DNA of 64,000 nt from NCBI RefSeq assembly GCF_000732625.1, contig NZ_JPJI01000032.1, positions 434,001 to 498,000 on the forward strand. Direction: 5' to 3'. This document shows, one piece after another, positions 1 to 64,000 of the stretch (position 1 is the stretch's first letter; every line of letters begins with the position of its first letter). The DNA comes from Nonlabens ulvanivorans (GTDB lineage Bacteria > Bacteroidota > Bacteroidia > Flavobacteriales > Flavobacteriaceae). A program made the position numbers and the translations under genes. The notes below the pieces were generated by a model that was given only the letters and a program-made list of their open reading frames with translations, was not told where the DNA came from and made no database searches.

Positions 1-540
1 ATTAAAACTACCTATAGAATTAGAGATTTCACCGCTGGATTCTTTAGAAACTGCATCAGTTAATACATTAATACTTGCTCCAAAGGCACCACTACCATTA
101 GTACTAGTTCCTACTCCACGCTGTAGTTGTAAACTCTCTACAGAAGAAGAAAAGTCTCCTAGATTTACCCAAAATGTACCTAGCGATTCTGCATCTGTAT
201 AAGGAATACCATTGATGGTCACGTTAGTAGATTGTGAACTTACACCACGTACTCTTAATCCTGTATAACCTATACCAGCACCAGCATCAGTGGTGGTAAC
301 CACAGATGGTAAAAAATTAAGTAGCATAGGAATGTCTTGTCCTAAGTTACGTTTTGCAATTTCCTCTTTAGTAAGGTTACTGTGTGTGATAGGCGATTTT
401 GCATTTACACGTACAGCTTTTACAAGCACCGCATCTAGTTTTTCAGATTTTGTGGTGTCTGCTTCTTGTGTTGTTTGCGCTGTTGCTAGGCCGGTTACTG
501 TTAATGCCATAGCAATTACAACGCGAGATAAATGTTTCAT
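1..540 (-). CDS. TonB-dependent receptor, N-terminal part (runs off window)
   Basis: Outer-membrane TonB-dependent receptor; only the first 180 residues are present and the reading frame stays open to base 1. From the ATG at 538-540 there is a Sec signal peptide ending near LATAQ (residue 21), a short linker and then a plug domain with GLRVRGV, TINGIPYTDAE, LQLQRGVGTSTNG and GAFGASINVLT. No carboxypeptidase-like regulatory domain precedes the plug. The leader carries a TPP riboswitch, and in Bacteroidota receptors with such leaders are predicted thiamine transporters, so thiamine or a thiamine phosphate is the likely substrate. That substrate is inferred from the leader, not from receptor residues. 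A 6-bp hairpin lies directly upstream of the start codon. Confidence 0.9.
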   Translation of the reverse strand, partial: MKHLSRVVIAMALTVTGLATAQTTQEADTTKSEKLDAVLVKAVRVNAKSPITHSNLTKEEIAKRNLGQDIPMLLNFLPSVVTTTDAGAGIGYTGLRVRGVSSQSTNVTINGIPYTDAESLGTFWVNLGDFSSSVESLQLQRGVGTSTNGSGAFGASINVLTDAVSKESSGEISNSIGSFN

Positions 541-542
541 TA

Positions 543-559
543 GAACTTTTTTTAAGTTC
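543..559 (-). promoter_or_regulatory. Start-proximal hairpin, possible riboswitch expression platform
   Basis: GAACTT (543-548) and AAGTTC (554-559) form 6-bp arms around a 5-nt loop, ending 2 nt before the start codon of the TonB receptor. A hairpin at this place could hide the initiation region when the TPP aptamer is folded. This role is inference; no pairing partner with the aptamer was proved. Confidence 0.35.
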
Positions 560-638
560 AAATAAAAGGGGCATTTATTCGGTTTGATTAAAATAAAATG
601 TTTGAAGGATTCTCTTGATAAAGATAGTTGCGAAGCCT

Positions 639-653
639 GCTTCCGCGAAAGCG
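639..653. repeat. CTTTCGCGAAAG palindrome family, variant
   Basis: GCTTCCGCGAAAGCG, one mismatch to the 15-base consensus. It lies in the transcribed leader between the TPP aptamer and the receptor start. Confidence 0.6.
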
Positions 654-682
654 AAATTATAGCACACAAATCAACTAACTTA

Positions 683-765
683 AATCTTTTCCCTTAGCGA
701 CATTACTCGCCCAGGTTCCTTGGGTATTATCTCAGCCTTTATTTCTAAAAGCACCCCTTGAGATT
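683..765 (-). promoter_or_regulatory. TPP riboswitch (THI element)
   Basis: Read on the minus strand, this stretch carries the conserved THI-box blocks in order: GGGGTGC, GCTGAGAT followed by AATACCC, GAACCTGG, a GTAATG-type segment, and CGCTAAGGGA. A P1 helix can be drawn between AATCT (complement of 761-765) and AGATT (complement of 683-687). It sits about 145 nt upstream of the TonB receptor start and begins just after a TACTTTTG promoter box. By family knowledge it binds thiamine pyrophosphate and lowers expression of thiamine uptake or synthesis genes. No T-tract terminator was found between aptamer and ATG, so control is probably at translation. Confidence 0.92.
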
Positions 766-770
766 GGGTG

Positions 771-778
771 CAAAAGTA
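771..778 (-). promoter_or_regulatory. TAnnTTTG -7 box for the thiamine-regulated receptor
   Basis: The minus-strand sequence TACTTTTG matches the Bacteroidota -7 consensus TAnnTTTG. The expected transcription start would be near 766, right at the first base of the TPP aptamer, which fits a promoter that feeds the riboswitch leader. Confidence 0.65.
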
Positions 779-862
779 GTCTGAAAATGTAAATAGAAAA
801 ACAAAAAGAGAATTAAATTTAAACGAGACTAGAAACGCTCAATCTCTAAATAATTCATAAGC

Positions 863-2104
863 CTAAAACTCAATCTCTTTCTCCACCATTTTACCATCAC
901 GATCAACGGTTACCATAGTCTTATCACCATTATCAAATGTTGCTAATGTGCGCATGTAACTCATCATATCTACTATAGTACTATCACCTAGTTTTACAAC
1001 GACATCACCTTTCAACAATCCTGCTTTTTGTGCTGGTTTCTCTTCGCTTACTCCATCGATACGCATTCCTTTTCCGGTAAATAAATAATCTGGCACGACT
1101 CCTAGACCTACCTTAAAACGCGGCACTTCTTCGCTCTCGTTTTTTGTTTTTCTAAAGGCTAGTTTTCCAGCGTTATCAAACTCTGCAGTGATTCTTAAGA
1201 TATAATCAGAGATTTTTTGCATCCCATCATAATTCAATTTCTCGGCATCGTCGCCTGGTTTGTGGTAATCTTCATGTTGACCAGTGAAGAAATGTAAAAC
1301 TGGTATATCATTTAAGTAAAACGATGTATGATCGCTAGGTCCTACTCCACTTTCACTTAATGCCAGTTCAAAATCTTTATTAACTGCGTTAATGATTTGG
1401 TTCCATCGCGGCGAAGTTCCTGTTCCATAAACTGCTAAAGTGTTTTCTTCATTTAGCCTGCCCACCATATCCATGTTAATCATGTAGGTAATAGAATCCA
1501 GAGCAATTGTCGAGTTTTTAGTGAAGTAATTAGAACCTAATAATCCCATTTCTTCACCAGAAAATGCCATGAATAAGTAGTTATTCCCTTTTTTATCGCT
1601 CGTTTTCAATTCGTAAGCTAGATCTAACATAACCGCAACACCACTCGCATTATCATCTGCTCCGTTATGAATAGCTTCTCCTTCACGATGTAAAGAACCT
1701 TCGCCGCCCATTCCTAAATGATCATAGTGCGCACCTATTACTACTGTTTGTGCAGCGCCATTATCAATATAACCTAGAACGTTAGTTCCTGTAAGAAATG
1801 CATCGCCTTTCTCATCTGTAAAGGCAGCTTCTTGATGTGGATCGCTTGAAGGTTTAAAAGAAAAAGTCTGGAAATAAGTTCCTTCATTACCTTTAGGTTC
1901 TAGACCAGATTCTTTCATGCGTTTTGCAATATAATCTGCTGCTTGTAATTCATAAGAAGTACCAGTCTCACGACCTTGCAAGTCGTCTGATGCTAGATAA
2001 ACCACATCGGCTTTCATGTTACCTTTTACAGGTTCTAAAGATTTCACTTCTGTCTTGCAAGAGACTAATAAACAAATGGCTATAAAAAGTGTCGCGATTC
2101 TCAT
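863..2104 (-). CDS. M28 family metallopeptidase with PDZ domain, lipoprotein
   Basis: Zinc-dependent exopeptidase of family M28 (aminopeptidase-like), 413 residues. The signal peptide ends in a lipobox (LLVSC, Cys16), so it is a periplasmic or outer-membrane lipoprotein. Metal and catalytic residues are visible: HYDHLG (His126), GADDN (Asp151), FSGEEMG (Glu184/185), MDMVGR (Asp212) and the late DYHKPGD histidine (His281). A PDZ-like domain fills roughly residues 325-413 with a typical KAGLLKGDVVVKLG stretch. It is divergent from the PD40 lipoprotein gene, and their -7 boxes overlap each other's transcript starts. Peptide cleavage outside the cytoplasm is the likely job; the exact substrate is unknown. 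Confidence 0.92.
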   Translation of the reverse strand: MRIATLFIAICLLVSCKTEVKSLEPVKGNMKADVVYLASDDLQGRETGTSYELQAADYIAKRMKESGLEPKGNEGTYFQTFSFKPSSDPHQEAAFTDEKGDAFLTGTNVLGYIDNGAAQTVVIGAHYDHLGMGGEGSLHREGEAIHNGADDNASGVAVMLDLAYELKTSDKKGNNYLFMAFSGEEMGLLGSNYFTKNSTIALDSITYMINMDMVGRLNEENTLAVYGTGTSPRWNQIINAVNKDFELALSESGVGPSDHTSFYLNDIPVLHFFTGQHEDYHKPGDDAEKLNYDGMQKISDYILRITAEFDNAGKLAFRKTKNESEEVPRFKVGLGVVPDYLFTGKGMRIDGVSEEKPAQKAGLLKGDVVVKLGDSTIVDMMSYMRTLATFDNGDKTMVTVDRDGKMVEKEIEF

Positions 2105-2114
2105 ATCTAGCTTG

Positions 2115-2132
2115 TAATTTTGCTCAAAATTA
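2115..2132. promoter_or_regulatory. Face-to-face overlapping promoter boxes
   Basis: TAATTTTG on the plus strand (2115-2122) and the same TAATTTTG on the minus strand (2125-2132) are separated by two bases, forming an inverted repeat with 8-bp arms. Each box points across the other: the plus box drives the PD40 lipoprotein (ATG at 2141) and the minus box drives the M28 peptidase (ATG ending at 2104). RNA polymerase could occupy only one at a time. Confidence 0.6.
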
Positions 2133-2140
2133 AATCATCC

Positions 2141-3241
2141 ATGAGAACGTTCCTATTTCTAATCGCATTAATGGCTGTTATAAGCTGTAAAGACTCTGTA
2201 AATACTGAAGCAGCAGCTACAACTGAAGCAGAAAAAGTCAATGACAATCCATTGATCATGGAAGGTGAAAATCATTTTAAGGATATCCAGCAGGTGACCT
2301 TTGGTGGCGATAATGCCGAGGCTTACTGGAGTTTTGATGATAAACAACTGGTGTTTCAAAGCAACAACACCGCTTGGGATGTAGAATGTGATCAAATGTT
2401 CTTGATGAATAATGGAGATAGCTTTCGCAATAGCGTGCCTAAAATGGTCTCTACTGGTAAAGGAAGAACGACCTGTGCTTATTTCTTACCAGATAATGAG
2501 CATATCATTTATGCAAGTACGCACCTTGCGATGGATGATTGTCCAGATACTCCATTGAAAGAAAACGGGAAATATGTATGGCCTATTTATGACAGCTATG
2601 ACATTTTTGTAGCAGATCTAGAAGGAAATATCACAGCTCAATTAACTGACGAAAAAGGTTATGATGCAGAGCCTACTGTTTCTCCGCAAGGCGATAAAAT
2701 AGTGTTTACAAGTGATCGTAGTGGTGATCTAGAATTATACACTATGGATATAGATGGTAGTAATGTGAAGCAAATCACTTATGAATTAGGTTATGATGGT
2801 GGCGCATTCTTCTCACCAGATGGTACACAACTCATTTTCCGTTCTTCAAGACCTAAGACCGAAGCTGAAATCAAAGAATATAAAGATTTATTGAAATTAG
2901 GATTAGTACAGCCTACAGAGATGGAACTCTACATTTGTAATGCAGACGGATCTGATTTACGCCAGTTAACGCAGTTAGGAAATGCTAATTGGTCACCTTT
3001 CTTTTTACCAGATGGTAAGCGTGTGTTGTTCTCATCTAATTTTGAGGCAGAACGCGGTTTTCCTTTCAATCTTTACATGATTAATACGGACGGAACTGGT
3101 CTAGAACGTATTACTCACGGTGAGACTTTTGACGCATTTCCAGTATTCTCAAACAACGGTAAATACCTAGCGTTCTCTTCTAATCGCAATAATGGCGGTG
3201 GACGCGATACGAATCTTTTTATTGCAGAGTGGAAGGATTAA
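2141..3241 (+). CDS. TolB/PD40-like beta-propeller lipoprotein
   Basis: Lipoprotein of 366 residues built from WD40-like PD40 blades, as in TolB and the N-terminal propellers of S9 peptidases. The start at 2141 is chosen because it gives a clean signal peptide with lipobox AVISC and lies just after the TAATTTTG box; a longer TTG start at 2120 would lie inside that promoter. Repeated blade motifs include VSPQGDKIVFTSDRSGD, FSPDGTQLIFRSSRP and FSNNGKYLAFSSNRN, each followed by an LYTMDIDGSN or LYICNADGSD turn. No catalytic domain follows the propeller. It probably binds peptide or another protein at the cell envelope, perhaps working with the divergent M28 peptidase. Confidence 0.85.
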   Translation: MRTFLFLIALMAVISCKDSVNTEAAATTEAEKVNDNPLIMEGENHFKDIQQVTFGGDNAEAYWSFDDKQLVFQSNNTAWDVECDQMFLMNNGDSFRNSVPKMVSTGKGRTTCAYFLPDNEHIIYASTHLAMDDCPDTPLKENGKYVWPIYDSYDIFVADLEGNITAQLTDEKGYDAEPTVSPQGDKIVFTSDRSGDLELYTMDIDGSNVKQITYELGYDGGAFFSPDGTQLIFRSSRPKTEAEIKEYKDLLKLGLVQPTEMELYICNADGSDLRQLTQLGNANWSPFFLPDGKRVLFSSNFEAERGFPFNLYMINTDGTGLERITHGETFDAFPVFSNNGKYLAFSSNRNNGGGRDTNLFIAEWKD

Positions 3242-3434
3242 TTGGGTAATTAGGTTTTGGGGTTGCTGGGAATTTGGCTAGATTTTTCGCAATTATATTT
3301 AGTCAATACCAACACAAATAGATAGCATGTCAAATATGAAAATCTATCTGAAAATTAATATTGGTTACTAACATACGACTTTTTGTTCTTCATGATAATG
3401 ACTAGCTTATTCTATGTCAGAATCAAAAATGCAA

Positions 3435-3442
3435 TAGTTTTG
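3435..3442 (+). promoter_or_regulatory. TAnnTTTG -7 box
   Basis: TAGTTTTG, about 40 nt upstream of the ATG of the orphan lipoprotein at 3482. The match is exact, but the surroundings are very AT-rich, so chance occurrence is possible. Confidence 0.4.
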
Positions 3443-3481
3443 ATATGAAATCGTTACATTTAAATATTAAAATTTGATGTA

Positions 3482-4213
3482 ATGACTTACAAAATATTTA
3501 AATCAATTACATTTTCTATTATTATTTTTCAACTTGTTTTGATTTCAGGTTGCTCTGAAGATGATGTAAAAGAGCGATGCAATTTTACAAATCCGACTTA
3601 TTCATTCACAAAAGAGCAAGAGGAAAAGAGTATTTCTTACAACTATTTTGAAGGTCAAATTATCCAATATAGGAACAACAACAATGAAATACTAAACTTT
3701 GAGGTAACGGAAGTTGATAATTGTGCTAGAGGATATTATCCTATTTCTGGACCAGGATTCTTTCTCAGTTCAGGCAATAATCGCAAACCTCAGCATACAT
3801 TTGATAGTCAAGTGATTAAAATGACATTGCTAGAGCACGACACGAATATTCATACGTATAGAGAACAAATGCATTATTACGTCAATAAAAGCCATTCTTC
3901 ATTTAAGCAATCGCTTAATTTTCCATTATGGAACGTTTCAATTAATGGATTTGGACTTTCAGGAAGTCAGAATCCGGCAAATCTATTTTTAAGAGAAAAT
4001 GAATTTACAGAAGTTGGAATGTTTCAAGTAAATAATATGCATTTCAACAAAGTAGTTAAATTTGATTCCGGATCTAATCAGGTTAGGAATTCCAGTTCAA
4101 CCACTTCAAATTTATTACATAATATTAATGTTATCTATTATGATCAAAATTTTGGTGTCATCCGTTTTGATGAAATAGATGGAACTATTTGGGAAGTTAT
4201 ATATCCTGAATAA
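3482..4213 (+). CDS. Unrecognised lipoprotein, AT-rich
   Basis: Predicted lipoprotein of 243 residues with a signal peptide and lipobox LISGC (Cys24) followed by an acidic SEDD stretch, typical of flavobacterial surface lipoproteins. I do not recognise the family. The mature part is rich in Asn, Phe, Tyr and Ser and has two further cysteines early on (ERC, DNCARGYY). The base composition is visibly richer in A and T than the flanking metG and PD40 genes, which fits a lineage-specific or acquired gene. It stands alone between a 240-bp gap and a strong bidirectional terminator. No function is proposed. Confidence 0.7.
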   Translation: MTYKIFKSITFSIIIFQLVLISGCSEDDVKERCNFTNPTYSFTKEQEEKSISYNYFEGQIIQYRNNNNEILNFEVTEVDNCARGYYPISGPGFFLSSGNNRKPQHTFDSQVIKMTLLEHDTNIHTYREQMHYYVNKSHSSFKQSLNFPLWNVSINGFGLSGSQNPANLFLRENEFTEVGMFQVNNMHFNKVVKFDSGSNQVRNSSSTTSNLLHNINVIYYDQNFGVIRFDEIDGTIWEVIYPE

Positions 4214-4237
4214 TTAAATATTAGTTTAGTAGGTAGT

Positions 4238-4283
4238 ATTTATTTCCAAAGGGCAGACTTAAGTCTGCCCTTTGGAAATAAAT
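4238..4283. terminator. 46-bp perfect palindrome, bidirectional terminator
   Basis: A perfect inverted repeat with 23-base arms and no spacer, centred at 4260/4261 (CAGACTT|AAGTCTG in the middle, TTTGGAAATA at the right side). It lies between the convergent lipoprotein gene and metG and ends one base before the metG stop codon. Both arms end in A/T-rich sequence, so either transcript would fold a very stable stem. Confidence 0.8.
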
Positions 4284-6356
4284 TTATGCTATAGTAGCAC
4301 CATTCACAACGGCATCATCTGGATTTACAAAGACTAGTTTTCCTTCTGGATCTTCGGCAAGGAGAATCATTCCTTGAGATTCTACACCACGTAGTTTTCT
4401 AGGAGCAAGATTTGCCAGTACGGTTACTTTACGACCTACTAATTCCTCAGCACTAAAATGCTGTGCGATTCCAGAAACGATAGTTCTTTTATCTATTCCA
4501 GTATCTACGGTCATGACCATCAACTTATCTGTTTTAGGCATTTTCTCGGCAGTAAGAATTTCTCCTACTCGCAAGTCCATTTTCATGAAATCGTCGTAAT
4601 TAGTCTCGTCTTTTTGTGGCATAAGGTTAGGAATTGTTGCCGCATTTGCAGCTTTAGTAGCTTCTAATTTTTCTAATTGTGCGGTTACCTGTTCATCTTC
4701 TATTCTAGAGAAAAGCAACTCGGCTTTATTGATTTTGTGGTTGGATGGTAGTAATGGTTCTGAGCTTGCTACACGAATCCAACTAGCAGATTCTGCATCA
4801 AGTAAAGAATAACCGAGCATACTTTTTAACTTACTTGAAGTATGCGGTAGGAAAGGTTCACTTAATATAGCAAGTGCTGTAGTAAGTTGCAAGCACACAT
4901 ACATAATGTTTTGCACTTGCTCTGGATTTGTTTTAGCTAGTTTCCATGGTTCTAATCCTTCTTCGGCAATGTATTTATTACCTATACTGGATAAGTTCAT
5001 TAATTCTTGCAATGCTTCTCTAAAACGGTAACGATCTAAACTATCACCTATGGTTTTAGGAAATGCTTTGATTTGTTCTAAAACATCTAGATCTCTTTGA
5101 GCAAGATTAGCCGTTTCAGGAACAATACCGTCGTAGTATTTATTAGTCAATACTATAACACGGTTTACAAAGTTTCCTAGGTTTGCCACTAACTCATTAT
5201 TATTTCTCGCTTGAAAATCTTTCCAAGTAAAATTATTATCCTTAGTCTCTGGTGCGTTTGCCGTTAATACATAACGTAACACATCTTGCTGTCCAGGGAA
5301 ATCCTCTAGATACTCATGTAACCAAACGGCCCAGTTTCTAGAAGTAGAAATCTTATCATCTTCTAGATTTAAAAATTCATTTGCTGGCACATTATCTGGC
5401 ATCACATAATCGCCATGCGCTTTTAACATTGCAGGGAAAATAATACAGTGAAAAACAATATTATCCTTACCTATAAAGTGCAATAGTTTTGTATCATCCT
5501 TTTTCCAGTAATCTTCCCAATTTTTGCCTTCTCGAGCTGCCCATTCTTTAGTCGCTGAGATATAGCCAATAGGAGCATCAAACCAAACGTATAACACCTT
5601 ACCATCTGCTCCTTCTACAGGAACTGGAATTCCCCAATCTAGATCACGCGTCACGGCACGTGGATGCAAACCATCTGTAATCCAGCTTTTCACTTGACCT
5701 AAAACGTTAGCTTTCCAATCCTTAGAATGTCCTTCAACAATCCACTCATTTAACCAGTCGCTATATTCATCTAGTGGTAAAAACCAGTGTTTAGTTTCCT
5801 TAAGTTCTGGTATATTACCTGTAATAGCACTTTTAGGATCTATTAAATCTGTCGCATTATGGGAAGTTCCACATTTCTCACATTGATCTCCATAAGACTC
5901 TGTATTACCACATTTAGGGCAAGTCCCGACCACAAAACGATCTGCTAGAAACTGGTCTGCTTCTGGATCGTATAATTGCTCTGTTACTTGTTCTATAAAC
6001 TTACCGTCATTATAGAGTGTTGTAAAAAAAGCACTTGCTGTATTATGATGCTCTGTAGAACTAGTACGACCATAATGGTCAAAGGTGATCCCAAATTCTT
6101 CAAAAGAGTCGCCTATAATTTTATGATAACGATCTACCAGTTCTTGCGGAGTAATACCTTCTTTTTTTGCCTTAATAGTAATAGGAACACCATGCTCATC
6201 ACTACCACAAATAAAGGCTACATCACTACCACGCATGCGCTGGTAACGTGCAAAAATATCTGCAGGCACATACACACCTGCAAGGTGACCTATATGAACT
6301 GGACCGTTAGTATATGGCAATGCTGCCGTAATCGTAAATCGTTGTTGACTGCTCAT
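4284..6356 (-). CDS. metG: Methionyl-tRNA synthetase
   Basis: Class I aminoacyl-tRNA synthetase charging tRNA-Met, 690 residues, cytoplasmic. The HIGH signature is at residues 21-24 (PVHIGHLAG) and the KMSKS loop is KISTS at 335-339, a common variant. A zinc knuckle with four cysteines spans about 146-162 (CPKCG, CEKCG). The C-terminal 110 residues are a Trbp111/EMAP-II type tRNA-binding domain ([19 protein letters not shown]), so this is the long dimeric form. A TAAATTTG promoter box lies about 20 nt before the start. The gene ends at the edge of a 46-bp palindrome shared with the converging lipoprotein gene. Confidence 0.98.
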
Positions 6357-6375
6357 GAACTTATTTTGAGAGTTG

Positions 6376-6383
6376 CAAATTTA
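6376..6383 (-). promoter_or_regulatory. TAnnTTTG -7 box of metG
   Basis: TAAATTTG on the minus strand, 20 nt before the metG start codon, giving a short leader of about 15 nt. Confidence 0.6.
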
Positions 6384-6439
6384 CGATTAATGAAACAGCT
6401 ATGCACGTGTTTTTATAGCAGGTTGATGGTTATAATGAT

Positions 6440-6454
6440 GCTTTCGCGAAAGCG
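6440..6454. repeat. CTTTCGCGAAAG palindrome family
   Basis: GCTTTCGCGAAAGCG, exact. It lies in the gap between the end of the DUF1501 gene and the metG promoter. No T-tract follows, so it is not an obvious terminator. Confidence 0.85.
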
Positions 6455-6483
6455 TAAACACAAATCAATATATAATCAGTGAG

Positions 6484-8088
6484 CTATCGTATCAAAAACT
6501 GGCTCGAGTACTGATCTGTACCAGAACTAATTCTGTAGATATAATTACCAGATGCTAATCGAGTTTGTAGCGTTGCTTTTATATCAATCTCATGAACACC
6601 AGGCATGTAATATTCATTTGCTAATTGACCTATTTGCTGGCCCATGAAATTATAAACCTTAATATCTAACTTGCGCCCTACATCCATTTTTAGATAAAGC
6701 ACATCGCTGTCCTGTCTATTGACCACAAAGTGTTTAAAATCTTGATTTTCAAAAGATGGATTTGATAAAGTAGTACAATTAAATCCTAAATTTATATTGT
6801 TATAATTACCATTAAGCATCGCCTGATCTACCACTGTAGGATCAATACACAACCATTCTTTCATAACGGTAGAGTATATATCTCTAAAGTCTGTGCTATA
6901 GATCATATTACCATTTGCATCTAGATTAGTTAAGCTAGGATGCGATCCTATAAAGCCATTACCGTTTAATCCACCACCAAAAAGCATCATAGGTGCTGCA
7001 GCGCCATGGTCTGTACCGTTAGAACCGTTTTCTTCTACACGACGACCAAATTCTGATATAGTCATACACAATACTTCATCCTGATTTCCGTAGGCCGCAA
7101 GATCTGTATAAAAAGCGTCAATTGAATCTGCTAATTTTTGCATACGATCTGCATGAGTACTAGCTTGATTTGCATGTGTGTCAAACCCATCTAAGGTTAC
7201 CATATAAACCTTAGTTCCTAATTGACCTTTAATCAATCTTGCAACAATTGCCAGCTGGTCTGCAATGGTATGATTTCCATATGTGGCTTGTGTTGTACTT
7301 GCTTGATATGCAGTATTGATAACACCTGCATAAGCAAACGTGGTGTTAGTAGTAGTTCTTAAAAAGCTTAACTGGTCTCCATAAGTACATGGTGGCACAT
7401 TCAACGCATCGTGCTGCCATCCGTTTTGTGCTAGATTATAAAGCTGTTGTGGATCTGCCACAGAAAAGGCATAATTAGTTTGTATACCTTCAAAAGCTAG
7501 ATTACCTAAACTACCTATTTGTATCGCCGGCGGAATAGCTGGCGGACTCAATAAAAAATTAGGATACTCATTTTCAAAAAATCTACCCATCCATCCGGTT
7601 TCTTCATTATTTACAGCATCTGTGCTTGCCCATATATCACTAGATCTGAAATGTGATAAATCCTGGCCTGCATATCCTACACCATGTACAACTTTCATCT
7701 CTCCATTTCCCCATCGAGATTGTAAACTACTCATGTACGATGGCAACCCAAAGTCTGTCGATAAATTATAGAGGCTGCTTTGAGCAAGTGCGATGTTAGG
7801 TCGTTGAGAAGCATAAGTACCGTACTGATTTAATGGGACAATTGTATTCAAACCATCGTTTCCACCTTTAAGCCTTATTAATACTAAAACACGATCATTT
7901 GTACTAGATGATAACGCCGCTGTAATAGGGCTAGCCATCGCACTAGAAATCTGAGCTCCACCTAATGCAAATGTTCCTGCACCGGCAATACCTAGGGCTT
8001 GTAAAAAAGTTCTACGGCTCCAGGCTTCATGTTCTTCATGATGCGCTTGTGAATTAGGGTCTTGATGTTTTTTATGAGTATCACACAT
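6484..8088 (-). CDS. DUF1501 family protein with Tat signal and T9SS sorting domain
   Basis: Secreted DUF1501 protein (alkaline-phosphatase/sulfatase-like fold), 534 residues. The N-terminus has a hydrophilic His-rich leader then a twin-arginine signal (SRRTFLQ, Arg25-Arg26) with a hydrophobic stretch and SAMA cleavage site, indicating Tat export. The core carries DUF1501 features such as RLKGGNDGLNTIVPLN, DGFDTHANQ, SEFGRRVEENGSNGTDHGAAAP and FGGGLNG. The last 80 or so residues look like a type A T9SS sorting domain (VYNFMGQQI, LASGNYIYRI, SSQFLIR). It lies 8 nt downstream of the DUF1800 gene, its usual partner. The biochemical role of the pair is not established. A Tat-exported T9SS cargo is unusual because most cargo uses Sec. 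Confidence 0.88.
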   Translation of the reverse strand: MCDTHKKHQDPNSQAHHEEHEAWSRRTFLQALGIAGAGTFALGGAQISSAMASPITAALSSSTNDRVLVLIRLKGGNDGLNTIVPLNQYGTYASQRPNIALAQSSLYNLSTDFGLPSYMSSLQSRWGNGEMKVVHGVGYAGQDLSHFRSSDIWASTDAVNNEETGWMGRFFENEYPNFLLSPPAIPPAIQIGSLGNLAFEGIQTNYAFSVADPQQLYNLAQNGWQHDALNVPPCTYGDQLSFLRTTTNTTFAYAGVINTAYQASTTQATYGNHTIADQLAIVARLIKGQLGTKVYMVTLDGFDTHANQASTHADRMQKLADSIDAFYTDLAAYGNQDEVLCMTISEFGRRVEENGSNGTDHGAAAPMMLFGGGLNGNGFIGSHPSLTNLDANGNMIYSTDFRDIYSTVMKEWLCIDPTVVDQAMLNGNYNNINLGFNCTTLSNPSFENQDFKHFVVNRQDSDVLYLKMDVGRKLDIKVYNFMGQQIGQLANEYYMPGVHEIDIKATLQTRLASGNYIYRISSGTDQYSSQFLIR

Positions 8089-8096
8089 AGCGCTAA

Positions 8097-9551
8097 TTAT
8101 TTAAGTTGAAATTCTGGCATTCTAAAAATGTGTTGCAGTAATAAAACCACTTGATAAGGAACAGAACCCCATTGAAGATTCCATTGCATATTATCATAAT
8201 AATTTTGAGGCACATCTCCTTTAAATACTTGTGTTGCTAGAGCATAGTCTGCCGTAGTATGCAATGTTTTTGGAACAAATCGATCCACCATTTCTTGAGC
8301 GATAACCGCAGGATCATTATTAGAACTTGCTATAGAAATAACTAGGTTTCTAAATAGCTCTTGATCTAGATTCCATGTGGTCCACATAATATATTCTAAG
8401 CCTTGCCACCTACCTGTTATCGTGCTGCTATTGATCCAATCGCGATCACCTTGCCATCCTGCAACATCTACTGGATTATAATATTCTTGACCTAAGTTTG
8501 CCGAATAGTATACCAATACTTCAAGTTGTTGTGGTGTGTATGGAAAATTAGCCTCTTTTATAAAAGTTAAAAAGCAATCCATTGGATCTTTAATACTAGA
8601 ACCTATAGCATCATCTTCAAAAAAGTGCTCACTCTTAAAAAGCTGTCTTAAAACAGGTACAATTTCCCAGTTCCCAGTGCGGAATGTTGTCGCTAATTGA
8701 TCAATTATAGTCTGTGAAGGCAACTCTGGACTCACAAAAGCTCTATATATTTTTTTTACGATAAAATCTGAAATCTCATTTGCTCTAACACTGAAAAGAT
8801 GATCTATTAAATTGTCATGATCAAAATTAGTAGGTGCACTACCGAAAATTATTTTATCTGTATTATCAAATGTAGAACTTTGAAATACAATAGGTGCGCC
8901 CAATTGGGTCCAGCTATTATATCCTGTTAAAGCTCTTGCCGCTTCTACAATATCTGTTTGTGTATAGTTATTATTTGCTCCTAGAGTGAATAACTCAAAA
9001 AGTTCTCGAGCATAATTTTCATTTGGACTCCATTTATTGTTAAGCACTCCATTAAGATAAACCAGCATGGCCTCATTCTTACCGATCTCTTTAGTAAGCG
9101 TTTTAAAATTACCTAAAGCATGAGTTTGCAATAGATCATAATATTGATATAGCCATGATGGCGCTTGATAATCATCTGCCTTAGTCACAAAATGATTATG
9201 CCAAAAAAGCGTCATTTTAGCTCTTAATTTAAGATTAAGAGAATCATCAAAGGTTTGTTTCAACCATTCTACCATTTGAGGAAATGCCTCGCTATTAAAA
9301 TCTGTATAATCAGATTGTGCCCAGTTGCCCCAAACCGGCGCTGGTGTATTCATATAATTAATAGAATCTGTAATCCAAGTATCTACAAATGTAGTAGGTG
9401 ATTGAGATAAAATGGCATTCTCTTGTGCGACGTCTAGCCCATATCCCAGTCTTTTTACTACATGCCTTACTCGTTGTATATTCCATGGTTTTGTTGTCGT
9501 AGGAACATAAGGCGATAAGGTAGCTGTGTTACAAGATGTAAAAGTTTCCAT
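8097..9551 (-). CDS. DUF1800 family protein
   Basis: DUF1800 protein of 484 residues, first gene of a two-gene operon with the DUF1501 gene. Family hallmarks seen are the N-terminal HVVKRLGYGLD, MTLFWHNHFVT near residues 115-125, NENYARELFELFTLGANN, DIVEAARALTGYN and the C-terminal HIFRMPEFQ. The start at 9551 gives METFTSCNTATLSPY with no signal peptide, whereas its partner has a Tat signal; co-export with the partner is possible but is only inference. DUF1800-DUF1501 pairs are widespread in environmental bacteria and their function is unknown. Confidence 0.9.
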   Translation of the reverse strand: METFTSCNTATLSPYVPTTTKPWNIQRVRHVVKRLGYGLDVAQENAILSQSPTTFVDTWITDSINYMNTPAPVWGNWAQSDYTDFNSEAFPQMVEWLKQTFDDSLNLKLRAKMTLFWHNHFVTKADDYQAPSWLYQYYDLLQTHALGNFKTLTKEIGKNEAMLVYLNGVLNNKWSPNENYARELFELFTLGANNNYTQTDIVEAARALTGYNSWTQLGAPIVFQSSTFDNTDKIIFGSAPTNFDHDNLIDHLFSVRANEISDFIVKKIYRAFVSPELPSQTIIDQLATTFRTGNWEIVPVLRQLFKSEHFFEDDAIGSSIKDPMDCFLTFIKEANFPYTPQQLEVLVYYSANLGQEYYNPVDVAGWQGDRDWINSSTITGRWQGLEYIMWTTWNLDQELFRNLVISIASSNNDPAVIAQEMVDRFVPKTLHTTADYALATQVFKGDVPQNYYDNMQWNLQWGSVPYQVVLLLQHIFRMPEFQLK

Positions 9552-9656
9552 AAGCTAGCACATTAAGTATTAATGATAAAGATATATATTCCTTAACTTA
9601 GTTTTAAGACTTTTAGTATAAATTCACGTAGAACACATCAAGCTAAATCACTGATA

Positions 9657-10562
9657 TTGAGAGAATATACATATACCGGTTTAAAAAGTAACGATCATGT
9701 ACGAATTCTTTGTACAGCAAGAAGCGCTGTTCAGGCTGACTTAAAGCCAGCACATGAGTTATTAGAATCATGGGGTTTACGCGTGAGTTATGGTAAAACT
9801 ATAGGAGCCATAAATCATCAATTTGGCGGTACAACTAGCTTAAGAATTACTGATTTTCAAGATGCTTTAAATGATGAAGATATCGACGCCATATGGATTG
9901 CTCGTGGTGGCTATGGTACCGTGCAGATCATCGATGATGTTGATTTTTCCGCTTTCGCGAAAGCGAATTTTAAAAAGCTAATCATAGGTTACTCAGATGT
10001 TACGATACTACACAGTCATTTACAAAAGATGGATCTCACGAGTTTACATAGCTTTATGCCATTAGAACTTAAAGACAAATCACAATCTTGTATAGATAGT
10101 TTTAAAAAAGCCTTAACAGGTCATTCTCAAAGTATATCTATTACAAATGATAACAATATAGAACCTCAAGAACTTAAAGCTCGTGTGGTAGGTGGAAATT
10201 TATCTATTCTCTACAGTCTATTAGGCTCTAAAAGTTTTACAAATACCGATGGGTGTTTTCTATTTATAGAAGATATAGATGAGTATGTATATCATATAGA
10301 ACGTATGATGTATGGACTTAAAAGAGCTGGGCATTTAGATAAGCTCAAAGGTTTAATCGTAGGTGGAATGACTGATATGAGAGATCACAAAATTCCGTTT
10401 GGTAAAAATGCGGTGGAGATTATCAAAGACATAACTGCTAGTTATCATTATCCTGTGATTTTTAATTTCCCTGCTGGGCATATAAAAGATAACCGTAGCC
10501 TAAAACTAGGCACAGATATGCATGTTTCCATTAAAAAGAATCATATCACTTTCACTTATTAA
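9657..10562 (+). CDS. ldcA: LD-carboxypeptidase (S66 family)
   Basis: Serine peptidase of family S66 (muramoyltetrapeptide carboxypeptidase, LdcA/MccF), 301 residues, which trims the terminal D-Ala from murein tetrapeptides during wall recycling. Features are WIARGGYGTVQIIDDVDF, the nucleophile in IIGYSDVT (Ser113), FIEDIDEYVYHIERMMYGLKRAG with the catalytic Glu, and PAGHIKDNRSLKLG with the catalytic His. The start is TTG at 9657; no ATG or GTG lies between the last stop and the conserved start of the domain. A CTTTCGCGAAAG palindrome is read in frame as AFAKA at residues 99-103. yraN follows after 3 nt. Confidence 0.9.
   Translation: MREYTYTGLKSNDHVRILCTARSAVQADLKPAHELLESWGLRVSYGKTIGAINHQFGGTTSLRITDFQDALNDEDIDAIWIARGGYGTVQIIDDVDFSAFAKANFKKLIIGYSDVTILHSHLQKMDLTSLHSFMPLELKDKSQSCIDSFKKALTGHSQSISITNDNNIEPQELKARVVGGNLSILYSLLGSKSFTNTDGCFLFIEDIDEYVYHIERMMYGLKRAGHLDKLKGLIVGGMTDMRDHKIPFGKNAVEIIKDITASYHYPVIFNFPAGHIKDNRSLKLGTDMHVSIKKNHITFTY
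9950..9965. repeat. CTTTCGCGAAAG palindrome family, inside ldcA
   Basis: CGCTTTCGCGAAAGCG, perfect over 16 bases. It encodes part of SAFAKAN in the LD-carboxypeptidase. Confidence 0.85.
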
Positions 10563-10565
10563 ATT

Positions 10566-10928
10566 ATGGCAGATCATAACGAACTAGGGAAAGAAGGAGA
10601 AAAAATAGCTGTGAACTACTTGCTTAAAAATGGATATGACATTCTTACCACAAACTATGTGTATCTTAAAGGAGAGATCGACATCATCGCACAAAAAGGA
10701 AATACCATAGTCATAGTCGAAGTAAAAACGCGTTCTACACTAGATTTTGGTGATCCACAAGATTTTTTAAAGCCTGCTCAAATTAAAAGACTGGTATCCA
10801 CTGCAGACCATTATATTGAACATCATGCTGGTGATGATATCGAGGCTAGATTTGATATTATCGCCATTATAAAAAATAAAGCAGGAACAAAAGTCGAACA
10901 TTTAGAAAATGCTTTCTATCATTTTTAG
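10566..10928 (+). CDS. yraN: YraN family (UPF0102) endonuclease-like protein
   Basis: Small protein of 120 residues with the restriction-endonuclease-like fold of UPF0102/YraN. The motif is intact: GEKIAVNYLLKNGYDIL, then GEIDIIAQKGNTIVIVEVKTRS, which supplies the Asp and the ExK pair. The family is related to Holliday-junction resolvase-like nucleases, but its role in cells is not firmly known. It starts 3 nt after the ldcA stop, so the two are co-transcribed, and a strong terminator follows directly. Confidence 0.93.
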   Translation: MADHNELGKEGEKIAVNYLLKNGYDILTTNYVYLKGEIDIIAQKGNTIVIVEVKTRSTLDFGDPQDFLKPAQIKRLVSTADHYIEHHAGDDIEARFDIIAIIKNKAGTKVEHLENAFYHF

Positions 10929-10932
10929 AAAT

Positions 10933-10962
10933 AAAAAAAGCAGCCTTTGGGCTGCTTTTTTT
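10933..10962. terminator. Bidirectional intrinsic terminator
   Basis: GCAGCC and GGCTGC form a GC stem with a 4-nt loop, flanked by A7 on the left and T7 on the right, so it works for yraN on the plus strand and for the EEP gene on the minus strand. Confidence 0.9.
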
Positions 10963-10979
10963 ATAGTGTGATGAGATTA

Positions 10980-12053
10980 TTATTCTTTCTCTTCCTTTAT
11001 AAGATATACATATACAGGAAAGTGATCACTGAAACCATTAGTGAAACTACCATTATTATAGCTACGTAACGGATACCCTTTATAGCGTCCAGATTTATTA
11101 GTCATAAAACTAGGATTATAAATTCCAGCATGATAATAGAAGTAACCTTCTTGATCTGCTTTTTTTAATAAAGGATAAGTAAGCATGATCTGGTCAAAAA
11201 TATTTCCTGCATCTCTGTAAGAAAGCGTGTTAAAACCATCTTTTAACATTTGGATGTATGGATTATAAATCATTTGAGGCTTTACGTCTTCCTGATCTTG
11301 TTGTGCATTTAATGTTTTAAGAACACTCTCATTAGTAGGGTCATCATTTAAATCTCCCATGGTCATTATTTTGGCCATCGCATTAGTTACGTGCAAGGAA
11401 TCGATAATTTGCTGATTTAAGGCTGCTGCTGCAACACGTTTTGCTCTACTACGCATCTCGCCACCGCTACGTGATGGCCAGTGATTAACGATAACACTCA
11501 TAAGATCGCCATTAAGCTCTCCTGTTACCACTAACTGATCACGAGTAAAAATACGGCGACCACTACCAGGATCTGATATGTCTAAACGTCTCGACTGAGA
11601 GTTAATCACTTTAAATTCACTCTTCTTATATAATAAAGCGACATCAATACCACGTCTGTCTGGAGAATCGTAATGTTCTATACCATAATCATAGTCTCTT
11701 AATAGCTCGTGGCTCGCAAGGTCTTCAAGTACCTTACGGTTTTCAACTTCACAAACACCTATTAAAGCAGGAGCAGTTCCCGACTTATCTGCACCAATTT
11801 TTCTAAGAACACGTGCCATGTTTGTTAATTTCTTTTGATACACGTCTTCTCTTAATCCTTCAGCCATTTCCATCATAGGGCTGGCTTCATCATTGATTGT
11901 AGGATCATCTTCTGTATCGTAAAGATTTTCTAGATTGTAAAACGCAACAGTTTGTATTTTATACTGTTTTGTGTCATTGTTATCTTGTTGTGCATGAGAC
12001 GCTTTAGCGAAAGCGAAAAAAACAAAAGCACTGGTAATGAGATATTTATACAT
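10980..12053 (-). CDS. Secreted endonuclease/exonuclease/phosphatase family protein
   Basis: Exported EEP-superfamily enzyme, 357 residues, with a Sec signal peptide (cut likely after ASHA). The catalytic set is present: TVAFYNLENLYD (Asn), GVCEVENRKVLEDL (metal-binding Glu), DRRGIDVALLYK, VNHWPSRSGG (His), MGDLNDDP (Asp/Asn) and the final FSDHFPVYV (Asp-His). Substrates of the superfamily include nucleic acids and phosphoesters, so extracellular DNA or phosphate scavenging is a reasonable guess. It is divergent from a TonB receptor and DUF5689 lipoprotein pair, suggesting shared regulation. A one-mismatch CTTTCGCGAAAG palindrome falls inside the signal peptide (FAFAKAS). A paralogue lies at 20674-21663. 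Confidence 0.9.
   Translation of the reverse strand: MYKYLITSAFVFFAFAKASHAQQDNNDTKQYKIQTVAFYNLENLYDTEDDPTINDEASPMMEMAEGLREDVYQKKLTNMARVLRKIGADKSGTAPALIGVCEVENRKVLEDLASHELLRDYDYGIEHYDSPDRRGIDVALLYKKSEFKVINSQSRRLDISDPGSGRRIFTRDQLVVTGELNGDLMSVIVNHWPSRSGGEMRSRAKRVAAAALNQQIIDSLHVTNAMAKIMTMGDLNDDPTNESVLKTLNAQQDQEDVKPQMIYNPYIQMLKDGFNTLSYRDAGNIFDQIMLTYPLLKKADQEGYFYYHAGIYNPSFMTNKSGRYKGYPLRSYNNGSFTNGFSDHFPVYVYLIKEEKE
12001..12015. repeat. CTTTCGCGAAAG palindrome family, variant in a signal peptide
   Basis: GCTTTAGCGAAAGCG, one mismatch to the consensus. It codes for part of FAFAKAS in the signal peptide of the EEP protein. Confidence 0.6.
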
Positions 12054-12107
12054 TTCTTTTAATTAACTTAGATTAACATTATGTAAACATTTATACAAAC
12101 GCCGCGC

Positions 12108-12115
12108 CAAAGGTA
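12108..12115 (-). promoter_or_regulatory. TAnnTTTG -7 box of the EEP gene
   Basis: TACCTTTG on the minus strand, about 55 nt before the EEP start. It pairs with the divergent plus-strand box 20 bp away. Confidence 0.6.
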
Positions 12116-12135
12116 CTGTTAACCATAGAAAAACG

Positions 12136-12143
12136 TACTTTTG
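12136..12143 (+). promoter_or_regulatory. TAnnTTTG -7 box of the TonB receptor
   Basis: TACTTTTG followed by GCAGCCC, about 38 nt before the receptor ATG. It is divergent from the EEP promoter. Confidence 0.6.
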
Positions 12144-12180
12144 CAGCCCATTAATAACGATATATTAATAAACAACTCTT

Positions 12181-15009
12181 ATGAATAAACAAATTAGCAA
12201 GTTGATTTTGTTGATTTTACTGGTCTGCGGCTCTATTGCGAGTGCCCAAGTGGTAAAAGGTCGAGTAATTGACGAATCAACCGAAGAACCTATTAAAGGA
12301 GCGCTGATTGAAATCTTAGGAACCAAGTTTACAGCAACTACTGATGCTGATGGTTTCTTTAATTTTGCTAGCGGTATCCCACAAGGAGATCAGAAAATGC
12401 AAGTTAGTGCAGCTGATCATTACAACCGTACTTTACCTATTGTTGTAAATGAATTAACACCAGTTAATATTGATCCACTTTATTTAAGAGTAGATTTTAG
12501 TGATCAAGAACAAACTGCAGGTGTTATTTCACTAACAGAAAATGATCTGTCTGATGACCAGAATGCTGCAAACAATGTATCTGGACTTTTACAATCTTCA
12601 AGAGATATATTCTTAAGAGCGGCAGCATTTGATTTTAGTGCGACATTCTTTAGGCCTCGTGGATTGAATAGTGAAGATGGTCGTGTCCTTATTAATGGAC
12701 TAACTATGAACAAGATTTTTTCTGGACGACCACAATGGAGTAATTGGGGTGGATTAAATGACTTACAACGTAACCAAAACTTTACTATGGGATTATCTGC
12801 TGCAGATAATACATTTGGTGGTTTAGGTGGTGTTCAGAGTATTGATATGCGTGCTTCTCAACAAAGAGAAGGTAGTCGTATTTCATATGCTGCTGGTAAC
12901 CGTAGTTACACAGGTCGCTTTATGGCAACTTACAATAGTGGCTTGAAAAGTAATGGATGGGCATACTCAATAAGTGCCTCACGTAGAGCTGGAGAAGAAG
13001 GATTTATAGATGGTACCGTATATGATGCAAATTCTATAGGTCTATCTGTAGAGAAAAAGATTAATGACAATCATTTCTTAAACTTCACAGGTATGTACAC
13101 TCCTAATCGTCGTGGTAGACAATCGCCAATGACTGAAGAGGTAAAAAACTTAAGAGGAATTACTTATAATCCTAACTGGGGTTATATCGATGGTGAAAAA
13201 CGCAATAGTCGTATCAGAGAAATTGAAGAGCCTATTTTAATGTTGAACCACAACTGGCAAATCAATGAAAAAGTGAAATTAAATACTAACGTAGGATATC
13301 AATTTGGTCGTATAGGAAACACTCGTATCGATAATGGTGGTACTCGTTTAGTAACTCTAGATGGTCAAGATTCTTACATAGGTGGTGCACGTAATCCTAA
13401 TCCTGATTATTATCAAAATTTACCTAGTTATTTCTTACGTAATGGTTTAGATTATTCTAATGCTTATCTAGCTCAACAAGAGTTTGTAAGTAACGGTCAG
13501 TTAGATTGGGATGCACTTTATAGAGCAAACGCTTCATTTACTCAACAAGGAGGAACTAGTGTTTATGCTATACAAGAAGATCGTATCGATGACGATCTTT
13601 TAATGGTAAACTCAATTCTTACTGCAGATATTACAGATAATATTTTATTCACAGGTGGAGTGAGCTATCGTAATTTAAAAAGTGAAAACTATGCAAAAAT
13701 AGATGATCTTTTAGGTGGCGGTGGTTATCTAGATGTAGATTTCTTTGCACAAGAAACCTCTAACATAACACAAGATCAAGCGGCACAATCAGATTTAAAC
13801 AACCCTAATCGTATTGTAGGCGAAGGAGATCGCTATAAGTACAATTATGACATATTAGTTGATGAGATCGATGCATTTGCTCAAGCTCAGTTTAAGACTA
13901 AGAAGGTTGACTTCTATATAGCTGGTAACATTACTCAAACTTCTTATCAAAGAGATGGTAAATTCCGTAATGGTAACTTTGCTGACAATTCTTTTGGAAA
14001 AGGAGAACAACTAGATTTTACCAACTTTGGAATTAAAGGTGGTGCTACTTATAAATTAAGTGGTAAAAGCTTTATTGATTTTAACGGAGCTTATTTAACA
14101 GATGCTCCTACAATAAGAAGTGCTTTCCCTAATGCCAGACAAAACAATAATACTACAACTGGTCTAGAGTCTCAGACAGTATATTCTACAGATATATCTT
14201 ATATCTATAGATCTCCTATTGTAAAGGCTAGATTAACAGGTTACTTCACACAATTTAAAGATGGTACGGATGTAGGCTTCTATTTTGTAGAAGGTTTATC
14301 TGGTGCTCCAACTCAAGATGGTAACGCTTTTGTACAAGAAGTGATGACTAACATAGATCGTCGCAATATCGGTGGAGAACTAGGACTGGAAGTTCAAGTA
14401 ACACCAACAATTGCTTTAAAAGCAGCTGCTGCATTTGGTACAAATACTTATAGCAACAATCCTAATATCTATTTAAATAGTGATGACTTTCCTAATGTCG
14501 ATTTAACATTTGGTGATGGAACTACTAATTTAAAAGATTACCACATCGCTGGTGGACCAGAACAAGCTTATCAAGTAGGTTTTGAATACCGTGATCCAGA
14601 TTACTGGTGGGTAGGTGCTACTGCAAACTTCTTCTCTAATTCATATGTGGACGTTGCACCACTAAGAAGATCAGAAAACTTTGTGACTGATTTAGACGGT
14701 TTACCAGTATCAAATTATGATGAAGAAATTGCTAGAGGCTTATTGAAACAAGAAAAATTCAACCCATATGAACTATTAAATGTAGTAGGTGGGAAATCTT
14801 GGAAAATAGGCGACAAGTTTGTAGGTTTCTTTGCGACTATCAATAATGTACTAGGTAAAGAATATAGAACTGGTGGATTTGAACAAGGTCGTCTTGCAAA
14901 TTATCAAGATGTTCTAGACGATAGTAACAACCCAATTGAAGTGTTTGCACCACGTTATTTCTATGGAAATGGTCGCACATACTACTTAAACGTTTACCTA
15001 AGATTTTAA
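12181..15009 (+). CDS. TonB-dependent receptor with carboxypeptidase-like N-domain
   Basis: Outer-membrane TonB-dependent transporter, 942 residues. It has a signal peptide (SIASAQ, residues 1-22), a carboxypeptidase D regulatory-like domain (VVKGRVIDESTEEPIKGALI onward to about residue 105), a plug domain (RGLNSEDGRVLINGLTMNK) and a long beta-barrel ending in the aromatic YYLNVYLRF typical of outer-membrane proteins. A DUF5689 lipoprotein follows after 8 nt, in the position where SusD-like partners usually sit, and a secreted EEP enzyme diverges upstream. This context suggests import of something released by the enzyme, perhaps nucleic-acid fragments or a phosphoester. The substrate is not readable from the sequence. 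Confidence 0.93.
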   Translation: MNKQISKLILLILLVCGSIASAQVVKGRVIDESTEEPIKGALIEILGTKFTATTDADGFFNFASGIPQGDQKMQVSAADHYNRTLPIVVNELTPVNIDPLYLRVDFSDQEQTAGVISLTENDLSDDQNAANNVSGLLQSSRDIFLRAAAFDFSATFFRPRGLNSEDGRVLINGLTMNKIFSGRPQWSNWGGLNDLQRNQNFTMGLSAADNTFGGLGGVQSIDMRASQQREGSRISYAAGNRSYTGRFMATYNSGLKSNGWAYSISASRRAGEEGFIDGTVYDANSIGLSVEKKINDNHFLNFTGMYTPNRRGRQSPMTEEVKNLRGITYNPNWGYIDGEKRNSRIREIEEPILMLNHNWQINEKVKLNTNVGYQFGRIGNTRIDNGGTRLVTLDGQDSYIGGARNPNPDYYQNLPSYFLRNGLDYSNAYLAQQEFVSNGQLDWDALYRANASFTQQGGTSVYAIQEDRIDDDLLMVNSILTADITDNILFTGGVSYRNLKSENYAKIDDLLGGGGYLDVDFFAQETSNITQDQAAQSDLNNPNRIVGEGDRYKYNYDILVDEIDAFAQAQFKTKKVDFYIAGNITQTSYQRDGKFRNGNFADNSFGKGEQLDFTNFGIKGGATYKLSGKSFIDFNGAYLTDAPTIRSAFPNARQNNNTTTGLESQTVYSTDISYIYRSPIVKARLTGYFTQFKDGTDVGFYFVEGLSGAPTQDGNAFVQEVMTNIDRRNIGGELGLEVQVTPTIALKAAAAFGTNTYSNNPNIYLNSDDFPNVDLTFGDGTTNLKDYHIAGGPEQAYQVGFEYRDPDYWWVGATANFFSNSYVDVAPLRRSENFVTDLDGLPVSNYDEEIARGLLKQEKFNPYELLNVVGGKSWKIGDKFVGFFATINNVLGKEYRTGGFEQGRLANYQDVLDDSNNPIEVFAPRYFYGNGRTYYLNVYLRF

Positions 15010-15017
15010 TAAAATTA

Positions 15018-16466
15018 ATGATGAAAAATAAAATAAATAATATGAGAGCTTTTCATAAAATAATAGCGCTGGCGTTTATCGCCGCTATCACATTTTCTTG
15101 TGTAGGAGATGATGATTTTACAGTACCTACTTTTAATGACACAACACCAATTACTGTTGACGGTAACGTTGTTGCATTAAGCACTGTAGCATCTAGACTT
15201 GCACAAAGTGGTGATGATACTTTTACTTTTGAGCAATCAGCAAGTGGAGTAGATGAGTATATTACAGGATATGTGATATCAGACGATCAAGGAGGAAACT
15301 GGTTTAAAGAATTAATCATTCAAGATGAAACAGAAAATCCTACAGCTGGTCTTGCCATTTCTATTGATGTAAACCCATTGTTTACAAGATATGAATTCGG
15401 TAGAAAAGTATTTGTTAAGTTAACAGGTCTTACCGTAGGAACTTCAAATGGAGTTACCACATTAGGTGTAGCTGGTGCTGGTAGTGATATAGAGCGTATC
15501 GCAGCATCAAGTGAGACTGACGTTATTAAAAGAGATAACTTAGTTGCAGACATCGTTCCTGTGGACGTTGAATTTGCAGACTTTTCTGATGCTCTAGAAC
15601 TTATTTGGGTTAGAGTGAACAACGTACAATTTGTAGAAGAGCAAATCGACTTATCATTTGCAGCTGAGTCATTTGACCAATTTGATGGTGAGCGTAGTAT
15701 TAAAAGCTGTAATGATGCTTTTGGAGCGACTGCAAACTTATGGACAAGTACTTTCTCTGACTTTAAAGCTTTAAATATTCCTGATGGAAAAGGTTCTATT
15801 AGTGCCGTATTAACTAGAGATTTCTTTGATGATGTTTATGTACTATATGTAAATACTCCTGAGGACTTCGACCTTACAGATACTAACCGTTGTGATTTAA
15901 CACCTGTTTCTTGTGGAAATGCAGCAGCTGCAGGACCGAATACTTTATTAAGCGAGAACTTTGAAACACAATCTACAGGAGCAGCAGCAATGCCTGCAGG
16001 ATGGACTAACTTCCAAGAAGCTGGTACAGAAACTTGGGAAGTATACACTTCTGGAGGAACAAATGCTTCACTAGGTAAAAGTGTTAACGTTGGATCATTT
16101 AACTCAAATGACGCTTCTACAATCGCTTGGTTAATCACACCAGAATTTGACTTTGATGCTCAAACAGGTGAAGTATTCTCTTTTGAAACTTCTAACAGCT
16201 TCTCTGATGGTTCTACAATGCAAGTACTTTATTCTGATGATTGGGATGGAACAACAGCAGGAATCGCTACAGCAACGTGGAAACCTCTTGCAGACGCAAC
16301 TATCGTTGATGACGGTGAGTTCTTTGGTAACTGGGTTTTCTCTGATAACGTATCATTGGACTGTGTAACTGGTACAGGTCATATTGCTTTCCGTTATGAA
16401 GGATCAGGAGATTCTGGTACTGACGGTACTTATGAGTTAGATAACATCTCTATGACTAGTAATTAG
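15018..16466 (+). CDS. DUF5689 lipoprotein with C-terminal adhesion-like domain
   Basis: Surface lipoprotein of 482 residues. The lipobox is ITFSC (Cys28), followed by an acidic VGDDD stretch that in Bacteroidota often directs lipoproteins to the cell surface. A DUF5689 region spans about 45-290 (GYVISDDQGGNWFKELIIQDE, LTGLTVG). The C-terminal part from about 315 (SENFETQS, PAGWTNFQEAGTETWEVY, SWLITPEFDF-like) resembles the choice-of-anchor J / cleaved-adhesin fold. The start could also be the ATG at 15042, as three Met codons precede the hydrophobic core. It is co-transcribed with the TonB receptor and probably forms part of its binding apparatus. This role is inferred from position. Confidence 0.85.
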   Translation: MMKNKINNMRAFHKIIALAFIAAITFSCVGDDDFTVPTFNDTTPITVDGNVVALSTVASRLAQSGDDTFTFEQSASGVDEYITGYVISDDQGGNWFKELIIQDETENPTAGLAISIDVNPLFTRYEFGRKVFVKLTGLTVGTSNGVTTLGVAGAGSDIERIAASSETDVIKRDNLVADIVPVDVEFADFSDALELIWVRVNNVQFVEEQIDLSFAAESFDQFDGERSIKSCNDAFGATANLWTSTFSDFKALNIPDGKGSISAVLTRDFFDDVYVLYVNTPEDFDLTDTNRCDLTPVSCGNAAAAGPNTLLSENFETQSTGAAAMPAGWTNFQEAGTETWEVYTSGGTNASLGKSVNVGSFNSNDASTIAWLITPEFDFDAQTGEVFSFETSNSFSDGSTMQVLYSDDWDGTTAGIATATWKPLADATIVDDGEFFGNWVFSDNVSLDCVTGTGHIAFRYEGSGDSGTDGTYELDNISMTSN

Positions 16467-16503
16467 TAAAAGAATTATTTCGCTTTAAGCGAAAACATAT
16501 AAG

Positions 16504-16534
16504 AAAAGCCCATTGCTATTTGTAATGGGCTTTT
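16504..16534 (+). terminator. Intrinsic terminator after the receptor operon
   Basis: AAAAGCCCATT and AATGGGCTTTT pair across a 9-nt loop, with T-rich sequence following. It ends the TonB receptor-DUF5689 operon. Confidence 0.85.
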
Positions 16535-16581
16535 ATATTTTTAAAAAACACCTAACCAGTAAAGAAACCTTAAATATAAAA

Positions 16582-17193
16582 ATGAAAAATAAACAGATTT
16601 TTATTCCTATCATACTGGCAATCTTAATAGGTGGCTATTTTGCATTTAATATAATTGATTGGTTTAGTAATTTAGAATCTGTTGATCAGCCATTGCCTCA
16701 TAAGAATCTAATTACCAAAATTCACAAAGAATCACAGCACAAAGAATCTTTTGAATATAAGAGCTCGATAGTATCCATATACAATAGTTGTAAGAATAGA
16801 AATGGAACTATTTTATTTGATTTGGGAAGTAATTTTGATATCAACCATAAATCTATAACGATTAACAAGAAAGAAATTAAGGAACCATCTGGTCGGATTT
16901 ACAGAGGTTCATTTTTCTTAAATAGAAATCTTCATTTCTCGTTTCCAATTAAAAAACTAACAAATAGAATAGAAATTAGTATAGATGATAACCCAAAAGA
17001 AGAGCTATTTATCACTGATAAAAAAGATTATGCAAAAATCATATTACATTGTACTGACTCCTTTAACATAAAGCTCAATCAAGAATCTAAACCATTAGTC
17101 TATTTCGATAAATCTAACAGCTGTTCTGATACTATCATAGAATTATATAGCTTCAAAGGAACTAGTTACCTATTAGTTAGTCAAAAGGACTAA
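16582..17193 (+). CDS. Unrecognised membrane-anchored protein, AT-rich
   Basis: Hypothetical protein of 203 residues. The ATG at 16582 is chosen because the upstream in-frame ATG codons lie in the terminator of the preceding operon. One N-terminal membrane segment (FIPIILAILIGGYFAFNII, about residues 6-24) is followed by a polar, Lys- and Ser-rich soluble part that probably faces the periplasm. Two cysteines occur late (HCTDSF, SNSCSD). I do not recognise the family. The codon use is strikingly A/T-rich against the neighbouring receptor genes. It stands alone, followed by 370 bp with no gene. Confidence 0.6.
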   Translation: MKNKQIFIPIILAILIGGYFAFNIIDWFSNLESVDQPLPHKNLITKIHKESQHKESFEYKSSIVSIYNSCKNRNGTILFDLGSNFDINHKSITINKKEIKEPSGRIYRGSFFLNRNLHFSFPIKKLTNRIEISIDDNPKEELFITDKKDYAKIILHCTDSFNIKLNQESKPLVYFDKSNSCSDTIIELYSFKGTSYLLVSQKD

Positions 17194-17565
17194 ACACATA
17201 CATTTATGCACCATGTCGTGCGCTGGTATCTAATATTCGCAATTCTACTATATAGTAGGCTCATATTATTCCTCATGCAGCACGCATCTGTAATTCGTGA
17301 GATCTAATAAAACATTTGTAACGACAATAGAAATCCATATAAACAGTTAGAAATAGCCTTTAGTGTTCTCTAAACATATAATTGAGCGCCCTAAATATAT
17401 CTTTCAGAAATCGCTCGCAATGACGATATATTACTAAACACAGTGATCTCCTACTTCCTTACAATAGTAAACTAGTCAACATTATACAAAATCCCAAAAT
17501 AAAAAAATCCCATCTCAATAAAGAGATGGGATTTAAAGCATTGGTTAGTTAGTAATGCTTAATAA
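17194..17565. other. Intergenic region without a recognised gene
   Basis: No ORF, tRNA or promoter stood out. The only clear element is the terminator at its right end (17505-17534). The segment at 17411-17426 reads TCGCTCGCAATGACGA, whose complement resembles the CGTCATTGCGAGCGA core of dispersed palindromic repeats known in several bacteria; just one copy occurs here. Confidence 0.5.
17505..17534 (-). terminator. Intrinsic terminator of the OmpA/PorP operon
   Basis: Stem AAATCCCATCTC/GAGATGGGATTT with a 6-nt loop. On the minus strand it is followed by a run of seven T, downstream of the OmpA-family gene. Confidence 0.88.
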
Positions 17566-19443
17566 TTATCTTTTTGTAATCGTAAACTCAGATCTACGAG
17601 ACAACTCATATTCTGCAGAAGTACATTTTTGAGAAGCACAATCCATTACTGGGTTTGCCTCACCACGACCTAGCGCAGTCAAGCGACTTGCGTCTACTCC
17701 TTGCGACACTACATAAGCCACAATTGACTCAGCACGACGTTGTGTAAGTGCAAGGTTATAAGAATCAGATCCTCTGATATCTGCATAAGTCTCTGCCATT
17801 ACTTCTAGTTCTGGATATTTCTTCATAAATGAAACCAAACGATCCAATTCTAGAGCTGCATCAGGACGGATATTTGAAGCATCTAAATCAAAATAAATTT
17901 TGTTTAATATGATTTTCTCATCAATTACCGGTGGATCTGGAATAATAGGCTCCATGTTTACAGTAACCATAGCAGTTGCTTCTTCAGCAACGCTTAAGTC
18001 AGATTGTCCACTTTCATACTGATCTTTAACACCACGAGCAACAAATTCTTTATTACACTCTGTAGTAAACATTGCTTTTCCTTCACCATCTGTAGTCTGA
18101 CTAGGTAAGCTATTACCATCTGCATCTTGTAAAGAAACAATAGCACCTGGAATAGGCTGATTAGTTTGTGCATCAATAGCGGTTACCGTAACAGCAACTT
18201 CACAAATTTCGATGCGATTCACTGCATAGATATCATCACTTCCTTTTCCACCTTTACGGTTAGAAGAAACAAAACCTTTACCTGTTTCTTCTGAATATGT
18301 GAAAGCAAAATCATCCATTACAGAGTTTACAGGAGAACCTAAGTTAGAAACTTTACCGTCTTTGTATTTAAATACGTCTAGACCACCTAATCCTAAGTGA
18401 CCGTTTGAAGAGAAGTAAAGTGTACCATCTTCAGCAATCCATGGGAATGAATCATCACCTGCAGTATTAACTGTAGGTCCTAAATTTACTGGGTTTGATA
18501 TTTTACCATTCTTAAGACTCGCTTTATAGATATCAGTTCCACCTTGTCCACCTGGCGCTTCACTTGCAAAGAAAATTGCTTTTCCATCTGCAGTAATACT
18601 AGGATGACCTACACCGTATTCTTGACTTTCTAGAGAAGTAGTTCTTACATCTCTCCACTCGCCACCAGCTTTAACAGCTCTGTAAATATTCAATTTACTC
18701 TCGCCATCACTAGCTTTTTCATAATCTCCATCGATATAATCTACACGAGTAAAGAACATATATTTCCCGTCAGGTGTAATATCTAATGTACCTTCATGAT
18801 ATTTAGTATTTACATCACCATCAAGAAGTTTACCTTCACCAGGCATTCCGTTTTCATCAACAGATGCTTCATAGATATCTAAGTAAGGTTCTTTATTCCA
18901 TGCATAGTTTGCACGCTTATTATTACGAGCACTTGCAAAGTAAATTTTATCACCTATTTTTTGTGCAGCAAAATCACTTGCTTCACCATTAAGTCCTAAA
19001 GCCTCAGCAGTATAAGCTGGGTTCATTCCTGTAATGTCTGCTAGGTAATTAGGGTTTGCTTTAAAGGCTTTAGCACGATCATCATTAGGCACCATCCCAG
19101 CAAACTGGTTCATGATAGTATTAGAAAGATCATATTTTTGATTAGCCTTTAAAGTTTGAGCATATCTGTAAAGAGTCTCTGCTTGAGGATTCTTATTAGT
19201 AGCTCTTTTATAAAATTGCTCTGCACTTTTAAAGTCACTATTAAAGAAATAAGAGTTTCCTAGGTTAGTATAAACGTGTTGAGAACGCTCTCCATTTTTA
19301 ATGAGTTTCTCATAAGCTTTTGCAGCATCCACATAACGCAGTTGCTCATATAGTTTGTCTGCTTTTTTAGTTGCATCGCTTTGTGCATTTACTTGAAATG
19401 AGCCAGCGATAATTATTAAGAGTAGTAAATATATTTTTTTCAT
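17566..19443 (-). CDS. OmpA family protein with TPR and PD40 repeats (PorE-like)
   Basis: Exported peptidoglycan-associated protein of 625 residues. Domains in order: signal peptide (ending VNAQ), TPR region (about 25-130, LGNSYFFNSDFKSAEQFYKRA), PD40 beta-propeller blades (about 150-405, such as ITPDGKYMFFTRVDY and IAEDGTLYFSSNGHLGLGGLDVF), a carboxypeptidase-regulatory-like fold (about 415-495) and a C-terminal OmpA domain (IYFDLDASNIRPDA, LTQRRAESIVAYVVSQGV). This architecture matches PorE-type proteins and the OmpA partners of PorP/SprF proteins in type IX secretion and gliding. It lies 22 nt downstream of a PorP/SprF gene, so the pair likely anchors a surface structure to the wall. Confidence 0.9.
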   Translation of the reverse strand: MKKIYLLLLIIIAGSFQVNAQSDATKKADKLYEQLRYVDAAKAYEKLIKNGERSQHVYTNLGNSYFFNSDFKSAEQFYKRATNKNPQAETLYRYAQTLKANQKYDLSNTIMNQFAGMVPNDDRAKAFKANPNYLADITGMNPAYTAEALGLNGEASDFAAQKIGDKIYFASARNNKRANYAWNKEPYLDIYEASVDENGMPGEGKLLDGDVNTKYHEGTLDITPDGKYMFFTRVDYIDGDYEKASDGESKLNIYRAVKAGGEWRDVRTTSLESQEYGVGHPSITADGKAIFFASEAPGGQGGTDIYKASLKNGKISNPVNLGPTVNTAGDDSFPWIAEDGTLYFSSNGHLGLGGLDVFKYKDGKVSNLGSPVNSVMDDFAFTYSEETGKGFVSSNRKGGKGSDDIYAVNRIEICEVAVTVTAIDAQTNQPIPGAIVSLQDADGNSLPSQTTDGEGKAMFTTECNKEFVARGVKDQYESGQSDLSVAEEATAMVTVNMEPIIPDPPVIDEKIILNKIYFDLDASNIRPDAALELDRLVSFMKKYPELEVMAETYADIRGSDSYNLALTQRRAESIVAYVVSQGVDASRLTALGRGEANPVMDCASQKCTSAEYELSRRSEFTITKR

Positions 19444-19465
19444 GATATTCTTTCTTTGCTGGTTA

Positions 19466-20383
19466 TTAGAAGAAACGTGGTGATTGCATCACTTTACGAG
19501 GGAAATTCAAGTCATAAGTCAAGAAGATTTCATGTGAAGAATTTGCCGCTACCTGTATATCTGATACCACGCGGTCATATGCATAACCTACCTTTACATT
19601 ATCAGTAAGTTGCATACCTACTAGACCACTGAAAGAGTCTTCATATCTGTAAGATACACCTACTTCAAACTTATTATTAAATAATACGTTTGTGTTTAAA
19701 TCAAAGCTTAATGGAGAATCAAAAGCTCCTTTAACCATTGCATGTGGCTTTAATTTGATGTTTTCATTAATATCAAATACATATCCACCCGTTAAGAAAT
19801 AATGTTGTGTTTCAGAACCAAAGGTTAAACCGTCCTCATCTAAGTGAGTACTATTTAACATATTAGGAACAGAAAAACCAGCATACCAGTTATCTCCATA
19901 AAGGAAAGCACCTGCACCCAGATTTAAGTACTGTTCGTTTAATTGCTCACTAAACAATGGATCACCTGGCTGTGTAGTGTTCACAAAGTTAAGATTCACA
20001 TCGTGGAAAGTAACACCAGCTTTAAGACCTAGAGATAATGTTGTTTTCTTTCCAACTTGTAATTTATAAGAGAAATCTCCATAGAAGTTTTTCTCTTTAA
20101 CTGGTCCTATTTGATCAGAAATTACAGAAAGACCTACACCTACTCGATCGCCTATTGGAGTACTACCAGAAAAGGTAAGTGTCTCTGGCGCACCAGTTAC
20201 ACCAGTCCATTGTTGACGGTAAAGAGTTGTAAGAGTTAAGCCATCTCTTGTACCAGCATATGCTGGGTTAATGACATTTTGGTTGTACATGTACTGTGTG
20301 TACTGAGGATCTTGTTGAGCGTGAAGTACGCTGGTTCCGGACAAGACAAGGAAAATCCCCATGGCAAGTAATTTTCTCATCAT
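19466..20383 (-). CDS. PorP/SprF family type IX secretion membrane protein
   Basis: Outer-membrane beta-barrel protein of the PorP/SprF family, 305 residues. The signature follows the signal peptide: QQDPQYTQYMYNQNVINPAYAGTRDGL, then QQWTGVTGAPETLTFSGSTPIGDRVGVGLSV. SprF-type proteins help type IX secretion export or hold large adhesins at the surface, and they usually sit beside an adhesin gene with a type B C-terminal domain. No adhesin gene is present here; only the OmpA/PD40 protein follows. It may serve an adhesin encoded elsewhere. Confidence 0.93.
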   Translation of the reverse strand: MMRKLLAMGIFLVLSGTSVLHAQQDPQYTQYMYNQNVINPAYAGTRDGLTLTTLYRQQWTGVTGAPETLTFSGSTPIGDRVGVGLSVISDQIGPVKEKNFYGDFSYKLQVGKKTTLSLGLKAGVTFHDVNLNFVNTTQPGDPLFSEQLNEQYLNLGAGAFLYGDNWYAGFSVPNMLNSTHLDEDGLTFGSETQHYFLTGGYVFDINENIKLKPHAMVKGAFDSPLSFDLNTNVLFNNKFEVGVSYRYEDSFSGLVGMQLTDNVKVGYAYDRVVSDIQVAANSSHEIFLTYDLNFPRKVMQSPRFF

Positions 20384-20486
20384 TATAGAGTTAGTTTTTT
20401 GGGTTGCACAAGTTAGTTTTATGGTTCTAAATATACTACTATGCTATCAATTGCGACTTACATAGTGACCTGATTTTATAATATCT

Positions 20487-20502
20487 CGCTTTCGCGAAAG
20501 CG
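20487..20502. repeat. CTTTCGCGAAAG palindrome family
   Basis: CGCTTTCGCGAAAGCG, perfect over 16 bases, in the 290-bp gap between the PorP/SprF start and the end of the second EEP gene. Nothing else was recognised in this gap. Confidence 0.85.
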
Positions 20503-20673
20503 TAATTTTTAACCTATCCATTGATAATCAACTATTAAAGGCTAAACATTAACATTATACTATATCATCAATTATTTACTTAGAAGACCGAATATAGAAA
20601 AAATACATCGCCTATATTGTTTAACAATTTCTTTATAGATTAAAAGCAACGTTTCACAGACGAAATGATTCAA

Positions 20674-21663
20674 TTAGTTTCTACGTAGTATCATATATAC
20701 AGGAAAATGATCAGAATAACCTCCTTTATAGGTTTTACCAACAAATGTGCGCGCTGGTTGACCTCGATATTTCCCTTTCCATTGCCTCAACATAATGTCA
20801 TCAAAAATGTCTGCTTGATGAAAGTATAAAGCATCTGGCACATCATTAATTAAACTGTCACTAACCATAATTTGATCAAAAAGATTCCATTTAAAATTAT
20901 GATTTAAACTACCTCTATGAAATTTTTTAAGCGGCGCGGTGACATTTTGAAAACCGTGTGGCAGGATTTCATTGCGTATACTATCGTTTTCTGGATCATC
21001 ATTAAAATCTCCCATTACAATAATATTAGTGCCTTCTAGTAAATGCTTCGCTTGATTAGTTCGATCATTTTGTGGATCTACATGATTGATATGATCCATT
21101 AACTGCTTGGCTACAGTTACTCGCTTTTCATTTGTAGAGTCTGCTCCATCTCTTCTAGACGGCCAGTGGTTCACATATATATGTAATGGCATACCAGATA
21201 AAAAACCTTTTACATATAATATATCACGGGTACGGTCTGGCTCATCATTAGGCATAGTTACATCGACAGCTATCGGTGTAGAGGATTGCACTGTAAATAT
21301 TTTTTTACTGTACAATAAGGCTACATCAATTCCTCGCTCATCTGGGCTATTATAATGTATGATACCATAATCTCCTTTAACCAGTTTAGGCTGTTGTATT
21401 AAATCTTCAAGAACTTTTTCATTTTCCACTTCAGCCACACCTATAATTGCCGGCAACTTACCAGTTTGTAAAACACCTACTTTTGATATCGCTTCACTCA
21501 ATTTTTGCAGCTTTTTCTGGTAACGTTGTGGTGTCCATTGCTTACGACCTTGTGCTGTAAAATCCTGATCTAGTATATCCTCATCATTGTGAACGTCAAA
21601 TAAATTTTCTAAATTGTAGAATGCGACGGTATACTGTTCAAATGCTTGTTGTGAAATTGCCAA
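20674..21663 (-). CDS. Endonuclease/exonuclease/phosphatase family protein, no signal peptide
   Basis: Second EEP-superfamily enzyme, 329 residues, a paralogue of the protein at 10980-12053. Catalytic motifs are intact: TVAFYNLENLFD, GVAEVENEKVLEDL, DERGIDVALLYS, VNHWPSRRDG, MGDFNDDP and YSDHFPVYM. The only workable start is a TTG at 21663 (AISQQAFEQYTVAFYN); no ATG occurs between the upstream stop and the domain and no signal peptide is encoded, in contrast to its paralogue. It may be cytoplasmic, or an N-terminal part may have been lost. It is divergent from hflX. The substrate is unknown. Confidence 0.85.
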   Translation of the reverse strand: MAISQQAFEQYTVAFYNLENLFDVHNDEDILDQDFTAQGRKQWTPQRYQKKLQKLSEAISKVGVLQTGKLPAIIGVAEVENEKVLEDLIQQPKLVKGDYGIIHYNSPDERGIDVALLYSKKIFTVQSSTPIAVDVTMPNDEPDRTRDILYVKGFLSGMPLHIYVNHWPSRRDGADSTNEKRVTVAKQLMDHINHVDPQNDRTNQAKHLLEGTNIIVMGDFNDDPENDSIRNEILPHGFQNVTAPLKKFHRGSLNHNFKWNLFDQIMVSDSLINDVPDALYFHQADIFDDIMLRQWKGKYRGQPARTFVGKTYKGGYSDHFPVYMILRRN

Positions 21664-21778
21664 TACTCTTATTTTTGTAGGGATTTCAAATCTAATACAT
21701 CATCATGCAAATTCTCTCACTATAATAAGAATTACTTTAAGCTTTTATTAATTGTAGAGCAGCTCACTGGCAATCTGT

Positions 21779-21786
21779 TATCTTTG
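21779..21786 (+). promoter_or_regulatory. TAnnTTTG -7 box of hflX
   Basis: TATCTTTG, 22 nt upstream of the hflX ATG, an exact consensus match. Confidence 0.6.
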
Positions 21787-21808
21787 TTAAATAGTTTTAG
21801 AACCATAA

Positions 21809-23035
21809 ATGTTAGAAAGAGAAACACACGAATATGAAAAAGCCATTCTAGTAGGAGTGGTTACCCAACAGCAGACAGAAGAAAAACTTAAAGAATATCT
21901 GGATGAGCTAGAATTCTTAGCTTATACAGCAGGCGCTACTATACACAAGCGTTTTTCTCAAAAAATGCAAAAACCTAATCCTAAAACATTTTTAGGATCT
22001 GGTAAAATGGAAGATATAAAGGCCTATGTAGATGCTCATAATATTGATACGGTAATCTTTGATGATGAGCTAAGTCCTGCACAGCAAAAGAATATTGAGA
22101 AAATTCTAGAAGTTAAAATTATAGATAGAACTTACTTAATCCTAGATATTTTTGCTCAACGTGCAGAGACTAGTTATGCTCGTACACAGGTTGAACTGGC
22201 TCAATATGAATACTTACTGCCTAGACTTGTTGGTCTGTGGACTCACCTTGAGAGACAAAAAGGTGGTATCGGGATGCGTGGTCCTGGAGAAACAGAGATT
22301 GAGACTGACCGTCGTATCGTACGTGACCGTATAACTTTACTCAAAAAGAAATTACTTACTATTGATAAACAAATGGCTACCCAGCGCGGTAACCGTGGTA
22401 AGATGGTACGTGTTGCCTTAGTAGGTTATACAAACGTTGGAAAAAGCACACTAATGAATGTAATTTCAAAAAGTGAGGTTTTTGCAGAAAATAAGTTGTT
22501 TGCAACATTAGACACCACAGTACGTAAAGTTGTTGTAAAAAACCTTCCTTTCTTACTGACAGATACTGTAGGTTTTATACGTAAACTACCTACTCAATTA
22601 GTAGAATCCTTTAAATCAACGCTTGATGAAGTACGTGAATCTGACTTGTTATTGCATGTAGTAGATATTGCTCATGGTAGTTTTGAAGATCACATCGCAT
22701 CAGTAAATAAAATATTAAGCGAGATAGACGCTGTGGATAAACCTACTATCATGGTTTTCAATAAAATCGACCAGTACATTGCCGAGGACTATGATCCAGA
22801 AGATTTACTTGAAGAAAGGACCAGTGCACATTACTCGTTAGAAGAATGGAAGCGCACCTGGATGGCAAGAATGGGTGAAAACGTTGTGTTTATATCGGCC
22901 ATTAATAAAGAGAACATAGACACGTTTAAGAAAAAAGTCTATGATCAAGTTAGAGAAATTCATGTAAAAAGATTTCCTTACAATGCTTTCTTATTTCCAG
23001 ATTGGGAAGACTTAATAGAAACAGAAGAAGAATAA
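21809..23035 (+). CDS. hflX: GTPase HflX
   Basis: Ribosome-associated GTPase HflX, 408 residues, cytoplasmic; the family splits stalled 70S ribosomes. The N-terminal HflX domain has KPNPKTFLGSGKMEDI and the linker has the family tag GPGETEIETDRRIVRDRI. The G domain shows G1 GYTNVGKST, G3 DTVGF and G4 NKID. A short C-terminal tail ends with acidic residues (LIETEEE). It is monocistronic, with its own -7 box and a strong bidirectional terminator. Confidence 0.97.
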   Translation: MLERETHEYEKAILVGVVTQQQTEEKLKEYLDELEFLAYTAGATIHKRFSQKMQKPNPKTFLGSGKMEDIKAYVDAHNIDTVIFDDELSPAQQKNIEKILEVKIIDRTYLILDIFAQRAETSYARTQVELAQYEYLLPRLVGLWTHLERQKGGIGMRGPGETEIETDRRIVRDRITLLKKKLLTIDKQMATQRGNRGKMVRVALVGYTNVGKSTLMNVISKSEVFAENKLFATLDTTVRKVVVKNLPFLLTDTVGFIRKLPTQLVESFKSTLDEVRESDLLLHVVDIAHGSFEDHIASVNKILSEIDAVDKPTIMVFNKIDQYIAEDYDPEDLLEERTSAHYSLEEWKRTWMARMGENVVFISAINKENIDTFKKKVYDQVREIHVKRFPYNAFLFPDWEDLIETEEE

Positions 23036-23051
23036 ACACTTTTAAAACATG

Positions 23052-23086
23052 AAAAAGCCCTTAATCCGATGGATTAAGGGCTTTTT
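23052..23086. terminator. Bidirectional intrinsic terminator
   Basis: AAAAAGCCCTTAATCC pairs perfectly with GGATTAAGGGCTTTTT over a 3-nt loop, between the convergent hflX and DUF3078 genes. Confidence 0.92.
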
Positions 23087-23104
23087 ACTTTAGATAAAAT
23101 TAAA

Positions 23105-24031
23105 TTAGAACTTATAGTTCAAACCTAATAACCAGTATGATTGTAAATCGTTATCTACATTATCAAAATCAAATGTACCTGTAGGATCCTGAGTCGCCGC
23201 AAAATTTACAGCCTCTTGATGATTACCTCTTAAACCAAATTCAAAACCTACACCGATGTTTTTCCATAGTGTATAACCGAAAGAGTTGATCCATGTAAAG
23301 TTGGATAAGTTAGAGCTCTTATAGCTTTGGAATGTAGAAAGATTACTCTTAAAGTTAATAGCTCCTATTTGTCTTGTATAATCTGCAACGATTTTTGCAC
23401 CTAAAGAAGATTCAAAAATATCATCACCACTACTGAAAACAAAGTTATAGTTTAAAGGGTGAATCACCACTACAAGGTTATCTAAAGGAGTCCATGTTGC
23501 ACCAACACCTAGGTCTAGGTATCCAGGATCATTAAAATTGTTAAGTATCGTAGTTCTGTACTCTCCTAATGTAGAAACAGCAAATTTCTCGCTCAACTTG
23601 TAACCATATAATGATTGAATATTAAAAACGTCTGTAGCTTCTTGAAAACTATCATCATCTGTAGCGTCATCTCTATCGTCAAACTTTACCCATTGTAAAT
23701 TCACGTTTAGATTATTTCTCCAGAAATACTTCTCTCTTTTTAAGTTTGCAAATCCGTTTAATGTAACACCTATGTTACCAGAGTTCACATTAGGAGAACC
23801 TTGAGAATACCACTTATCAAAACTTGATAAATTTGCTCCTATAGTACCAAAAGCTCCCTTTTTCCAACCTGGAAGTGCATCTATTTGTGCTTGGATAGCA
23901 TTTGCTCTACCTTGAATTTGAGCAATAGAATCCATTTTTGACGCTTTTAACGCCTTAAGTTCTTCTTCAGTTTGCGCATAAGTACTTACAGTACAAAGTG
24001 CAAATGCAAAAAGTAAAATAATTTTTTTCAT
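23105..24031 (-). CDS. DUF3078 domain-containing protein
   Basis: Predicted outer-membrane beta-barrel protein of 308 residues, DUF3078 family. It has a Sec signal peptide (STYAQ), a short charged helical segment (EEELKALKASKMDSIAQIQ) and then alternating strands including GTIGANLSSFDKWYSQGSPN and YFWRNNLNVNLQW. It ends in YWLLGLNYKF, with a terminal aromatic residue as in many outer-membrane proteins. The family is frequent in Bacteroidota and of unknown function. It follows the suf/DUF2480 genes on the same strand after 89 nt and may have its own promoter. Confidence 0.85.
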   Translation of the reverse strand: MKKIILLFAFALCTVSTYAQTEEELKALKASKMDSIAQIQGRANAIQAQIDALPGWKKGAFGTIGANLSSFDKWYSQGSPNVNSGNIGVTLNGFANLKREKYFWRNNLNVNLQWVKFDDRDDATDDDSFQEATDVFNIQSLYGYKLSEKFAVSTLGEYRTTILNNFNDPGYLDLGVGATWTPLDNLVVVIHPLNYNFVFSSGDDIFESSLGAKIVADYTRQIGAINFKSNLSTFQSYKSSNLSNFTWINSFGYTLWKNIGVGFEFGLRGNHQEAVNFAATQDPTGTFDFDNVDNDLQSYWLLGLNYKF

Positions 24032-24120
24032 AATACTAAATTGAAATGTTATGGCGCGAAATTACCATTTAATTAAAAAAAAGGATTGATTGTCTATTAA
24101 AAAACAGCTCTATCGATAAA

Positions 24121-24630
24121 CTACTTTTTTTTCTTATAAACGGGTACCGCACTACAGGCCTCGCCGTACATTACTGATTTAGCAACACCATGCAGGCGTT
24201 CAGTAATCATCATATAAGCAGTTAGAGGAACTGGCTTATGAGAACAGCCTTTTACGATTACAGGCATATCCATGTATGGATCAAGATTTAACTGATTGAT
24301 AATTGGACTGTATAGACTAGTTTCTAAATCTTCTAATGAGCCCAACACTACTTTTTTAGCGATACCTGTTAACTCCATTTGCACTAACATCCATGCCCAT
24401 TGAGGTATAATGGCGTCTGTAGAGCATTTTACTGCTACATAATGATCTTTATAAGCAGTAAAATCTGTGTTTTTTAAGCTTTCGCGAAAGCGTGATTCTA
24501 CTAACACAATACCTTCCATCAACCACTGAGAAATATCTAGCTCACTGCGCGGTCCTACAGGATAATAATCTTCTAAGTCGATGACCTGAAGTTTTGAGTT
24601 TGCGACTCTATTAATGATCTCGCCTTCCAT
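24121..24630 (-). CDS. DUF2480 family protein
   Basis: Cytoplasmic protein of 169 residues resembling DUF2480. Visible features are VIDLEDYYPVGPRSELDISQWL at the N-terminus, AVKCSTDAIIPQWAWMLVQ in the middle and PVIVKGCSHKPVP with a conserved-looking Cys-His. It starts 3 nt after sufT in the SUF cluster, which suggests a link to iron-sulfur assembly; its function is not known. A CTTTCGCGAAAG palindrome is read here as RFRES, a different frame from other genes. The C-terminus is a run of lysines. Confidence 0.85.
   Translation of the reverse strand: MEGEIINRVANSKLQVIDLEDYYPVGPRSELDISQWLMEGIVLVESRFRESLKNTDFTAYKDHYVAVKCSTDAIIPQWAWMLVQMELTGIAKKVVLGSLEDLETSLYSPIINQLNLDPYMDMPVIVKGCSHKPVPLTAYMMITERLHGVAKSVMYGEACSAVPVYKKKK
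24478..24492. repeat. CTTTCGCGAAAG palindrome family, inside the DUF2480 gene
   Basis: GCTTTCGCGAAAGCG, exact. It is translated on the minus strand as RFRES, a frame not used by the AFAKA copies. Confidence 0.85.
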
Positions 24631-24633
24631 GTT

Positions 24634-24954
24634 CTAGAGCATTCCTAGTTCAAGCTTAGCTTCTTCACTCATAAGGTCTTTATTCCATGGTGGATCAAAT
24701 GTAATTTCCACCTCAGCATCGTTGACTTCTTTGAGAGTTTTTACTTTCTCCTCAACTTCTACTGGCAGCGTTTCTGCTACTGGACAGTTAGGTGAAGTTA
24801 ATGTCATCAATATTTTAACGTCAGCATCACTGCTCACCATGACATCATATATAAGGCCTAGCTCATAGATGTCCACAGGAATTTCTGGGTCATATATGGT
24901 TTTTAAAACCTTAACTACTTTTTCTCCTATTTCTTGTCCGTTGATCTCTTCCAT
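24634..24954 (-). CDS. sufT: SufT/MIP18-family Fe-S assembly protein (DUF59)
   Basis: DUF59 (MIP18-like) protein of 106 residues. The conserved DPEIPVDIYELGLIYDV stretch and the reactive-cysteine motif LTSPNCPVAETLP are present. SufT-type proteins help mature iron-sulfur proteins. It is spaced 2 nt from sufE and 3 nt from the DUF2480 gene in a tight minus-strand operon. Confidence 0.93.
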   Translation of the reverse strand: MEEINGQEIGEKVVKVLKTIYDPEIPVDIYELGLIYDVMVSSDADVKILMTLTSPNCPVAETLPVEVEEKVKTLKEVNDAEVEITFDPPWNKDLMSEEAKLELGML

Positions 24955-24956
24955 AA

Positions 24957-25382
24957 TTAGCTCAATTGAGATTGATATGCTACTGCATACATTTTAAGTT
25001 GTTTTATCATGGAAACTAATCCATTTGCTCTAGTAGGTGAAAGATGTTCTTTTAAACCTATTTGATCTATAAAAGCCGTGTCTGCAGCGATAATATCTGC
25101 TGGTTTCTGACCAGACCACGCTCTAATAAGTATTGCAATAATTCCTTTAGTAATAATCGCATCGCTGTCCGCACTAAATTTCACTTTATCTTCTTCAAGA
25201 TCTGCATGTACCCAAACTTTAGACTGACAACCTTTTATGATATTATCTTCGGTTTTGTACTGCTCATCTATAACAGGAACGCTTTTCCCTAGATCTATCA
25301 TGTATTCATAGCGGTCCATCCAGTCGTCAAACATGGCAAACTCTTCTACGATTTCGTTCTGTATGTCTTGAATGCTAGCCAT
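24957..25382 (-). CDS. sufE: Cysteine desulfuration protein SufE
   Basis: Sulfur acceptor SufE, 141 residues. It takes persulfide from SufS and passes it to SufB. The active cysteine is in IIKGCQSKVWV (about residue 51), and the C-terminal LKEHLSPTRANGLVSMI motif is typical. Its ATG overlaps the stop of the META lipoprotein gene by one base (TAATG), implying coupled translation. Confidence 0.95.
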   Translation of the reverse strand: MASIQDIQNEIVEEFAMFDDWMDRYEYMIDLGKSVPVIDEQYKTEDNIIKGCQSKVWVHADLEEDKVKFSADSDAIITKGIIAILIRAWSGQKPADIIAADTAFIDQIGLKEHLSPTRANGLVSMIKQLKMYAVAYQSQLS

Positions 25383-25774
25383 TATTGTTTTACTGCTGTA
25401 ATTATAATATCGCCTGATGCGTTTAAAAGTTCTAATCCTTCTTTAGTAGGGCTTACTTCAACAACCTTTGCAAGATGACTCATATAATCTCTCTCGATCT
25501 CATGCACATCTCTACACATCATTTTAGTTCCCATTAAAGGACCGATAGTCACTTTTCCTTTCCCTAAGTACTCAAAAGAACCACCATAGTTGTTACATGC
25601 TGACTTACCAGATATGCGATTCTCTTCTCCCATCTCAATGGTTAATGTGATATCTTGTTCTGAATAATCATTTTCTCCTACCAGTACCACGTCATAACTA
25701 CCTGCAACATCTTGTTCATCACAACTGGTTAATGTAAAAAGTGTTAGACTAAAAAGTAATGTAAATATTCTCAT
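25382..25774 (-). CDS. META domain lipoprotein
   Basis: Lipoprotein of 130 residues with a META (HslJ-like) domain. The lipobox is LTSC (Cys18). Domain features are ISGKSACNNYGGSFEY and GPLMGTKMMCRDVHEIERDYMSHLAKV, including the paired cysteines usual in META proteins. HslJ-like proteins are linked to stress or heat resistance, but the mechanism is unclear. It sits between sufS and sufE and overlaps sufE by one base, so it is part of the operon although it is an envelope protein. Confidence 0.9.
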   Translation of the reverse strand: MRIFTLLFSLTLFTLTSCDEQDVAGSYDVVLVGENDYSEQDITLTIEMGEENRISGKSACNNYGGSFEYLGKGKVTIGPLMGTKMMCRDVHEIERDYMSHLAKVVEVSPTKEGLELLNASGDIIITAVKQ

Positions 25775-25829
25775 TTTAATTTGTTTTAAGGTATACTGAT
25801 TAAGTAGTCTTCAAAGATAATGAAGTCTA

Positions 25830-27044
25830 TTAAGACAGCATACTTACTGCACGTTGCAAAGCCTGTACCATAATATCTATTTCTTCTTTAGTATTATAAA
25901 ATGCAAAACTTGCTCTTACCGTACCAGGTATTGAATAGCGTTCCATAACTGGTTGTGCACAATGATGTCCTGTTCTTACCGCAATACCTAGTTTATCCAC
26001 AATCGTCCCTATATCATAAGGATGTAGTGTGGTTACATTAAAACTTATTACTGCAGCCTTATTTACTACATCTCCGTAAATTTTGAGGCCTTCGATAGCC
26101 TTTAACTGTTCCGTTGCATATATTAATAACTCGTGCTCATAAGCAGCGATGTTATCCATACCTAATTCATTAAGATAATCAACAGCAGCACCTAAAGCAA
26201 TTCCACCTGCGATATTAGGTGTTCCGGCTTCAAACTTATGTGGTAATCCTGCATAGGTTGTATGCTCAAATGTCACTTGATCTATCATCTCTCCACCACC
26301 TTGGTATGGTGGTAATGCGTTTAATGCCTCTTCTTTACCATATAGAATACCTATTCCTGTCGGACCACACATTTTATGTCCAGACATGGTATAGAAATCT
26401 GCATCAAGCGCTTGCATATCTAACTTCATATGACCACATGATTGCGCACCATCTATTAAAGTCATCGCACCATGTTCGTGTGCTCCTTTGATGATCTCTT
26501 CTACTGGATTAGTAACACCTAGTGCGTTAGACACATGATTAACAACTACAAAAGCTGTTTTCTCATTCAGCAGTCCTTCATAAGCTTGCATATCTAGCTC
26601 ACCGCTGTCTAATACGGGTATTACTTTTAAGGTAGCGCCTACTCGTTCACAAAGCATTTGCCAGGGAACAATATTAGAATGATGCTCTACTGCGCTTACA
26701 ATGATCTCATCATCTTTTTTCACAAAGACGTGGGCACCACTCGCAACAGCATTAATACTATGTGTATTTCCAGAGGTAATAATTACCTGTTTTGCTTGAG
26801 GAATATTGAAAAAAGCTCTCACTTTTTCTCTTGCTTCCTCATACAAATCTGTTGCTTCCTGACTTAACGCATGAACACCACGGTGGATGTTTGCATTATA
26901 TAAGGTATAATACTCAACGATTTTATCAATGACCTGTTGCGGTTTTTGAGAAGTCGCAGCGTTATCAAAATAAACTAACGGTCGCCCATTTACCTCACGA
27001 TTAAGGATAGGAAAATCAGCTCTTATTTTTTGAATATCTAACAT
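25830..27044 (-). CDS. sufS: Cysteine desulfurase SufS
   Basis: PLP-dependent class V aminotransferase-fold enzyme, 404 residues, that removes sulfur from cysteine for iron-sulfur assembly. PLP site: SGHKMCGPTGIGILYG with the Schiff-base Lys. The persulfide Cys is in RTGHHCAQPVM, as in group II (SufS) enzymes. The start overlaps a leaderless-type promoter: TACCTTTG ends only 4 nt before the ATG. A terminator separates it from sufD, so sufS-META-sufE-sufT-DUF2480 may be a second transcription unit of the SUF cluster. Confidence 0.96.
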   Translation of the reverse strand: MLDIQKIRADFPILNREVNGRPLVYFDNAATSQKPQQVIDKIVEYYTLYNANIHRGVHALSQEATDLYEEAREKVRAFFNIPQAKQVIITSGNTHSINAVASGAHVFVKKDDEIIVSAVEHHSNIVPWQMLCERVGATLKVIPVLDSGELDMQAYEGLLNEKTAFVVVNHVSNALGVTNPVEEIIKGAHEHGAMTLIDGAQSCGHMKLDMQALDADFYTMSGHKMCGPTGIGILYGKEEALNALPPYQGGGEMIDQVTFEHTTYAGLPHKFEAGTPNIAGGIALGAAVDYLNELGMDNIAAYEHELLIYATEQLKAIEGLKIYGDVVNKAAVISFNVTTLHPYDIGTIVDKLGIAVRTGHHCAQPVMERYSIPGTVRASFAFYNTKEEIDIMVQALQRAVSMLS

Positions 27045-27048
27045 GGTA

Positions 27049-27056
27049 CAAAGGTA
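27049..27056 (-). promoter_or_regulatory. TAnnTTTG -7 box of sufS, leaderless type
   Basis: TACCTTTG on the minus strand ends 4 nt before the sufS ATG. With transcription starting a few bases after the box, the mRNA would have almost no leader. Confidence 0.6.
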
Positions 27057-27133
27057 CGATGCGGACTGGGAAAGAGGTATTATTTAAGGAATTATTAGAA
27101 GAGTAATTCATATACTTTGAAAATCATTCATCT

Positions 27134-27172
27134 AAAAAAAATGCCTTGTCATAAAACAAGGCATTTTTTTTT
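27134..27172. terminator. Intrinsic terminator after sufD
   Basis: Perfect 16-bp stem (ATGCCTTGT/ACAAGGCAT plus flanking A8/T8), loop of 6 nt. On the minus strand it ends the sufBCD transcript before sufS. Confidence 0.92.
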
Positions 27173-27192
27173 AAAATTGAGATAGACAATCA

Positions 27193-28506
27193 CTATAAAT
27201 CAAACCCAATCTCTACACCTAGCTTCTTTGCAATAAGCTTTGTGATGCGAGATTTAATTTCAGGAATTTTCACACTTTCTAGTACGCTATTTGCAAAAGC
27301 AAACATCAATAGAGCACGTGCTTCCTTTTTACCAATTCCACGAGATTGCATGTAAAATAGGGCATCTTCATCAAGCTGACCGATAGTACAACCATGTGAA
27401 CATCTCACATCGTCTGCAAAAATCTCTAGTTGTGGCTTTGCGTTGATGGTAGCCTTATCGCTTACTAATATATTATTGTTTTGCTGGAACGCGTTAATTT
27501 TTTGCGCTACTTTATCTACGAGAACTTTACCATTAAAAACTCCTACAGCTTTATCGTCAAAGATTTGCTTGTACTGCTGGTAACTCTCACAATTAGGTGC
27601 TGTGTGATGTACTAGTGTAGAATGATCTACGTGTTGTTTTCCTTCTATAATCGTAACTCCGTTAAGAATAGAATTACAGTGCTCACCACGTTGATAAAAA
27701 TTCAAGTTGTTTCTAGTTAAAGCTCCACCGAAAGAAAACGTATGCAAACGCACTTCACTATCTGATTTTTGCTCTACACTAGTATGATCGATAAGTGATG
27801 CATTAAGATGATCGTTCTGGATCTTATAATAATCCACCATGGCACGCTTATCTGCAAAAATCTCAGTAACACTATTAGTCAATACTTGATTATCACTTAA
27901 ACTTTGGTGACGCTCTATAATTTGCACTTGAGAATTCTCTCCTACTACCACTAGATTACGTGGCTGTGTCATTAAAGTACTCTCATTACCAGTAGAAAAG
28001 TATACAACTTCTATAGGTTTTTCTACCGCTATGTTTTTCCCAATGCTTATGTAAGCACCTTCTCTTGCAAATGCTGTGTTTAAAGATGTTAATCCATCCT
28101 TAGGCGCAAGTTTATTGTAATAAGCCTCAATAACAGGACTATATTTCGGGTTATTTAAGGCACTAGACATTAAACAAACGTCAAATTTATCGTGTGTAGT
28201 CTCAGATAAATGCGAGCTATAAATCCCATCTATAAAAATCACACGATACGCATCTATTTGATGGATTAAATATGGTTTAATATCTCCATATTCAATAGCA
28301 GATTCTTTCTTTGGGAAAAGACTGTAATCTTTATTAAATAGAGATTTCAGCGATGTATATTTATATGCCTCTTCTTTACGTTGCGGAATGCCTAACTCTT
28401 CAAAAGACGCTAGCGCCTCATTGCGCAATTGATGTGCATACGTTTCTGTATCGACTTCATTTTCTAAAGCGATAAAAGAAGATAATATTTTGTCTTTAAA
28501 ACTCAT
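27193..28506 (-). CDS. sufD: Fe-S cluster assembly protein SufD
   Basis: SufD subunit of the SufBCD scaffold, 437 residues, cytoplasmic. Typical features are the N-terminal GIPQRKEEAYKYTSLKSLF, the beta-helix core with HSTLVHHTAPNCESYQQYKQIFDD, and the C-terminal ADDVRCSHGCTIGQLDEDALFYMQSRGI with the His that takes part in cluster assembly. It is followed by a strong terminator. A palindromic repeat lies in the 117-bp gap before it, on the sufC side. Confidence 0.96.
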   Translation of the reverse strand: MSFKDKILSSFIALENEVDTETYAHQLRNEALASFEELGIPQRKEEAYKYTSLKSLFNKDYSLFPKKESAIEYGDIKPYLIHQIDAYRVIFIDGIYSSHLSETTHDKFDVCLMSSALNNPKYSPVIEAYYNKLAPKDGLTSLNTAFAREGAYISIGKNIAVEKPIEVVYFSTGNESTLMTQPRNLVVVGENSQVQIIERHQSLSDNQVLTNSVTEIFADKRAMVDYYKIQNDHLNASLIDHTSVEQKSDSEVRLHTFSFGGALTRNNLNFYQRGEHCNSILNGVTIIEGKQHVDHSTLVHHTAPNCESYQQYKQIFDDKAVGVFNGKVLVDKVAQKINAFQQNNNILVSDKATINAKPQLEIFADDVRCSHGCTIGQLDEDALFYMQSRGIGKKEARALLMFAFANSVLESVKIPEIKSRITKLIAKKLGVEIGFDL

Positions 28507-28561
28507 GATTTGTTGTTTTCACGCTTTTATTATTTGTTGCAACTACATTTCTTTAATGTCA

Positions 28562-28576
28562 GCTTTCGCGAAAGCG
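28562..28576. repeat. CTTTCGCGAAAG palindrome family
   Basis: GCTTTCGCGAAAGCG, exact, in the gap between sufC and sufD. Confidence 0.85.
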
Positions 28577-28623
28577 AAATAATAAAAACTACACTATTAA
28601 TTACTAGACCTTAAAGCTGAGTA

Positions 28624-29376
28624 CTAAGCCTCTACTTCTTCTTTAATCCAGTCATAACCGCGCTCTTCTAATTCTTGAGCTAGTTCTTTTCCTCCTGATT
28701 TTACGATACGTCCTTTATAAAGTACGTGTACAAAATCTGGCACGATATAATCTAATAAACGCTGGTAGTGAGTAATCACGATAGTGGCATTATCCTCACT
28801 GCGCAATTTATTTACACCATTTGCTACGATACGTAGGGCATCGATATCAAGACCTGAATCTGTCTCATCTAATATCGAAAGTTTAGGATCTAACATTGCC
28901 ATCTGGAAAATCTCGTTACGTTTCTTTTCTCCACCAGAAAAACCTTCATTTAGAGAACGAGATAAGAATTTGCGATCTATCTCTAGCATCTCAGACTTTT
29001 CACGGATCATCTTTAACATATCACCAGCCTTCATTTCTTCTTTACCTTGAGCCTTGCGCGTCTCGTTGATAGCAGTTTTCATGAAGTTAGTAACTGATAC
29101 TCCAGGGATTTCAATAGGATACTGAAATGATAAAAAGACACCTTTATGTGCTCTTTCTTCTGGATCAAGCTCAGATATTTCCTCGTTTTCTAATTCAATA
29201 GAACCACCAGTCATCTCGTACTCTTCACGTCCTGCAATCACATTTGCTAGAGTAGATTTACCAGAACCGTTAGGCCCCATAATAGCATGAACCTCACCAG
29301 CTTTTACTTCTAGATTGATTCCTTTTAATATTTCTTTATCCTCTATTGAGGCATGCAAGTCTTTGATCTTTAACAT
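28624..29376 (-). CDS. sufC: Fe-S cluster assembly ATPase SufC
   Basis: ABC-type ATPase of the SufBCD complex, 250 residues. Walker A is GPNGSGKST, the signature is [11 protein letters not shown] and Walker B is [12 protein letters not shown], with H-loop THYQ. No membrane segment is present, as expected for SufC. It follows a small lipoprotein gene after 28 nt and precedes sufD. Confidence 0.97.
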
Positions 29377-29404
29377 AGCTGTTATTTAACTTCTTGTATC
29401 TGTA

Positions 29405-29812
29405 TTAATTGATGGGTGCAACTACGGCAGCACTTGTTGCTGGTGTTACTTCTATTATTTCTTTTATGATAAGCATTTGTTCCCAGCCTTCACCTGTTTC
29501 TAGCAACAATGGATTAGGTACTAATTCTCCTTTAAGAATTACATTTACCATATCAAATTTTGTCTTTTGTAAAGGTAACGCCAGTTCATGGAGCTGCTTT
29601 AACTTATCATCTATGCGTACGGCATAAATTTCGCTTTTACCAGTAAGGACTGCGGCGTCCTCTAATAAAATAAACTCACCTTTATAGGTGTTTTCATCTT
29701 CTACAAATGACGTGCTTATGTCCTCTGTGGTTGCAACATCCAATGGTTGTTCCTGATTTTTACAAGAGACTGTTGCAATTATTATAAAACATAAAACGAG
29801 TAATCGTTTCAT
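29405..29812 (-). CDS. Unrecognised lipoprotein inside the suf operon
   Basis: Lipoprotein of 135 residues, lipobox TVSC (Cys17). The mature protein is acidic at the start (DVATTEDISTSFVEDENT) and then has a small beta-rich domain (GEFILLEDAAVLTGKSEIYAVRI, LPLQKTKFDMVNVILKG). It ends in an Ala/Val-rich tail. I do not recognise the family. It lies between sufB (22 nt) and sufC (28 nt) on the same strand, so it is co-transcribed with cytoplasmic Fe-S assembly genes while itself being exported. Confidence 0.8.
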   Translation of the reverse strand: MKRLLVLCFIIIATVSCKNQEQPLDVATTEDISTSFVEDENTYKGEFILLEDAAVLTGKSEIYAVRIDDKLKQLHELALPLQKTKFDMVNVILKGELVPNPLLLETGEGWEQMLIIKEIIEVTPATSAAVVAPIN

Positions 29813-29834
29813 AATTAATGGTTTTTGAAATGTT

Positions 29835-31283
29835 CTATCCTACCGATCCTTCTAGGCTTATTTCTAATAATTTTTGAGCTTCTACTGCAAACTCCATAGG
29901 TAGTTTATTTAATACTTCTTTAGAGAATCCATTTACAATAAGTGCAATGGCTTTTTCTGTATCAATACCACGCTGGTTGCAGTAAAAAATTTGATCTTCA
30001 CCTATTTTACTCGTTGTCGCTTCGTGTTCTACTTTTGAAGTACTGTTACTATTTTCTATGTATGGGAATGTATGTGCACCGCATTCATTACCCATTAACA
30101 AACTATCACATTGTGAAAAGTTACGAGCATTTGTAGCACGTGAATTGATTTTTACGAGTCCTCGATAAGAGTTTTGCGATTTTCCGGCACTAATCCCTTT
30201 AGAAATAATAGTTGACTTAGTGTTTTTACCTAAGTGAACCATCTTAGTTCCAGTATCTGCTTGCTGAAAATTATTAGTCACCGCGATGGAGTAAAACTCA
30301 CCAACTGAGTTATCTCCTTTAAGAACACAGCTAGGATACTTCCATGTTACAGCACTACCGGTCTCTACTTGAGTCCATGAGATTTTTGCATTTTTCTCAC
30401 ATAGTCCACGCTTAGTTACAAAGTTGAAAACACCACCTTTTCCTTCGGCATTACCAGGATACCAATTCTGTACGGTAGAGTATTTAATTTCTGCGTCATC
30501 TAGTGCGATTAACTCCACACATGCAGCGTGTAATTGATTTTCATCACGACTAGGCGCAGTACAACCTTCTAGGTAAGAAACATAACTTCCTTCATCTGCA
30601 ATTACTAGTGTTCTTTCAAATTGTCCTGTTCCACCTTCATTAATACGGAAGTATGTAGAAAGTTCCATAGGACACTTAACACCTTTAGGTATATAACAGA
30701 ATGATCCATCCGAGAATACAGCACTATTCAATGCTGCATAGTAATTATCACGTTGTGGAATTATAGTACCAAGATATTTTTTTACAAGCTCTGGATGTTC
30801 TTGTATTGCTTCAGAAATGGGGCAGAAAATAATACCTTTCTCTGCAAGCGTTTTCTTAAATGTAGTTGCTACAGATACTGAGTCTACTACAATATCCATG
30901 GCAACACCGGCAAGCTTCTTTTGCTCATCAAGTGAAATTCCTAATTTTTTGAACGTTTCTAATAATTCTGGATCAACCTCATCAAGGCTATCATATTTAG
31001 GCTTAGAATTAGGTGCACTGTAATAAGAAATGGCTTGTAAATCTGGTTTTTCGTAATTTACATTTGCCCAATCTGGCTCTTCCATTTCAATAAACACACG
31101 ATATGCCTGTAGTCTCCAGTCAAGCATCCATTGTGGCTCATTCTTTTTGGCAGATATGATACGTATCACTTCTTCACTAAGTCCGATAGGAATAGTGTCT
31201 GATTTAATATCGGTATAGAAGCCGTACTCGTACTCTTTATTCTGGAGTTCTTTTTCTAATTCTTCTTCTGTGTACTTAGACAT
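29835..31283 (-). CDS. sufB: Fe-S cluster assembly protein SufB
   Basis: Scaffold protein SufB, 482 residues. The start at 31283 ([22 protein letters not shown]) matches the usual SufB N-terminus; an ATG seven codons upstream (31304) is also open. Features are [53 protein letters not shown] and the C-terminal [21 protein letters not shown] with conserved cysteines. It follows the IscA-type gene after about 108 nt and leads the sufB-lipoprotein-sufC-sufD unit. Confidence 0.96.
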
Positions 31284-31391
31284 AATGCTATGTTTAAAGT
31301 TCATAAAACAGCTGCACTGTATAATTTGAACTTCTTATTTATTAATTATTGAATAATAGCGCTTTCACAATATTATTCTACTTATTTAGAC

Positions 31392-31721
31392 TTATAGAGA
31401 AAAACTTTCTCCACATCCACAAGTTCTTTGTGCATTAGGGTTATTAAAGACAAAGCCTTTACCGTTCAAACCACCGCTAAATTCAAGCGTCGTCCCAACG
31501 AGATATAAAAAGCTTTTTTTATCAACCACAATGCGCACATCATTTGCTTCAAAAATCTTATCCGTGTCTGTAGTTGTCTTATCAAATGTTAGATCGTAAG
31601 ATAAACCACTACAACCTCCACTTTTAACACCTACGCGCACATAATCATTACCTATAGCAAATCCATCCTCACTCATTAATTGAGTAAGCTTAATTTTTGC
31701 CGTATCTGATACATTTATCAT
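31392..31721 (-). CDS. IscA/SufA-type iron-sulfur carrier protein
   Basis: A-type Fe-S carrier of 109 residues (HesB/IscA family). The three cluster-binding cysteines are present in GGCSGLSY and CGCG near the C-terminus. The start at 31721 (MINVSDTAKIKL) is chosen because a longer frame to 31790 would cross the TATATTTG promoter box. As the first gene of the suf cluster it likely shares its promoter with sufB. Confidence 0.93.
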   Translation of the reverse strand: MINVSDTAKIKLTQLMSEDGFAIGNDYVRVGVKSGGCSGLSYDLTFDKTTTDTDKIFEANDVRIVVDKKSFLYLVGTTLEFSGGLNGKGFVFNNPNAQRTCGCGESFSL

Positions 31722-31750
31722 ATGCTTAAAATCCTTATTTAAAATGACTA

Positions 31751-31758
31751 CAAATATA
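31751..31758 (-). promoter_or_regulatory. TAnnTTTG -7 box of the suf cluster
   Basis: TATATTTG on the minus strand, about 30 nt before the IscA-type start; probable main promoter of the suf genes. Confidence 0.55.
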
Positions 31759-31961
31759 CAACAGCCATTTTTGAACATTGCCCTATTCAATTTATAAAAT
31801 GCATGATTGTATGTCCAATATCTATAGTTTAACAGTTCTTTATATAATCAAGTGCTAACATATCTATTTTTCAATAGCTTAAAGCTCAAATTATACTTTG
31901 AAATTTAAAAAAACATCAACTCTTTTCTATCTGTTTTATAATTAAGATGTTTAATTCATTG

Positions 31962-31969
31962 TAATTTTG
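31962..31969 (+). promoter_or_regulatory. TAnnTTTG -7 box of thiL, leaderless type
   Basis: TAATTTTG ends 4 nt before the thiL ATG, so the transcript would start at or next to the start codon. Confidence 0.6.
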
Positions 31970-31973
31970 CAGC

Positions 31974-33017
31974 ATGATAGAAGATAAAAATCCACAACGT
32001 ACGTCGATTGAAAATTTAGGTGAATTTGGTTTAATCGATCACATCACACAAAATGTTGAACTTAATCAAGATTCTACCTTAAAAGGCATAGGCGATGATG
32101 CTGCTGTTATCAATCATACAGCATCTACTGTGGTCACCACAGATATGCTTGTAGAAGGTATTCACTTTGATTTAAGTTATGTTCCTCTAAAACACTTAGG
32201 TTACAAAGCTGTTATGGTTAATTTATCTGATCTTTATGCGATGAATGCGGTACCTACCCAAATAACCGTATCCATAGCTATGTCTAATCGTTTTCCTGTA
32301 GAAGCCGTTGAAGAGCTTTACAATGGTATCAAACTGGCATGTAAAATCTACAATGTAGATTTAATAGGTGGAGACACTACTGCTTCTCAAAGTGGTTTGA
32401 TTATCTCTATTACAGCAATAGGAGAACAAAAGGAAGATGATATTATATACCGCTCAGGTGCTGGAGATAATGATTTACTAGTCGTTAGTGGAGACATAGG
32501 CGCCGCTTATATGGGATTACAAATCCTAGAGCGCGAGAAAGCTGTTTATAAAGCAAACCCAAATAATCAACCAGATGTTGAAGCCTATAGCTATTTATTA
32601 GAACGACAGCTAAAACCTGAAGCTCGTAAAGACATCCCTAAGCTACTCAAAGAACTAGATGTGAAACCTACGAGTATGATTGATTTATCCGATGGTTTAA
32701 GTTCTGAAGTTATTCATTTATGTAAAAACTCTAATGTAGGAATGAAGCTCTATGAAGAAAAACTTCCATTAGACCCTACGGTAATAGCGGCTTGTGAAGA
32801 ATTTAATTTAGACAGTACAACGATTGCACTTAGTGGTGGCGAGGACTATGAATTATTATTTACGGTAAAACAAGAAGACTTCCCTAAAATTAAAGCAAAT
32901 CCTAGCTTAAGCATCATAGGACATGCTGTACCCAACGGTGAAGGAATTCATTTAATCACCAGATCAGGCGAGCAAATACCTATTAAAGCAATGGGCTGGA
33001 ATAGTTTTCAAGAATAA
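31974..33017 (+). CDS. thiL: Thiamine-monophosphate kinase
   Basis: ThiL, 347 residues, phosphorylates thiamine monophosphate to thiamine pyrophosphate with ATP. Signatures are GIGDDAAVI, LVEGIHFDLSY, KAVMVNLSDLYAMNA, GGDTTAS, IDLSDGLSSE and LSGGEDYELLF. There is no riboswitch or room for one: the promoter box is 4 nt before the ATG. Its product, TPP, is the ligand of the riboswitch at 683-765. Its 3' end overlaps the converging small gene by 10 nt. Confidence 0.97.
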   Translation: MIEDKNPQRTSIENLGEFGLIDHITQNVELNQDSTLKGIGDDAAVINHTASTVVTTDMLVEGIHFDLSYVPLKHLGYKAVMVNLSDLYAMNAVPTQITVSIAMSNRFPVEAVEELYNGIKLACKIYNVDLIGGDTTASQSGLIISITAIGEQKEDDIIYRSGAGDNDLLVVSGDIGAAYMGLQILEREKAVYKANPNNQPDVEAYSYLLERQLKPEARKDIPKLLKELDVKPTSMIDLSDGLSSEVIHLCKNSNVGMKLYEEKLPLDPTVIAACEEFNLDSTTIALSGGEDYELLFTVKQEDFPKIKANPSLSIIGHAVPNGEGIHLITRSGEQIPIKAMGWNSFQE

Positions 33018-33253
33018 AAACCTAATTCACGTCTATTTTTCTTAACCGCAAGGTCATTGAGAGCACGATTAATACGAGAATATTGATCATTTAACGGAAC
33101 GATATTACCATAAATATTTGTGGTCATTTGCTTTCCACATTTTACGCAACACATTTCTTGTATGCGGTCATTTACTTGATGAGTAACTTGTAGTTTATGT
33201 CCTGTAAAAGAACATATAGCTGCAGCCTTGATAGGGGAAAAAGATTTTGACAT
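33008..33253 (-). CDS. Small Cys-containing protein, unknown
   Basis: Protein of 81 residues with two cysteine clusters, ICSFTGHKL and MCCVKCGKQM, arranged like a small zinc ribbon. The C-terminal half is basic (NRALNDLAVKKNRRELGFYS). The family is not recognised with certainty. It converges on thiL and overlaps it by 10 nt tail to tail. The start gives MSKSFSPIKAAA. Structural zinc binding is an inference from the cysteine spacing. Confidence 0.65.
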   Translation of the reverse strand: MSKSFSPIKAAAICSFTGHKLQVTHQVNDRIQEMCCVKCGKQMTTNIYGNIVPLNDQYSRINRALNDLAVKKNRRELGFYS

Positions 33254-33345
33254 TTGGCTAGTTATTTAAACGAAAGTTGGTTGAACTTCATTTTACTACG
33301 ACCAATGTAAAAAATATAATTCAAATTAACGATAAAACACTTAAT

Positions 33346-34089
33346 TTAATCGATCAAATGCATGTTACTAACGATTTCACTAGGATGGGTAAGTAATAAC
33401 ATGTGTCCACCTTCAATACTTACACCAGCATAAAGTTCTTGGCTTAACTCGGCCTCGATAATAGATTTTTCAATAACGGTATCACGATTTCCATAAATGT
33501 ATTGAACAGGCACATCAACATGTCCGAGCTGTGATGGACGATCTCTCATCGCACGCAGTGCCGCCAGTACAGCTTCTAGAGTAATCTCTTGAGATTCAAT
33601 CCTCATATTTTCAATAATAGCCTTATGAGTTACATGTTCTTGAGGCGTAAAAAGATTATTAATAGCCATAGATACATAGGCATTTTGAAAGCGATCAATT
33701 AGTTGGATTGCACGATCTCGCATCATTTTACGGGCTACACTATCAGGTCCCATAATACTGTTCAATAATGTTAAAGAATAAAGTTGTTGAGGATACGCTT
33801 TCGCGAAAGCAGATCCTACATAACCACCCATACTATGACCTATAAAATGCACCTTATGAATATCATTTTCTATCAAAAATTGTGAGATTTCAAAAGCCAG
33901 ATCATCGATAGAGTATTGCGATACCATAGGAGATTCACCATGACCAGGTAATTCAACATGTATAATATTATAGCTGTTTTCTAATAATTTTGCCACCGTA
34001 TTCCACTGGCTTTTACTACCTAAAAAACCGTGTAAAAGTAGTACACTAGGCTTATTTGAGGACTTATAGTAATAGGTCATTTTCTTCAT
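33346..34089 (-). CDS. Alpha/beta hydrolase
   Basis: Alpha/beta-hydrolase fold protein of 247 residues. The oxyanion region is LLLHGFLGSKSQW, the nucleophile elbow is FIGHSMGGYVG (Ser about 98), a late acid is in YIYGNRDTV and the His is in IEGGHMLLLTHP. No signal peptide, so cytoplasmic. It resembles the MenH/YbfF-like group, and no men genes lie nearby, so the substrate stays open. The start could also be the ATG three codons in (MTYYYKSSN). A palindromic repeat is read as SAFAKAY. Confidence 0.88.
   Translation of the reverse strand: MKKMTYYYKSSNKPSVLLLHGFLGSKSQWNTVAKLLENSYNIIHVELPGHGESPMVSQYSIDDLAFEISQFLIENDIHKVHFIGHSMGGYVGSAFAKAYPQQLYSLTLLNSIMGPDSVARKMMRDRAIQLIDRFQNAYVSMAINNLFTPQEHVTHKAIIENMRIESQEITLEAVLAALRAMRDRPSQLGHVDVPVQYIYGNRDTVIEKSIIEAELSQELYAGVSIEGGHMLLLTHPSEIVSNMHLID
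33796..33810. repeat. CTTTCGCGAAAG palindrome family, inside the hydrolase gene
   Basis: CGCTTTCGCGAAAGC, exact core, read on the minus strand as SAFAKAY. Confidence 0.85.
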
Positions 34090-34171
34090 AAATGCAATAT
34101 AATACCTGTTCTCTCTCTAGTTCTAATATTTTGTTAATTTTACACTGATCTAAAGCAATACCTTTTCTTTA

Positions 34172-35518
34172 ATGAAACAAATTTATTTTCTTCTTCTAAT
34201 CAGTTTTACAGTCATGTCATGTCAAAATGATATTGATGATTACCAAGTTGCAAAATCTGAACTAGATATTAGACTGGAAGAACTATTATTAGAAAAATCT
34301 GAAGGTCAAGGAATCAACTTTTTTATTCTACCTGAAAGCGATGACTATGCGTCCATACCACAAGACCCATTGAACCCAATAACCAAAGAAAAAGTAGAGT
34401 TAGGTAGGTTATTACTACATGAAACAGCTAGTGGTGGTAATCCAAAAATGGATGTTATGGCTGGCACTTATGCTTGTGCATCCTGTCATCCTGTAGCTTC
34501 TAGTTTTTACTCTGGTAGACGTCAGGGAATAGGTGAAAGCGGTAGTGGATTTGGTGCAGCAGGAGAAAGTCGCGGTTTTGATTTAACCATGCCATTAGAC
34601 TCTATAGACCTGCAACCTATAAGAGTACCTACTTTACTTAATGTAGCTTATCAAGATGTTGCTTTATGGAATGGTATGCTAGGTGGATCAGGAACTAATG
34701 CTGGCACACAATCTCAATGGAGTGACATTCCTGAAAACCACTTAGGATTTCAAGGTCTAGAAATTCAAGGTATGGTAGGACAGGATACTCATAGATTGCA
34801 AATAGATGAAAATTTTGCTAATACTTATGGCTATGAAGAAATGTTTGATAGAGCCTTTAGCAATACACAATCTTTTGAAAGATACTCACGAAAGACCGCT
34901 GCTCTTGCTCTTGCGGCATTCAATAGAACATTACTATCTAATCGTGCACCATGGCAAGATTATCTTAAAGGTGATTATGCAGCCTTAAGTGAACGAGAAA
35001 AAAGAGGAGCTATTTTATTTACTGGCAAAGCAGAGTGCATGAACTGTCATACAGGACCAGCTTTAAAAGATCAAGATTTTCATGCATTCGGTTTTGGTCA
35101 TTTTGATGATAGCAATGACGCTGTAGTATTGGATGATGCTAATTTTGATAATGTAAAAAAAGGTCGTGGTGGTTTTACTAATAACCCTTCAGACGATTAT
35201 AAATTTAAAACTCCTACACTGTACAATTTAAGAGATGCTAATTTCTATGGACATGGTGGTACATTTAATAGTATTGAAGAGGTTATACGTTATAAATTAT
35301 CGAGTCAAGTGCAGGATAATAACGTTCCTTTATCTCAAATTGCTAGTGAAAAAGGAGCAGTTACACTAACTGAAGAAGAGATTCAAGATTTAATATTCTT
35401 TGTCGAGAATAGTCTCTACGACTCTTATCTCACCAGATATGTACCAGAGACCGTGTTATCTGGAAATTGTTTTCCTAATGCAGACGTCCAATCTAAAATA
35501 GACTTAGGATGCGAGTAG
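34172..35518 (+). CDS. Di-heme cytochrome c peroxidase family lipoprotein
   Basis: Periplasmic di-heme peroxidase/MauG-type protein of 448 residues, lipobox VMSC (Cys17). Two c-type heme sites are visible: CASCH (about residue 107) and CMNCH (about residue 290). Other family features are LGRLLLHETASGG, FKTPTLYNLRDANFYGHGG and the C-terminal LTEEEIQDLIFFVENSLYD. Such proteins reduce hydrogen peroxide with electrons from cytochromes or modify a partner protein. It is about 70 nt upstream of a TetR-type regulator on the same strand. Confidence 0.93.
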   Translation: MKQIYFLLLISFTVMSCQNDIDDYQVAKSELDIRLEELLLEKSEGQGINFFILPESDDYASIPQDPLNPITKEKVELGRLLLHETASGGNPKMDVMAGTYACASCHPVASSFYSGRRQGIGESGSGFGAAGESRGFDLTMPLDSIDLQPIRVPTLLNVAYQDVALWNGMLGGSGTNAGTQSQWSDIPENHLGFQGLEIQGMVGQDTHRLQIDENFANTYGYEEMFDRAFSNTQSFERYSRKTAALALAAFNRTLLSNRAPWQDYLKGDYAALSEREKRGAILFTGKAECMNCHTGPALKDQDFHAFGFGHFDDSNDAVVLDDANFDNVKKGRGGFTNNPSDDYKFKTPTLYNLRDANFYGHGGTFNSIEEVIRYKLSSQVQDNNVPLSQIASEKGAVTLTEEEIQDLIFFVENSLYDSYLTRYVPETVLSGNCFPNADVQSKIDLGCE

Positions 35519-35565
35519 TTAATAACTATGTGCAAATCTGATCCTTAAAACCTAACGTAAGTTAA

Positions 35566-35579
35566 ATACCAAGCGGTAT
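35566..35579. promoter_or_regulatory. Inverted repeat, possible TetR operator
   Basis: ATACC and GGTAT flank AAGC, 10 nt before the TetR-type gene and overlapping a TATCTTTA near-match to the -7 box. A second weak repeat, TAACGTAAGTTA, is at 35553-35564. This is a natural site for self-repression; the assignment is inference. Confidence 0.45.
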
Positions 35580-35588
35580 CTTTATCGC

Positions 35589-36182
35589 ATGAGAAATCCA
35601 CAGCTTACTAAAGACATTATCATAAAAGAGAGCGCTGACCTTTTTAATACTAAAGGATATAAAGCAACATCATTAAGCGATATAACCACAGCTACAGGCT
35701 TTACAAAAGGTGCAATCTACAAGCATTTTAAAAATAAAGAAGACTTAGAACAACAAGCCTTGCGTAGTTTAAGCAAAAGAATGTTTGATATTCTTAACAT
35801 AGATCTCAAGAATGCATCAGATTTTACTTCAAAAATGAATGTAATATTTAATTTTTTTGAGAATTACCTAGATAATCCGCCTTACTCTGGAGGATGTCCT
35901 TTAATGAACAGTGCCTGCGAAAGCGATGATCTAGATGCTGGTTTAAGACAGCAGTCATTTGGTATGCTTGTCACTTTTAAAACAACTATTAAAAGAATTT
36001 TTGATAAGGCACTTAAAAATAACCAGATAAAATCTAGCGTAGATTCTGATCAATTAACTGCCGTCTATATAGCAACCTTAGAAGGAGCTATTATGATGAG
36101 TAAATTAGAGCGTAATAATGATGCTTTAGTAAAAAGCATCTCCTATTTAAAAACTGTGAATAGTGATTTAATATTAAAATAA
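35589..36182 (+). CDS. TetR family transcriptional regulator
   Basis: Regulator of 197 residues. The N-terminal helix-turn-helix is typical: KESADLFNTKGYKATSLSDITTATGFTKGAIYKHFKNKEDL (about residues 11-55). The ligand domain has the PPYSGGCPLMNSACESDD stretch common in the YxaF/AcrR-like subgroup. It lies between the peroxidase gene and a converging three-gene cluster and may control either. A short inverted repeat overlaps its promoter. Confidence 0.93.
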   Translation: MRNPQLTKDIIIKESADLFNTKGYKATSLSDITTATGFTKGAIYKHFKNKEDLEQQALRSLSKRMFDILNIDLKNASDFTSKMNVIFNFFENYLDNPPYSGGCPLMNSACESDDLDAGLRQQSFGMLVTFKTTIKRIFDKALKNNQIKSSVDSDQLTAVYIATLEGAIMMSKLERNNDALVKSISYLKTVNSDLILK

Positions 36183-36183
36183 A

Positions 36184-36217
36184 AACCCTAATAACTAGAA
36201 TTACAGTTATTAGGGTT
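36184..36217. terminator. Bidirectional terminator
   Basis: AACCCTAATAACT and AGTTATTAGGGTT form a perfect 13-bp stem with an 8-nt loop between the TetR gene and the converging lipoprotein gene. Confidence 0.8.
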
Positions 36218-36238
36218 ATTGTATTGCTGAGAAATCTA

Positions 36239-36655
36239 CTACTTGAGCATGGCTTGCGCCTCATCAATTACTCTTAGCGTTCTTACTTTAAGTTCCTCGA
36301 TCTCTTCATGCTCTTCTTTTAAAACATCTAACTGTTTATTAACTGCATTTACATCTTTAGGAAGCTTATAATCATAAGGAAACTTCTCAGAATAGTCTCT
36401 CATCCATGTCATCATATCATCATGCGCTTTCTGAAGTTCGCTTTTTTTAGACATGATCAAATCAGTGTTAGTAGAGTCCATTTTCTTACTTAATTGATTG
36501 CTTAAATCCATTAAGTCACCCATTTTAGGCATAATTACATCATGCGCCTCCATAGATTGTTGCTTTAAATTATCAAAAGCGACCTGTTGTTCTTTGAGCT
36601 CATCATTACATGAGGCTAAAAGAGCTAATAATATTAATGTCCAAAGTGATTTCAT
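36239..36655 (-). CDS. Small coiled-coil lipoprotein
   Basis: Lipoprotein of 138 residues, lipobox LLASC (Cys16). The mature part is nearly all helical with heptad-like charge patterns (LKEQQVAFDNLKQQSMEAHDVIMPKMGDLMDL and a C-terminal EEHEEIEELKVRTLRVIDEAQAML). It contains several Met/His pairs (AHDVIMPKMGDLMDL, AHDDMMTWM). The precise family is not recognised. It starts 11 nt after the outer-membrane protein gene, forming an operon tail. Confidence 0.8.
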   Translation of the reverse strand: MKSLWTLILLALLASCNDELKEQQVAFDNLKQQSMEAHDVIMPKMGDLMDLSNQLSKKMDSTNTDLIMSKKSELQKAHDDMMTWMRDYSEKFPYDYKLPKDVNAVNKQLDVLKEEHEEIEELKVRTLRVIDEAQAMLK

Positions 36656-36666
36656 CTTATACTTGT

Positions 36667-37689
36667 TTAAAAAGAATATTGTAAGCCTACAGTGATAACA
36701 TCTTGATTCTTAAGCTGTACACCATTTAGATTCTGTTGTAAAGGTAAGGCATATTCAAATCCTAAACGAGCACCTTTTAATAATTCTGGCGCATAAATAT
36801 TAAATCCAAAACCAGCATTTAAAGCGTCATAACCAGAGTTTGAAGTATCTGCAGTTATAACCATTGCCGGATTCAAATCAGGATTAGCTCCTCTAATGCC
36901 ACCTTGTATAAGTCCTTGCAACCTACCAGAAACACTCAACCAGTTAGTTGCACGATACGCAATCCAGTTGTTCCAGCCTAGTTGATTCCCTAGTCTATAA
37001 TCATTTTCATTTTCACCTGTACGGAAAACACCTCTTAATTGAGAACCCCAAGAAAAATAATCTGATTGACCTAAGTAAGTAACAGCAGTAATGGCATCAT
37101 AAGTACCACTGCCTATTTGCATAGGGTAAGGCAATATCACCTCATTACCCATACTAGCAGGTGTTACATCTTTGTTATCAATAGTTCCCGTAGGTATGGA
37201 TAAACCTATCTGTGCATGCCACTTATGTGAATCTGTATCTATAAATTTATACATCGCAGATACGGATAGATCTCCAAAACCAGAAGATTCTGTAGTAAAC
37301 ATTCCACCCATAGCTGTCAAATGATCCATGGTCATGTCCATATACATTCCCATAGCCATAAGTGTTAAACGGTCAGTAGGCGCATACATAGCTCCTATCA
37401 TATGCATATTCATAGGCATCTCAGTAGGCGTTACCATATAATCTCCACCATTAGGCAATAAAACTGATTCATTAGTAACGTCATCATTTGCGCGACGCAA
37501 ATCTTCCATAGTAGTGGTAGAAAAACGATAAGACACCATCCATTCTCCTTTATTATGAGTATGATCTCCCATAACTGAGATAGGTGCATGCCCATCTGGT
37601 CTGTTTGTTGTATAAGAGGTTGTGTTATTATCTTGAGCAAGCATTAAAGTACTTGCACATAATGCTATAATTAATTGTATTTTTTTCAA
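36667..37689 (-). CDS. Met/His-rich outer-membrane protein, transporter-like
   Basis: Predicted outer-membrane barrel of about 340 residues. The TTG at 37689 is preferred because it gives a classical signal peptide (KKIQLIIALCASTLMLAQ); a GTG at 37710 would add seven residues. The protein is remarkably rich in Met and His in its first half (MGDHTHNKGEWMVSYR, TPTEMPMNMHMIGAMY, MAMGMYMDMTMDHLTAMGGM), then strands such as DLSVSAMYKF and IGLSIPTGTID, ending in ITVGLQYSF. Met-rich runs often bind copper, so a role in copper handling is possible. That is inference. Confidence 0.75.
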   Translation of the reverse strand: MKKIQLIIALCASTLMLAQDNNTTSYTTNRPDGHAPISVMGDHTHNKGEWMVSYRFSTTTMEDLRRANDDVTNESVLLPNGGDYMVTPTEMPMNMHMIGAMYAPTDRLTLMAMGMYMDMTMDHLTAMGGMFTTESSGFGDLSVSAMYKFIDTDSHKWHAQIGLSIPTGTIDNKDVTPASMGNEVILPYPMQIGSGTYDAITAVTYLGQSDYFSWGSQLRGVFRTGENENDYRLGNQLGWNNWIAYRATNWLSVSGRLQGLIQGGIRGANPDLNPAMVITADTSNSGYDALNAGFGFNIYAPELLKGARLGFEYALPLQQNLNGVQLKNQDVITVGLQYSF

Positions 37690-37737
37690 TGTGTTGAGTT
37701 TTGTGACCACAGTGTGGCCTTAATAAATAAGTAATGT

Positions 37738-37755
37738 TATCGCATTAAAGCGATA
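37738..37755. promoter_or_regulatory. Inverted repeat between cluster genes
   Basis: TATCGC and GCGATA flank ATTAAA in the 79-bp gap between the Cys-containing gene and the Met-rich gene. It could be an operator or an mRNA-processing hairpin. Nearby, CCACAGTGTGG at 37708-37718 is a second small palindrome. Confidence 0.35.
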
Positions 37756-37768
37756 GAAGAATAAGTGC

Positions 37769-38119
37769 TTATGTATTGTAAACTCGTGGTGGCGGCTTTA
37801 TAACGTCCTGAAATCCTATTTTTAATATATATGAATAGGGCTTATTTCCTTTCTTAACAATAACTTCATAAGATGGAACGATATACAAAACCACATCTTG
37901 ATAATATAACGGACAAAAAGCTTCAATCAACATTGAGATCGCTTGCTCTTTAGAATCCGTTCTGGATTGAGCTTGTTGCAGTTTAAGCGTTTTAGCTAGA
38001 TAACACTTTCCATCGCAATTAAGCTCTGGCCTATCCGTGTTTTCACAATACTGCTCAATAATCATATCAATATTCATCTCATAGTATGCATAGCAGCCTA
38101 CTTGATAAACAGGTCGCAA
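37769..38119 (-). CDS. Cys-containing exported or membrane-anchored protein
   Basis: Conserved flavobacterial-type protein, at least 116 residues, with the motif CENTDRPELNCDGKCYLAKTL. The TTG at 38119 is the first conventional start, but the open frame continues upstream through a hydrophobic stretch (ALSIILLTLFSLRP) to an ATT codon at 38168-38170, just after a TAAATTTG box. The real protein therefore likely begins about 17 codons earlier with a signal anchor and a rare start codon. It is first in a cluster with a Met-rich outer-membrane protein and a Met/His-containing lipoprotein. Metal binding by the cysteines is inferred. Confidence 0.7.
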   Translation of the reverse strand: MRPVYQVGCYAYYEMNIDMIIEQYCENTDRPELNCDGKCYLAKTLKLQQAQSRTDSKEQAISMLIEAFCPLYYQDVVLYIVPSYEVIVKKGNKPYSYILKIGFQDVIKPPPRVYNT

Positions 38120-38177
38120 GCTGAATAGCGTTAATAATATGATACTTAATGCTGACTTGATATGATTAATTTTTGCG

Positions 38178-38185
38178 CAAATTTA
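38178..38185 (-). promoter_or_regulatory. TAnnTTTG -7 box of the Cys/Met-rich cluster
   Basis: TAAATTTG on the minus strand. It leaves only about 3-5 nt between the expected transcript start and the ATT codon at 38168-38170. Confidence 0.5.
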
Positions 38186-38245
38186 ATACCTAACACCTAT
38201 ACAATAGTTTAAAAATTATAAAGAATATGGTAATCATCTTGTGCT

Positions 38246-38253
38246 TAAATTTG
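38246..38253 (+). promoter_or_regulatory. TAnnTTTG -7 box of the deacetylase gene
   Basis: TAAATTTG about 25 nt before the TTG start at 38279, consistent with that unusual start. Confidence 0.5.
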
Positions 38254-38278
38254 AAGTATTCTAAATAATGTCGGTTTC

Positions 38279-39205
38279 TTGAATTTCCCTATTGCCTTTC
38301 ATCCTATTTATAAACATCCTTTACCAGATGGCCATCGTTTTCCTATGGTAAAATATGAGCTATTACCACAGCAACTTTTACTAGAAGGAACCGCAAATCA
38401 GACAGATTTTTTTGAGCCCAGTAAACTATGTTGTGATATAGATGTATTGCGTGTTCATACTTCAGAGTACTTAAAAAACCTTAAGGCCTTAAATCTAGAC
38501 CGTAAAGCAGCACGCAAATTGGGTTTTCCATTAAACAATCAGCTAGTAGAAAGAGAATTATACATAGCTCAAGGTACAATTGATGGTTGCACAAAGGCAT
38601 TTGAATACAACATTGCAATGAATATCGCTGGTGGCACACACCATGCTTACACAGATCATGGTGAAGCATTTTGTTTACTAAATGATCAGGCAATCGCTGC
38701 TAGATACTTACAACATCATCAGCTAGCAGATAAAATTCTGATTGTAGATCTGGACGTTCATCAAGGAAATGGAACAGCTGAAATCTTCCAAAATGACGAT
38801 AGCGTATTCACATTTTCCATGCATGGCGCAGGTAATTATCCGTTTAAAAAGGAGTTGTCTGACCTAGATATCGCCTTACCAGATCATACTGATGACAGTA
38901 GTTATCTCAATGAACTTCATCATATTCTGCCTGATTTAATTGCTCAAGAACAGCCCGATTTCATTTTCTACCTGTGTGGTGTCGATGTGCTAGAAACAGA
39001 CAAGTTAGGCAGGCTAGGTATGACTCTAGATGGTTGTAAAAAAAGGGATGAGTTTGCTTTGTCCGCTTTCGCGAAAGCGAGAACAAAAAATAATAACCGC
39101 ATCCCAATACAATGCAGTATGGGCGGCGGTTACTCTCCTGATATTAAATTAATCATTGAAGCACATGCTAACACCTATAGAGTAGCACGAGATATTTTTA
39201 CTTAG
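38279..39205 (+). CDS. Histone deacetylase family protein
   Basis: Zinc-dependent deacetylase of the HDAC/acetoin-utilisation/acetylpolyamine amidohydrolase superfamily, 308 residues, cytoplasmic. Active-site features are GGTHHAYTDHGEAFCLLND (His-His pair), DLDVHQGNGTAEIF (zinc Asp/His), FSMHGAGNYP and GVDVLETDKLGRLGMT (zinc Asp). The start is TTG, as no ATG is in frame upstream of the conserved FHPIYKHPLP. The physiological substrate in flavobacteria is not known. A perfect 16-bp palindrome is read as SAFAKAR near the C-terminus. Its stop lies one base from the end of the converging membrane-protein gene. Confidence 0.93.
   Translation: MNFPIAFHPIYKHPLPDGHRFPMVKYELLPQQLLLEGTANQTDFFEPSKLCCDIDVLRVHTSEYLKNLKALNLDRKAARKLGFPLNNQLVERELYIAQGTIDGCTKAFEYNIAMNIAGGTHHAYTDHGEAFCLLNDQAIAARYLQHHQLADKILIVDLDVHQGNGTAEIFQNDDSVFTFSMHGAGNYPFKKELSDLDIALPDHTDDSSYLNELHHILPDLIAQEQPDFIFYLCGVDVLETDKLGRLGMTLDGCKKRDEFALSAFAKARTKNNNRIPIQCSMGGGYSPDIKLIIEAHANTYRVARDIFT
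39064..39079. repeat. CTTTCGCGAAAG palindrome family, inside the deacetylase gene
   Basis: CGCTTTCGCGAAAGCG, perfect over 16 bases, read in frame as SAFAKAR. Confidence 0.85.
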
Positions 39206-39206
39206 A

Positions 39207-39635
39207 CTATCGCAACCAGGCCTTAGAAGCGGCGCTGCGAGCAAATAGCCAAAGACAAATGGACAACAAAGGAACACTTAAGAAGAAAAACTTATCTGAG
39301 GTGTTGATAATGCCCCATGAGCCATTAAAGAAATTAAAACTAGTTGTTATAATAACCGCAAATAACGATACTAAAGATAGTATTACCGCTAGTTTTCTTT
39401 TAAATAACAACATTATACAAGCTAATAGTCCAGCAAATACAGCTATTCCATAAACATACATATACCAACCAGGTCTAGATTGATATAACTCTTGTTGTTG
39501 TTCAGTCATTTGCTCCATCATTATATCGGGTGCTGCCATTTCTGTGGACCATGCGCCTATTCCCATAAGATTCCATAGTAAAAAGATAATAGCGAGTACC
39601 CAGAACCACATCTGGGGTTTTGAACTGTAAGGCAT
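39207..39635 (-). CDS. Unrecognised four-helix membrane protein
   Basis: Integral membrane protein of 142 residues with four predicted helices: FWVLAIIFLLWNLMGIGAW, YMYVYGIAVFAGLLACIMLLF, LAVILSLVSLFAVIITTSF and FFFLSVPLLSICLWLFA. The loop after helix 1 is rich in Met, Glu and Gln (APDIMMEQMTEQQQELYQSRPGW). Small proteins of this layout are common in flavobacteria, but I cannot name the family or its function. It is monocistronic. Confidence 0.75.
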   Translation of the reverse strand: MPYSSKPQMWFWVLAIIFLLWNLMGIGAWSTEMAAPDIMMEQMTEQQQELYQSRPGWYMYVYGIAVFAGLLACIMLLFKRKLAVILSLVSLFAVIITTSFNFFNGSWGIINTSDKFFFLSVPLLSICLWLFARSAASKAWLR

Positions 39636-39821
39636 AATTAATTGGTTTTATAGGTTGAAACCTTAAAGTTAAGAAAATCTTAAATAACAAAAATGTAGGT
39701 CTTACATTACGGAATTATCATTTTAAAGACTTTCTAATAGGATTCATAAAAAAATCGCTTACGAAATCGATTGAATCCTAAAAAAAAAGTACATTAGGAT
39801 TAGTTTTAAACAGCCCACATT

Positions 39822-41093
39822 ATGAAAGATTCTATGAAACCCGAAAGCCTAATGATGTCCTACGGTTATAAACCTGAATTATCTGAAGGCGCTATTAAAT
39901 GTCCTATATTTTTAACTTCTACCTTTGTCTTTAAAAATGCAGAAGAAGGCAAAGCATTTTTTGAACTCGCCTATGGAAAGCGTGATAAATTGCCAGGTGA
40001 GGAAATGGGATTGATATATAGTCGTATCAATAATCCAGACCTAGAAATTCTAGAAAACAGACTACGTTTATGGGATAAAGCAGATGATTGCGCAGTTTTT
40101 GAAAGTGGCATGAGCGCCATATCGACTGTTCTTATGGAGTTTTTAGAACCAGGACAAGTGTTGCTGTACAGTTCACCTACCTACGGTGGAACAGATCATT
40201 TCATCAATCACTTTTTACCTAAATACGGCATCCATTCTCTAGGTTTTAAATCTGGAATGAGTAAAAATGAGATTATCAAACTGGTAGAAGATGCTGGATA
40301 TGCAGATAAAGTGGCGCTTATGCATATTGAAACACCTGCAAATCCTACTAATGCTTTAATAGATATTGAAATGTGTCGAGAAATTGCCGATCATTTTTCA
40401 ACAAGTGATAAAAAAGTCCTCCTAGGTGTCGATAATACTTATATGGGACCATTATGGCAGCATCCATTACAATTGGGTGCCGATATCGTCATGTATAGCG
40501 CCACAAAATATATAGGTGGACATAGCGACTTGATTGCTGGTGCCGTATTAGGTAATGCAGAGATTATGCATCGTGTTAAGGTTCTACGAACTTTCTTAGG
40601 AAACATGGCTTCTCCACATACAGGCTGGATGTTAATGCGCAGTCTGGAAACTCTAAAAATACGTATGGAGCAACAGCAACGCAATGCTATAGAGGTTGCT
40701 AACTTTTTAAATGGCCATAAAAAAATCACTAAGCTCAATTACCTAGGTTTAATACAACCAGATGCTCCAGATTATAAAATCTACAAAAAACAATATGACG
40801 GACCAGGCGCCATGATTAGTTTTGAAATTAAAGGCGGAGAGAAAGAAGCATTTAAATTCTTGAACTCGTTGAGATTAATACGCCTTGCAGTAAGTCTAGG
40901 TGGAACAGAAAGTCTTGCAGAACATCCACGTTCTATGACGCACGCAGGCGTAGATGAAAATCACGCAGAATCTATAGGCGTCACACATTCACTTGTGCGC
41001 TTATCGATAGGTGTAGAAAACAGCGATGACCTTATTGCCGATGTAAAACAAGCGCTTGAAGAAGTAAGGATATCAGAAAATGTGATAGTTTAG
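39822..41093 (+). CDS. Cys/Met metabolism PLP-dependent enzyme (cystathionine gamma-synthase family)
   Basis: Fold-type I PLP enzyme of the cystathionine gamma-synthase / methionine gamma-lyase family, 423 residues, cytoplasmic. Features are the YSRINNPDLEILENRL substrate/PLP segment, FESGMSAISTVL, HIETPANPTN, LGVDNTYMGPLWQHPLQLGADIVMYSATKYIGGHSDLIAGAV with the Schiff-base Lys, and SLGGTESLAEHPRSMTHA. It could act as cystathionine gamma-synthase, gamma-lyase or methionine gamma-lyase; residues alone do not settle this. It is a single gene. Confidence 0.9.
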   Translation: MKDSMKPESLMMSYGYKPELSEGAIKCPIFLTSTFVFKNAEEGKAFFELAYGKRDKLPGEEMGLIYSRINNPDLEILENRLRLWDKADDCAVFESGMSAISTVLMEFLEPGQVLLYSSPTYGGTDHFINHFLPKYGIHSLGFKSGMSKNEIIKLVEDAGYADKVALMHIETPANPTNALIDIEMCREIADHFSTSDKKVLLGVDNTYMGPLWQHPLQLGADIVMYSATKYIGGHSDLIAGAVLGNAEIMHRVKVLRTFLGNMASPHTGWMLMRSLETLKIRMEQQQRNAIEVANFLNGHKKITKLNYLGLIQPDAPDYKIYKKQYDGPGAMISFEIKGGEKEAFKFLNSLRLIRLAVSLGGTESLAEHPRSMTHAGVDENHAESIGVTHSLVRLSIGVENSDDLIADVKQALEEVRISENVIV

Positions 41094-41176
41094 TTGGATT
41101 TGGATTGTTTTGGCATTTTCTTTGCCTAGTGTACTAAGAATTACCACGACACGTTATTAAAATAAATAAAATCACT

Positions 41177-41722
41177 TTGAAGAAAATCCTTTTTTTTGCT
41201 GCAATGTTCCTAGCTATAGCTGCTCAAGCACAGCATAGTCCATCAGAAGACAATGCAATCGAAACTTGCGAAATGCAGCTTAATGAGAAATTAAATTTTA
41301 TGCTCGATGGTTCTTTTGCAAATGAGAATGTGCTCTTCAAGGAAATTGCAAAATTAAGACCATGTGGCCTCGATGAATTTGATGTGAATTTTTTTGGTAA
41401 CATGGACGTTTTTAATACCATGCTAGCTCGTATTTCTAAAGAGAAAAAAGTAGAACAAATGACTTTTAATGATCTCTATACAGAGATTGTAAAATTTAAA
41501 AAGGCTGATGTTTATAAGGAGATCAGAGAAGTCACTATTGCGAGTGAAAGATTAGGCGAGACTGTAGGGAATATTGAAAACTGGTCACAAGACCTTGCTC
41601 TTTTTGAAAGCCTAGGCGCTTCACAAGATGTGATTGACAAAGTTTATAATTACTTAAGTACTCATGTGGACAATGAGAAAACCTATAAGGAGATATTAGG
41701 ATTGCTTAAAAAACAATCCTAA
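41177..41722 (+). CDS. Unrecognised exported protein
   Basis: Hypothetical secreted protein of 181 residues, starting at TTG (KKILFFAAMFLAIAAQAQ gives a convincing signal peptide). The mature part is mainly helical and charged, with one pair of cysteines (ETCEMQL and LRPCGLDEF). A hairpin TAGGATTG/CAATCCTA overlaps the stop codon. It sits between the Cys/Met PLP enzyme and a converging AraC-type regulator. No family was recognised and no function is proposed. Confidence 0.7.
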   Translation: MKKILFFAAMFLAIAAQAQHSPSEDNAIETCEMQLNEKLNFMLDGSFANENVLFKEIAKLRPCGLDEFDVNFFGNMDVFNTMLARISKEKKVEQMTFNDLYTEIVKFKKADVYKEIREVTIASERLGETVGNIENWSQDLALFESLGASQDVIDKVYNYLSTHVDNEKTYKEILGLLKKQS

Positions 41723-41734
41723 TATCAATATCAT

Positions 41735-42616
41735 TTAATTACTGGTTAAATATTTCTTAGGCGTCGTACCATATTTCTTTTTAAAGGCACTTATAAAATG
41801 GCTTGCTGTACTATAGCCCACTTTAAGACCGACTTCATTTACATTATGCTGACCGCTATCTAGGAGTTGACGTGCATAATCCATTTTATGATCCAGTAAA
41901 AATCCATAAACGGTATCTCCATACACTTCTTTAAAACCTTCTTTTAATTTTTTAAGAGACAATCCTATTTCCATCGCTAGTTCATTAAGGGATGGCGGAT
42001 TGGTCATACGTTCAATAATGATTTCCTTGGCTTTTTTAATCTTACGCATATTGTCCTCATCTACTAGAAATGGGCATGCCTCAACATCTGCATCTTCTGG
42101 ACTATTGAAGTATAAAGACATCAATTCATAAGACTTACCTTTAAAGTATAATCTCTTAATAGCATCGTTCAAATTATAATTCATTAACTGATGCAATGCC
42201 ACAGCCATGGACGGCGATATACTGCCATCAACATAGTATTTCTTATCCTTATTCTCGGCACTTAAGAAACTCACATGCTGTGCATCAGGAGAGAATAACG
42301 AGTGGAATTTTTTTATAGAAACTAATACACATATAAACCAAGAATGACCCTTTAAATCTAGATTAATAGGTAAATCTCGAGAAGGATTATACAGCAGATA
42401 ACTATTTTGTTCTGAAAGACTTAACTTATAACTACCTTCATTAAACGCTAGATCTACCTGACCTTTTAAACAAAAATGAAATTGAATATAACTATTATCC
42501 ACATCGTGGTGAAAATGCGCCACGTCATCTGTTTCATTCTTTAATCTTACTACTTGAAATCCTTCTTCAATTAAGGTCACCTCAGCAGCACCTTTAGCGA
42601 TATTTTCCATTTTCAT
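41735..42616 (-). CDS. AraC family transcriptional regulator
   Basis: Regulator of 293 residues. The C-terminal 100 residues hold the double helix-turn-helix of AraC/XylS proteins (LNELAMEIGLSLKKLKEGFKEVYGDTVYGFLL and VNEVGLKVGYSTASHFISAFKKKYGTTPKKY). The N-terminal part is cupin-like (FHHDVDNSYIQFHFCLKGQVDLAF). It is divergent from hemA, an arrangement known in other flavobacteria, and may sense a haem- or iron-related signal. The ligand is not readable. A palindromic repeat lies in the shared upstream region. Confidence 0.93.
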   Translation of the reverse strand: MKMENIAKGAAEVTLIEEGFQVVRLKNETDDVAHFHHDVDNSYIQFHFCLKGQVDLAFNEGSYKLSLSEQNSYLLYNPSRDLPINLDLKGHSWFICVLVSIKKFHSLFSPDAQHVSFLSAENKDKKYYVDGSISPSMAVALHQLMNYNLNDAIKRLYFKGKSYELMSLYFNSPEDADVEACPFLVDEDNMRKIKKAKEIIIERMTNPPSLNELAMEIGLSLKKLKEGFKEVYGDTVYGFLLDHKMDYARQLLDSGQHNVNEVGLKVGYSTASHFISAFKKKYGTTPKKYLTSN

Positions 42617-42650
42617 TCTTATTTATAATTACTCTAAATAGCAGTGTTTT

Positions 42651-42665
42651 GCTTTCGCGAAAGCG
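42651..42665. repeat. CTTTCGCGAAAG palindrome family
   Basis: GCTTTCGCGAAAGCG, exact, in the divergent region between the AraC-type gene and hemA. Confidence 0.85.
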
Positions 42666-42770
42666 TTTACAACACCATTTATCAGTACAAAACACACATT
42701 TTAACTACAAAAGTAACTCATTGCGTTTAAATTGGAACTCATAGCGTTACTTTAATAACGATTAGTCTTA

Positions 42771-42778
42771 TAATTTTG
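42771..42778 (+). promoter_or_regulatory. TAnnTTTG -7 box of hemA
   Basis: TAATTTTG, 21 nt before the ATG at 42800. It decides the start: a TTG start at 42776 would lie inside the box. Confidence 0.6.
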
Positions 42779-42799
42779 TTTTTCATTATCAAAGTGTAT

Positions 42800-44065
42800 A
42801 TGGCGGCAGCTCAGCCCAAACATTTTTCATTTTACAGTATAGGTCTCAGTTATCGCAAAGCCGATGCCGAGACTCGTGGACTTTTTTCACTTTCAGAAGA
42901 AGGGATCAACAATTTATTACTAGAAGCAAAAGAAGAAGGCATTCCTTCTCTAGCAGTGATATCTACCTGTAATCGTACAGAGCTTTATGGATTTGCACAG
43001 CATCCTTTTCAACTAATACGATTATTATGTGAGCATTCGCATGGTACGGTAGAGGAGTTTCAAAAAATAGCCTACATTCAAAAAAACGAAGACGCCTGTA
43101 ATCATCTCTATACCGTAGGTACTGGATTAGACAGTCAAATATTAGGAGATTTTGAGATTATAGGACAGCTTAAAATGGCGTTCAAACGCTCAAAAAAATT
43201 AGGCTTGATTAATGCCTACATGGAACGTTTGATGAATTGTGTCATACAAGCTAGTAAACGCATTAAAACCGAAACAGAGTTAAGTAGTGGTGCAACATCA
43301 GTTAGTTTTGCTAGTGCACAATACATTTTAGAAAACTTTCCTGCTGGTGGACCTGCAAAAAAGATTTTGCTTTTCGGAACTGGTAAAATAGGTCGTAACA
43401 CCTGTGAAAATCTAGTAAAACATACAGAAAATAAGCAGATCACACTAATCAATCGTACTAAAGATAAGGCAGAACGTATCGCGGGAAGATTTGACTTAAT
43501 CGTTAAAGATTATGCGCAACTAGAAGAAGAAATTGCTCAATCAGACATTATTATTGTAGCTACAGGCGCACAAAAGCCTACCGTTTCTAAACAGATCATA
43601 CACACTAATAAGCCTTTACTAATCATGGACCTATCCATACCTAAAAATGTGGATGATAACGTGACAGAATTAGATAATGTAAAGCTTATTCACTTAGACG
43701 AACTTTCTAAAGTGACTCATAAGACACTTGAGAATAGAGAGAATTTTATACCTCAAGCTCAGGCTATTATTAAAGACGTTCATGCAGATTTTAAGCAGTG
43801 GATGGTTTCTAGACAGTTTGCACCTACCATGCATGCCCTTAAAACCAAACTCTCTACTCTTAAAGATGCTGAAATTAAAAATAGCCGTACAAAATTCAGT
43901 GATTTTAATCACGAACAGGCAGACGTACTAGCTGATCGTATTATTCAAAAAATCGCTGGCCATTTTGCAAATCATTTACGCAATGAAGATGAAAGCACTG
44001 AAGAGGCGATAAGTTTACTCAATAAAGTCTTTAAACTAGAAGAATTAAGCAGTTATGAGTCTTAA
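42800..44065 (+). CDS. hemA: Glutamyl-tRNA reductase
   Basis: HemA, 421 residues, reduces glutamyl-tRNA to glutamate-1-semialdehyde at the entry to tetrapyrrole synthesis. The catalytic Cys is in ISTCNRTELYG, followed by GLDSQILGDFEIIGQLK, the NADPH-binding LLFGTGKIGRNT and the C-terminal dimerisation helix region. The ATG at 42800 (MAAAQPKHFSFYSIGLSYRKA) is chosen on the promoter position. hemC follows with an 11-base overlap, so the two are coupled. An AraC-type regulator diverges upstream. Confidence 0.96.
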   Translation: MAAAQPKHFSFYSIGLSYRKADAETRGLFSLSEEGINNLLLEAKEEGIPSLAVISTCNRTELYGFAQHPFQLIRLLCEHSHGTVEEFQKIAYIQKNEDACNHLYTVGTGLDSQILGDFEIIGQLKMAFKRSKKLGLINAYMERLMNCVIQASKRIKTETELSSGATSVSFASAQYILENFPAGGPAKKILLFGTGKIGRNTCENLVKHTENKQITLINRTKDKAERIAGRFDLIVKDYAQLEEEIAQSDIIIVATGAQKPTVSKQIIHTNKPLLIMDLSIPKNVDDNVTELDNVKLIHLDELSKVTHKTLENRENFIPQAQAIIKDVHADFKQWMVSRQFAPTMHALKTKLSTLKDAEIKNSRTKFSDFNHEQADVLADRIIQKIAGHFANHLRNEDESTEEAISLLNKVFKLEELSSYES

Positions 44066-45008
44066 AATAAGAATAGGTACAAGAGATTCACAACTAGCGA
44101 TGTGGCAGGCCACAACTGTTCAGTCTCAATTAGAAGCTTTAGGTTTTCAAACAGAATTATTACCTGTAAAATCACAAGGTGATCTTAATCTTGATGAGCC
44201 ACTTTATGAAATGGGCATCACAGGTATCTTTACTAAAACTCTCGATGTCGCACTAGTTAAAGGTGATATTGATATTGCAGTGCATAGTCTTAAAGACGTT
44301 CCTACTCAACTACCTAAAGGTATGGTGCAAGCAGCTGTGCTTGAGCGCGCTTCTCAGAAAGATATTTTAGTATATAAGTCTAACTTTAATCCAGATGAAG
44401 CCATGACTATCGCAACTGGTAGTTTACGTCGCAAGGCCCAATGGCTTAATATGTACTCACAACATCAGGTTGTTGATATAAGAGGTAATGTTAACACACG
44501 CCTTTCTAAATTACATAGTAATAAAGACTGGAATGCTGCAATATTTGCAAAAGCAGGATTAGACCGTATCGGGTTATTATCGCAATTAAGAAGTAATTAT
44601 GGGTTTGAATATTCAGACTTAGATAGTTTTGTGCCAGCACCAGCTCAAGGCGCGATGATGATTGCCGCAATGGGACATAATACCGCTGTATTAGAAGCGG
44701 CCTCACAACTTAATCACGCTCAAACACAACGATGTGTTGACATAGAACGACGTTTTCTAAGAGAATTAGAAGGCGGTTGTACCGCTCCAATAGGTGCGAT
44801 TGCTCAAGTGCGTGATAATAAAATTGATTTTACCGGCTGTCTATTAAGTATAGATGGTACGGAACGTATCGATGTAAAAGATCAGATTAACTTGACAGAA
44901 ACAGATGTTGATTTAGGTCTCGCTTTCGCGAAAGCGCAATCAGAAAAAGTATTTGCAAACGGCGGAAAAGCTTTAATGCAATCCATTAAGTCGGTACTTA
45001 ATTCCTAG
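44055..45008 (+). CDS. hemC: Hydroxymethylbilane synthase
   Basis: HemC (porphobilinogen deaminase), 317 residues. It links four porphobilinogen units. Signatures are RIGTRDSQLAMWQ, AVHSLKDVPTQLP, TGSLRRKAQW and the cofactor-binding LEGGCTAPIGA. It overlaps hemA by 11 nt. No hemD follows; the next gene is cvpA. A perfect palindromic repeat is read as LAFAKAQ near the C-terminus. Confidence 0.96.
   Translation: MSLKIRIGTRDSQLAMWQATTVQSQLEALGFQTELLPVKSQGDLNLDEPLYEMGITGIFTKTLDVALVKGDIDIAVHSLKDVPTQLPKGMVQAAVLERASQKDILVYKSNFNPDEAMTIATGSLRRKAQWLNMYSQHQVVDIRGNVNTRLSKLHSNKDWNAAIFAKAGLDRIGLLSQLRSNYGFEYSDLDSFVPAPAQGAMMIAAMGHNTAVLEAASQLNHAQTQRCVDIERRFLRELEGGCTAPIGAIAQVRDNKIDFTGCLLSIDGTERIDVKDQINLTETDVDLGLAFAKAQSEKVFANGGKALMQSIKSVLNS
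44921..44936. repeat. CTTTCGCGAAAG palindrome family, inside hemC
   Basis: CGCTTTCGCGAAAGCG, perfect over 16 bases, read in frame as LAFAKAQ. Confidence 0.85.
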
Positions 45009-45072
45009 AGTTTTACACTCCTTTTTTATTCAAGACCGTTAAGTTCTTTACCAACTCATTATATTTACGGCT

Positions 45073-45639
45073 ATGAATTGGTTAGATATTGTTATTTGTA
45101 TTGTTTTATTGATAGGCCTTTGGAAGGGCTATCTCAACGGTTTTTTTGTAGAGCTTACATCTTTACTCGCTTTAATTGCGGCAATTTACGGCTCTATTTA
45201 TTTCTCAAATTATGCAGGAGACTGGTTGCGCAAACAATTTGAATGGGAAGAAACCTATATTACGATAGCTAGCTTTATCATCACTTTTGTCGTTATCATA
45301 TTTGTAATAAGCTACGTAGGTAAGCTGATTACTAAATTAATGAAAACTGCAAAATTGGGCTTTTTGAATAAACTAGCTGGTGGTGCTTTTGGACTTATAA
45401 AAATGGCTTTTCTTGCAAGCGTTATATTAATGTTTATAAAAACTGCCTCTGGTGAATTTAATCTTTTAGGAGATCAAACTACCGAAGACAGCTTAGTTTA
45501 TGAACACATAGAGCCACTAGCACCTTTTTTGCTTCCTAAAATTCTTGCAGAAGCTGATCGCGTAGATCGTAGGATAAGAGGTGATAGAGATGAGAATGAG
45601 ACACCAATAGATTCTACAAACACATCTGGCAACTTCTAA
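45073..45639 (+). CDS. CvpA family membrane protein
   Basis: CvpA-family inner-membrane protein, 188 residues, four predicted helices. The start NWLDIVICIVLLIGLWKGYLNGF and the conserved GALFGLIKMAF-like segment (GGAFGLIKMAFLASVIL) are typical. The C-terminal tail is charged (DRVDRRIRGDRDENETP). In other bacteria CvpA has been linked to colicin V production and envelope stress. It is about 64 nt after hemC and converges on the SulP gene. Confidence 0.9.
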   Translation: MNWLDIVICIVLLIGLWKGYLNGFFVELTSLLALIAAIYGSIYFSNYAGDWLRKQFEWEETYITIASFIITFVVIIFVISYVGKLITKLMKTAKLGFLNKLAGGAFGLIKMAFLASVILMFIKTASGEFNLLGDQTTEDSLVYEHIEPLAPFLLPKILAEADRVDRRIRGDRDENETPIDSTNTSGNF

Positions 45640-45649
45640 AACAGAACAC

Positions 45650-47260
45650 TTAAAGATCTGATAAAGGAAGCTTTTTTGCTTTATAATCCAGTTTAAAGAA
45701 TTCTACAAAACTTTCAGGATTAGTAACATTACCACGTTGAGAGATTAGATCAATGGTGATATTTCTGTCCTTAGCTTTATGAGAGAAATCCTCTAGAATC
45801 TCTATAATATCATTATCTAAATAAACTGTCTTAGTCACGTCTAGTTCAAGTACAGAGTTTTCAGGAATCTTATCTAGTTCTTTAAGGATGGTTGCTTTAT
45901 TGAAAAAGGTAACCTCTTCAGCTAGGGTCATTTTTATTTTTCCATCATTTACATCTTCACCTTCTTTGTGCAAGAAATGTGAATTTTGAAAACTTTTAAT
46001 TAAGGTAATAAAAATCCCTACTACGAGTCCGATCCCTATTCCCCATAACAAGTCTTTAAATATAATCCCTAAAATAGTTACTATAAAAGGTACCCATTGC
46101 TTCCAGCCCAGGCTAAACATTTGTTTAAATGTAGAAGGCTTTGCAAGTTTAAAACCAACAATAAAAAGAATAGCCGCAAGAACAGATAGTGGAATTTTAT
46201 TGAGTAACGTAGGAATTAAGATAACTGCTATCAATAAGAAAAAACCGTGAATTATAGCAGATAGTTTTGTTTTACCACCTGATTGAATATTAGCAGAACT
46301 ACGGACAATAACCTGAGTGATAGGTAATCCACCTATCAGACCCGATAGGATGTTACCTGTACCTTGTGCAAATAACTCTCTGTTAGTCGGAGTTACATTC
46401 TTTTCAGGATCTAACTTATCGGTAGCTTCTACACATAACAGAGTCTCTAATGATGCTACTAAGGCAATAGTAAATCCTGTTATCCAAACTTCTGTTTTGC
46501 CAAGAGAAGAAAAATTAGGAAAACTGAATTGTCCTAAGAAGCTATCAAAATCTTTAGGTACTGGAACTTTTACTAAGTGATCTTGAGTAATTGCAAGCGA
46601 AGAATCTTTAGTGAATAAGTAGAATACTATTCCTATCACAACGGCAACTAATGGACCTTGAATTAAAGTAAACAATTTACCTTTCTTAGATAATATATTG
46701 GACCACAGTAGTAAAATAGCCATAGCAATAATAGCTACAACCGTCGCTCCGATACTAATGTTACCACTTATTAATGCATTAAAAGCCTTAAGAAGCTCTG
46801 TTAAAGTATTTTCCCCATCCAGCTGTAAGAAAGCAAAATCACCTTCTGGATCTTCATCCATTCCAAAAAAATGAGGGATTTGCTTTAAAATAATAATGAT
46901 TCCTATACCGGTCAACATACCTTTAATCACAGAAGACGGAAAAAAGTAACCAATGATACCTAATTTACCAATACCGAATAGTATTTGAATAACTCCTCCT
47001 ATTACTACAGCTACTAAGAAGTTTTCATAACCCATGGTAGTAATGGCTGTCATTACTATAGCTGCTAGCCCAGCTGCAGGACCGCTTACACCTATTTGAG
47101 AACCACTAAGAGAACCTACAACGATACCTCCTATAATTCCAGCAATCATTCCTGCAAATGGTGGTGCACCACTAGCTAATGCAATACCTAGACATAAAGG
47201 TAGAGCCACAAAAAATACTACGACACTTGCCGGTATATCCTTAGATAAATATTTAAACAT
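45650..47260 (-). CDS. SulP family inorganic anion transporter with STAS domain
   Basis: Membrane transporter of the SulP/SLC26 family, 536 residues, with 10-14 hydrophobic helices followed by a short STAS domain from about residue 430 (SVLELDVTKTVYLDNDIIEILEDF). The N-terminal LPLCLGIALASGAPPFAGMIAGIIGGIVVG and SGPAAGLAAIV are family signatures. The substrate may be sulfate or bicarbonate; no sulfate-assimilation or carbonic-anhydrase gene lies nearby to decide. Its gap to batE is about 120 nt. Confidence 0.93.
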   Translation of the reverse strand: MFKYLSKDIPASVVVFFVALPLCLGIALASGAPPFAGMIAGIIGGIVVGSLSGSQIGVSGPAAGLAAIVMTAITTMGYENFLVAVVIGGVIQILFGIGKLGIIGYFFPSSVIKGMLTGIGIIIILKQIPHFFGMDEDPEGDFAFLQLDGENTLTELLKAFNALISGNISIGATVVAIIAMAILLLWSNILSKKGKLFTLIQGPLVAVVIGIVFYLFTKDSSLAITQDHLVKVPVPKDFDSFLGQFSFPNFSSLGKTEVWITGFTIALVASLETLLCVEATDKLDPEKNVTPTNRELFAQGTGNILSGLIGGLPITQVIVRSSANIQSGGKTKLSAIIHGFFLLIAVILIPTLLNKIPLSVLAAILFIVGFKLAKPSTFKQMFSLGWKQWVPFIVTILGIIFKDLLWGIGIGLVVGIFITLIKSFQNSHFLHKEGEDVNDGKIKMTLAEEVTFFNKATILKELDKIPENSVLELDVTKTVYLDNDIIEILEDFSHKAKDRNITIDLISQRGNVTNPESFVEFFKLDYKAKKLPLSDL

Positions 47261-47377
47261 TATTCTTTATTATTAATTAATAGTAACACTATCAACTAAT
47301 GTATAAAGAAAAAACGACAAAAGAGTTAACCTGTAAACAAAAGAAACAGTTCACTGTACTGAATAAGTAAATATGAA

Positions 47378-48136
47378 TTAGAGCTTTTTAATTGTTTCTA
47401 AAGTTACCCATGCTTTACTACCGTTTTCTAAAGAGATTCTTGCCCAATCATTGAACTCTTCTAGCACCTCAACTTTTGTTCCTTCATGAATCACAAAACT
47501 TGCTGAGCTAGACTGCTTAGGTTCTTCTCTTGCAGTAAACTCTGCAGCATATACGATAGCATACTGCTGATTATCCAAGTTATTTTGAGCATAAAAACCT
47601 ATTATTATTGTAGTAATTACCCCAATAGCAAATAATAACATTAATAGAAAAAACAACCTTTTCTTACCAGCTGTTTGAGAATAATGATATAGTACAAATA
47701 GAAGTATAGAAATGATTAATAGAATAATGCTTAAATATGCCCATTCATCAATGGTTAAAGAACTGGCAACTGAACTTGCTTTAGACTCAAATTCATTTTC
47801 TGGTAAGCTCTCTACTGCATCAATACGCATTTGCTTTGCAAATTGTAAATTATTTAAAACATCTTCATTACTAGGATCTAACATTAATGCCTTTTCATAA
47901 TTATAAATAGCTGGTCCTACCTGATTAAGTTTATAATAGGAATTACCGAGATTATAATAAACGTCAACACTGTGAACATCAGTTTTAAGTATCTCCTCAT
48001 AATTTGAGATAGCCATTTGATAATTCTCAGCCGTGTAGGCTTGATTAGCTTTAGCAAAATGATCATCTACTTCACTACCTTGACCACTTACGATAAGTGT
48101 CATCAACAAAAACAAAAAGCTTGTCATCCACTTCAT
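47378..48136 (-). CDS. batE: BatE, TPR and SH3-like protein
   Basis: Last gene of the Bat operon, 252 residues. A signal peptide is followed by TPR repeats (DVYYNLGNSYYKLNQVGPAIYNYEKALMLDP), two membrane helices (about 130-150 and 160-185) and a C-terminal bacterial SH3-like domain (EFTAREEPKQSSSASFVIHEGTKVEVLEEFNDWARI). Bat proteins are linked to oxygen tolerance in Bacteroides and to envelope stress elsewhere. It starts 2 nt after batD. Confidence 0.9.
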   Translation of the reverse strand: MKWMTSFLFLLMTLIVSGQGSEVDDHFAKANQAYTAENYQMAISNYEEILKTDVHSVDVYYNLGNSYYKLNQVGPAIYNYEKALMLDPSNEDVLNNLQFAKQMRIDAVESLPENEFESKASSVASSLTIDEWAYLSIILLIISILLFVLYHYSQTAGKKRLFFLLMLLFAIGVITTIIIGFYAQNNLDNQQYAIVYAAEFTAREEPKQSSSASFVIHEGTKVEVLEEFNDWARISLENGSKAWVTLETIKKL

Positions 48137-48138
48137 AA

Positions 48139-49908
48139 TTAGCGTTTTAATTGTTTATCGATTTCATTAATGACTTTACTAGCTTTTTCAAAGTCTTGTT
48201 GCATACCACTATCTGAGGAAGGTGTGTATCTAGCAAATTCACAACTGGCTAGCAATTCTACAAATTCCTTATTAGTTTCTACCGTTGCACCACGCTGTAA
48301 TAATAACTCACTAACTCTATCCTTAGACATTTCGGCAGTTTGAATATTGAGCTTTGATTTTAAATAATTGTGTAATGACTTTTCTAATGAGATATAAAAC
48401 TGATCATGATTTCCTAAGTTTTTCTTTGCAGCACTTAAATATTTTTTACTTAATCTATTTGCAGTTTTCAATCGATTTCCAATAACATCGCTAGCAATAG
48501 CTTCTTGTTTGCGTCTTACTAATAAGGCGAGAGGAATTAATAATAATGAACCACTTATAACAACCCAATAAGGTGTTGAATTAAAGAAATAGGTTGATTC
48601 TTTATCTATAAAATCAGTAGATGTTTTGATAAAAGCAAATTGCGCATCGTTGCTTATAAAATTTTTATTAGCGCCGGTAGAATTATTAACTGCAGTATTA
48701 GAGCCAGATGCTGGCGCAGGACCATTAACTTCAATAAGAGTTTCTCCACTATTAAGAGTTATAAAAGTTTCTTTTTTGGGGTCAAAATAAGAGAACTCAA
48801 CCGGTGGCAATATGTACTTCCCACCATATTGCGGCACTATTACATAGGTATCGCTTATAGTTCCTTTCATTCCAGAAATACTAGTTTTAACATCATTGCC
48901 ACGCTCTGGCTCATAAGCTTCAAGACTTTGAGGAACTTTAAGTTTAGGCAATTCCATTAATTTTAAATTTCCAGTTCCGCCCACTTTTACAACGGCGTTT
49001 AAACTTTCTCCAGCATCTAACTGCGCTTTATCAAGTTCCACCTTAAATTTAAAATCACCTACAGCTCCCGTATAACTTGCTGGACGTCCGGCTGTCGGAA
49101 TGGACTTAACGTTTATTTTTCTACTTCCTGCACTTACTGTTTTTGAAACCGTTTTAAAAACTGTTCTACCAAAAAAGTCTCGCCTATTAGTCGGTACTTC
49201 TACATTAATATCTAAGGTTAGAGGCTCAATAACTAATTCGCCAGTTTTCTGTGGATAAAGAACCACTTCTCTTAATTGTAAATAACGATACGGTTGACCT
49301 AGATAATTACCGTTTTTAACTTGAGCATTACGATTATCAATATTCAAAGACCAAAAATCTGGATACTTTGGGCTATCAATTTCATTCCATCCACTTACTC
49401 CAGTGTTATTTGCCACATACAGTTTGTAAACCACTTTAATAGGTTCATTAAGATATGGATTTGCTTTTGAAACCTCAGCGACTAGGTGAATATCAGTATC
49501 TGCTGTAATCTCTTGACTATTTGCATCTTTAGGATCATCAACAGCACCATTGATAGCGATTTGAAAAGGGACTGTTTTATACTCAGCTCCTTCAAACTCC
49601 ATAACAGCCTGTTTAATAGTAACCTTTCCTGTCTTATTAGGCTTTAAAATGTAACTATAAGATTTACTCATGCTACTTTTACCATTTACCCATTGTTGAG
49701 AAAATGATTGAATAGGACCACTAACTACTTGAAAACCTTCAAAATTAGGTGGCGTAAAATTATCTCCTGCTACATTCATCTTAAACTCTACACGCACGCG
49801 TTCATTTATAGCAATTTTATCACGTGTAGGTGTTGCTGTAAATTCTACTTGAGCCATACTGGTCCAGCCAGTTATGATTAACAAACAGAAAATGATTAAA
49901 TGTCTCAT
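48139..49908 (-). CDS. batD: BatD, oxygen tolerance protein
   Basis: BatD-family protein of 589 residues. A signal peptide (TSMAQ) is followed by repeated Ig-like modules in the periplasm (VRVEFKMNVAGDNFTPPNFEGFQVVSGP, DAGESLNAVVKVGGTGNLKLMELPKLKVP), one membrane helix (WVVISGSLLLIPLALLV) and a helical cytoplasmic tail. It is 1 nt from batC and 2 nt from batE. It presumably scaffolds the Bat complex at the inner membrane. Confidence 0.92.
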   Translation of the reverse strand: MRHLIIFCLLIITGWTSMAQVEFTATPTRDKIAINERVRVEFKMNVAGDNFTPPNFEGFQVVSGPIQSFSQQWVNGKSSMSKSYSYILKPNKTGKVTIKQAVMEFEGAEYKTVPFQIAINGAVDDPKDANSQEITADTDIHLVAEVSKANPYLNEPIKVVYKLYVANNTGVSGWNEIDSPKYPDFWSLNIDNRNAQVKNGNYLGQPYRYLQLREVVLYPQKTGELVIEPLTLDINVEVPTNRRDFFGRTVFKTVSKTVSAGSRKINVKSIPTAGRPASYTGAVGDFKFKVELDKAQLDAGESLNAVVKVGGTGNLKLMELPKLKVPQSLEAYEPERGNDVKTSISGMKGTISDTYVIVPQYGGKYILPPVEFSYFDPKKETFITLNSGETLIEVNGPAPASGSNTAVNNSTGANKNFISNDAQFAFIKTSTDFIDKESTYFFNSTPYWVVISGSLLLIPLALLVRRKQEAIASDVIGNRLKTANRLSKKYLSAAKKNLGNHDQFYISLEKSLHNYLKSKLNIQTAEMSKDRVSELLLQRGATVETNKEFVELLASCEFARYTPSSDSGMQQDFEKASKVINEIDKQLKR

Positions 49909-49909
49909 A

Positions 49910-50749
49910 TTACCAGTCTTTCTCTGTTTTAACGCTTTTGCCTTGAGCCTTTTTTGCGTTTACTTTTTCTTGAATCTTTTGTTCTTCATTAGACATCGCC
50001 TCTAACAATTGTCTTGCTTGCTGCGGCGTTAATTTACCTTCAACACGCTGTGGTTGCTGTCCTTGATTTTGTTCCTTAGGTTTACCATCACCATTCTCTC
50101 CTTCACTATTCTCTCCTTTATCACTTTCTTTTTGATCGCCTTTATCGCCTTCTTGATCTTTACCGTCTTTCTCGTTCTGATCACCTTCATTATCACCATC
50201 ACTATTCTCATCCTTATCACCTTCTTTATTATCTTGATCCTTATCTTGATCTTGATCATCATTGCCTCCACCGCCACCGCCGCCATTTTTCTCTTTCTCT
50301 TGTTTTGCAAGGGCAAGGTTATAGCGAGTTTCATCGTCTGTAGGGTCATTGCGCAAGGCGTTTTTATAGGCCTCTACAGCTTCATCATATTGCTTATTTT
50401 CTAAAAAAGAGTTCCCTAGATTATGATAAATCTTGTGCTTTTCTTCTTTACTTGTAGATGCCTCGGCAGCCTTTTTATAATTCTCTACAGAGTTGAATTT
50501 TTTATCGTTGTTATAATATAGCGTACCTAAGTTATAACTAGCTTCTGCTGCGCCAGGTTTAAGTGCAGTGGCCTTGCGATAAGATGCTTCTGCTTGATTA
50601 AAATCGCCTTCAGCTGTATATTCTTGAGCTTCTGCAACAGCTGTATCATATGCCTTGTCTAATTCTTTGTTTTGTTGTGCTTTCGCGAAAGCGAGACCTA
50701 ACAAGCTCAATGCAACCACACAGATAATATGTTTATGACTATTACTCAT
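49910..50749 (-). CDS. batC: BatC, TPR protein with long acidic low-complexity tail
   Basis: TPR protein of 279 residues, exported. TPR motifs run from about 40 to 150 (AEASYNLGTLYYNNDKKFNSVENYKKA, IYHNLGNSFLENKQYDEAVEAYKNAL). Then comes a run of seven glycines and roughly 75 residues built almost wholly from Asp, Glu, Lys, Gly, Asn and Gln (QDKDQDNKEGDKDENSDG and so on). The DNA of that tail is repetitive, which explains long open frames on both strands there. A palindromic repeat lies in the signal peptide (GLAFAKAQQ). It overlaps batB by 8 nt. Confidence 0.92.
   Translation of the reverse strand: MSNSHKHIICVVALSLLGLAFAKAQQNKELDKAYDTAVAEAQEYTAEGDFNQAEASYRKATALKPGAAEASYNLGTLYYNNDKKFNSVENYKKAAEASTSKEEKHKIYHNLGNSFLENKQYDEAVEAYKNALRNDPTDDETRYNLALAKQEKEKNGGGGGGGNDDQDQDKDQDNKEGDKDENSDGDNEGDQNEKDGKDQEGDKGDQKESDKGENSEGENGDGKPKEQNQGQQPQRVEGKLTPQQARQLLEAMSNEEQKIQEKVNAKKAQGKSVKTEKDW
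50679..50693. repeat. CTTTCGCGAAAG palindrome family, in the batC signal peptide
   Basis: GCTTTCGCGAAAGCG, exact, read on the minus strand as LAFAKAQ at the end of the signal peptide. Confidence 0.85.
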
Positions 50750-51773
50750 TGAAAAGGTTTAATTTTTTAAGCCACGCCGTTTTTTTCTCTAAATAAAAGA
50801 TATCTAAAAATAAAAAGAACAATCCAAAGCCCAGAAACCATTGAAATTGAGATTCAAAATCTGCGTACTGCTGTGATTCAAATTCAACTTTATCAATACC
50901 TGAGAGTTCTTCTTTTAATTTTTCAATTACGCTAGCGGTTACTGTACCATCGATATAAACCCCATTACCTACACTTGCTATTTCTTCTAGCGTTTCAGAA
51001 TTAAGTCTGGTTATAACGGTGTTACCATCTCTATCTTTTTTAAATTCACGTACAATACCATTGCGTTTAATAGGAATGGTTCCACCTTTTTCAGTACCTA
51101 CTCCTATGGTAATGATACGTATTCCATTTTCTGCAGCTGCCTCAGCATAATCTAGAGCTTCTCCTTCATGATCCTCACCATCAGATATGATGACGAGCAC
51201 TTTTGAAGCTTCAGTATCTTCACTATAATAACTTTCTGCTAGTTGTATCGCCTCTGCAATGGCTGTACCTTGACTAGAAACTAGATCTGTATTCATAGAT
51301 TGCAAAAACATTTTTGCGCTACTATAGTCTGTGGTAATAGGCAATTGTGGCACGGCAGATCCTGCATAAGCGATTAATCCTATACGATCACTAGCTAGGT
51401 TATTAATAATTTGAGTTACTAGTTGTTGTGATTTTTCTAGACGACTAGGTGCAATATCCTCAGCAAGCATCGATTTGGAAATATCTACTGCAAACACGAT
51501 GTCAACGCCTTCTCTTTTAACGGTTTCTATTTTTGTTCCAGCCTTGAGATTGACTAATGCGATTACCAAAAACAAAATTCCTACACTAATAGTGACTAGT
51601 TTTAAGATAGGCTTGAACCAAGAACGATCTGGAATTAAATGAGAAAGCATATGTTTTTCTGCATACTTGCGCTGCGCTCTATAACGCCAGTATGATAAAA
51701 ATATAAATAGCAATACTAGCACCGGAATGATGCATAGTAGCCAAAAGTATATTTTCTCTTCTAATAGATACAT
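50742..51773 (-). CDS. batB: BatB, VWA domain membrane protein
   Basis: BatB, 343 residues: two N-terminal membrane helices (about 8-27 and 57-75), a von Willebrand A domain with an intact metal site (FAVDISKSM, DXSXS) from about 90 to 270, and a C-terminal helix (WFLGFGLFFLFLDIFYL). It is paired with batA as usual. The start overlaps nothing upstream; batA ends 18 nt before it. Confidence 0.93.
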   Translation of the reverse strand: MYLLEEKIYFWLLCIIPVLVLLFIFLSYWRYRAQRKYAEKHMLSHLIPDRSWFKPILKLVTISVGILFLVIALVNLKAGTKIETVKREGVDIVFAVDISKSMLAEDIAPSRLEKSQQLVTQIINNLASDRIGLIAYAGSAVPQLPITTDYSSAKMFLQSMNTDLVSSQGTAIAEAIQLAESYYSEDTEASKVLVIISDGEDHEGEALDYAEAAAENGIRIITIGVGTEKGGTIPIKRNGIVREFKKDRDGNTVITRLNSETLEEIASVGNGVYIDGTVTASVIEKLKEELSGIDKVEFESQQYADFESQFQWFLGFGLFFLFLDIFYLEKKTAWLKKLNLFNE

Positions 51774-51791
51774 AATATTGTTTTCTGAAGT

Positions 51792-52805
51792 TTAAGCAAC
51801 CGTTCTAAAAATAGTGTAGCGCAATAGCATTTCTAGCCCTAAAAATCCTAATGCGATGAGCACAAGGATTCTATATTTTTCTTCAGTATTTATAAATTTA
51901 AACTCTTCTATTTCTGTCTTTTCTAGCTTGTCTATTTCTCCATAGATTTCCTCAAGCTTCTTATTGTTAGTCGCTCTAAAATATTTACCACCGGTATCTG
52001 CAGCGATTTGCTTCATTAAATCTTCATCAATTTCTACTGGCATCATCGCCATACGAAATTTATTTTTACCTATTTGCGCAACTGGTGATGGCGCATTACC
52101 GTTAGTACCAATTCCTATCGTGTACACCTTAATATCGTACTCTAGTGCTAGTTCACTTGCAATTTTAGGGTCTATAAATCCACTATTATTAACTCCATCA
52201 GTCATTAAAATAATAACCTTACTTAATGCTTCACTGTCTTTTAATCTATTGACTGCCGTGGCTAGTCCCATACCAATTGCAGTTCCGTTTTCTAACACAC
52301 CGTCAAATGCTATTTCATTAATGGCTCTTAACGAGATCATTTCATCTGTAGTAATGGGCGTTTTAGTATAACTTTCTCCTGCATATACTACTACTCCTAT
52401 TCGATCATTGGGCCTACCTTTAATAAAGTCTGCTGCAACCTTTTTAGTAGCTTCTAATCGATTAGGTTTTAAATCTTCGGCTAGCATACTTGCACTAACA
52501 TCTACGGCCAGCACAATATCTATACCTTCAGTTTTTTTAGTCTTTGTAGTAACATCGGTAGTTTGTGGCCTTGCTAAAGCGGTAATAATTAATGCGAGTA
52601 CAATCAATCTCAATATAAAAAGTAAAGGACGCAAATTTGCTAACCAAGAGGTCTCTACTTTAAAACCCTTCAAACTAGAGATTTGAACTTGAGCTTGCTG
52701 TCTACGATGTGTCCAGAGATACCATGCAATTGCAACTGGTATAGCCAGCAATAACCAGAACATTTGCGGATCTAGAAACTCGATACTATTAAACCAGTTT
52801 ATCAT
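51792..52805 (-). CDS. batA: BatA, VWA domain membrane protein
   Basis: BatA, 337 residues, same layout as BatB: N-terminal membrane helices (MFWLLLAIPVAIAWYLW and a second near 62-80), VWA domain with LAVDVSASMLAEDL metal site, and a C-terminal helix. Its start overlaps the stop of the preceding gene by 4 nt (ATGA), so translation is coupled. Confidence 0.94.
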   Translation of the reverse strand: MINWFNSIEFLDPQMFWLLLAIPVAIAWYLWTHRRQQAQVQISSLKGFKVETSWLANLRPLLFILRLIVLALIITALARPQTTDVTTKTKKTEGIDIVLAVDVSASMLAEDLKPNRLEATKKVAADFIKGRPNDRIGVVVYAGESYTKTPITTDEMISLRAINEIAFDGVLENGTAIGMGLATAVNRLKDSEALSKVIILMTDGVNNSGFIDPKIASELALEYDIKVYTIGIGTNGNAPSPVAQIGKNKFRMAMMPVEIDEDLMKQIAADTGGKYFRATNNKKLEEIYGEIDKLEKTEIEEFKFINTEEKYRILVLIALGFLGLEMLLRYTIFRTVA

Positions 52806-54436
52806 TTACCTGATTGTTTTTTAGAATTTTCAATTTTTGCAATCTCAATAGAACTTAGGATACGTTCTTTAATCAAACGACCATACTCTCTAAATTTATC
52901 CTCTTCCTCATCTTCTAAGTGAGTTACAAAAATTTGTTGCATTCCACTATTTTCATTAAAAATCCATAGGTCATACTCATATATCGAGCCTTCAAAATCA
53001 AAGGTTCCTGAAAACTCCAGCCCTTTCATTCCTTTATGCTCTAACTCGTTATCTAGCATAACAATATTAGTCGCTCCATCTTGTTCCAGACCACTAGTAA
53101 CAGGACCGATTAAGTTTTGCGCATTAAGTTCATTAAGCTGTGCACCTTCTTTAAATAAATATGTAGATACTGTAATGGTCAGATCATCGCCATCTTCACC
53201 TAATTGAAAGTTATCAAATGCACCTACATATTGAGAAAGCTCTTCGGGAAGTTTATCCTCATCTGTACGCACTAATATATCTGGAGTGGTAATAGCTACT
53301 TCTGGAACACCATAACCCGATCGCAACCAGTCCTGCTCATAATAATCGCGTAACTCGTTTCCTAGTATCTTATCCTTAACATTATTTGCTCCTTCAATAT
53401 AAATCCAACTACCTAACGCAATTATTATCGTAATTAAAGCTAATCCTGCACCTAGCGCAATTTTTTTAGCTTGCGCTTTCAATTCTTGCTTTCTTCTATA
53501 TTTTGCATCCATCATCAACTCCTCTTCAGTAGGTGGTGGTAGTACCTGATGAATGTTATAGATAATATCGGTTGTGTGCAATCGATCTTCTTTTGCAGTA
53601 ATGGCATCTGGTGCGACACCAGCAAATTTTACAAGATCTGCTCTTTCTAATATTTCTTTAAGTCGAGTCTCTGTCGTTGATGTAATGTTCATACCACGAT
53701 CAACCATAACTGTTTTAAGTTCACCTAATAATTGTCCTGTTGTGCTCTCTAAAGCATGTCCATATACCTTAGAGTCAATATATTTTCTAATAATATAAGT
53801 CAACTCTGTATAGAATTCTTTAGAGCGTTTTTGCTCTAACAACTGCTGTTCATCTAGTTTTGATAAACGATATCTAGTCCATTCATAAGGCTGTAATGTT
53901 TCCTCATAGGTTTTCTTTTCACGCTTTCGCGTAAGCAGATATATAAGACCACCTAGTGGTAAAAGCAATAGCAGCCACCATAACCAGCTCCAGTCAGTAG
54001 GTCTTGTGTCTGGTATATCGATAGCTGGCTTTATGTCAAACATTTTTTGTTTTGCAGTATCCACTTGTACCTCGCGAACTTTTACAATTATGGAATCCGA
54101 AAATATTTTAGCCTCGTTTTTAAGAATGCTTAATTGTGGAACATAATAATCACCAGAATCCCATTGAGTAATCCCATATTGTTTAAATAATCTCAATCGA
54201 TCATTTTCACGTATTGTGTCTACTGGATAAGACTCTATAACTTCTAACTGACCAAATTTTGCCTGTTCTGGAAAAACAATTAAATCTGTACTTGTAGCAT
54301 CTACGGTAATACCTAGTTTCACCTCTTCACCCATTAGTATTTCATTACGATCAACAGTAGTTTGTACTGGCTGTTGAGCTAATAGTTGGGTCATGCTTAA
54401 AAACCCGAAAAAGAATATTTGAATCAATTGCTTCAT
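52802..54436 (-). CDS. Bat-operon protein with Ig-like and DUF4381-like regions
   Basis: Protein of 544 residues between DUF58 and batA. A signal peptide (LLAQQ) is followed by a BatD-like Ig region (NEILMGEEVKLGITV), a membrane helix (WSWLWWLLLLLPLGGLIYLL, about 147-166), a cytoplasmic helical segment like DUF4381 (EFYTELTYIIRKYIDSKVYG), a second helix (IALGAGLALITIIIALGSWIYI) and a C-terminal soluble domain. It overlaps both neighbours by ATGA junctions. A degenerate palindromic repeat occurs at 53922-53936 (TRKR). Confidence 0.85.
   Translation of the reverse strand: MKQLIQIFFFGFLSMTQLLAQQPVQTTVDRNEILMGEEVKLGITVDATSTDLIVFPEQAKFGQLEVIESYPVDTIRENDRLRLFKQYGITQWDSGDYYVPQLSILKNEAKIFSDSIIVKVREVQVDTAKQKMFDIKPAIDIPDTRPTDWSWLWWLLLLLPLGGLIYLLTRKREKKTYEETLQPYEWTRYRLSKLDEQQLLEQKRSKEFYTELTYIIRKYIDSKVYGHALESTTGQLLGELKTVMVDRGMNITSTTETRLKEILERADLVKFAGVAPDAITAKEDRLHTTDIIYNIHQVLPPPTEEELMMDAKYRRKQELKAQAKKIALGAGLALITIIIALGSWIYIEGANNVKDKILGNELRDYYEQDWLRSGYGVPEVAITTPDILVRTDEDKLPEELSQYVGAFDNFQLGEDGDDLTITVSTYLFKEGAQLNELNAQNLIGPVTSGLEQDGATNIVMLDNELEHKGMKGLEFSGTFDFEGSIYEYDLWIFNENSGMQQIFVTHLEDEEEDKFREYGRLIKERILSSIEIAKIENSKKQSGK
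53922..53936. repeat. CTTTCGCGAAAG palindrome family, variant
   Basis: CGCTTTCGCGTAAGC, one mismatch to the consensus. It is translated on the minus strand in a third frame (LLTRKR). Confidence 0.55.
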
Positions 54437-55296
54437 CGTGTTTTAAAATATCCTAATAATTTCTTTGTGTAACTTTCTTTCGTTTCTAGATCAATAGCTC
54501 CACTATCTGACTTAGTAAACGCATTTTTAAAATAGTTTGCGCACTCTAGGTGATGCGCCGCATATTTATTACGTATAGATTTTGAACTGGTATTTACCAT
54601 TTGACTTTTACCAGACTCTTGATCTTTAAATTGAACTAGTCCTATATTAGGCATTTCGGCTTCTCTCTGATCATATACACGCACACCAGTGACATCATGC
54701 TTGCGTCCTATAATCTTTAAAGTTCTATCATAATCTGTTGCCATAAAATCTGACATTACAAATACAATAGCTTTTTTCTTTAAAACACCTGCCATAAACT
54801 CTAGTGCACCACCTATGTTAGTTGTCTTATGTTGAGGCTCAAATTCAAGTAATTCTCTAATAATTCTCAGAATGTATGACTTCCCTTTTTTAGGCGGTAA
54901 AAACAATTCAACTTGGTCAGAAAACAATAGCAACCCGACTTTATCATTATTTTGTAATGCACTAAACGCTAATGTTGCACAAAGTTCAGTGATAATTTCT
55001 TTCTTGATTTGCTCTTGTGTACCAAAAAGTGTTGATCCACTCACATCGGCAACCAACATGAGTGTAAGTTCACGTTCCTCTTCAAAAACTTTAATAAATG
55101 GCTCACTGTATTTTGCCGTTACATTCCAGTCTATATTTCTTACGTCGTCACCATATTGATACTTGCGCACTTCACTAAAAGTCATACCACGACCTTTGAA
55201 CGCACTATGGTACTCGCCACCAAAAACAGCATCACTTAGTCGACGTGTTTTGATTTCGATTTTACGGACTTTTTTAAGAAGTTCTTTAGTATCCAC
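54433..55296 (-). CDS. DUF58 domain-containing protein
   Basis: Cytoplasmic DUF58 protein of 287 residues, a usual partner of MoxR ATPases. Signatures are the N-terminal GEYHSAFKGRGMTFSEVRKYQYGDDVRNIDWNVTAK and VFEEERELTLMLVADVSGS, a VWA-like metal site. It lies 120 nt after moxR and overlaps the next gene by 4 nt. Confidence 0.95.
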   Translation of the reverse strand: MDTKELLKKVRKIEIKTRRLSDAVFGGEYHSAFKGRGMTFSEVRKYQYGDDVRNIDWNVTAKYSEPFIKVFEEERELTLMLVADVSGSTLFGTQEQIKKEIITELCATLAFSALQNNDKVGLLLFSDQVELFLPPKKGKSYILRIIRELLEFEPQHKTTNIGGALEFMAGVLKKKAIVFVMSDFMATDYDRTLKIIGRKHDVTGVRVYDQREAEMPNIGLVQFKDQESGKSQMVNTSSKSIRNKYAAHHLECANYFKNAFTKSDSGAIDLETKESYTKKLLGYFKTR

Positions 55297-55416
55297 TATT
55301 GAAATGGGTGGTGATTATTGATTAATGATAATATGTTTATAATCTGACCAAGACTATACGCTAACTCACCACTAGTTCAAATGGTGATTACTGTTTTAAT
55401 AATTAAAATTATATAT

Positions 55417-56421
55417 CTATGGTACTTCTATCGTATTCACGATTTTATTGACAATATCTTCAGTAGTAAAGTTTTCTGCCTCGGCTTCATAGGTGATCCC
55501 AATACGATGACGTAATACATCTAATACTACAGCACGCACATCTTCTGGCACTACATATCCACGACGTTTGATAAACGCATAACATTTTGCAGCTTTAGCA
55601 AGGTTAATAGATCCACGAGGTGAAGCCCCAAAACTGATAAGTGGTTTTAAATCATGTAAACCGTAGTTTTCTGGATAACGCGTTGCAAATATGATATCTA
55701 GAATATATTTCTCAATTTTCTCATCCATGTAGACAATTTCAACGGCTTCTTGAGCACGCAAAATTTGATCTATGCTAACAACCGCATTAGGCTCAGGAAA
55801 ATCTTTTTTAAGATTAGCACGCATAATGAACTGCTCATCTGCAATGGTAGGATAGTCAATTACCGTTTTTAACATAAAACGATCCATTTGCGCCTCTGGC
55901 AATGGATAAGTACCTTCTTGATCTACTGGATTTTGTGTTGCCATTACTAAAAATGGTCGTTGCAATGGAAAAGTAGTATCACCTATCGTAACTTGCTTTT
56001 CTTGCATAGCCTCTAGTAGTGCACTTTGCACTTTTGCTGGCGCACGGTTAATCTCATCTGCAAGAACAAAATTTGCAAAAACGGGTCCTTTTTTAATATT
56101 GAACTCGCCATCCTTCATGTTATAGATTAAAGTCCCCACTACATCTGCAGGAAGTAAATCTGGAGTAAACTGAATTCTTGAGAACGAACCACTAACTGCC
56201 TTAGATAATGTAGTAATGGCTAGTGTTTTTGCTAGACCAGGCACTCCTTCTAATAAAATATGTCCACGACCTAATAAACCTATAAGCAATCGTTCTACCA
56301 TGTATTGCTGGCCTACAATCACCTTATTCATTTCATTAACCAATAAGTCTACAAATTGACTTTCTTGGGCTATTTTTTCATTGATACTTGCTATATCGAT
56401 AGCGGTATTTTGTTGATCCAT
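55417..56421 (-). CDS. MoxR family AAA+ ATPase
   Basis: MoxR-type AAA+ chaperone ATPase, 334 residues, first gene of the Bat operon. Walker A is GVPGLAKT, Walker B ADEINRAPAKVQSALLEAM, sensor 1 ATQNPVDQEGTYPLPEAQMDRF and the C-terminal lid ISFGASPRGSINLAKAAK. MoxR ATPases with VWA proteins are thought to remodel or mature envelope complexes. In Bacteroides the Bat genes were linked to aerotolerance. Confidence 0.96.
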   Translation of the reverse strand: MDQQNTAIDIASINEKIAQESQFVDLLVNEMNKVIVGQQYMVERLLIGLLGRGHILLEGVPGLAKTLAITTLSKAVSGSFSRIQFTPDLLPADVVGTLIYNMKDGEFNIKKGPVFANFVLADEINRAPAKVQSALLEAMQEKQVTIGDTTFPLQRPFLVMATQNPVDQEGTYPLPEAQMDRFMLKTVIDYPTIADEQFIMRANLKKDFPEPNAVVSIDQILRAQEAVEIVYMDEKIEKYILDIIFATRYPENYGLHDLKPLISFGASPRGSINLAKAAKCYAFIKRRGYVVPEDVRAVVLDVLRHRIGITYEAEAENFTTEDIVNKIVNTIEVP

Positions 56422-56617
56422 AAGTGATGTACTATTACATTCAATCTAACTCGCAAATTGTAGTTTTCTTATCATGTATGCTGTTAATCGTGCGTTAAAA
56501 ATGCATAAAAAATCGTAAAAATTTAAGAATAATATCAAATTCAAACAGATACCAAGCAAATTGTAGGATAAATAAGAGAAAAGTAGGACTGATTAAGTAA
56601 TAAGAGTGTGTGAATTA

Positions 56618-56633
56618 CGCTTTCGCGGAAGCG
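56618..56633. repeat. CTTTCGCGAAAG palindrome family, variant
   Basis: CGCTTTCGCGGAAGCG, one mismatch, about 20 nt upstream of the SDR -7 box. Confidence 0.6.
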
Positions 56634-56654
56634 TACTCAAACCTAACTATTGCT

Positions 56655-56662
56655 TATTTTTG
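56655..56662 (+). promoter_or_regulatory. TAnnTTTG -7 box of the SDR gene
   Basis: TATTTTTG, 15 nt before the ATG at 56678. It rules out the longer frame starting at 56606. Confidence 0.6.
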
Positions 56663-56677
56663 TACAAAGTACTCGCA

Positions 56678-57430
56678 ATGAAAACAGTATTAATCACAGG
56701 TGCCACCAGCGGTATAGGACTCGCAACAGCTATAACACTAGCCGAAAATGGATTTGCCATCGTATTATGTGGAAGAAACACGATAAAACTAGCAGAACTT
56801 AAAGAAGAATTAAGTGCGGTTGTACCGGTAGAAACATTAGCATTTGATGTGCGTGATAAAGATATGGTTGCTTCTCAAATAGCAAGCTTAAAAGCACCTT
56901 TTAATGAAATAGATATCTTAATCAACAACGCAGGAAATGCCCATGGTCTAGATCCTATTGATAAAGGTAGTATCGATGATTGGGATGCGATGATGGATAT
57001 TAATGTTAAAGGACTGCTTTACGTTAGTAATGTAATTATTCCTCAAATGCGAGACAGAAAACGTGGGCAAATCATCAACATAGGTTCGACTGCAGGAAAA
57101 GAAGTATACCCTAACGGTAATGTTTATTGTGGCTCTAAACATGCTGTAGACGCCATTACTACTGGCATGCGATTAGATTTAAACCCTTATAACATACGTG
57201 TCGGCGCTGTAAACCCAGGATTGGTTGAGACTAACTTTAGTGAGGTGCGGTTTAAAGGAGATTCTGAAAGAGCCGATAAAGTATATCAAGGATACCTAGC
57301 GTTACAAGCCCAAGATATTGCTGATGTTATTTTATTTGCCGTAACCAGACCTGCGCATGTAAATATTGCAGACTTAACAGTTATGTGTACTGCGCAAGCC
57401 AGTAGTACTGTGTTGAAGAAAGAGTTATAG
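56678..57430 (+). CDS. Short-chain dehydrogenase/reductase (YdfG-like)
   Basis: Classical SDR oxidoreductase of 250 residues, cytoplasmic. Cofactor motif GATSGIGLAT at residues 7-16, NNAGNAHG, catalytic Ser in GSTAGKEVYP, and YCGSKHA with catalytic Tyr and Lys; NPGLVETNFSEVRF follows. It resembles YdfG-type enzymes acting on 3-hydroxy acids such as serine or allo-threonine. The start is placed at 56678 because the upstream extension would be made of the palindromic repeat and promoter. Confidence 0.93.
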   Translation: MKTVLITGATSGIGLATAITLAENGFAIVLCGRNTIKLAELKEELSAVVPVETLAFDVRDKDMVASQIASLKAPFNEIDILINNAGNAHGLDPIDKGSIDDWDAMMDINVKGLLYVSNVIIPQMRDRKRGQIINIGSTAGKEVYPNGNVYCGSKHAVDAITTGMRLDLNPYNIRVGAVNPGLVETNFSEVRFKGDSERADKVYQGYLALQAQDIADVILFAVTRPAHVNIADLTVMCTAQASSTVLKKEL

Positions 57431-57464
57431 AAAAAACTATTTCAATAAATTACCTATTACCATC

Positions 57465-58046
57465 ATGAGAAAAACATTGTTAATTCTGACTTCATTGACA
57501 ATACTATTTTCTTGCTCTAATATTTTAAATATTAATGGACTTGAAGTAAATAAAGGACTTAATAAAAGTTATAGAGAAAGTAAAGAATCTATACTAGGTA
57601 TTTTCACTAATAAAGAATATGAAGAAATTAAAAGTTCCATTCAAAAATCTTTAAATACAGTAATTCCTGATGGAAAATCTATTATAATTCATTACGAGCA
57701 AGCCGGTGAAAACTGCCTTCTTGCTGATGCTGATAGCACGAGTATTTCTATAGTTGCAGATAATGGAAAAAGAATTTCTAATAGAATGAGTAAATCTTAT
57801 AATGCTGTGGACTTCTTTATATATACTGAAGATTCTTTTTTCAAAAACATTTATGAATCAAAATATTACTACCAACAAGATCAAGGGTTTTTTAAAAGTT
57901 ATATTTTTACTAAGCAAAAAAATTGTTCAGGTTTTTTTATATTAAAACCGGATGGTGAATTTATGATTTACTATGGTGAAGATTATTTTACGGAAGTTGA
58001 AAATTTCTTTAATTCAAAGTTGATTATTAAACCTAATGAAAAGTAA
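57465..58046 (+). CDS. Unrecognised lipoprotein, AT-rich
   Basis: Lipoprotein of 193 residues, lipobox LFSC (Cys17). The mature part is rich in Lys, Asn, Ser, Phe and Tyr (ESKYYYQQDQGFFKSYIF, GFFILKPDGEFMIYYGEDYF), with two further cysteines (GENCLLAD, KNCSGFF). I do not recognise the family. A/T content is clearly above that of the SDR and hemB neighbours. It starts 34 nt after the SDR gene and could share its transcript. Confidence 0.7.
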   Translation: MRKTLLILTSLTILFSCSNILNINGLEVNKGLNKSYRESKESILGIFTNKEYEEIKSSIQKSLNTVIPDGKSIIIHYEQAGENCLLADADSTSISIVADNGKRISNRMSKSYNAVDFFIYTEDSFFKNIYESKYYYQQDQGFFKSYIFTKQKNCSGFFILKPDGEFMIYYGEDYFTEVENFFNSKLIIKPNEK

Positions 58047-58390
58047 ATTATGCTTATTACATTGTACAATTTTGGACTAGTTACTTAATATCAAAACTAA
58101 TTTTGTAACTCTGGTTTTTAATATAAACTTTCCCTTATTAAAGAAAAACAAGCATGAGTTTTAGATAATGTAATATTTATTATTAGTAGGACCAACAAAA
58201 GCAAAGTTTAGAATTACTTAATCACTTTTTAATAATAAACGAGTCTCTTGTTGACCTATTCCAGCAGCATGAAGATATAGATAAGGTGTGCCTAGCACTA
58301 TCAAATATAGCGATGCTAAAATGGTTATATTAAAAATGCCGCAGTACGCCACAAAATTCCGATTTTTGCTCAAACACTTACCACAATTAT
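58047..58390. other. Intergenic region without a recognised gene
   Basis: No convincing gene. At 58092-58105 CAAAACTAATTTTG holds two back-to-back TAnnTTTG boxes (TAGTTTTG on minus, TAATTTTG on plus) that share their TA. The plus box is nearly 290 nt from hemB, so any link is unclear. A minus-strand frame (58218-58427) begins inside hemB and was judged a shadow. Confidence 0.5.
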
Positions 58391-59365
58391 ATGTACCCAT
58401 TAAGACGTAATAGAAGATTAAGAACAAACAACGCTATAAGATCAATGGTTCAAGAGACCATAATATCACCTAATGATTTTATCGTTCCTCTGTTTATAGT
58501 AGAAGGAACTGGTATAAAGGAAGAAATCGCCTCTATGCCAGATTACTATCGTTATAGTCTAGATTTACTTAAAGAAGAAGTAAAAACGCTATGGTCTATG
58601 GGATTGAAAAGTGTGTTGCTTTTTGTAAAAGTTCCCGACAATCTAAAAGACAATAAAGGAACTGAAGCTATTAATGCAAATGGTTTGATGCAACGCGCTA
58701 TTAAAACAGTCAAAGATGTAGCGCCAGATATGTATGTTATGACAGATGTTGCATTGGATCCTTTTTCAAGTTATGGCCATGATGGTATAGTAGAAAACGG
58801 TGAGATTCTAAATGATGAAACTGCTGAAGTGCTGGCTCAAATGAGCGTCTCACATGCACAGGCTGGAGCAGATATGGTAGCGCCTAGCGACATGATGGAT
58901 GGACGTATTCTTTATATACGTGAAGCTCTAGAAGAAGAAGGTTTTAAAAATACAGGAATCATGAGTTATAGCGCAAAGTATGCTAGCGCTTTTTATGGAC
59001 CTTTTAGAGATGCACTGGATAGCGCGCCTGGTTTTGGAGATAAAAAAACCTATCAGATGGATCCTGCAAACCGTAGTGAAGCCATAAGAGAAACACTCAT
59101 GGATATCGATGAAGGAGCAGACATAGTTATGGTAAAACCAGGATTGTGTTATCTAGATATCGTGCGTGATTTAAAAAACGAAGTTGAAGTTCCTATTAGT
59201 GTTTATCAAGTGAGTGGTGAGTATGCGATGCTTAAAGCTGCGGCAGAAAAAGGCTGGTTGAACCACGACGCCGTGATGATGGAACAAGTCACTGCCATTA
59301 AAAGAGCTGGAGCTGATCTTATAGCGAGTTATTTTGCTAAAGATGTAGTTAAATTACTAGGTTAA
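58391..59365 (+). CDS. hemB: Delta-aminolevulinic acid dehydratase
   Basis: HemB, 324 residues, joins two aminolevulinate molecules to porphobilinogen. N-terminal MYPLRRNRRLR, catalytic Lys regions MSYSAKYASAFYGPFRDALDSAP and MVKPGLCYLDIV are intact. The metal-site segment reads DVALDPFSSYGHDGIV, lacking the zinc-binding cysteines of the E. coli type, so it belongs to the magnesium-type group. It is separated from hemA-hemC by about 13 kb of unrelated operons. Confidence 0.97.
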   Translation: MYPLRRNRRLRTNNAIRSMVQETIISPNDFIVPLFIVEGTGIKEEIASMPDYYRYSLDLLKEEVKTLWSMGLKSVLLFVKVPDNLKDNKGTEAINANGLMQRAIKTVKDVAPDMYVMTDVALDPFSSYGHDGIVENGEILNDETAEVLAQMSVSHAQAGADMVAPSDMMDGRILYIREALEEEGFKNTGIMSYSAKYASAFYGPFRDALDSAPGFGDKKTYQMDPANRSEAIRETLMDIDEGADIVMVKPGLCYLDIVRDLKNEVEVPISVYQVSGEYAMLKAAAEKGWLNHDAVMMEQVTAIKRAGADLIASYFAKDVVKLLG

Positions 59366-59397
59366 AAATTGTTGATTAACTTTACAAAAAACTATTC

Positions 59398-60498
59398 ATG
59401 GGATTACTCCTTATTTACGCAACAGTTTCGATTTTCTTTTCCTTTCTCTGCTCTATTCTAGAAGCGGTATTATTGAGTATTACTGGTACTTTTATGAAAG
59501 TAAAAGGTCAAGAAGGTGCTTCCTATATTCCAGCATTAAAAGAACTTAAAAAAGATGTGGACAAACCACTTATTGCCATTCTGACTTTAAATACGCTTGC
59601 TCATACGGTAGGAGCAATTCTAGTAGGTGTTCAAGCAGAAAATATGGTAAGTGGTAGTGGATATGACAGCAGTTATTTTGGGATACCATTTGTTGGGATT
59701 GTATCGGGTATCATGACCGTTTTAATTCTTGTAGTGTCTGAAATCATTCCTAAGACGATTGGGGCGACTTACTGGCAAAGCCTTGCTGGTTTTACGACTA
59801 CAGCATTAAATATCATGATTTTTCCATTAAAATGGTTAGGAATTTTATGGGTATTACAATTAACCACTAAAGCCATTGGTAAAAGCGCTCACATGAACAC
59901 CATGACTCGTGAAGATTTTATTGCCATTACAGATACAGCAGAGAAAGAAGGCGTTTTTGACCCATCAGAAGGTCAGTATATCAAAAGCCTTATGAACTTT
60001 AATCAGATTGAAGTTAAAGACGTGATGACGCCACGATCAGTCATGTTTATGGCGCCGCAGTCTATGAAGATTAAAGATTTCTTTAAAGAAAATCAGGAAT
60101 TGCGATTCTCTCGTATTCCCGTTTTTGGGACTAATAGAGATGACATTAAAGGATACGTACTTAAAGATCATATTCTAGAAGATATTATACACGATAAACC
60201 AGCAGAAACACTTGAAGATTTACGTCGCGAAATTTCTATGGTACCTGCAAATATGCCTATCCCACAATTATTTGAAAAAATGATTGCTACTAAAGAACAT
60301 ATGGCACTAGCCGTAGATGATTATGGTAGCGTACAAGGTGTCGTTACTATGGAAGATGTCATAGAAACCATGCTAGGATTAGAAATTATGGATGAAAGTG
60401 ATAATGTTGAAGACATGCAGCAATTAGCACGTAAAAATTGGGAAAAAAGATCTAAATCTCTTGGTTTAGAAAATCCAGAACAAGATTCAAATTTATAG
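59398..60498 (+). CDS. CNNM/DUF21 membrane protein with CBS pair
   Basis: Protein of 366 residues: a DUF21/CNNM membrane region (about 1-165, several helices including VSEIIPKTIGATYW) and two CBS domains (VKDVMTPRSVMFMAP and MALAVDDYGSVQGVVTMEDVIETMLG). The family includes CorC/TlyC-type proteins tied to magnesium and cobalt transport. The usual C-terminal CorC_HlyC domain is missing; a short acidic tail takes its place. It follows hemB after 32 nt and may be co-transcribed. Confidence 0.9.
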   Translation: MGLLLIYATVSIFFSFLCSILEAVLLSITGTFMKVKGQEGASYIPALKELKKDVDKPLIAILTLNTLAHTVGAILVGVQAENMVSGSGYDSSYFGIPFVGIVSGIMTVLILVVSEIIPKTIGATYWQSLAGFTTTALNIMIFPLKWLGILWVLQLTTKAIGKSAHMNTMTREDFIAITDTAEKEGVFDPSEGQYIKSLMNFNQIEVKDVMTPRSVMFMAPQSMKIKDFFKENQELRFSRIPVFGTNRDDIKGYVLKDHILEDIIHDKPAETLEDLRREISMVPANMPIPQLFEKMIATKEHMALAVDDYGSVQGVVTMEDVIETMLGLEIMDESDNVEDMQQLARKNWEKRSKSLGLENPEQDSNL

Positions 60499-60503
60499 GT
60501 CTC

Positions 60504-61016
60504 ATGAAAAAAGCCATTCTCCTTCTTACTATTTTATTGGGAATTACAAGCATGGCTCAACAAACTAATGTGAAAGGTGCATTTCTAGAAAAGTGGAATA
60601 ATTCAAAAGAATATCTCGTCGCTATTGCACAAGCAATGCCTGAAGATAAATACGACTTCAAGCCTACGAAACGTCAAATGAGTTTTAAAACTCAATTGAT
60701 ACATATTGAAGGCAACATGAAATGGCTGGGCACAACTTACTTTAATCTAGAAACTGTAGGAGAACCAGAAGACCTATCTGATTTATCTAAAGAAGATCTC
60801 ATTATTGCCCTGCAATCTAGATTTGACGATATATATAATGCTGTAAAAGCTATGGATGCTGGAAAGTTTGAAGAAGTTGTCGAATTTTATGCTGGACCTA
60901 AATCTAGATTACAAATTCTTAACTTATTGCAAGATCATGTTACACATCATCGTGGTCAACTTATTGTATATCTCAACATGTGTAATGTAGACTTACCTAG
61001 ATATAGTGGATGGTAG
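60504..61016 (+). CDS. Secreted DinB/YfiT-like protein
   Basis: DinB-superfamily four-helix protein of 170 residues. The metal-binding histidines are in QLIHIEGN (about residue 69) and DHVTHHRGQL (about residues 150-155). Unusually it begins with a Sec signal peptide (KKAILLLTILLGITSMAQ), so it is exported. Many Bacteroidota DinB-like proteins have such signals. It begins 5 nt after the CBS protein gene, in the same operon. Thiol-dependent transfer is the usual activity of the superfamily; the substrate is unknown. Confidence 0.88.
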   Translation: MKKAILLLTILLGITSMAQQTNVKGAFLEKWNNSKEYLVAIAQAMPEDKYDFKPTKRQMSFKTQLIHIEGNMKWLGTTYFNLETVGEPEDLSDLSKEDLIIALQSRFDDIYNAVKAMDAGKFEEVVEFYAGPKSRLQILNLLQDHVTHHRGQLIVYLNMCNVDLPRYSGW

Positions 61017-61373
61017 TTAGTTGATAACCTCAGCATCAATCATATACTGTACTATAGCTTCTTTCATTAATAAAGACTGTTCTCCTGCTTTTAGCGGCGG
61101 CAAATTCTCTTTTACGATATAATGTGGCCATTTATCATCATCAAAATGCGAGAATTCATAATAGCCATAAGGTTCTAGAACACGACATATCGCAATGTGC
61201 ATGAGTTGGTATTTCTCATCTTTCTGAAACTTACGATGCAGCTGTCCCAATTCTTGAACTCCTATCATGAACAATATAGCATCTATATCCATTTGTTCTC
61301 CATCACTGAATCGCTCTTGAAAAAAGGCAACTGTCTGTGCCCATCGTTCCTTTAATTGTTCATCTCTGCTCAT
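61017..61373 (-). CDS. Conserved hypothetical protein
   Basis: Cytoplasmic protein of 118 residues, mainly helical, with RDEQLKERWAQTVAFFQERF at the N-terminus and IDAILFMIGVQELG and ICRVLEPYGYYEFSHFDDDKWPHY later. I believe it is a conserved flavobacterial protein, but I cannot name a family. Its stop is adjacent to the stop of the converging DinB gene. A TACTTTTA near-match to the -7 box lies at 61378-61385, almost at the ATG. Confidence 0.75.
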   Translation of the reverse strand: MSRDEQLKERWAQTVAFFQERFSDGEQMDIDAILFMIGVQELGQLHRKFQKDEKYQLMHIAICRVLEPYGYYEFSHFDDDKWPHYIVKENLPPLKAGEQSLLMKEAIVQYMIDAEVIN

Positions 61374-61404
61374 GCTGTAAAAGTACGATGTGTGTTGGGA
61401 TTAT

Positions 61405-61419
61405 GCTTTCGCGAAAGCG
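61405..61419. repeat. CTTTCGCGAAAG palindrome family
   Basis: GCTTTCGCGAAAGCG, exact, in the gap between the hypothetical gene and aminopeptidase P. Confidence 0.85.
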
Positions 61420-61464
61420 TAATATTTTAAAGCTTTTACAGCACACCAACAATTGCTATTAATG

Positions 61465-61497
61465 AAAAATGCCGCTCTACATAAGTAAAACGGCATT
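61465..61497 (-). terminator. Probable terminator of aminopeptidase P
   Basis: AATGCCG and CGGCATT form a 7-bp stem around a 16-nt loop; on the minus strand a run of five T follows. Its stem is weaker than the others in the window. Confidence 0.6.
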
Positions 61498-61516
61498 GTG
61501 ATTAATAAGACAGTTG

Positions 61517-62809
61517 CTATTTATTCATCAAGTCTTCAATTTCTTCAATTTCAATAGGTATGTCACGCATTAAATTAAATGGTTCACCACTGCTATTGAT
61601 AACTACGTCATCTTCTAGTCTAATTCCAAAACCTTCTTCTGGCAAATAGATACCTGGTTCTACAGTAAAGACATTACCGGCTTGCATAGGTTCCCATAAT
61701 ATACCGTAATCGTGAGTATCTAATCCCATATGATGAGATGTTCCATGCATGAAATATTTCTTATAAGCTGGCCAGTCCGGATTTTCGTTCTGCACATCCG
61801 TTTTATCAAGTAGACCTAGACCTATTAACTCACTAGTCATTATTTTACCTACCTCAACATGGTATTCTTTCCAGAGCGTTCCTGGAACCAGCATTTTGGT
61901 AGCTTCATTCTTGACTCTAAGAACCGCATTATAAACATCTTTTTGACGGTCTGTATAACGCCCGTTTACAGGAATGGTTCTAGACATATCACTTGCATAG
62001 TTTGCATATTGCGCACCTGCATCGATCAGAATTAAATCGCCGTCTTTACACTCTTGATTATTCTCTATATAGTGTAATACGTTTGCATTATTACCACTCG
62101 CGATAATCGGTGTATAAGCAAACCCGTCGCTGCGTCTTCTTATAAACTCATGTAAAAACTCTGCTTCTAGGTCAAACTCCATGACACCAGGTTTAGTAAA
62201 CTCTAGAACCCGACGAAAACCAGTATTTGTAATGTCGCAAGCTTGTTGTAATAAATCTATTTCTATCTGATCTTTTACAGCACGCAAGCGTTGTAAAATA
62301 GGAGCTGATTTTGCATAATTATGTGCTGGATATTGCGCTTTAGTCTTTTTAATGAAACGATCTTCACGTGACTCCATTTCAACAGCCTGACGGTAGTGCT
62401 CATTAGTATTGAAATAAATCGTGTCGCATTGGGTCATCATTTCAAAAAACTTCTTGTCAAAATCATTTAACCAATAAACAGTTTTAATACCCGATACTTC
62501 AGTCGCGCGTTCTTTAGTCAGCTTCTCGCCTTCCCATATGGCGATGTGCTCATTAGTCTCTGTAACAAACAATACCTCACGATGCGCTGGGTCTGGGCTA
62601 TCTGGAAATAATACTAAAATGGTATTTTCTTGATCTGCACCACTTAGATAGAAAATATCTCGATGCTGCTTAAATGGCATTGTGCTGTCTGCGCCTGTTG
62701 TAAAAATATCGTTTGAATTAAATACGGCTAGACTCGATGGCTTCATTTTGGCCATAAAGTTTTTGCGGTTTTTAATAAAGAGTTTAGGATCTATAGGATG
62801 ATATTTCAT
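61517..62809 (-). CDS. pepP: Xaa-Pro aminopeptidase (M24 family)
   Basis: Aminopeptidase P of the M24 pita-bread fold, 430 residues, cytoplasmic, removes the first residue before proline. Metal ligands are LIDAGAQYANYASDMSRTIPV (two Asp), MHGTSHHMGLD (His), FTVEPGIYLP (Glu) and GIRLEDDVVI (Glu). The N-terminal creatinase-like domain has FYLSGADQENTILVLFP. It is a single gene with a terminator downstream. Confidence 0.95.
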   Translation of the reverse strand: MKYHPIDPKLFIKNRKNFMAKMKPSSLAVFNSNDIFTTGADSTMPFKQHRDIFYLSGADQENTILVLFPDSPDPAHREVLFVTETNEHIAIWEGEKLTKERATEVSGIKTVYWLNDFDKKFFEMMTQCDTIYFNTNEHYRQAVEMESREDRFIKKTKAQYPAHNYAKSAPILQRLRAVKDQIEIDLLQQACDITNTGFRRVLEFTKPGVMEFDLEAEFLHEFIRRRSDGFAYTPIIASGNNANVLHYIENNQECKDGDLILIDAGAQYANYASDMSRTIPVNGRYTDRQKDVYNAVLRVKNEATKMLVPGTLWKEYHVEVGKIMTSELIGLGLLDKTDVQNENPDWPAYKKYFMHGTSHHMGLDTHDYGILWEPMQAGNVFTVEPGIYLPEEGFGIRLEDDVVINSSGEPFNLMRDIPIEIEEIEDLMNK

Positions 62810-62941
62810 AATTCAATTTGTTGTAAATAGTGGTAGTAAACTCGTTTTAAAGCATTTGTATTAAAGTACTTTAAAGCGGCTAGCAAGATACCAATGCTTC
62901 AAGAGATAGCAAAGGTTTACAGAAATCTATAACATTTAATG

Positions 62942-63046
62942 TTAAGGTCTTCTCTTACGCTTTTTTTGATTTTTCAAAAAAGTAACTACGAGCAGTAAAA
63001 TAGCAACTAATACAATTCCGATGATAACATATCTAGCAACTTCCAT
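62942..63046 (-). CDS. 34-residue single-pass membrane peptide
   Basis: A minus-strand frame from the ATG at 63044-63046 to TAA at 62942-62944 encodes MEVARYVIIGIVLVAILLLV, then VTFLKNQ and a strongly basic end (KKRKRRP). It has one membrane helix with positive residues on one side, typical of real small membrane proteins. It fills a gap of about 290 bp between the terminal lipoprotein gene and pepP. Whether it is expressed cannot be told from sequence; the hydrophobic core followed by nine mostly basic residues argues against chance. Confidence 0.6.
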   Translation of the reverse strand: MEVARYVIIGIVLVAILLLVVTFLKNQKKRKRRP

Positions 63047-63100
63047 AATAATTTTAAGATTGTGGTTGATGGTCTTAAGTTACTATAAATAAGTGAGATA

Positions 63101-63910
63101 TTATTCATCTACATAGACACCATTATCTGGTATGGTGTAGAAGTCTGCACCCATATGACTAGCATCTATATCAACATTTGTAAAAATGCGAGGTTTACCT
63201 CTAGCCTCTGTAGGTAGATTATTTTCAGTTTTATACCAGGTTAATTCTTCTGGTAGTAATAATCCATTTACTTCTTGCCATTTATTGTACTTAATAAAAT
63301 GAAAATCGGTTGACTTAGAACCTTGTCCTCTAGTAACGGTATAAGCTAACCATTCCATTTTTTTAGATTCTGGATGGTAATATAAAATGTACTCATCGTC
63401 TGGTGAGTCGCCTACATTAGACTGATAAGCAATTTTAATTCCTGGATATGAGATTCCGTCTTTTTCTAAAGAAGCTGTTTCACTGTAAACTATACCATCA
63501 TCTGCAAGTATGAATGGCATTGTATAGAAATAGAACATCAAATTGTGATAAAATCTTGCTCTGTTCTTAGGGTAATAAGTACTGTCTTGTGCAAGCCATA
63601 CCTTACCATTATGTGAACCTATTTGATACTTTTCTGTCTCAATAACTACATCTCTAGTTTTTAAATCTGTAGTATGGACTTCATCACCATTTTCTTTGGG
63701 CATTTTAAATGTAAGGCTTTGCATAGCGCTCCATTGCGCAAGCCCACCGTGTGTGGCTAGGACATCTTGATATGCTTGAGGATATATAGATAAATCTATT
63801 TGCTCAACTGGTGCAATTTCTGTTTGAAGAGGTAATGCCTCTTTTTTGTTTTCACTCTTACAGGATATTAATAAAACACCTGCTAATAAGGTTAATAATA
63901 TTTTTTTCAT
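63101..63910 (-). CDS. Lipoprotein, probably DUF6503 family
   Basis: Exported lipoprotein of 269 residues. The ATG at 63910 gives MKKILLTLLAGVLLISC (lipobox Cys17); a frame from 63937 adds nine residues ahead of it and is less likely. The mature part contains VLATHGGLAQWSAMQSLTF, a start typical of DUF6503/LolA-like beta-rich proteins, then KVWLAQDSTYYPKNRARFYHN and PDDEYILYYHPESKKMEWLAYTV. Family assignment is from memory of the pattern and is moderate. Function is unknown; a lipid- or pigment-binding beta half-barrel is possible. Confidence 0.75.
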   Translation of the reverse strand: MKKILLTLLAGVLLISCKSENKKEALPLQTEIAPVEQIDLSIYPQAYQDVLATHGGLAQWSAMQSLTFKMPKENGDEVHTTDLKTRDVVIETEKYQIGSHNGKVWLAQDSTYYPKNRARFYHNLMFYFYTMPFILADDGIVYSETASLEKDGISYPGIKIAYQSNVGDSPDDEYILYYHPESKKMEWLAYTVTRGQGSKSTDFHFIKYNKWQEVNGLLLPEELTWYKTENNLPTEARGKPRIFTNVDIDASHMGADFYTIPDNGVYVDE

Positions 63911-64000
63911 GTTGGAAAAGTATAAAAAGAGTATCACGATTATGTTAGGGTCATGGTAAAAAAATGTTAGAATAAGAATTTTAAAAACCGCCTTGCTTAT

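Follow-up and report, generated by a model that had tools for sequence, protein, structure and literature searches.

Among the closest described counterparts of the sequence reported here are the uptake sequences of Neisseria (DUS) and Haemophilus (USS), which number hundreds to thousands of copies, are lineage-specific and conserved, show flank preferences, and occur both within and between genes with an intergenic excess. HIP1 of cyanobacteria (GCGATCGC) is a highly iterated genome-wide palindrome with symmetric extensions. Chi is short and asymmetric, and the sites of Noc/ParB, SlmA and MatP are palindromic dimer sites spread over the chromosome. In the accessible text of one source, neisserial DUS are described as conserved, core-genome elements with a spacing like that of conversion tracts and are reported as absent from recently acquired genes (PMC2397512). 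The available part of another cites Karlin's report of even USS spacing and finds DUS/USS less even than compaction signals should be (PMC1939737). As for Bacteroidota, no established uptake code emerged from our literature search. According to the accessible sections of one study, Riemerella columbina is transformed preferentially by DNA of its own kind, no competence was seen in Flavobacterium johnsoniae under conditions where R. columbina was competent, and Riemerella k-mers were surveyed for an uptake code with no conclusion reached (PMC7965970).

Here, we describe a palindrome of marine flavobacteria that has the appearance of a site at which a protein would dock to mark or organise the cell's own DNA; direct literature searches found no published description of it. 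It shares the DUS/USS features listed above, along with the even spacing reported for USS, but is a palindrome with symmetric arms and a longer core whereas DUS/USS are non-palindromic, occurs once per 3-6 kb rather than every ~1-1.5 kb, belongs to a different phylum, and is carried by a phage lineage, with its uptake role being proposed here. Unlike HIP1, it spans 14-16 bp with long arms in addition, its inner TCGCGA shows no excess outside the motif, and it lacks the inner GATC of GCGATCGC. Its density is comparable to that of Escherichia coli Chi, but Chi is asymmetric, uneven and read in one orientation, whereas outside the window the flanks of the palindrome are balanced in orientation. 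The TTTC..GAAA pattern is one that we take to resemble parS/Noc sites, but with a 2-bp rather than a 4-bp centre. The palindrome has far more copies than the Noc/ParB, SlmA and MatP sites and, unlike them, shows no trend in 20 chromosome samples and has no motif-linked ParB paralogue.

In the window (the whole 64-kb stretch of Nonlabens DNA analysed), the 12-mer core occurs exactly 11 times, compared with 0 across 100 dinucleotide shuffles, and each position given for these copies in the initial annotation is correct. The four one-mismatch copies it listed also exist, with the last three shifted by 1-2 bases (12-mer starts at 640, 12002, 53924 and 56620). All 11 exact copies are the 14-mer GCTTTCGCGAAAGC, and the sequences flanking them differ from copy to copy. 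Those in intergenic DNA, with no strand assigned to any copy, lie at 6440..6453 (adjoining the methionyl-tRNA synthetase gene), 20488..20501, 28562..28575 (retained in three close relatives, with none at the corresponding alignment position of G015 and G010), 42651..42664 (divergent genes on either side; decayed in G001) and 61405..61418. Coding copies lie at 9951..9964 (AFAKA frame, peptidase S66 gene), 24478..24491 (RFRES frame, DUF2480 gene; exact in G010, in a 77% identical stretch, and with one mismatch in G015, at 73%), 33797..33810 (AFAKA frame; lost in G003), 39065..39078 (close to the 3' end), 44922..44935 (porphobilinogen deaminase gene; synonymous GCTTTTGCAAAAGC in G016) and 50679..50692 (TPR protein gene). 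The one-mismatch copies are found at 639..652 (GCTTCCGCGAAAGC, intergenic; exact in G016 and G003, with the same mismatch in G001), 12001..12014 (near the 5' end of an Exo_endo_phos_3 gene; identical core in three relatives), 53923..53936 (coding; three relatives with the same mismatch) and 56619..56632 (5' end of an ORF for a short-chain dehydrogenase, placed in intergenic DNA by our gene calls; same core mismatch in three relatives). A decayed copy with two mismatches at 2421..2434, within ORF 2120-3241, is exact in G001, G016 and G003, all three close relatives compared.

The over-representation is genome-wide, strong and lineage-restricted, as in uptake sequences. The 3.21-Mb genome from which the window comes holds 574 12-mers and 566 14-mers, with a reversed control of 0, so that counts are far from expectation; nor do the copies trace to one recent local duplication, as their flanks differ and they are present on every contig listed. 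Other Nonlabens carry 288-857 14-mers each (22/22 genomes) and four Dokdonia genomes 570-905, and none of the 394 other Bacteroidota sampled exceeds 6. Residual copies persist in a related genus, with 7 and 13 exact copies in the Leeuwenhoekiella genomes.

The copies are also evenly spaced, at an overall density of about 1 site per 3-6 kb along the chromosome. In the window genome, 87 gaps with a mean of 4.7 kb have a CV of 0.46 (random placement, 0.97), and none of 5000 random placements was equally even. G020 gave a CV of 0.50 over 92 gaps and two Dokdonia genomes 0.62 over 74 gaps, among the places listed. One listed stretch of G004, another Nonlabens, is much less regular (CV 0.92). The comparable figure for E. 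coli Chi is 1.40 (50 gaps with a mean of 3.8 kb in 200 kb).

Conservation is strong, with a core divergence of 0.014-0.016 compared with 0.10-0.12 in the adjacent flanks, and the core was retained in 30/33 orthologous comparisons (neighbouring 14-mers, 0.35-0.42). Copies at orthologous, permissive places are conserved between close species and not between genera, where the coding positions held in common are 0/4 for Dokdonia and 1/16 for Leeuwenhoekiella. In the cross-genus protein alignments, read by eye, the five core residues are ungapped in 12/16 cases for Leeuwenhoekiella (the other 4/16 having a gap) and 4/4 for Dokdonia; in most alignable cases, ordinary residues have been replaced in place, with no insertion. 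Intergenic DNA is enriched, with 63/199 copies within 9.3% of the DNA and 136/199 in genes, and the gap between rpoB and rpoC contains a copy in 11/11 motif-rich species examined, from three lineages.

The symmetry of the palindrome extends well beyond its core. In two genera, the flank preference (A-rich, G-poor at 3', no T-tract) is symmetric and reaches ~18 bp past the core on each side, and no covariation between the arms was detected in four sets (z of 0.9, 0.3, 0.0 and 0.6), a result more in keeping with a site bound by a protein dimer than with a hairpin. Likewise, what had looked by eye like a hairpin between rpoB and rpoC gains no support from covariation over all copies. The extension to GCTTTCGCGAAAGCG that had been annotated holds for 10/11 exact window copies, although its one-sidedness (3' G on the + strand in 10/11) is a local feature: elsewhere in this genome, across 20 stretches, 49/68 copies are the full 16-mer, 8 have the 3' G alone and 7 the 5' C alone. 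This symmetric majority and balanced remainder exclude a replication-linked polarity.

What might the role of such a sequence be? Our preferred reading, tentative and with a little less than an even chance of being correct, is that it is a self-DNA mark for uptake and recombination, like the neisserial or pasteurellacean uptake sequences. A sequence-specific protein would bind the palindrome in double-stranded DNA as a symmetric dimer, with half-sites of roughly CGAAAGCG, each extended by an A-rich, G-poor arm of ~18 bp. Sites would be held at ~1 per 3-6 kb where coding constraint permits, and DNA of the cell's own kind and of close relatives would be recognised in uptake and in homologous recombination. 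A fragment with one site would be favoured and a second site nearby would bring no gain, so that sites would be evenly spaced and actively maintained. The binding, the dimer and the role in uptake or recombination are all three things that we infer.

In support of a self-DNA mark, we count the even spacing, independent half-sites, core conservation, intergenic enrichment, scarcity in one 20-kb stretch (below), mosaic ancestry, ComEC and the published parallels. Recombination between species is evident as mosaic ancestry among four species, where site patterns in conflict with one another (856/595/1060) cluster below 500 bp. ComEC is present in 15/15 motif-rich genomes, 2/2 Leeuwenhoekiella and 9/9 others (26/26 in total) and, being found in motif-poor genomes too, discriminates nothing. 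Against the mark, we count this lack of discrimination, the failure of a ParB-family search to find a binding protein, a weak test in which recombination switches showed no excess near motifs (difference -0.026, P 0.70), the F. johnsoniae result cited above, and the motif-bearing phage lineage, recently acquired genes being free of DUS according to the accessible part of PMC2397512. A literature search for natural transformation in Dokdonia listed only a paper whose title concerns another organism.

A close rival, which we consider doubtful but well short of improbable, is a chromosome-organising site, at which a cytoplasmic dimeric protein, bound to an array with a site every 3-6 kb, would compact, loop or tether the chromosome while selection would prevent large gaps, integrated prophages included. 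Since DUS/USS are non-palindromic and less even than compaction signals should be, a very even palindrome suits this rival at least equally; the long symmetric arms, a spacing far more regular than that of Chi, the absence of any broad trend across 20 samples from around a complete chromosome, the rpoB-rpoC copy of every motif-rich species examined, and a phage lineage in which copies have a density and spacing similar to the host's beside a Nonlabens phage without copies are all in its favour. Yet ParB of 299-315 aa occurs in 28/28 genomes and no further paralogue of the ParB/Noc kind goes with the motif (a longer homologue, of 599-616 aa, is in 1/7 motif-rich and 4/21 other genomes), Leeuwenhoekiella manages with its handful of copies, the G004 stretch is irregular, and the benefit of each site among hundreds would presumably be tiny, yet residues at motif sites differ from those of the other genus. 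Spanning both readings, we suggest, as somewhat less than probable, that in a few genera of marine flavobacteria the chromosome is partitioned into ~3-6 kb units by an even array, not recognised before, of sites for a dimeric protein, which are selected at permissive places and have been acquired by a phage lineage of these hosts, as either a palindromic self-DNA code or a new chromosome-organising system.

The evenness that suits a chromosome-organising site counts against a signal of the Chi type that a helicase-nuclease would read in recombination or repair, as do a 14-16 bp palindrome with symmetric arms and a Nonlabens phage without the motif; despite a density near that of E. coli Chi and the mosaic recombination, we hold this improbable. 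Equally improbable is a methylation-linked palindrome in which an orphan methyltransferase acts on the inner sequence. The motif is palindromic, iterated and lineage-restricted, as HIP1 is in the available part of PMC4390886, but just 5 of the 16 TCGCGA in the window lie outside exact copies, and the conserved unit with its ~18-bp arms exceeds an inner methylation site. More improbable still is an RNA hairpin, terminator or short palindromic mobile element, to which the self-complementary sequence, the gapped Leeuwenhoekiella alignments, some intergenic copies 12-54 nt past a stop codon, and other inverted repeats that many other genera have, by eye, between rpoB and rpoC might point. Against it are the arms without covariation, flanks without a T-tract, the majority of copies inside genes, and gaps between convergent genes holding 5/61 intergenic copies compared with 8.8 expected (an avoidance of such gaps, seen as 0/33 in a first set, was dropped on this larger set). 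The initial annotation had rejected a terminator and a transposon, which the coding and non-coding copies, the lack of a T-tract and of covariation, and the mostly ungapped core residues bear out, and its likening of the motif to HIP1, uptake or segregation sequences stands as well; its self-copying element and its methylation link, in view of the TCGCGA counts, gain no support here.

Recently acquired DNA presents a mixed picture. A 20-kb stretch with a polysaccharide-degradation locus (PUL, by eye) has 1 copy compared with a mean of 5.6, the Nonlabens phage P12024S has 0, and one phage lineage has copies with a density and spacing resembling the host's. A motif-like query of phage records gave 9 weak matches (best E 1), and one phage stretch examined was uninformative, as was the metG protein on plasmids, and relationships could not be resolved from metG identity. 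The even spacing, long half-sites, restriction to few genera and phage pattern had escaped the initial annotation.

A palindromic self-DNA recognition code would, to our knowledge, be the first in Bacteroidota, and an uptake code would help explain gene exchange within these marine lineages. A chromosome-organising site would be an unusually regular one, with motif-poor Leeuwenhoekiella as a natural comparison. On either reading, the 14-mer tags Nonlabens/Dokdonia-type DNA and could be used in tracing gene transfer and assigning phages to hosts.

As for dialects, no comparable palindrome was evident in 14 single 20-kb stretches of other genera (five shorter stretches excluded), a weak test that missed the known motif in 20 kb of the window and in 20 kb of G226, a further motif-rich genome. 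GCTTCCGCGGAAGC, considered as an abundant Leeuwenhoekiella dialect, was rejected, with 10 and 14 places at ≤1 mismatch (reversed control 0 and 1) and 0 and 0 in two other genera. A clean restriction of the palindrome to motif-rich genera is spoiled by a scattered low-level excess at ≤1 mismatch in a few motif-poor genera, such as one genus with 29 and 23 places in two of its genomes and another with 26 and 28, the reversed controls giving 0-1.

Here, we describe the palindrome as a highly iterated genomic motif: a long, symmetric and strongly maintained site, held at a set spacing and present in few lineages. It is palindromic like HIP1, the cyanobacterial iterated palindrome, and behaves like the DNA uptake sequences of Neisseria (DUS) and Haemophilus (USS), but by membership tests it belongs to none of these. 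In the open-access literature (subscription journals being outside our scope), we found no prior description of the motif or of palindromic sites for Nonlabens or Dokdonia, and no title on neighbouring subjects names it.

All 11 copies of the 12-mer core claimed by the initial annotation are present in the window (100 shuffles gave 0), each within GCTTTCGCGAAAGC (11/11). The genome-wide count it recommended yields 574 12-mers and 566 14-mers (hereafter exact copies), against 0 for the reversed motif. There are 288-857 copies per genome in 22/22 other Nonlabens searched, 570-905 in each of four Dokdonia genomes beyond G242, and 7 and 13 in two Leeuwenhoekiella. At least one copy occurs in 80 genomes of a Flavobacteriaceae sample (n=397), where only four Nonlabens, G226 (a genome outside these genera; 408) and G242 (857) are dense and the others have 19 or fewer; in a Bacteroidota sample (n=395), 22 have any copy, with a maximum of 6 once the window genome is set aside. 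In an RpoB tree the window genome clusters (support 100/100) with three named Nonlabens, and the distribution is patchy because motif-poor Leeuwenhoekiella joins G226 and Dokdonia (100/99), with Nonlabens separate and that fork unresolved. In 400 kb of L. palythoae there are 13 sites at ≤2 mismatches (reversed control, 1; three other control palindromes, 1-5), and the symmetric variant GCTTCCGCGGAAGC lies between its rpoB and rpoC genes; both may be relics of a lost array. Scattered near-motif sites (≤1 mismatch) also number 23-29 per genome in G180, G364, G112 and G322, from genera without a dense array (reversed control, 0-1), a low-level excess.

Spacing is very even. Within the window genome, three contiguous pieces totalling 424 kb (≤1 mismatch) have a mean gap of 4.7 kb and a coefficient of variation (CV) of 0.46; 3/87 gaps fall below 1.5 kb, against an expectation of 24. 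That evenness was never matched in 5000 random placements, and 79 equally abundant control 8-mers from that DNA had a mean CV of 1.00 (minimum 0.82); Chi in 200 kb of E. coli gave 1.40. Twenty sampling points round the complete 3.25-Mb chromosome of the Nonlabens G020 gave a CV of 0.50 and no broad density trend. Short lists of exact copies on other contigs gave 0.21-0.74 in eight, the listed places of two Dokdonia genomes 0.62 over 74 gaps, and the Nonlabens G004 0.92 over 93 gaps, with gaps below 1 kb still 5 against 18 expected. By eye, the two G020 stretches with the fewest copies contain a giant open reading frame and a locus of pectin/alginate type. In G020 locus L310 (1410-19145), an open reading frame of 5911 residues lies in a 20-kb stretch at 50% GC (genome ~39%) with 2 copies at ≤1 mismatch; the polysaccharide-degradation locus L328 (SusC/SusD- and pectate-lyase-like genes, by eye) has 1 copy in 20 kb.

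When ~62 kb of the window is aligned with three close Nonlabens relatives (G001, G016 and G003; ~90% identity), exact copies are retained in 30/33 comparisons, compared with 35-42% of nearby 14-mers (P about 5e-10). Divergence is 0.014-0.016 in the core and 0.10-0.12 in adjacent flanks; further out it is 0.14 around coding and 0.055 around intergenic copies. The imperfect copies at 12001, 53923 and 56619 keep the identical mismatch in relatives. A symmetric double change, TCGCGA to TTGCAA, was seen at 44922 in G016 (coding, synonymous) and at 42651 in G001; 864 kb of DNA, partly orthologous, contains 3 instances of GCTTTTGCAAAAGC. Coding copies turn over from genus to genus (0/4 aligned places shared with Dokdonia, 1/16 with Leeuwenhoekiella), unshared places having ordinary residues in the other genus, with the five core residues ungapped in 4/4 and 12/16, respectively (by eye).

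By a simple gene caller's non-coding fractions, 63/199 copies in 1.02 Mb of Nonlabens are intergenic (9.3% of the DNA is non-coding), as are 36/66 in Dokdonia (12.7%), whose loci were mostly picked because the motif was present; 90/136 coding Nonlabens copies use the AFAKA reading frame. The rpoB-rpoC gap carries a copy in 11/11 motif-rich species (five Nonlabens, five Dokdonia and G226), and the 6.8-kb rpoB locus of 19 other genomes has 0 exact copies, with the symmetric variant in one Leeuwenhoekiella. In many other flavobacterial genera, this gap has some inverted repeat of unrelated sequence (L340-L369, by eye).

What might read such a site? Bases outside the 14-mer, pooled from the two sides of 138 copies in Nonlabens and 64 in Dokdonia, are similarly biased, with G at +1 (0.83 in both genera), A at +3, +7, +10 and +13, and G depleted over ~18 bases. 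The bias holds in intergenic copies alone, with small genus differences (T at +5, 0.70 in Nonlabens and 0.36 in Dokdonia), and its 3-base rhythm stems in part from coding copies, whose third codon positions land there. Arm-to-arm agreement within single copies does not exceed column-frequency expectation; half-sites read independently favour a symmetric, putatively dimeric protein over a hairpin.

Our first choice is that such a protein would use the site in DNA uptake and recombination, as a mark of self-DNA, because of the DUS/USS parallels and because a relative within the same order prefers its own DNA (PMC7965970). DUS is described as abundant, conserved and spaced in relation to recombination tracts (PMC2397512), even spacing is noted for USS (PMC1939737), and H. 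influenzae takes up fragments exceeding USS spacing near-evenly (PMC7811141). Recombination between Nonlabens species appears pervasive from pattern counts in four Nonlabens without a motif-poor control (window against G001, G016 and G003: conflicting site patterns for the three ancestries 856/595/1060, clustering below 500 bp and fading by 3 kb), and in the same four we found no concentration near motifs. A chromosome-organising site would fit at least as well on palindromy, on the very even spacing and on a phage lineage that carries the motif; readings as a Chi-like signal, a methylation-linked motif, a terminator or a mobile element are poorer fits.

That lineage (L211, L390-L393, L424, L426), picked out through motif presence, has 14 exact and 3 near copies over 81 kb in five nearly identical, non-independent contigs, a host-like density, and one record encodes an integrase. 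Its relatives lack copies (24 at 46-58% capsid identity, 238 kb; 6 distant ones, 66 kb). Phage P12024S, whose host strain is now named Nonlabens, has 0 sites at ≤2 mismatches in 35.7 kb, and its portal-protein relatives (best 80 of 83 loci, one almost P12024S itself) have 0 at ≤1 mismatch in 761 kb. Among viral records, seven selected for carrying the motif total 24 copies over 185 kb.

In motif-poor genera, copies frequently occur within islands, which look like DNA acquired from motif-rich donors. G196, G251 and G443 share the spacing 933, 10754, 3991, which in G196 and G443 falls inside a metal-efflux cluster (by eye). Metal-efflux and multicopper-oxidase islands with the motif (by eye) were seen at L056 and L516-L519 (G196, G123) and at L512-L515 (G372), the G372 copies lying near conjugation-like genes and a recombinase (by eye).
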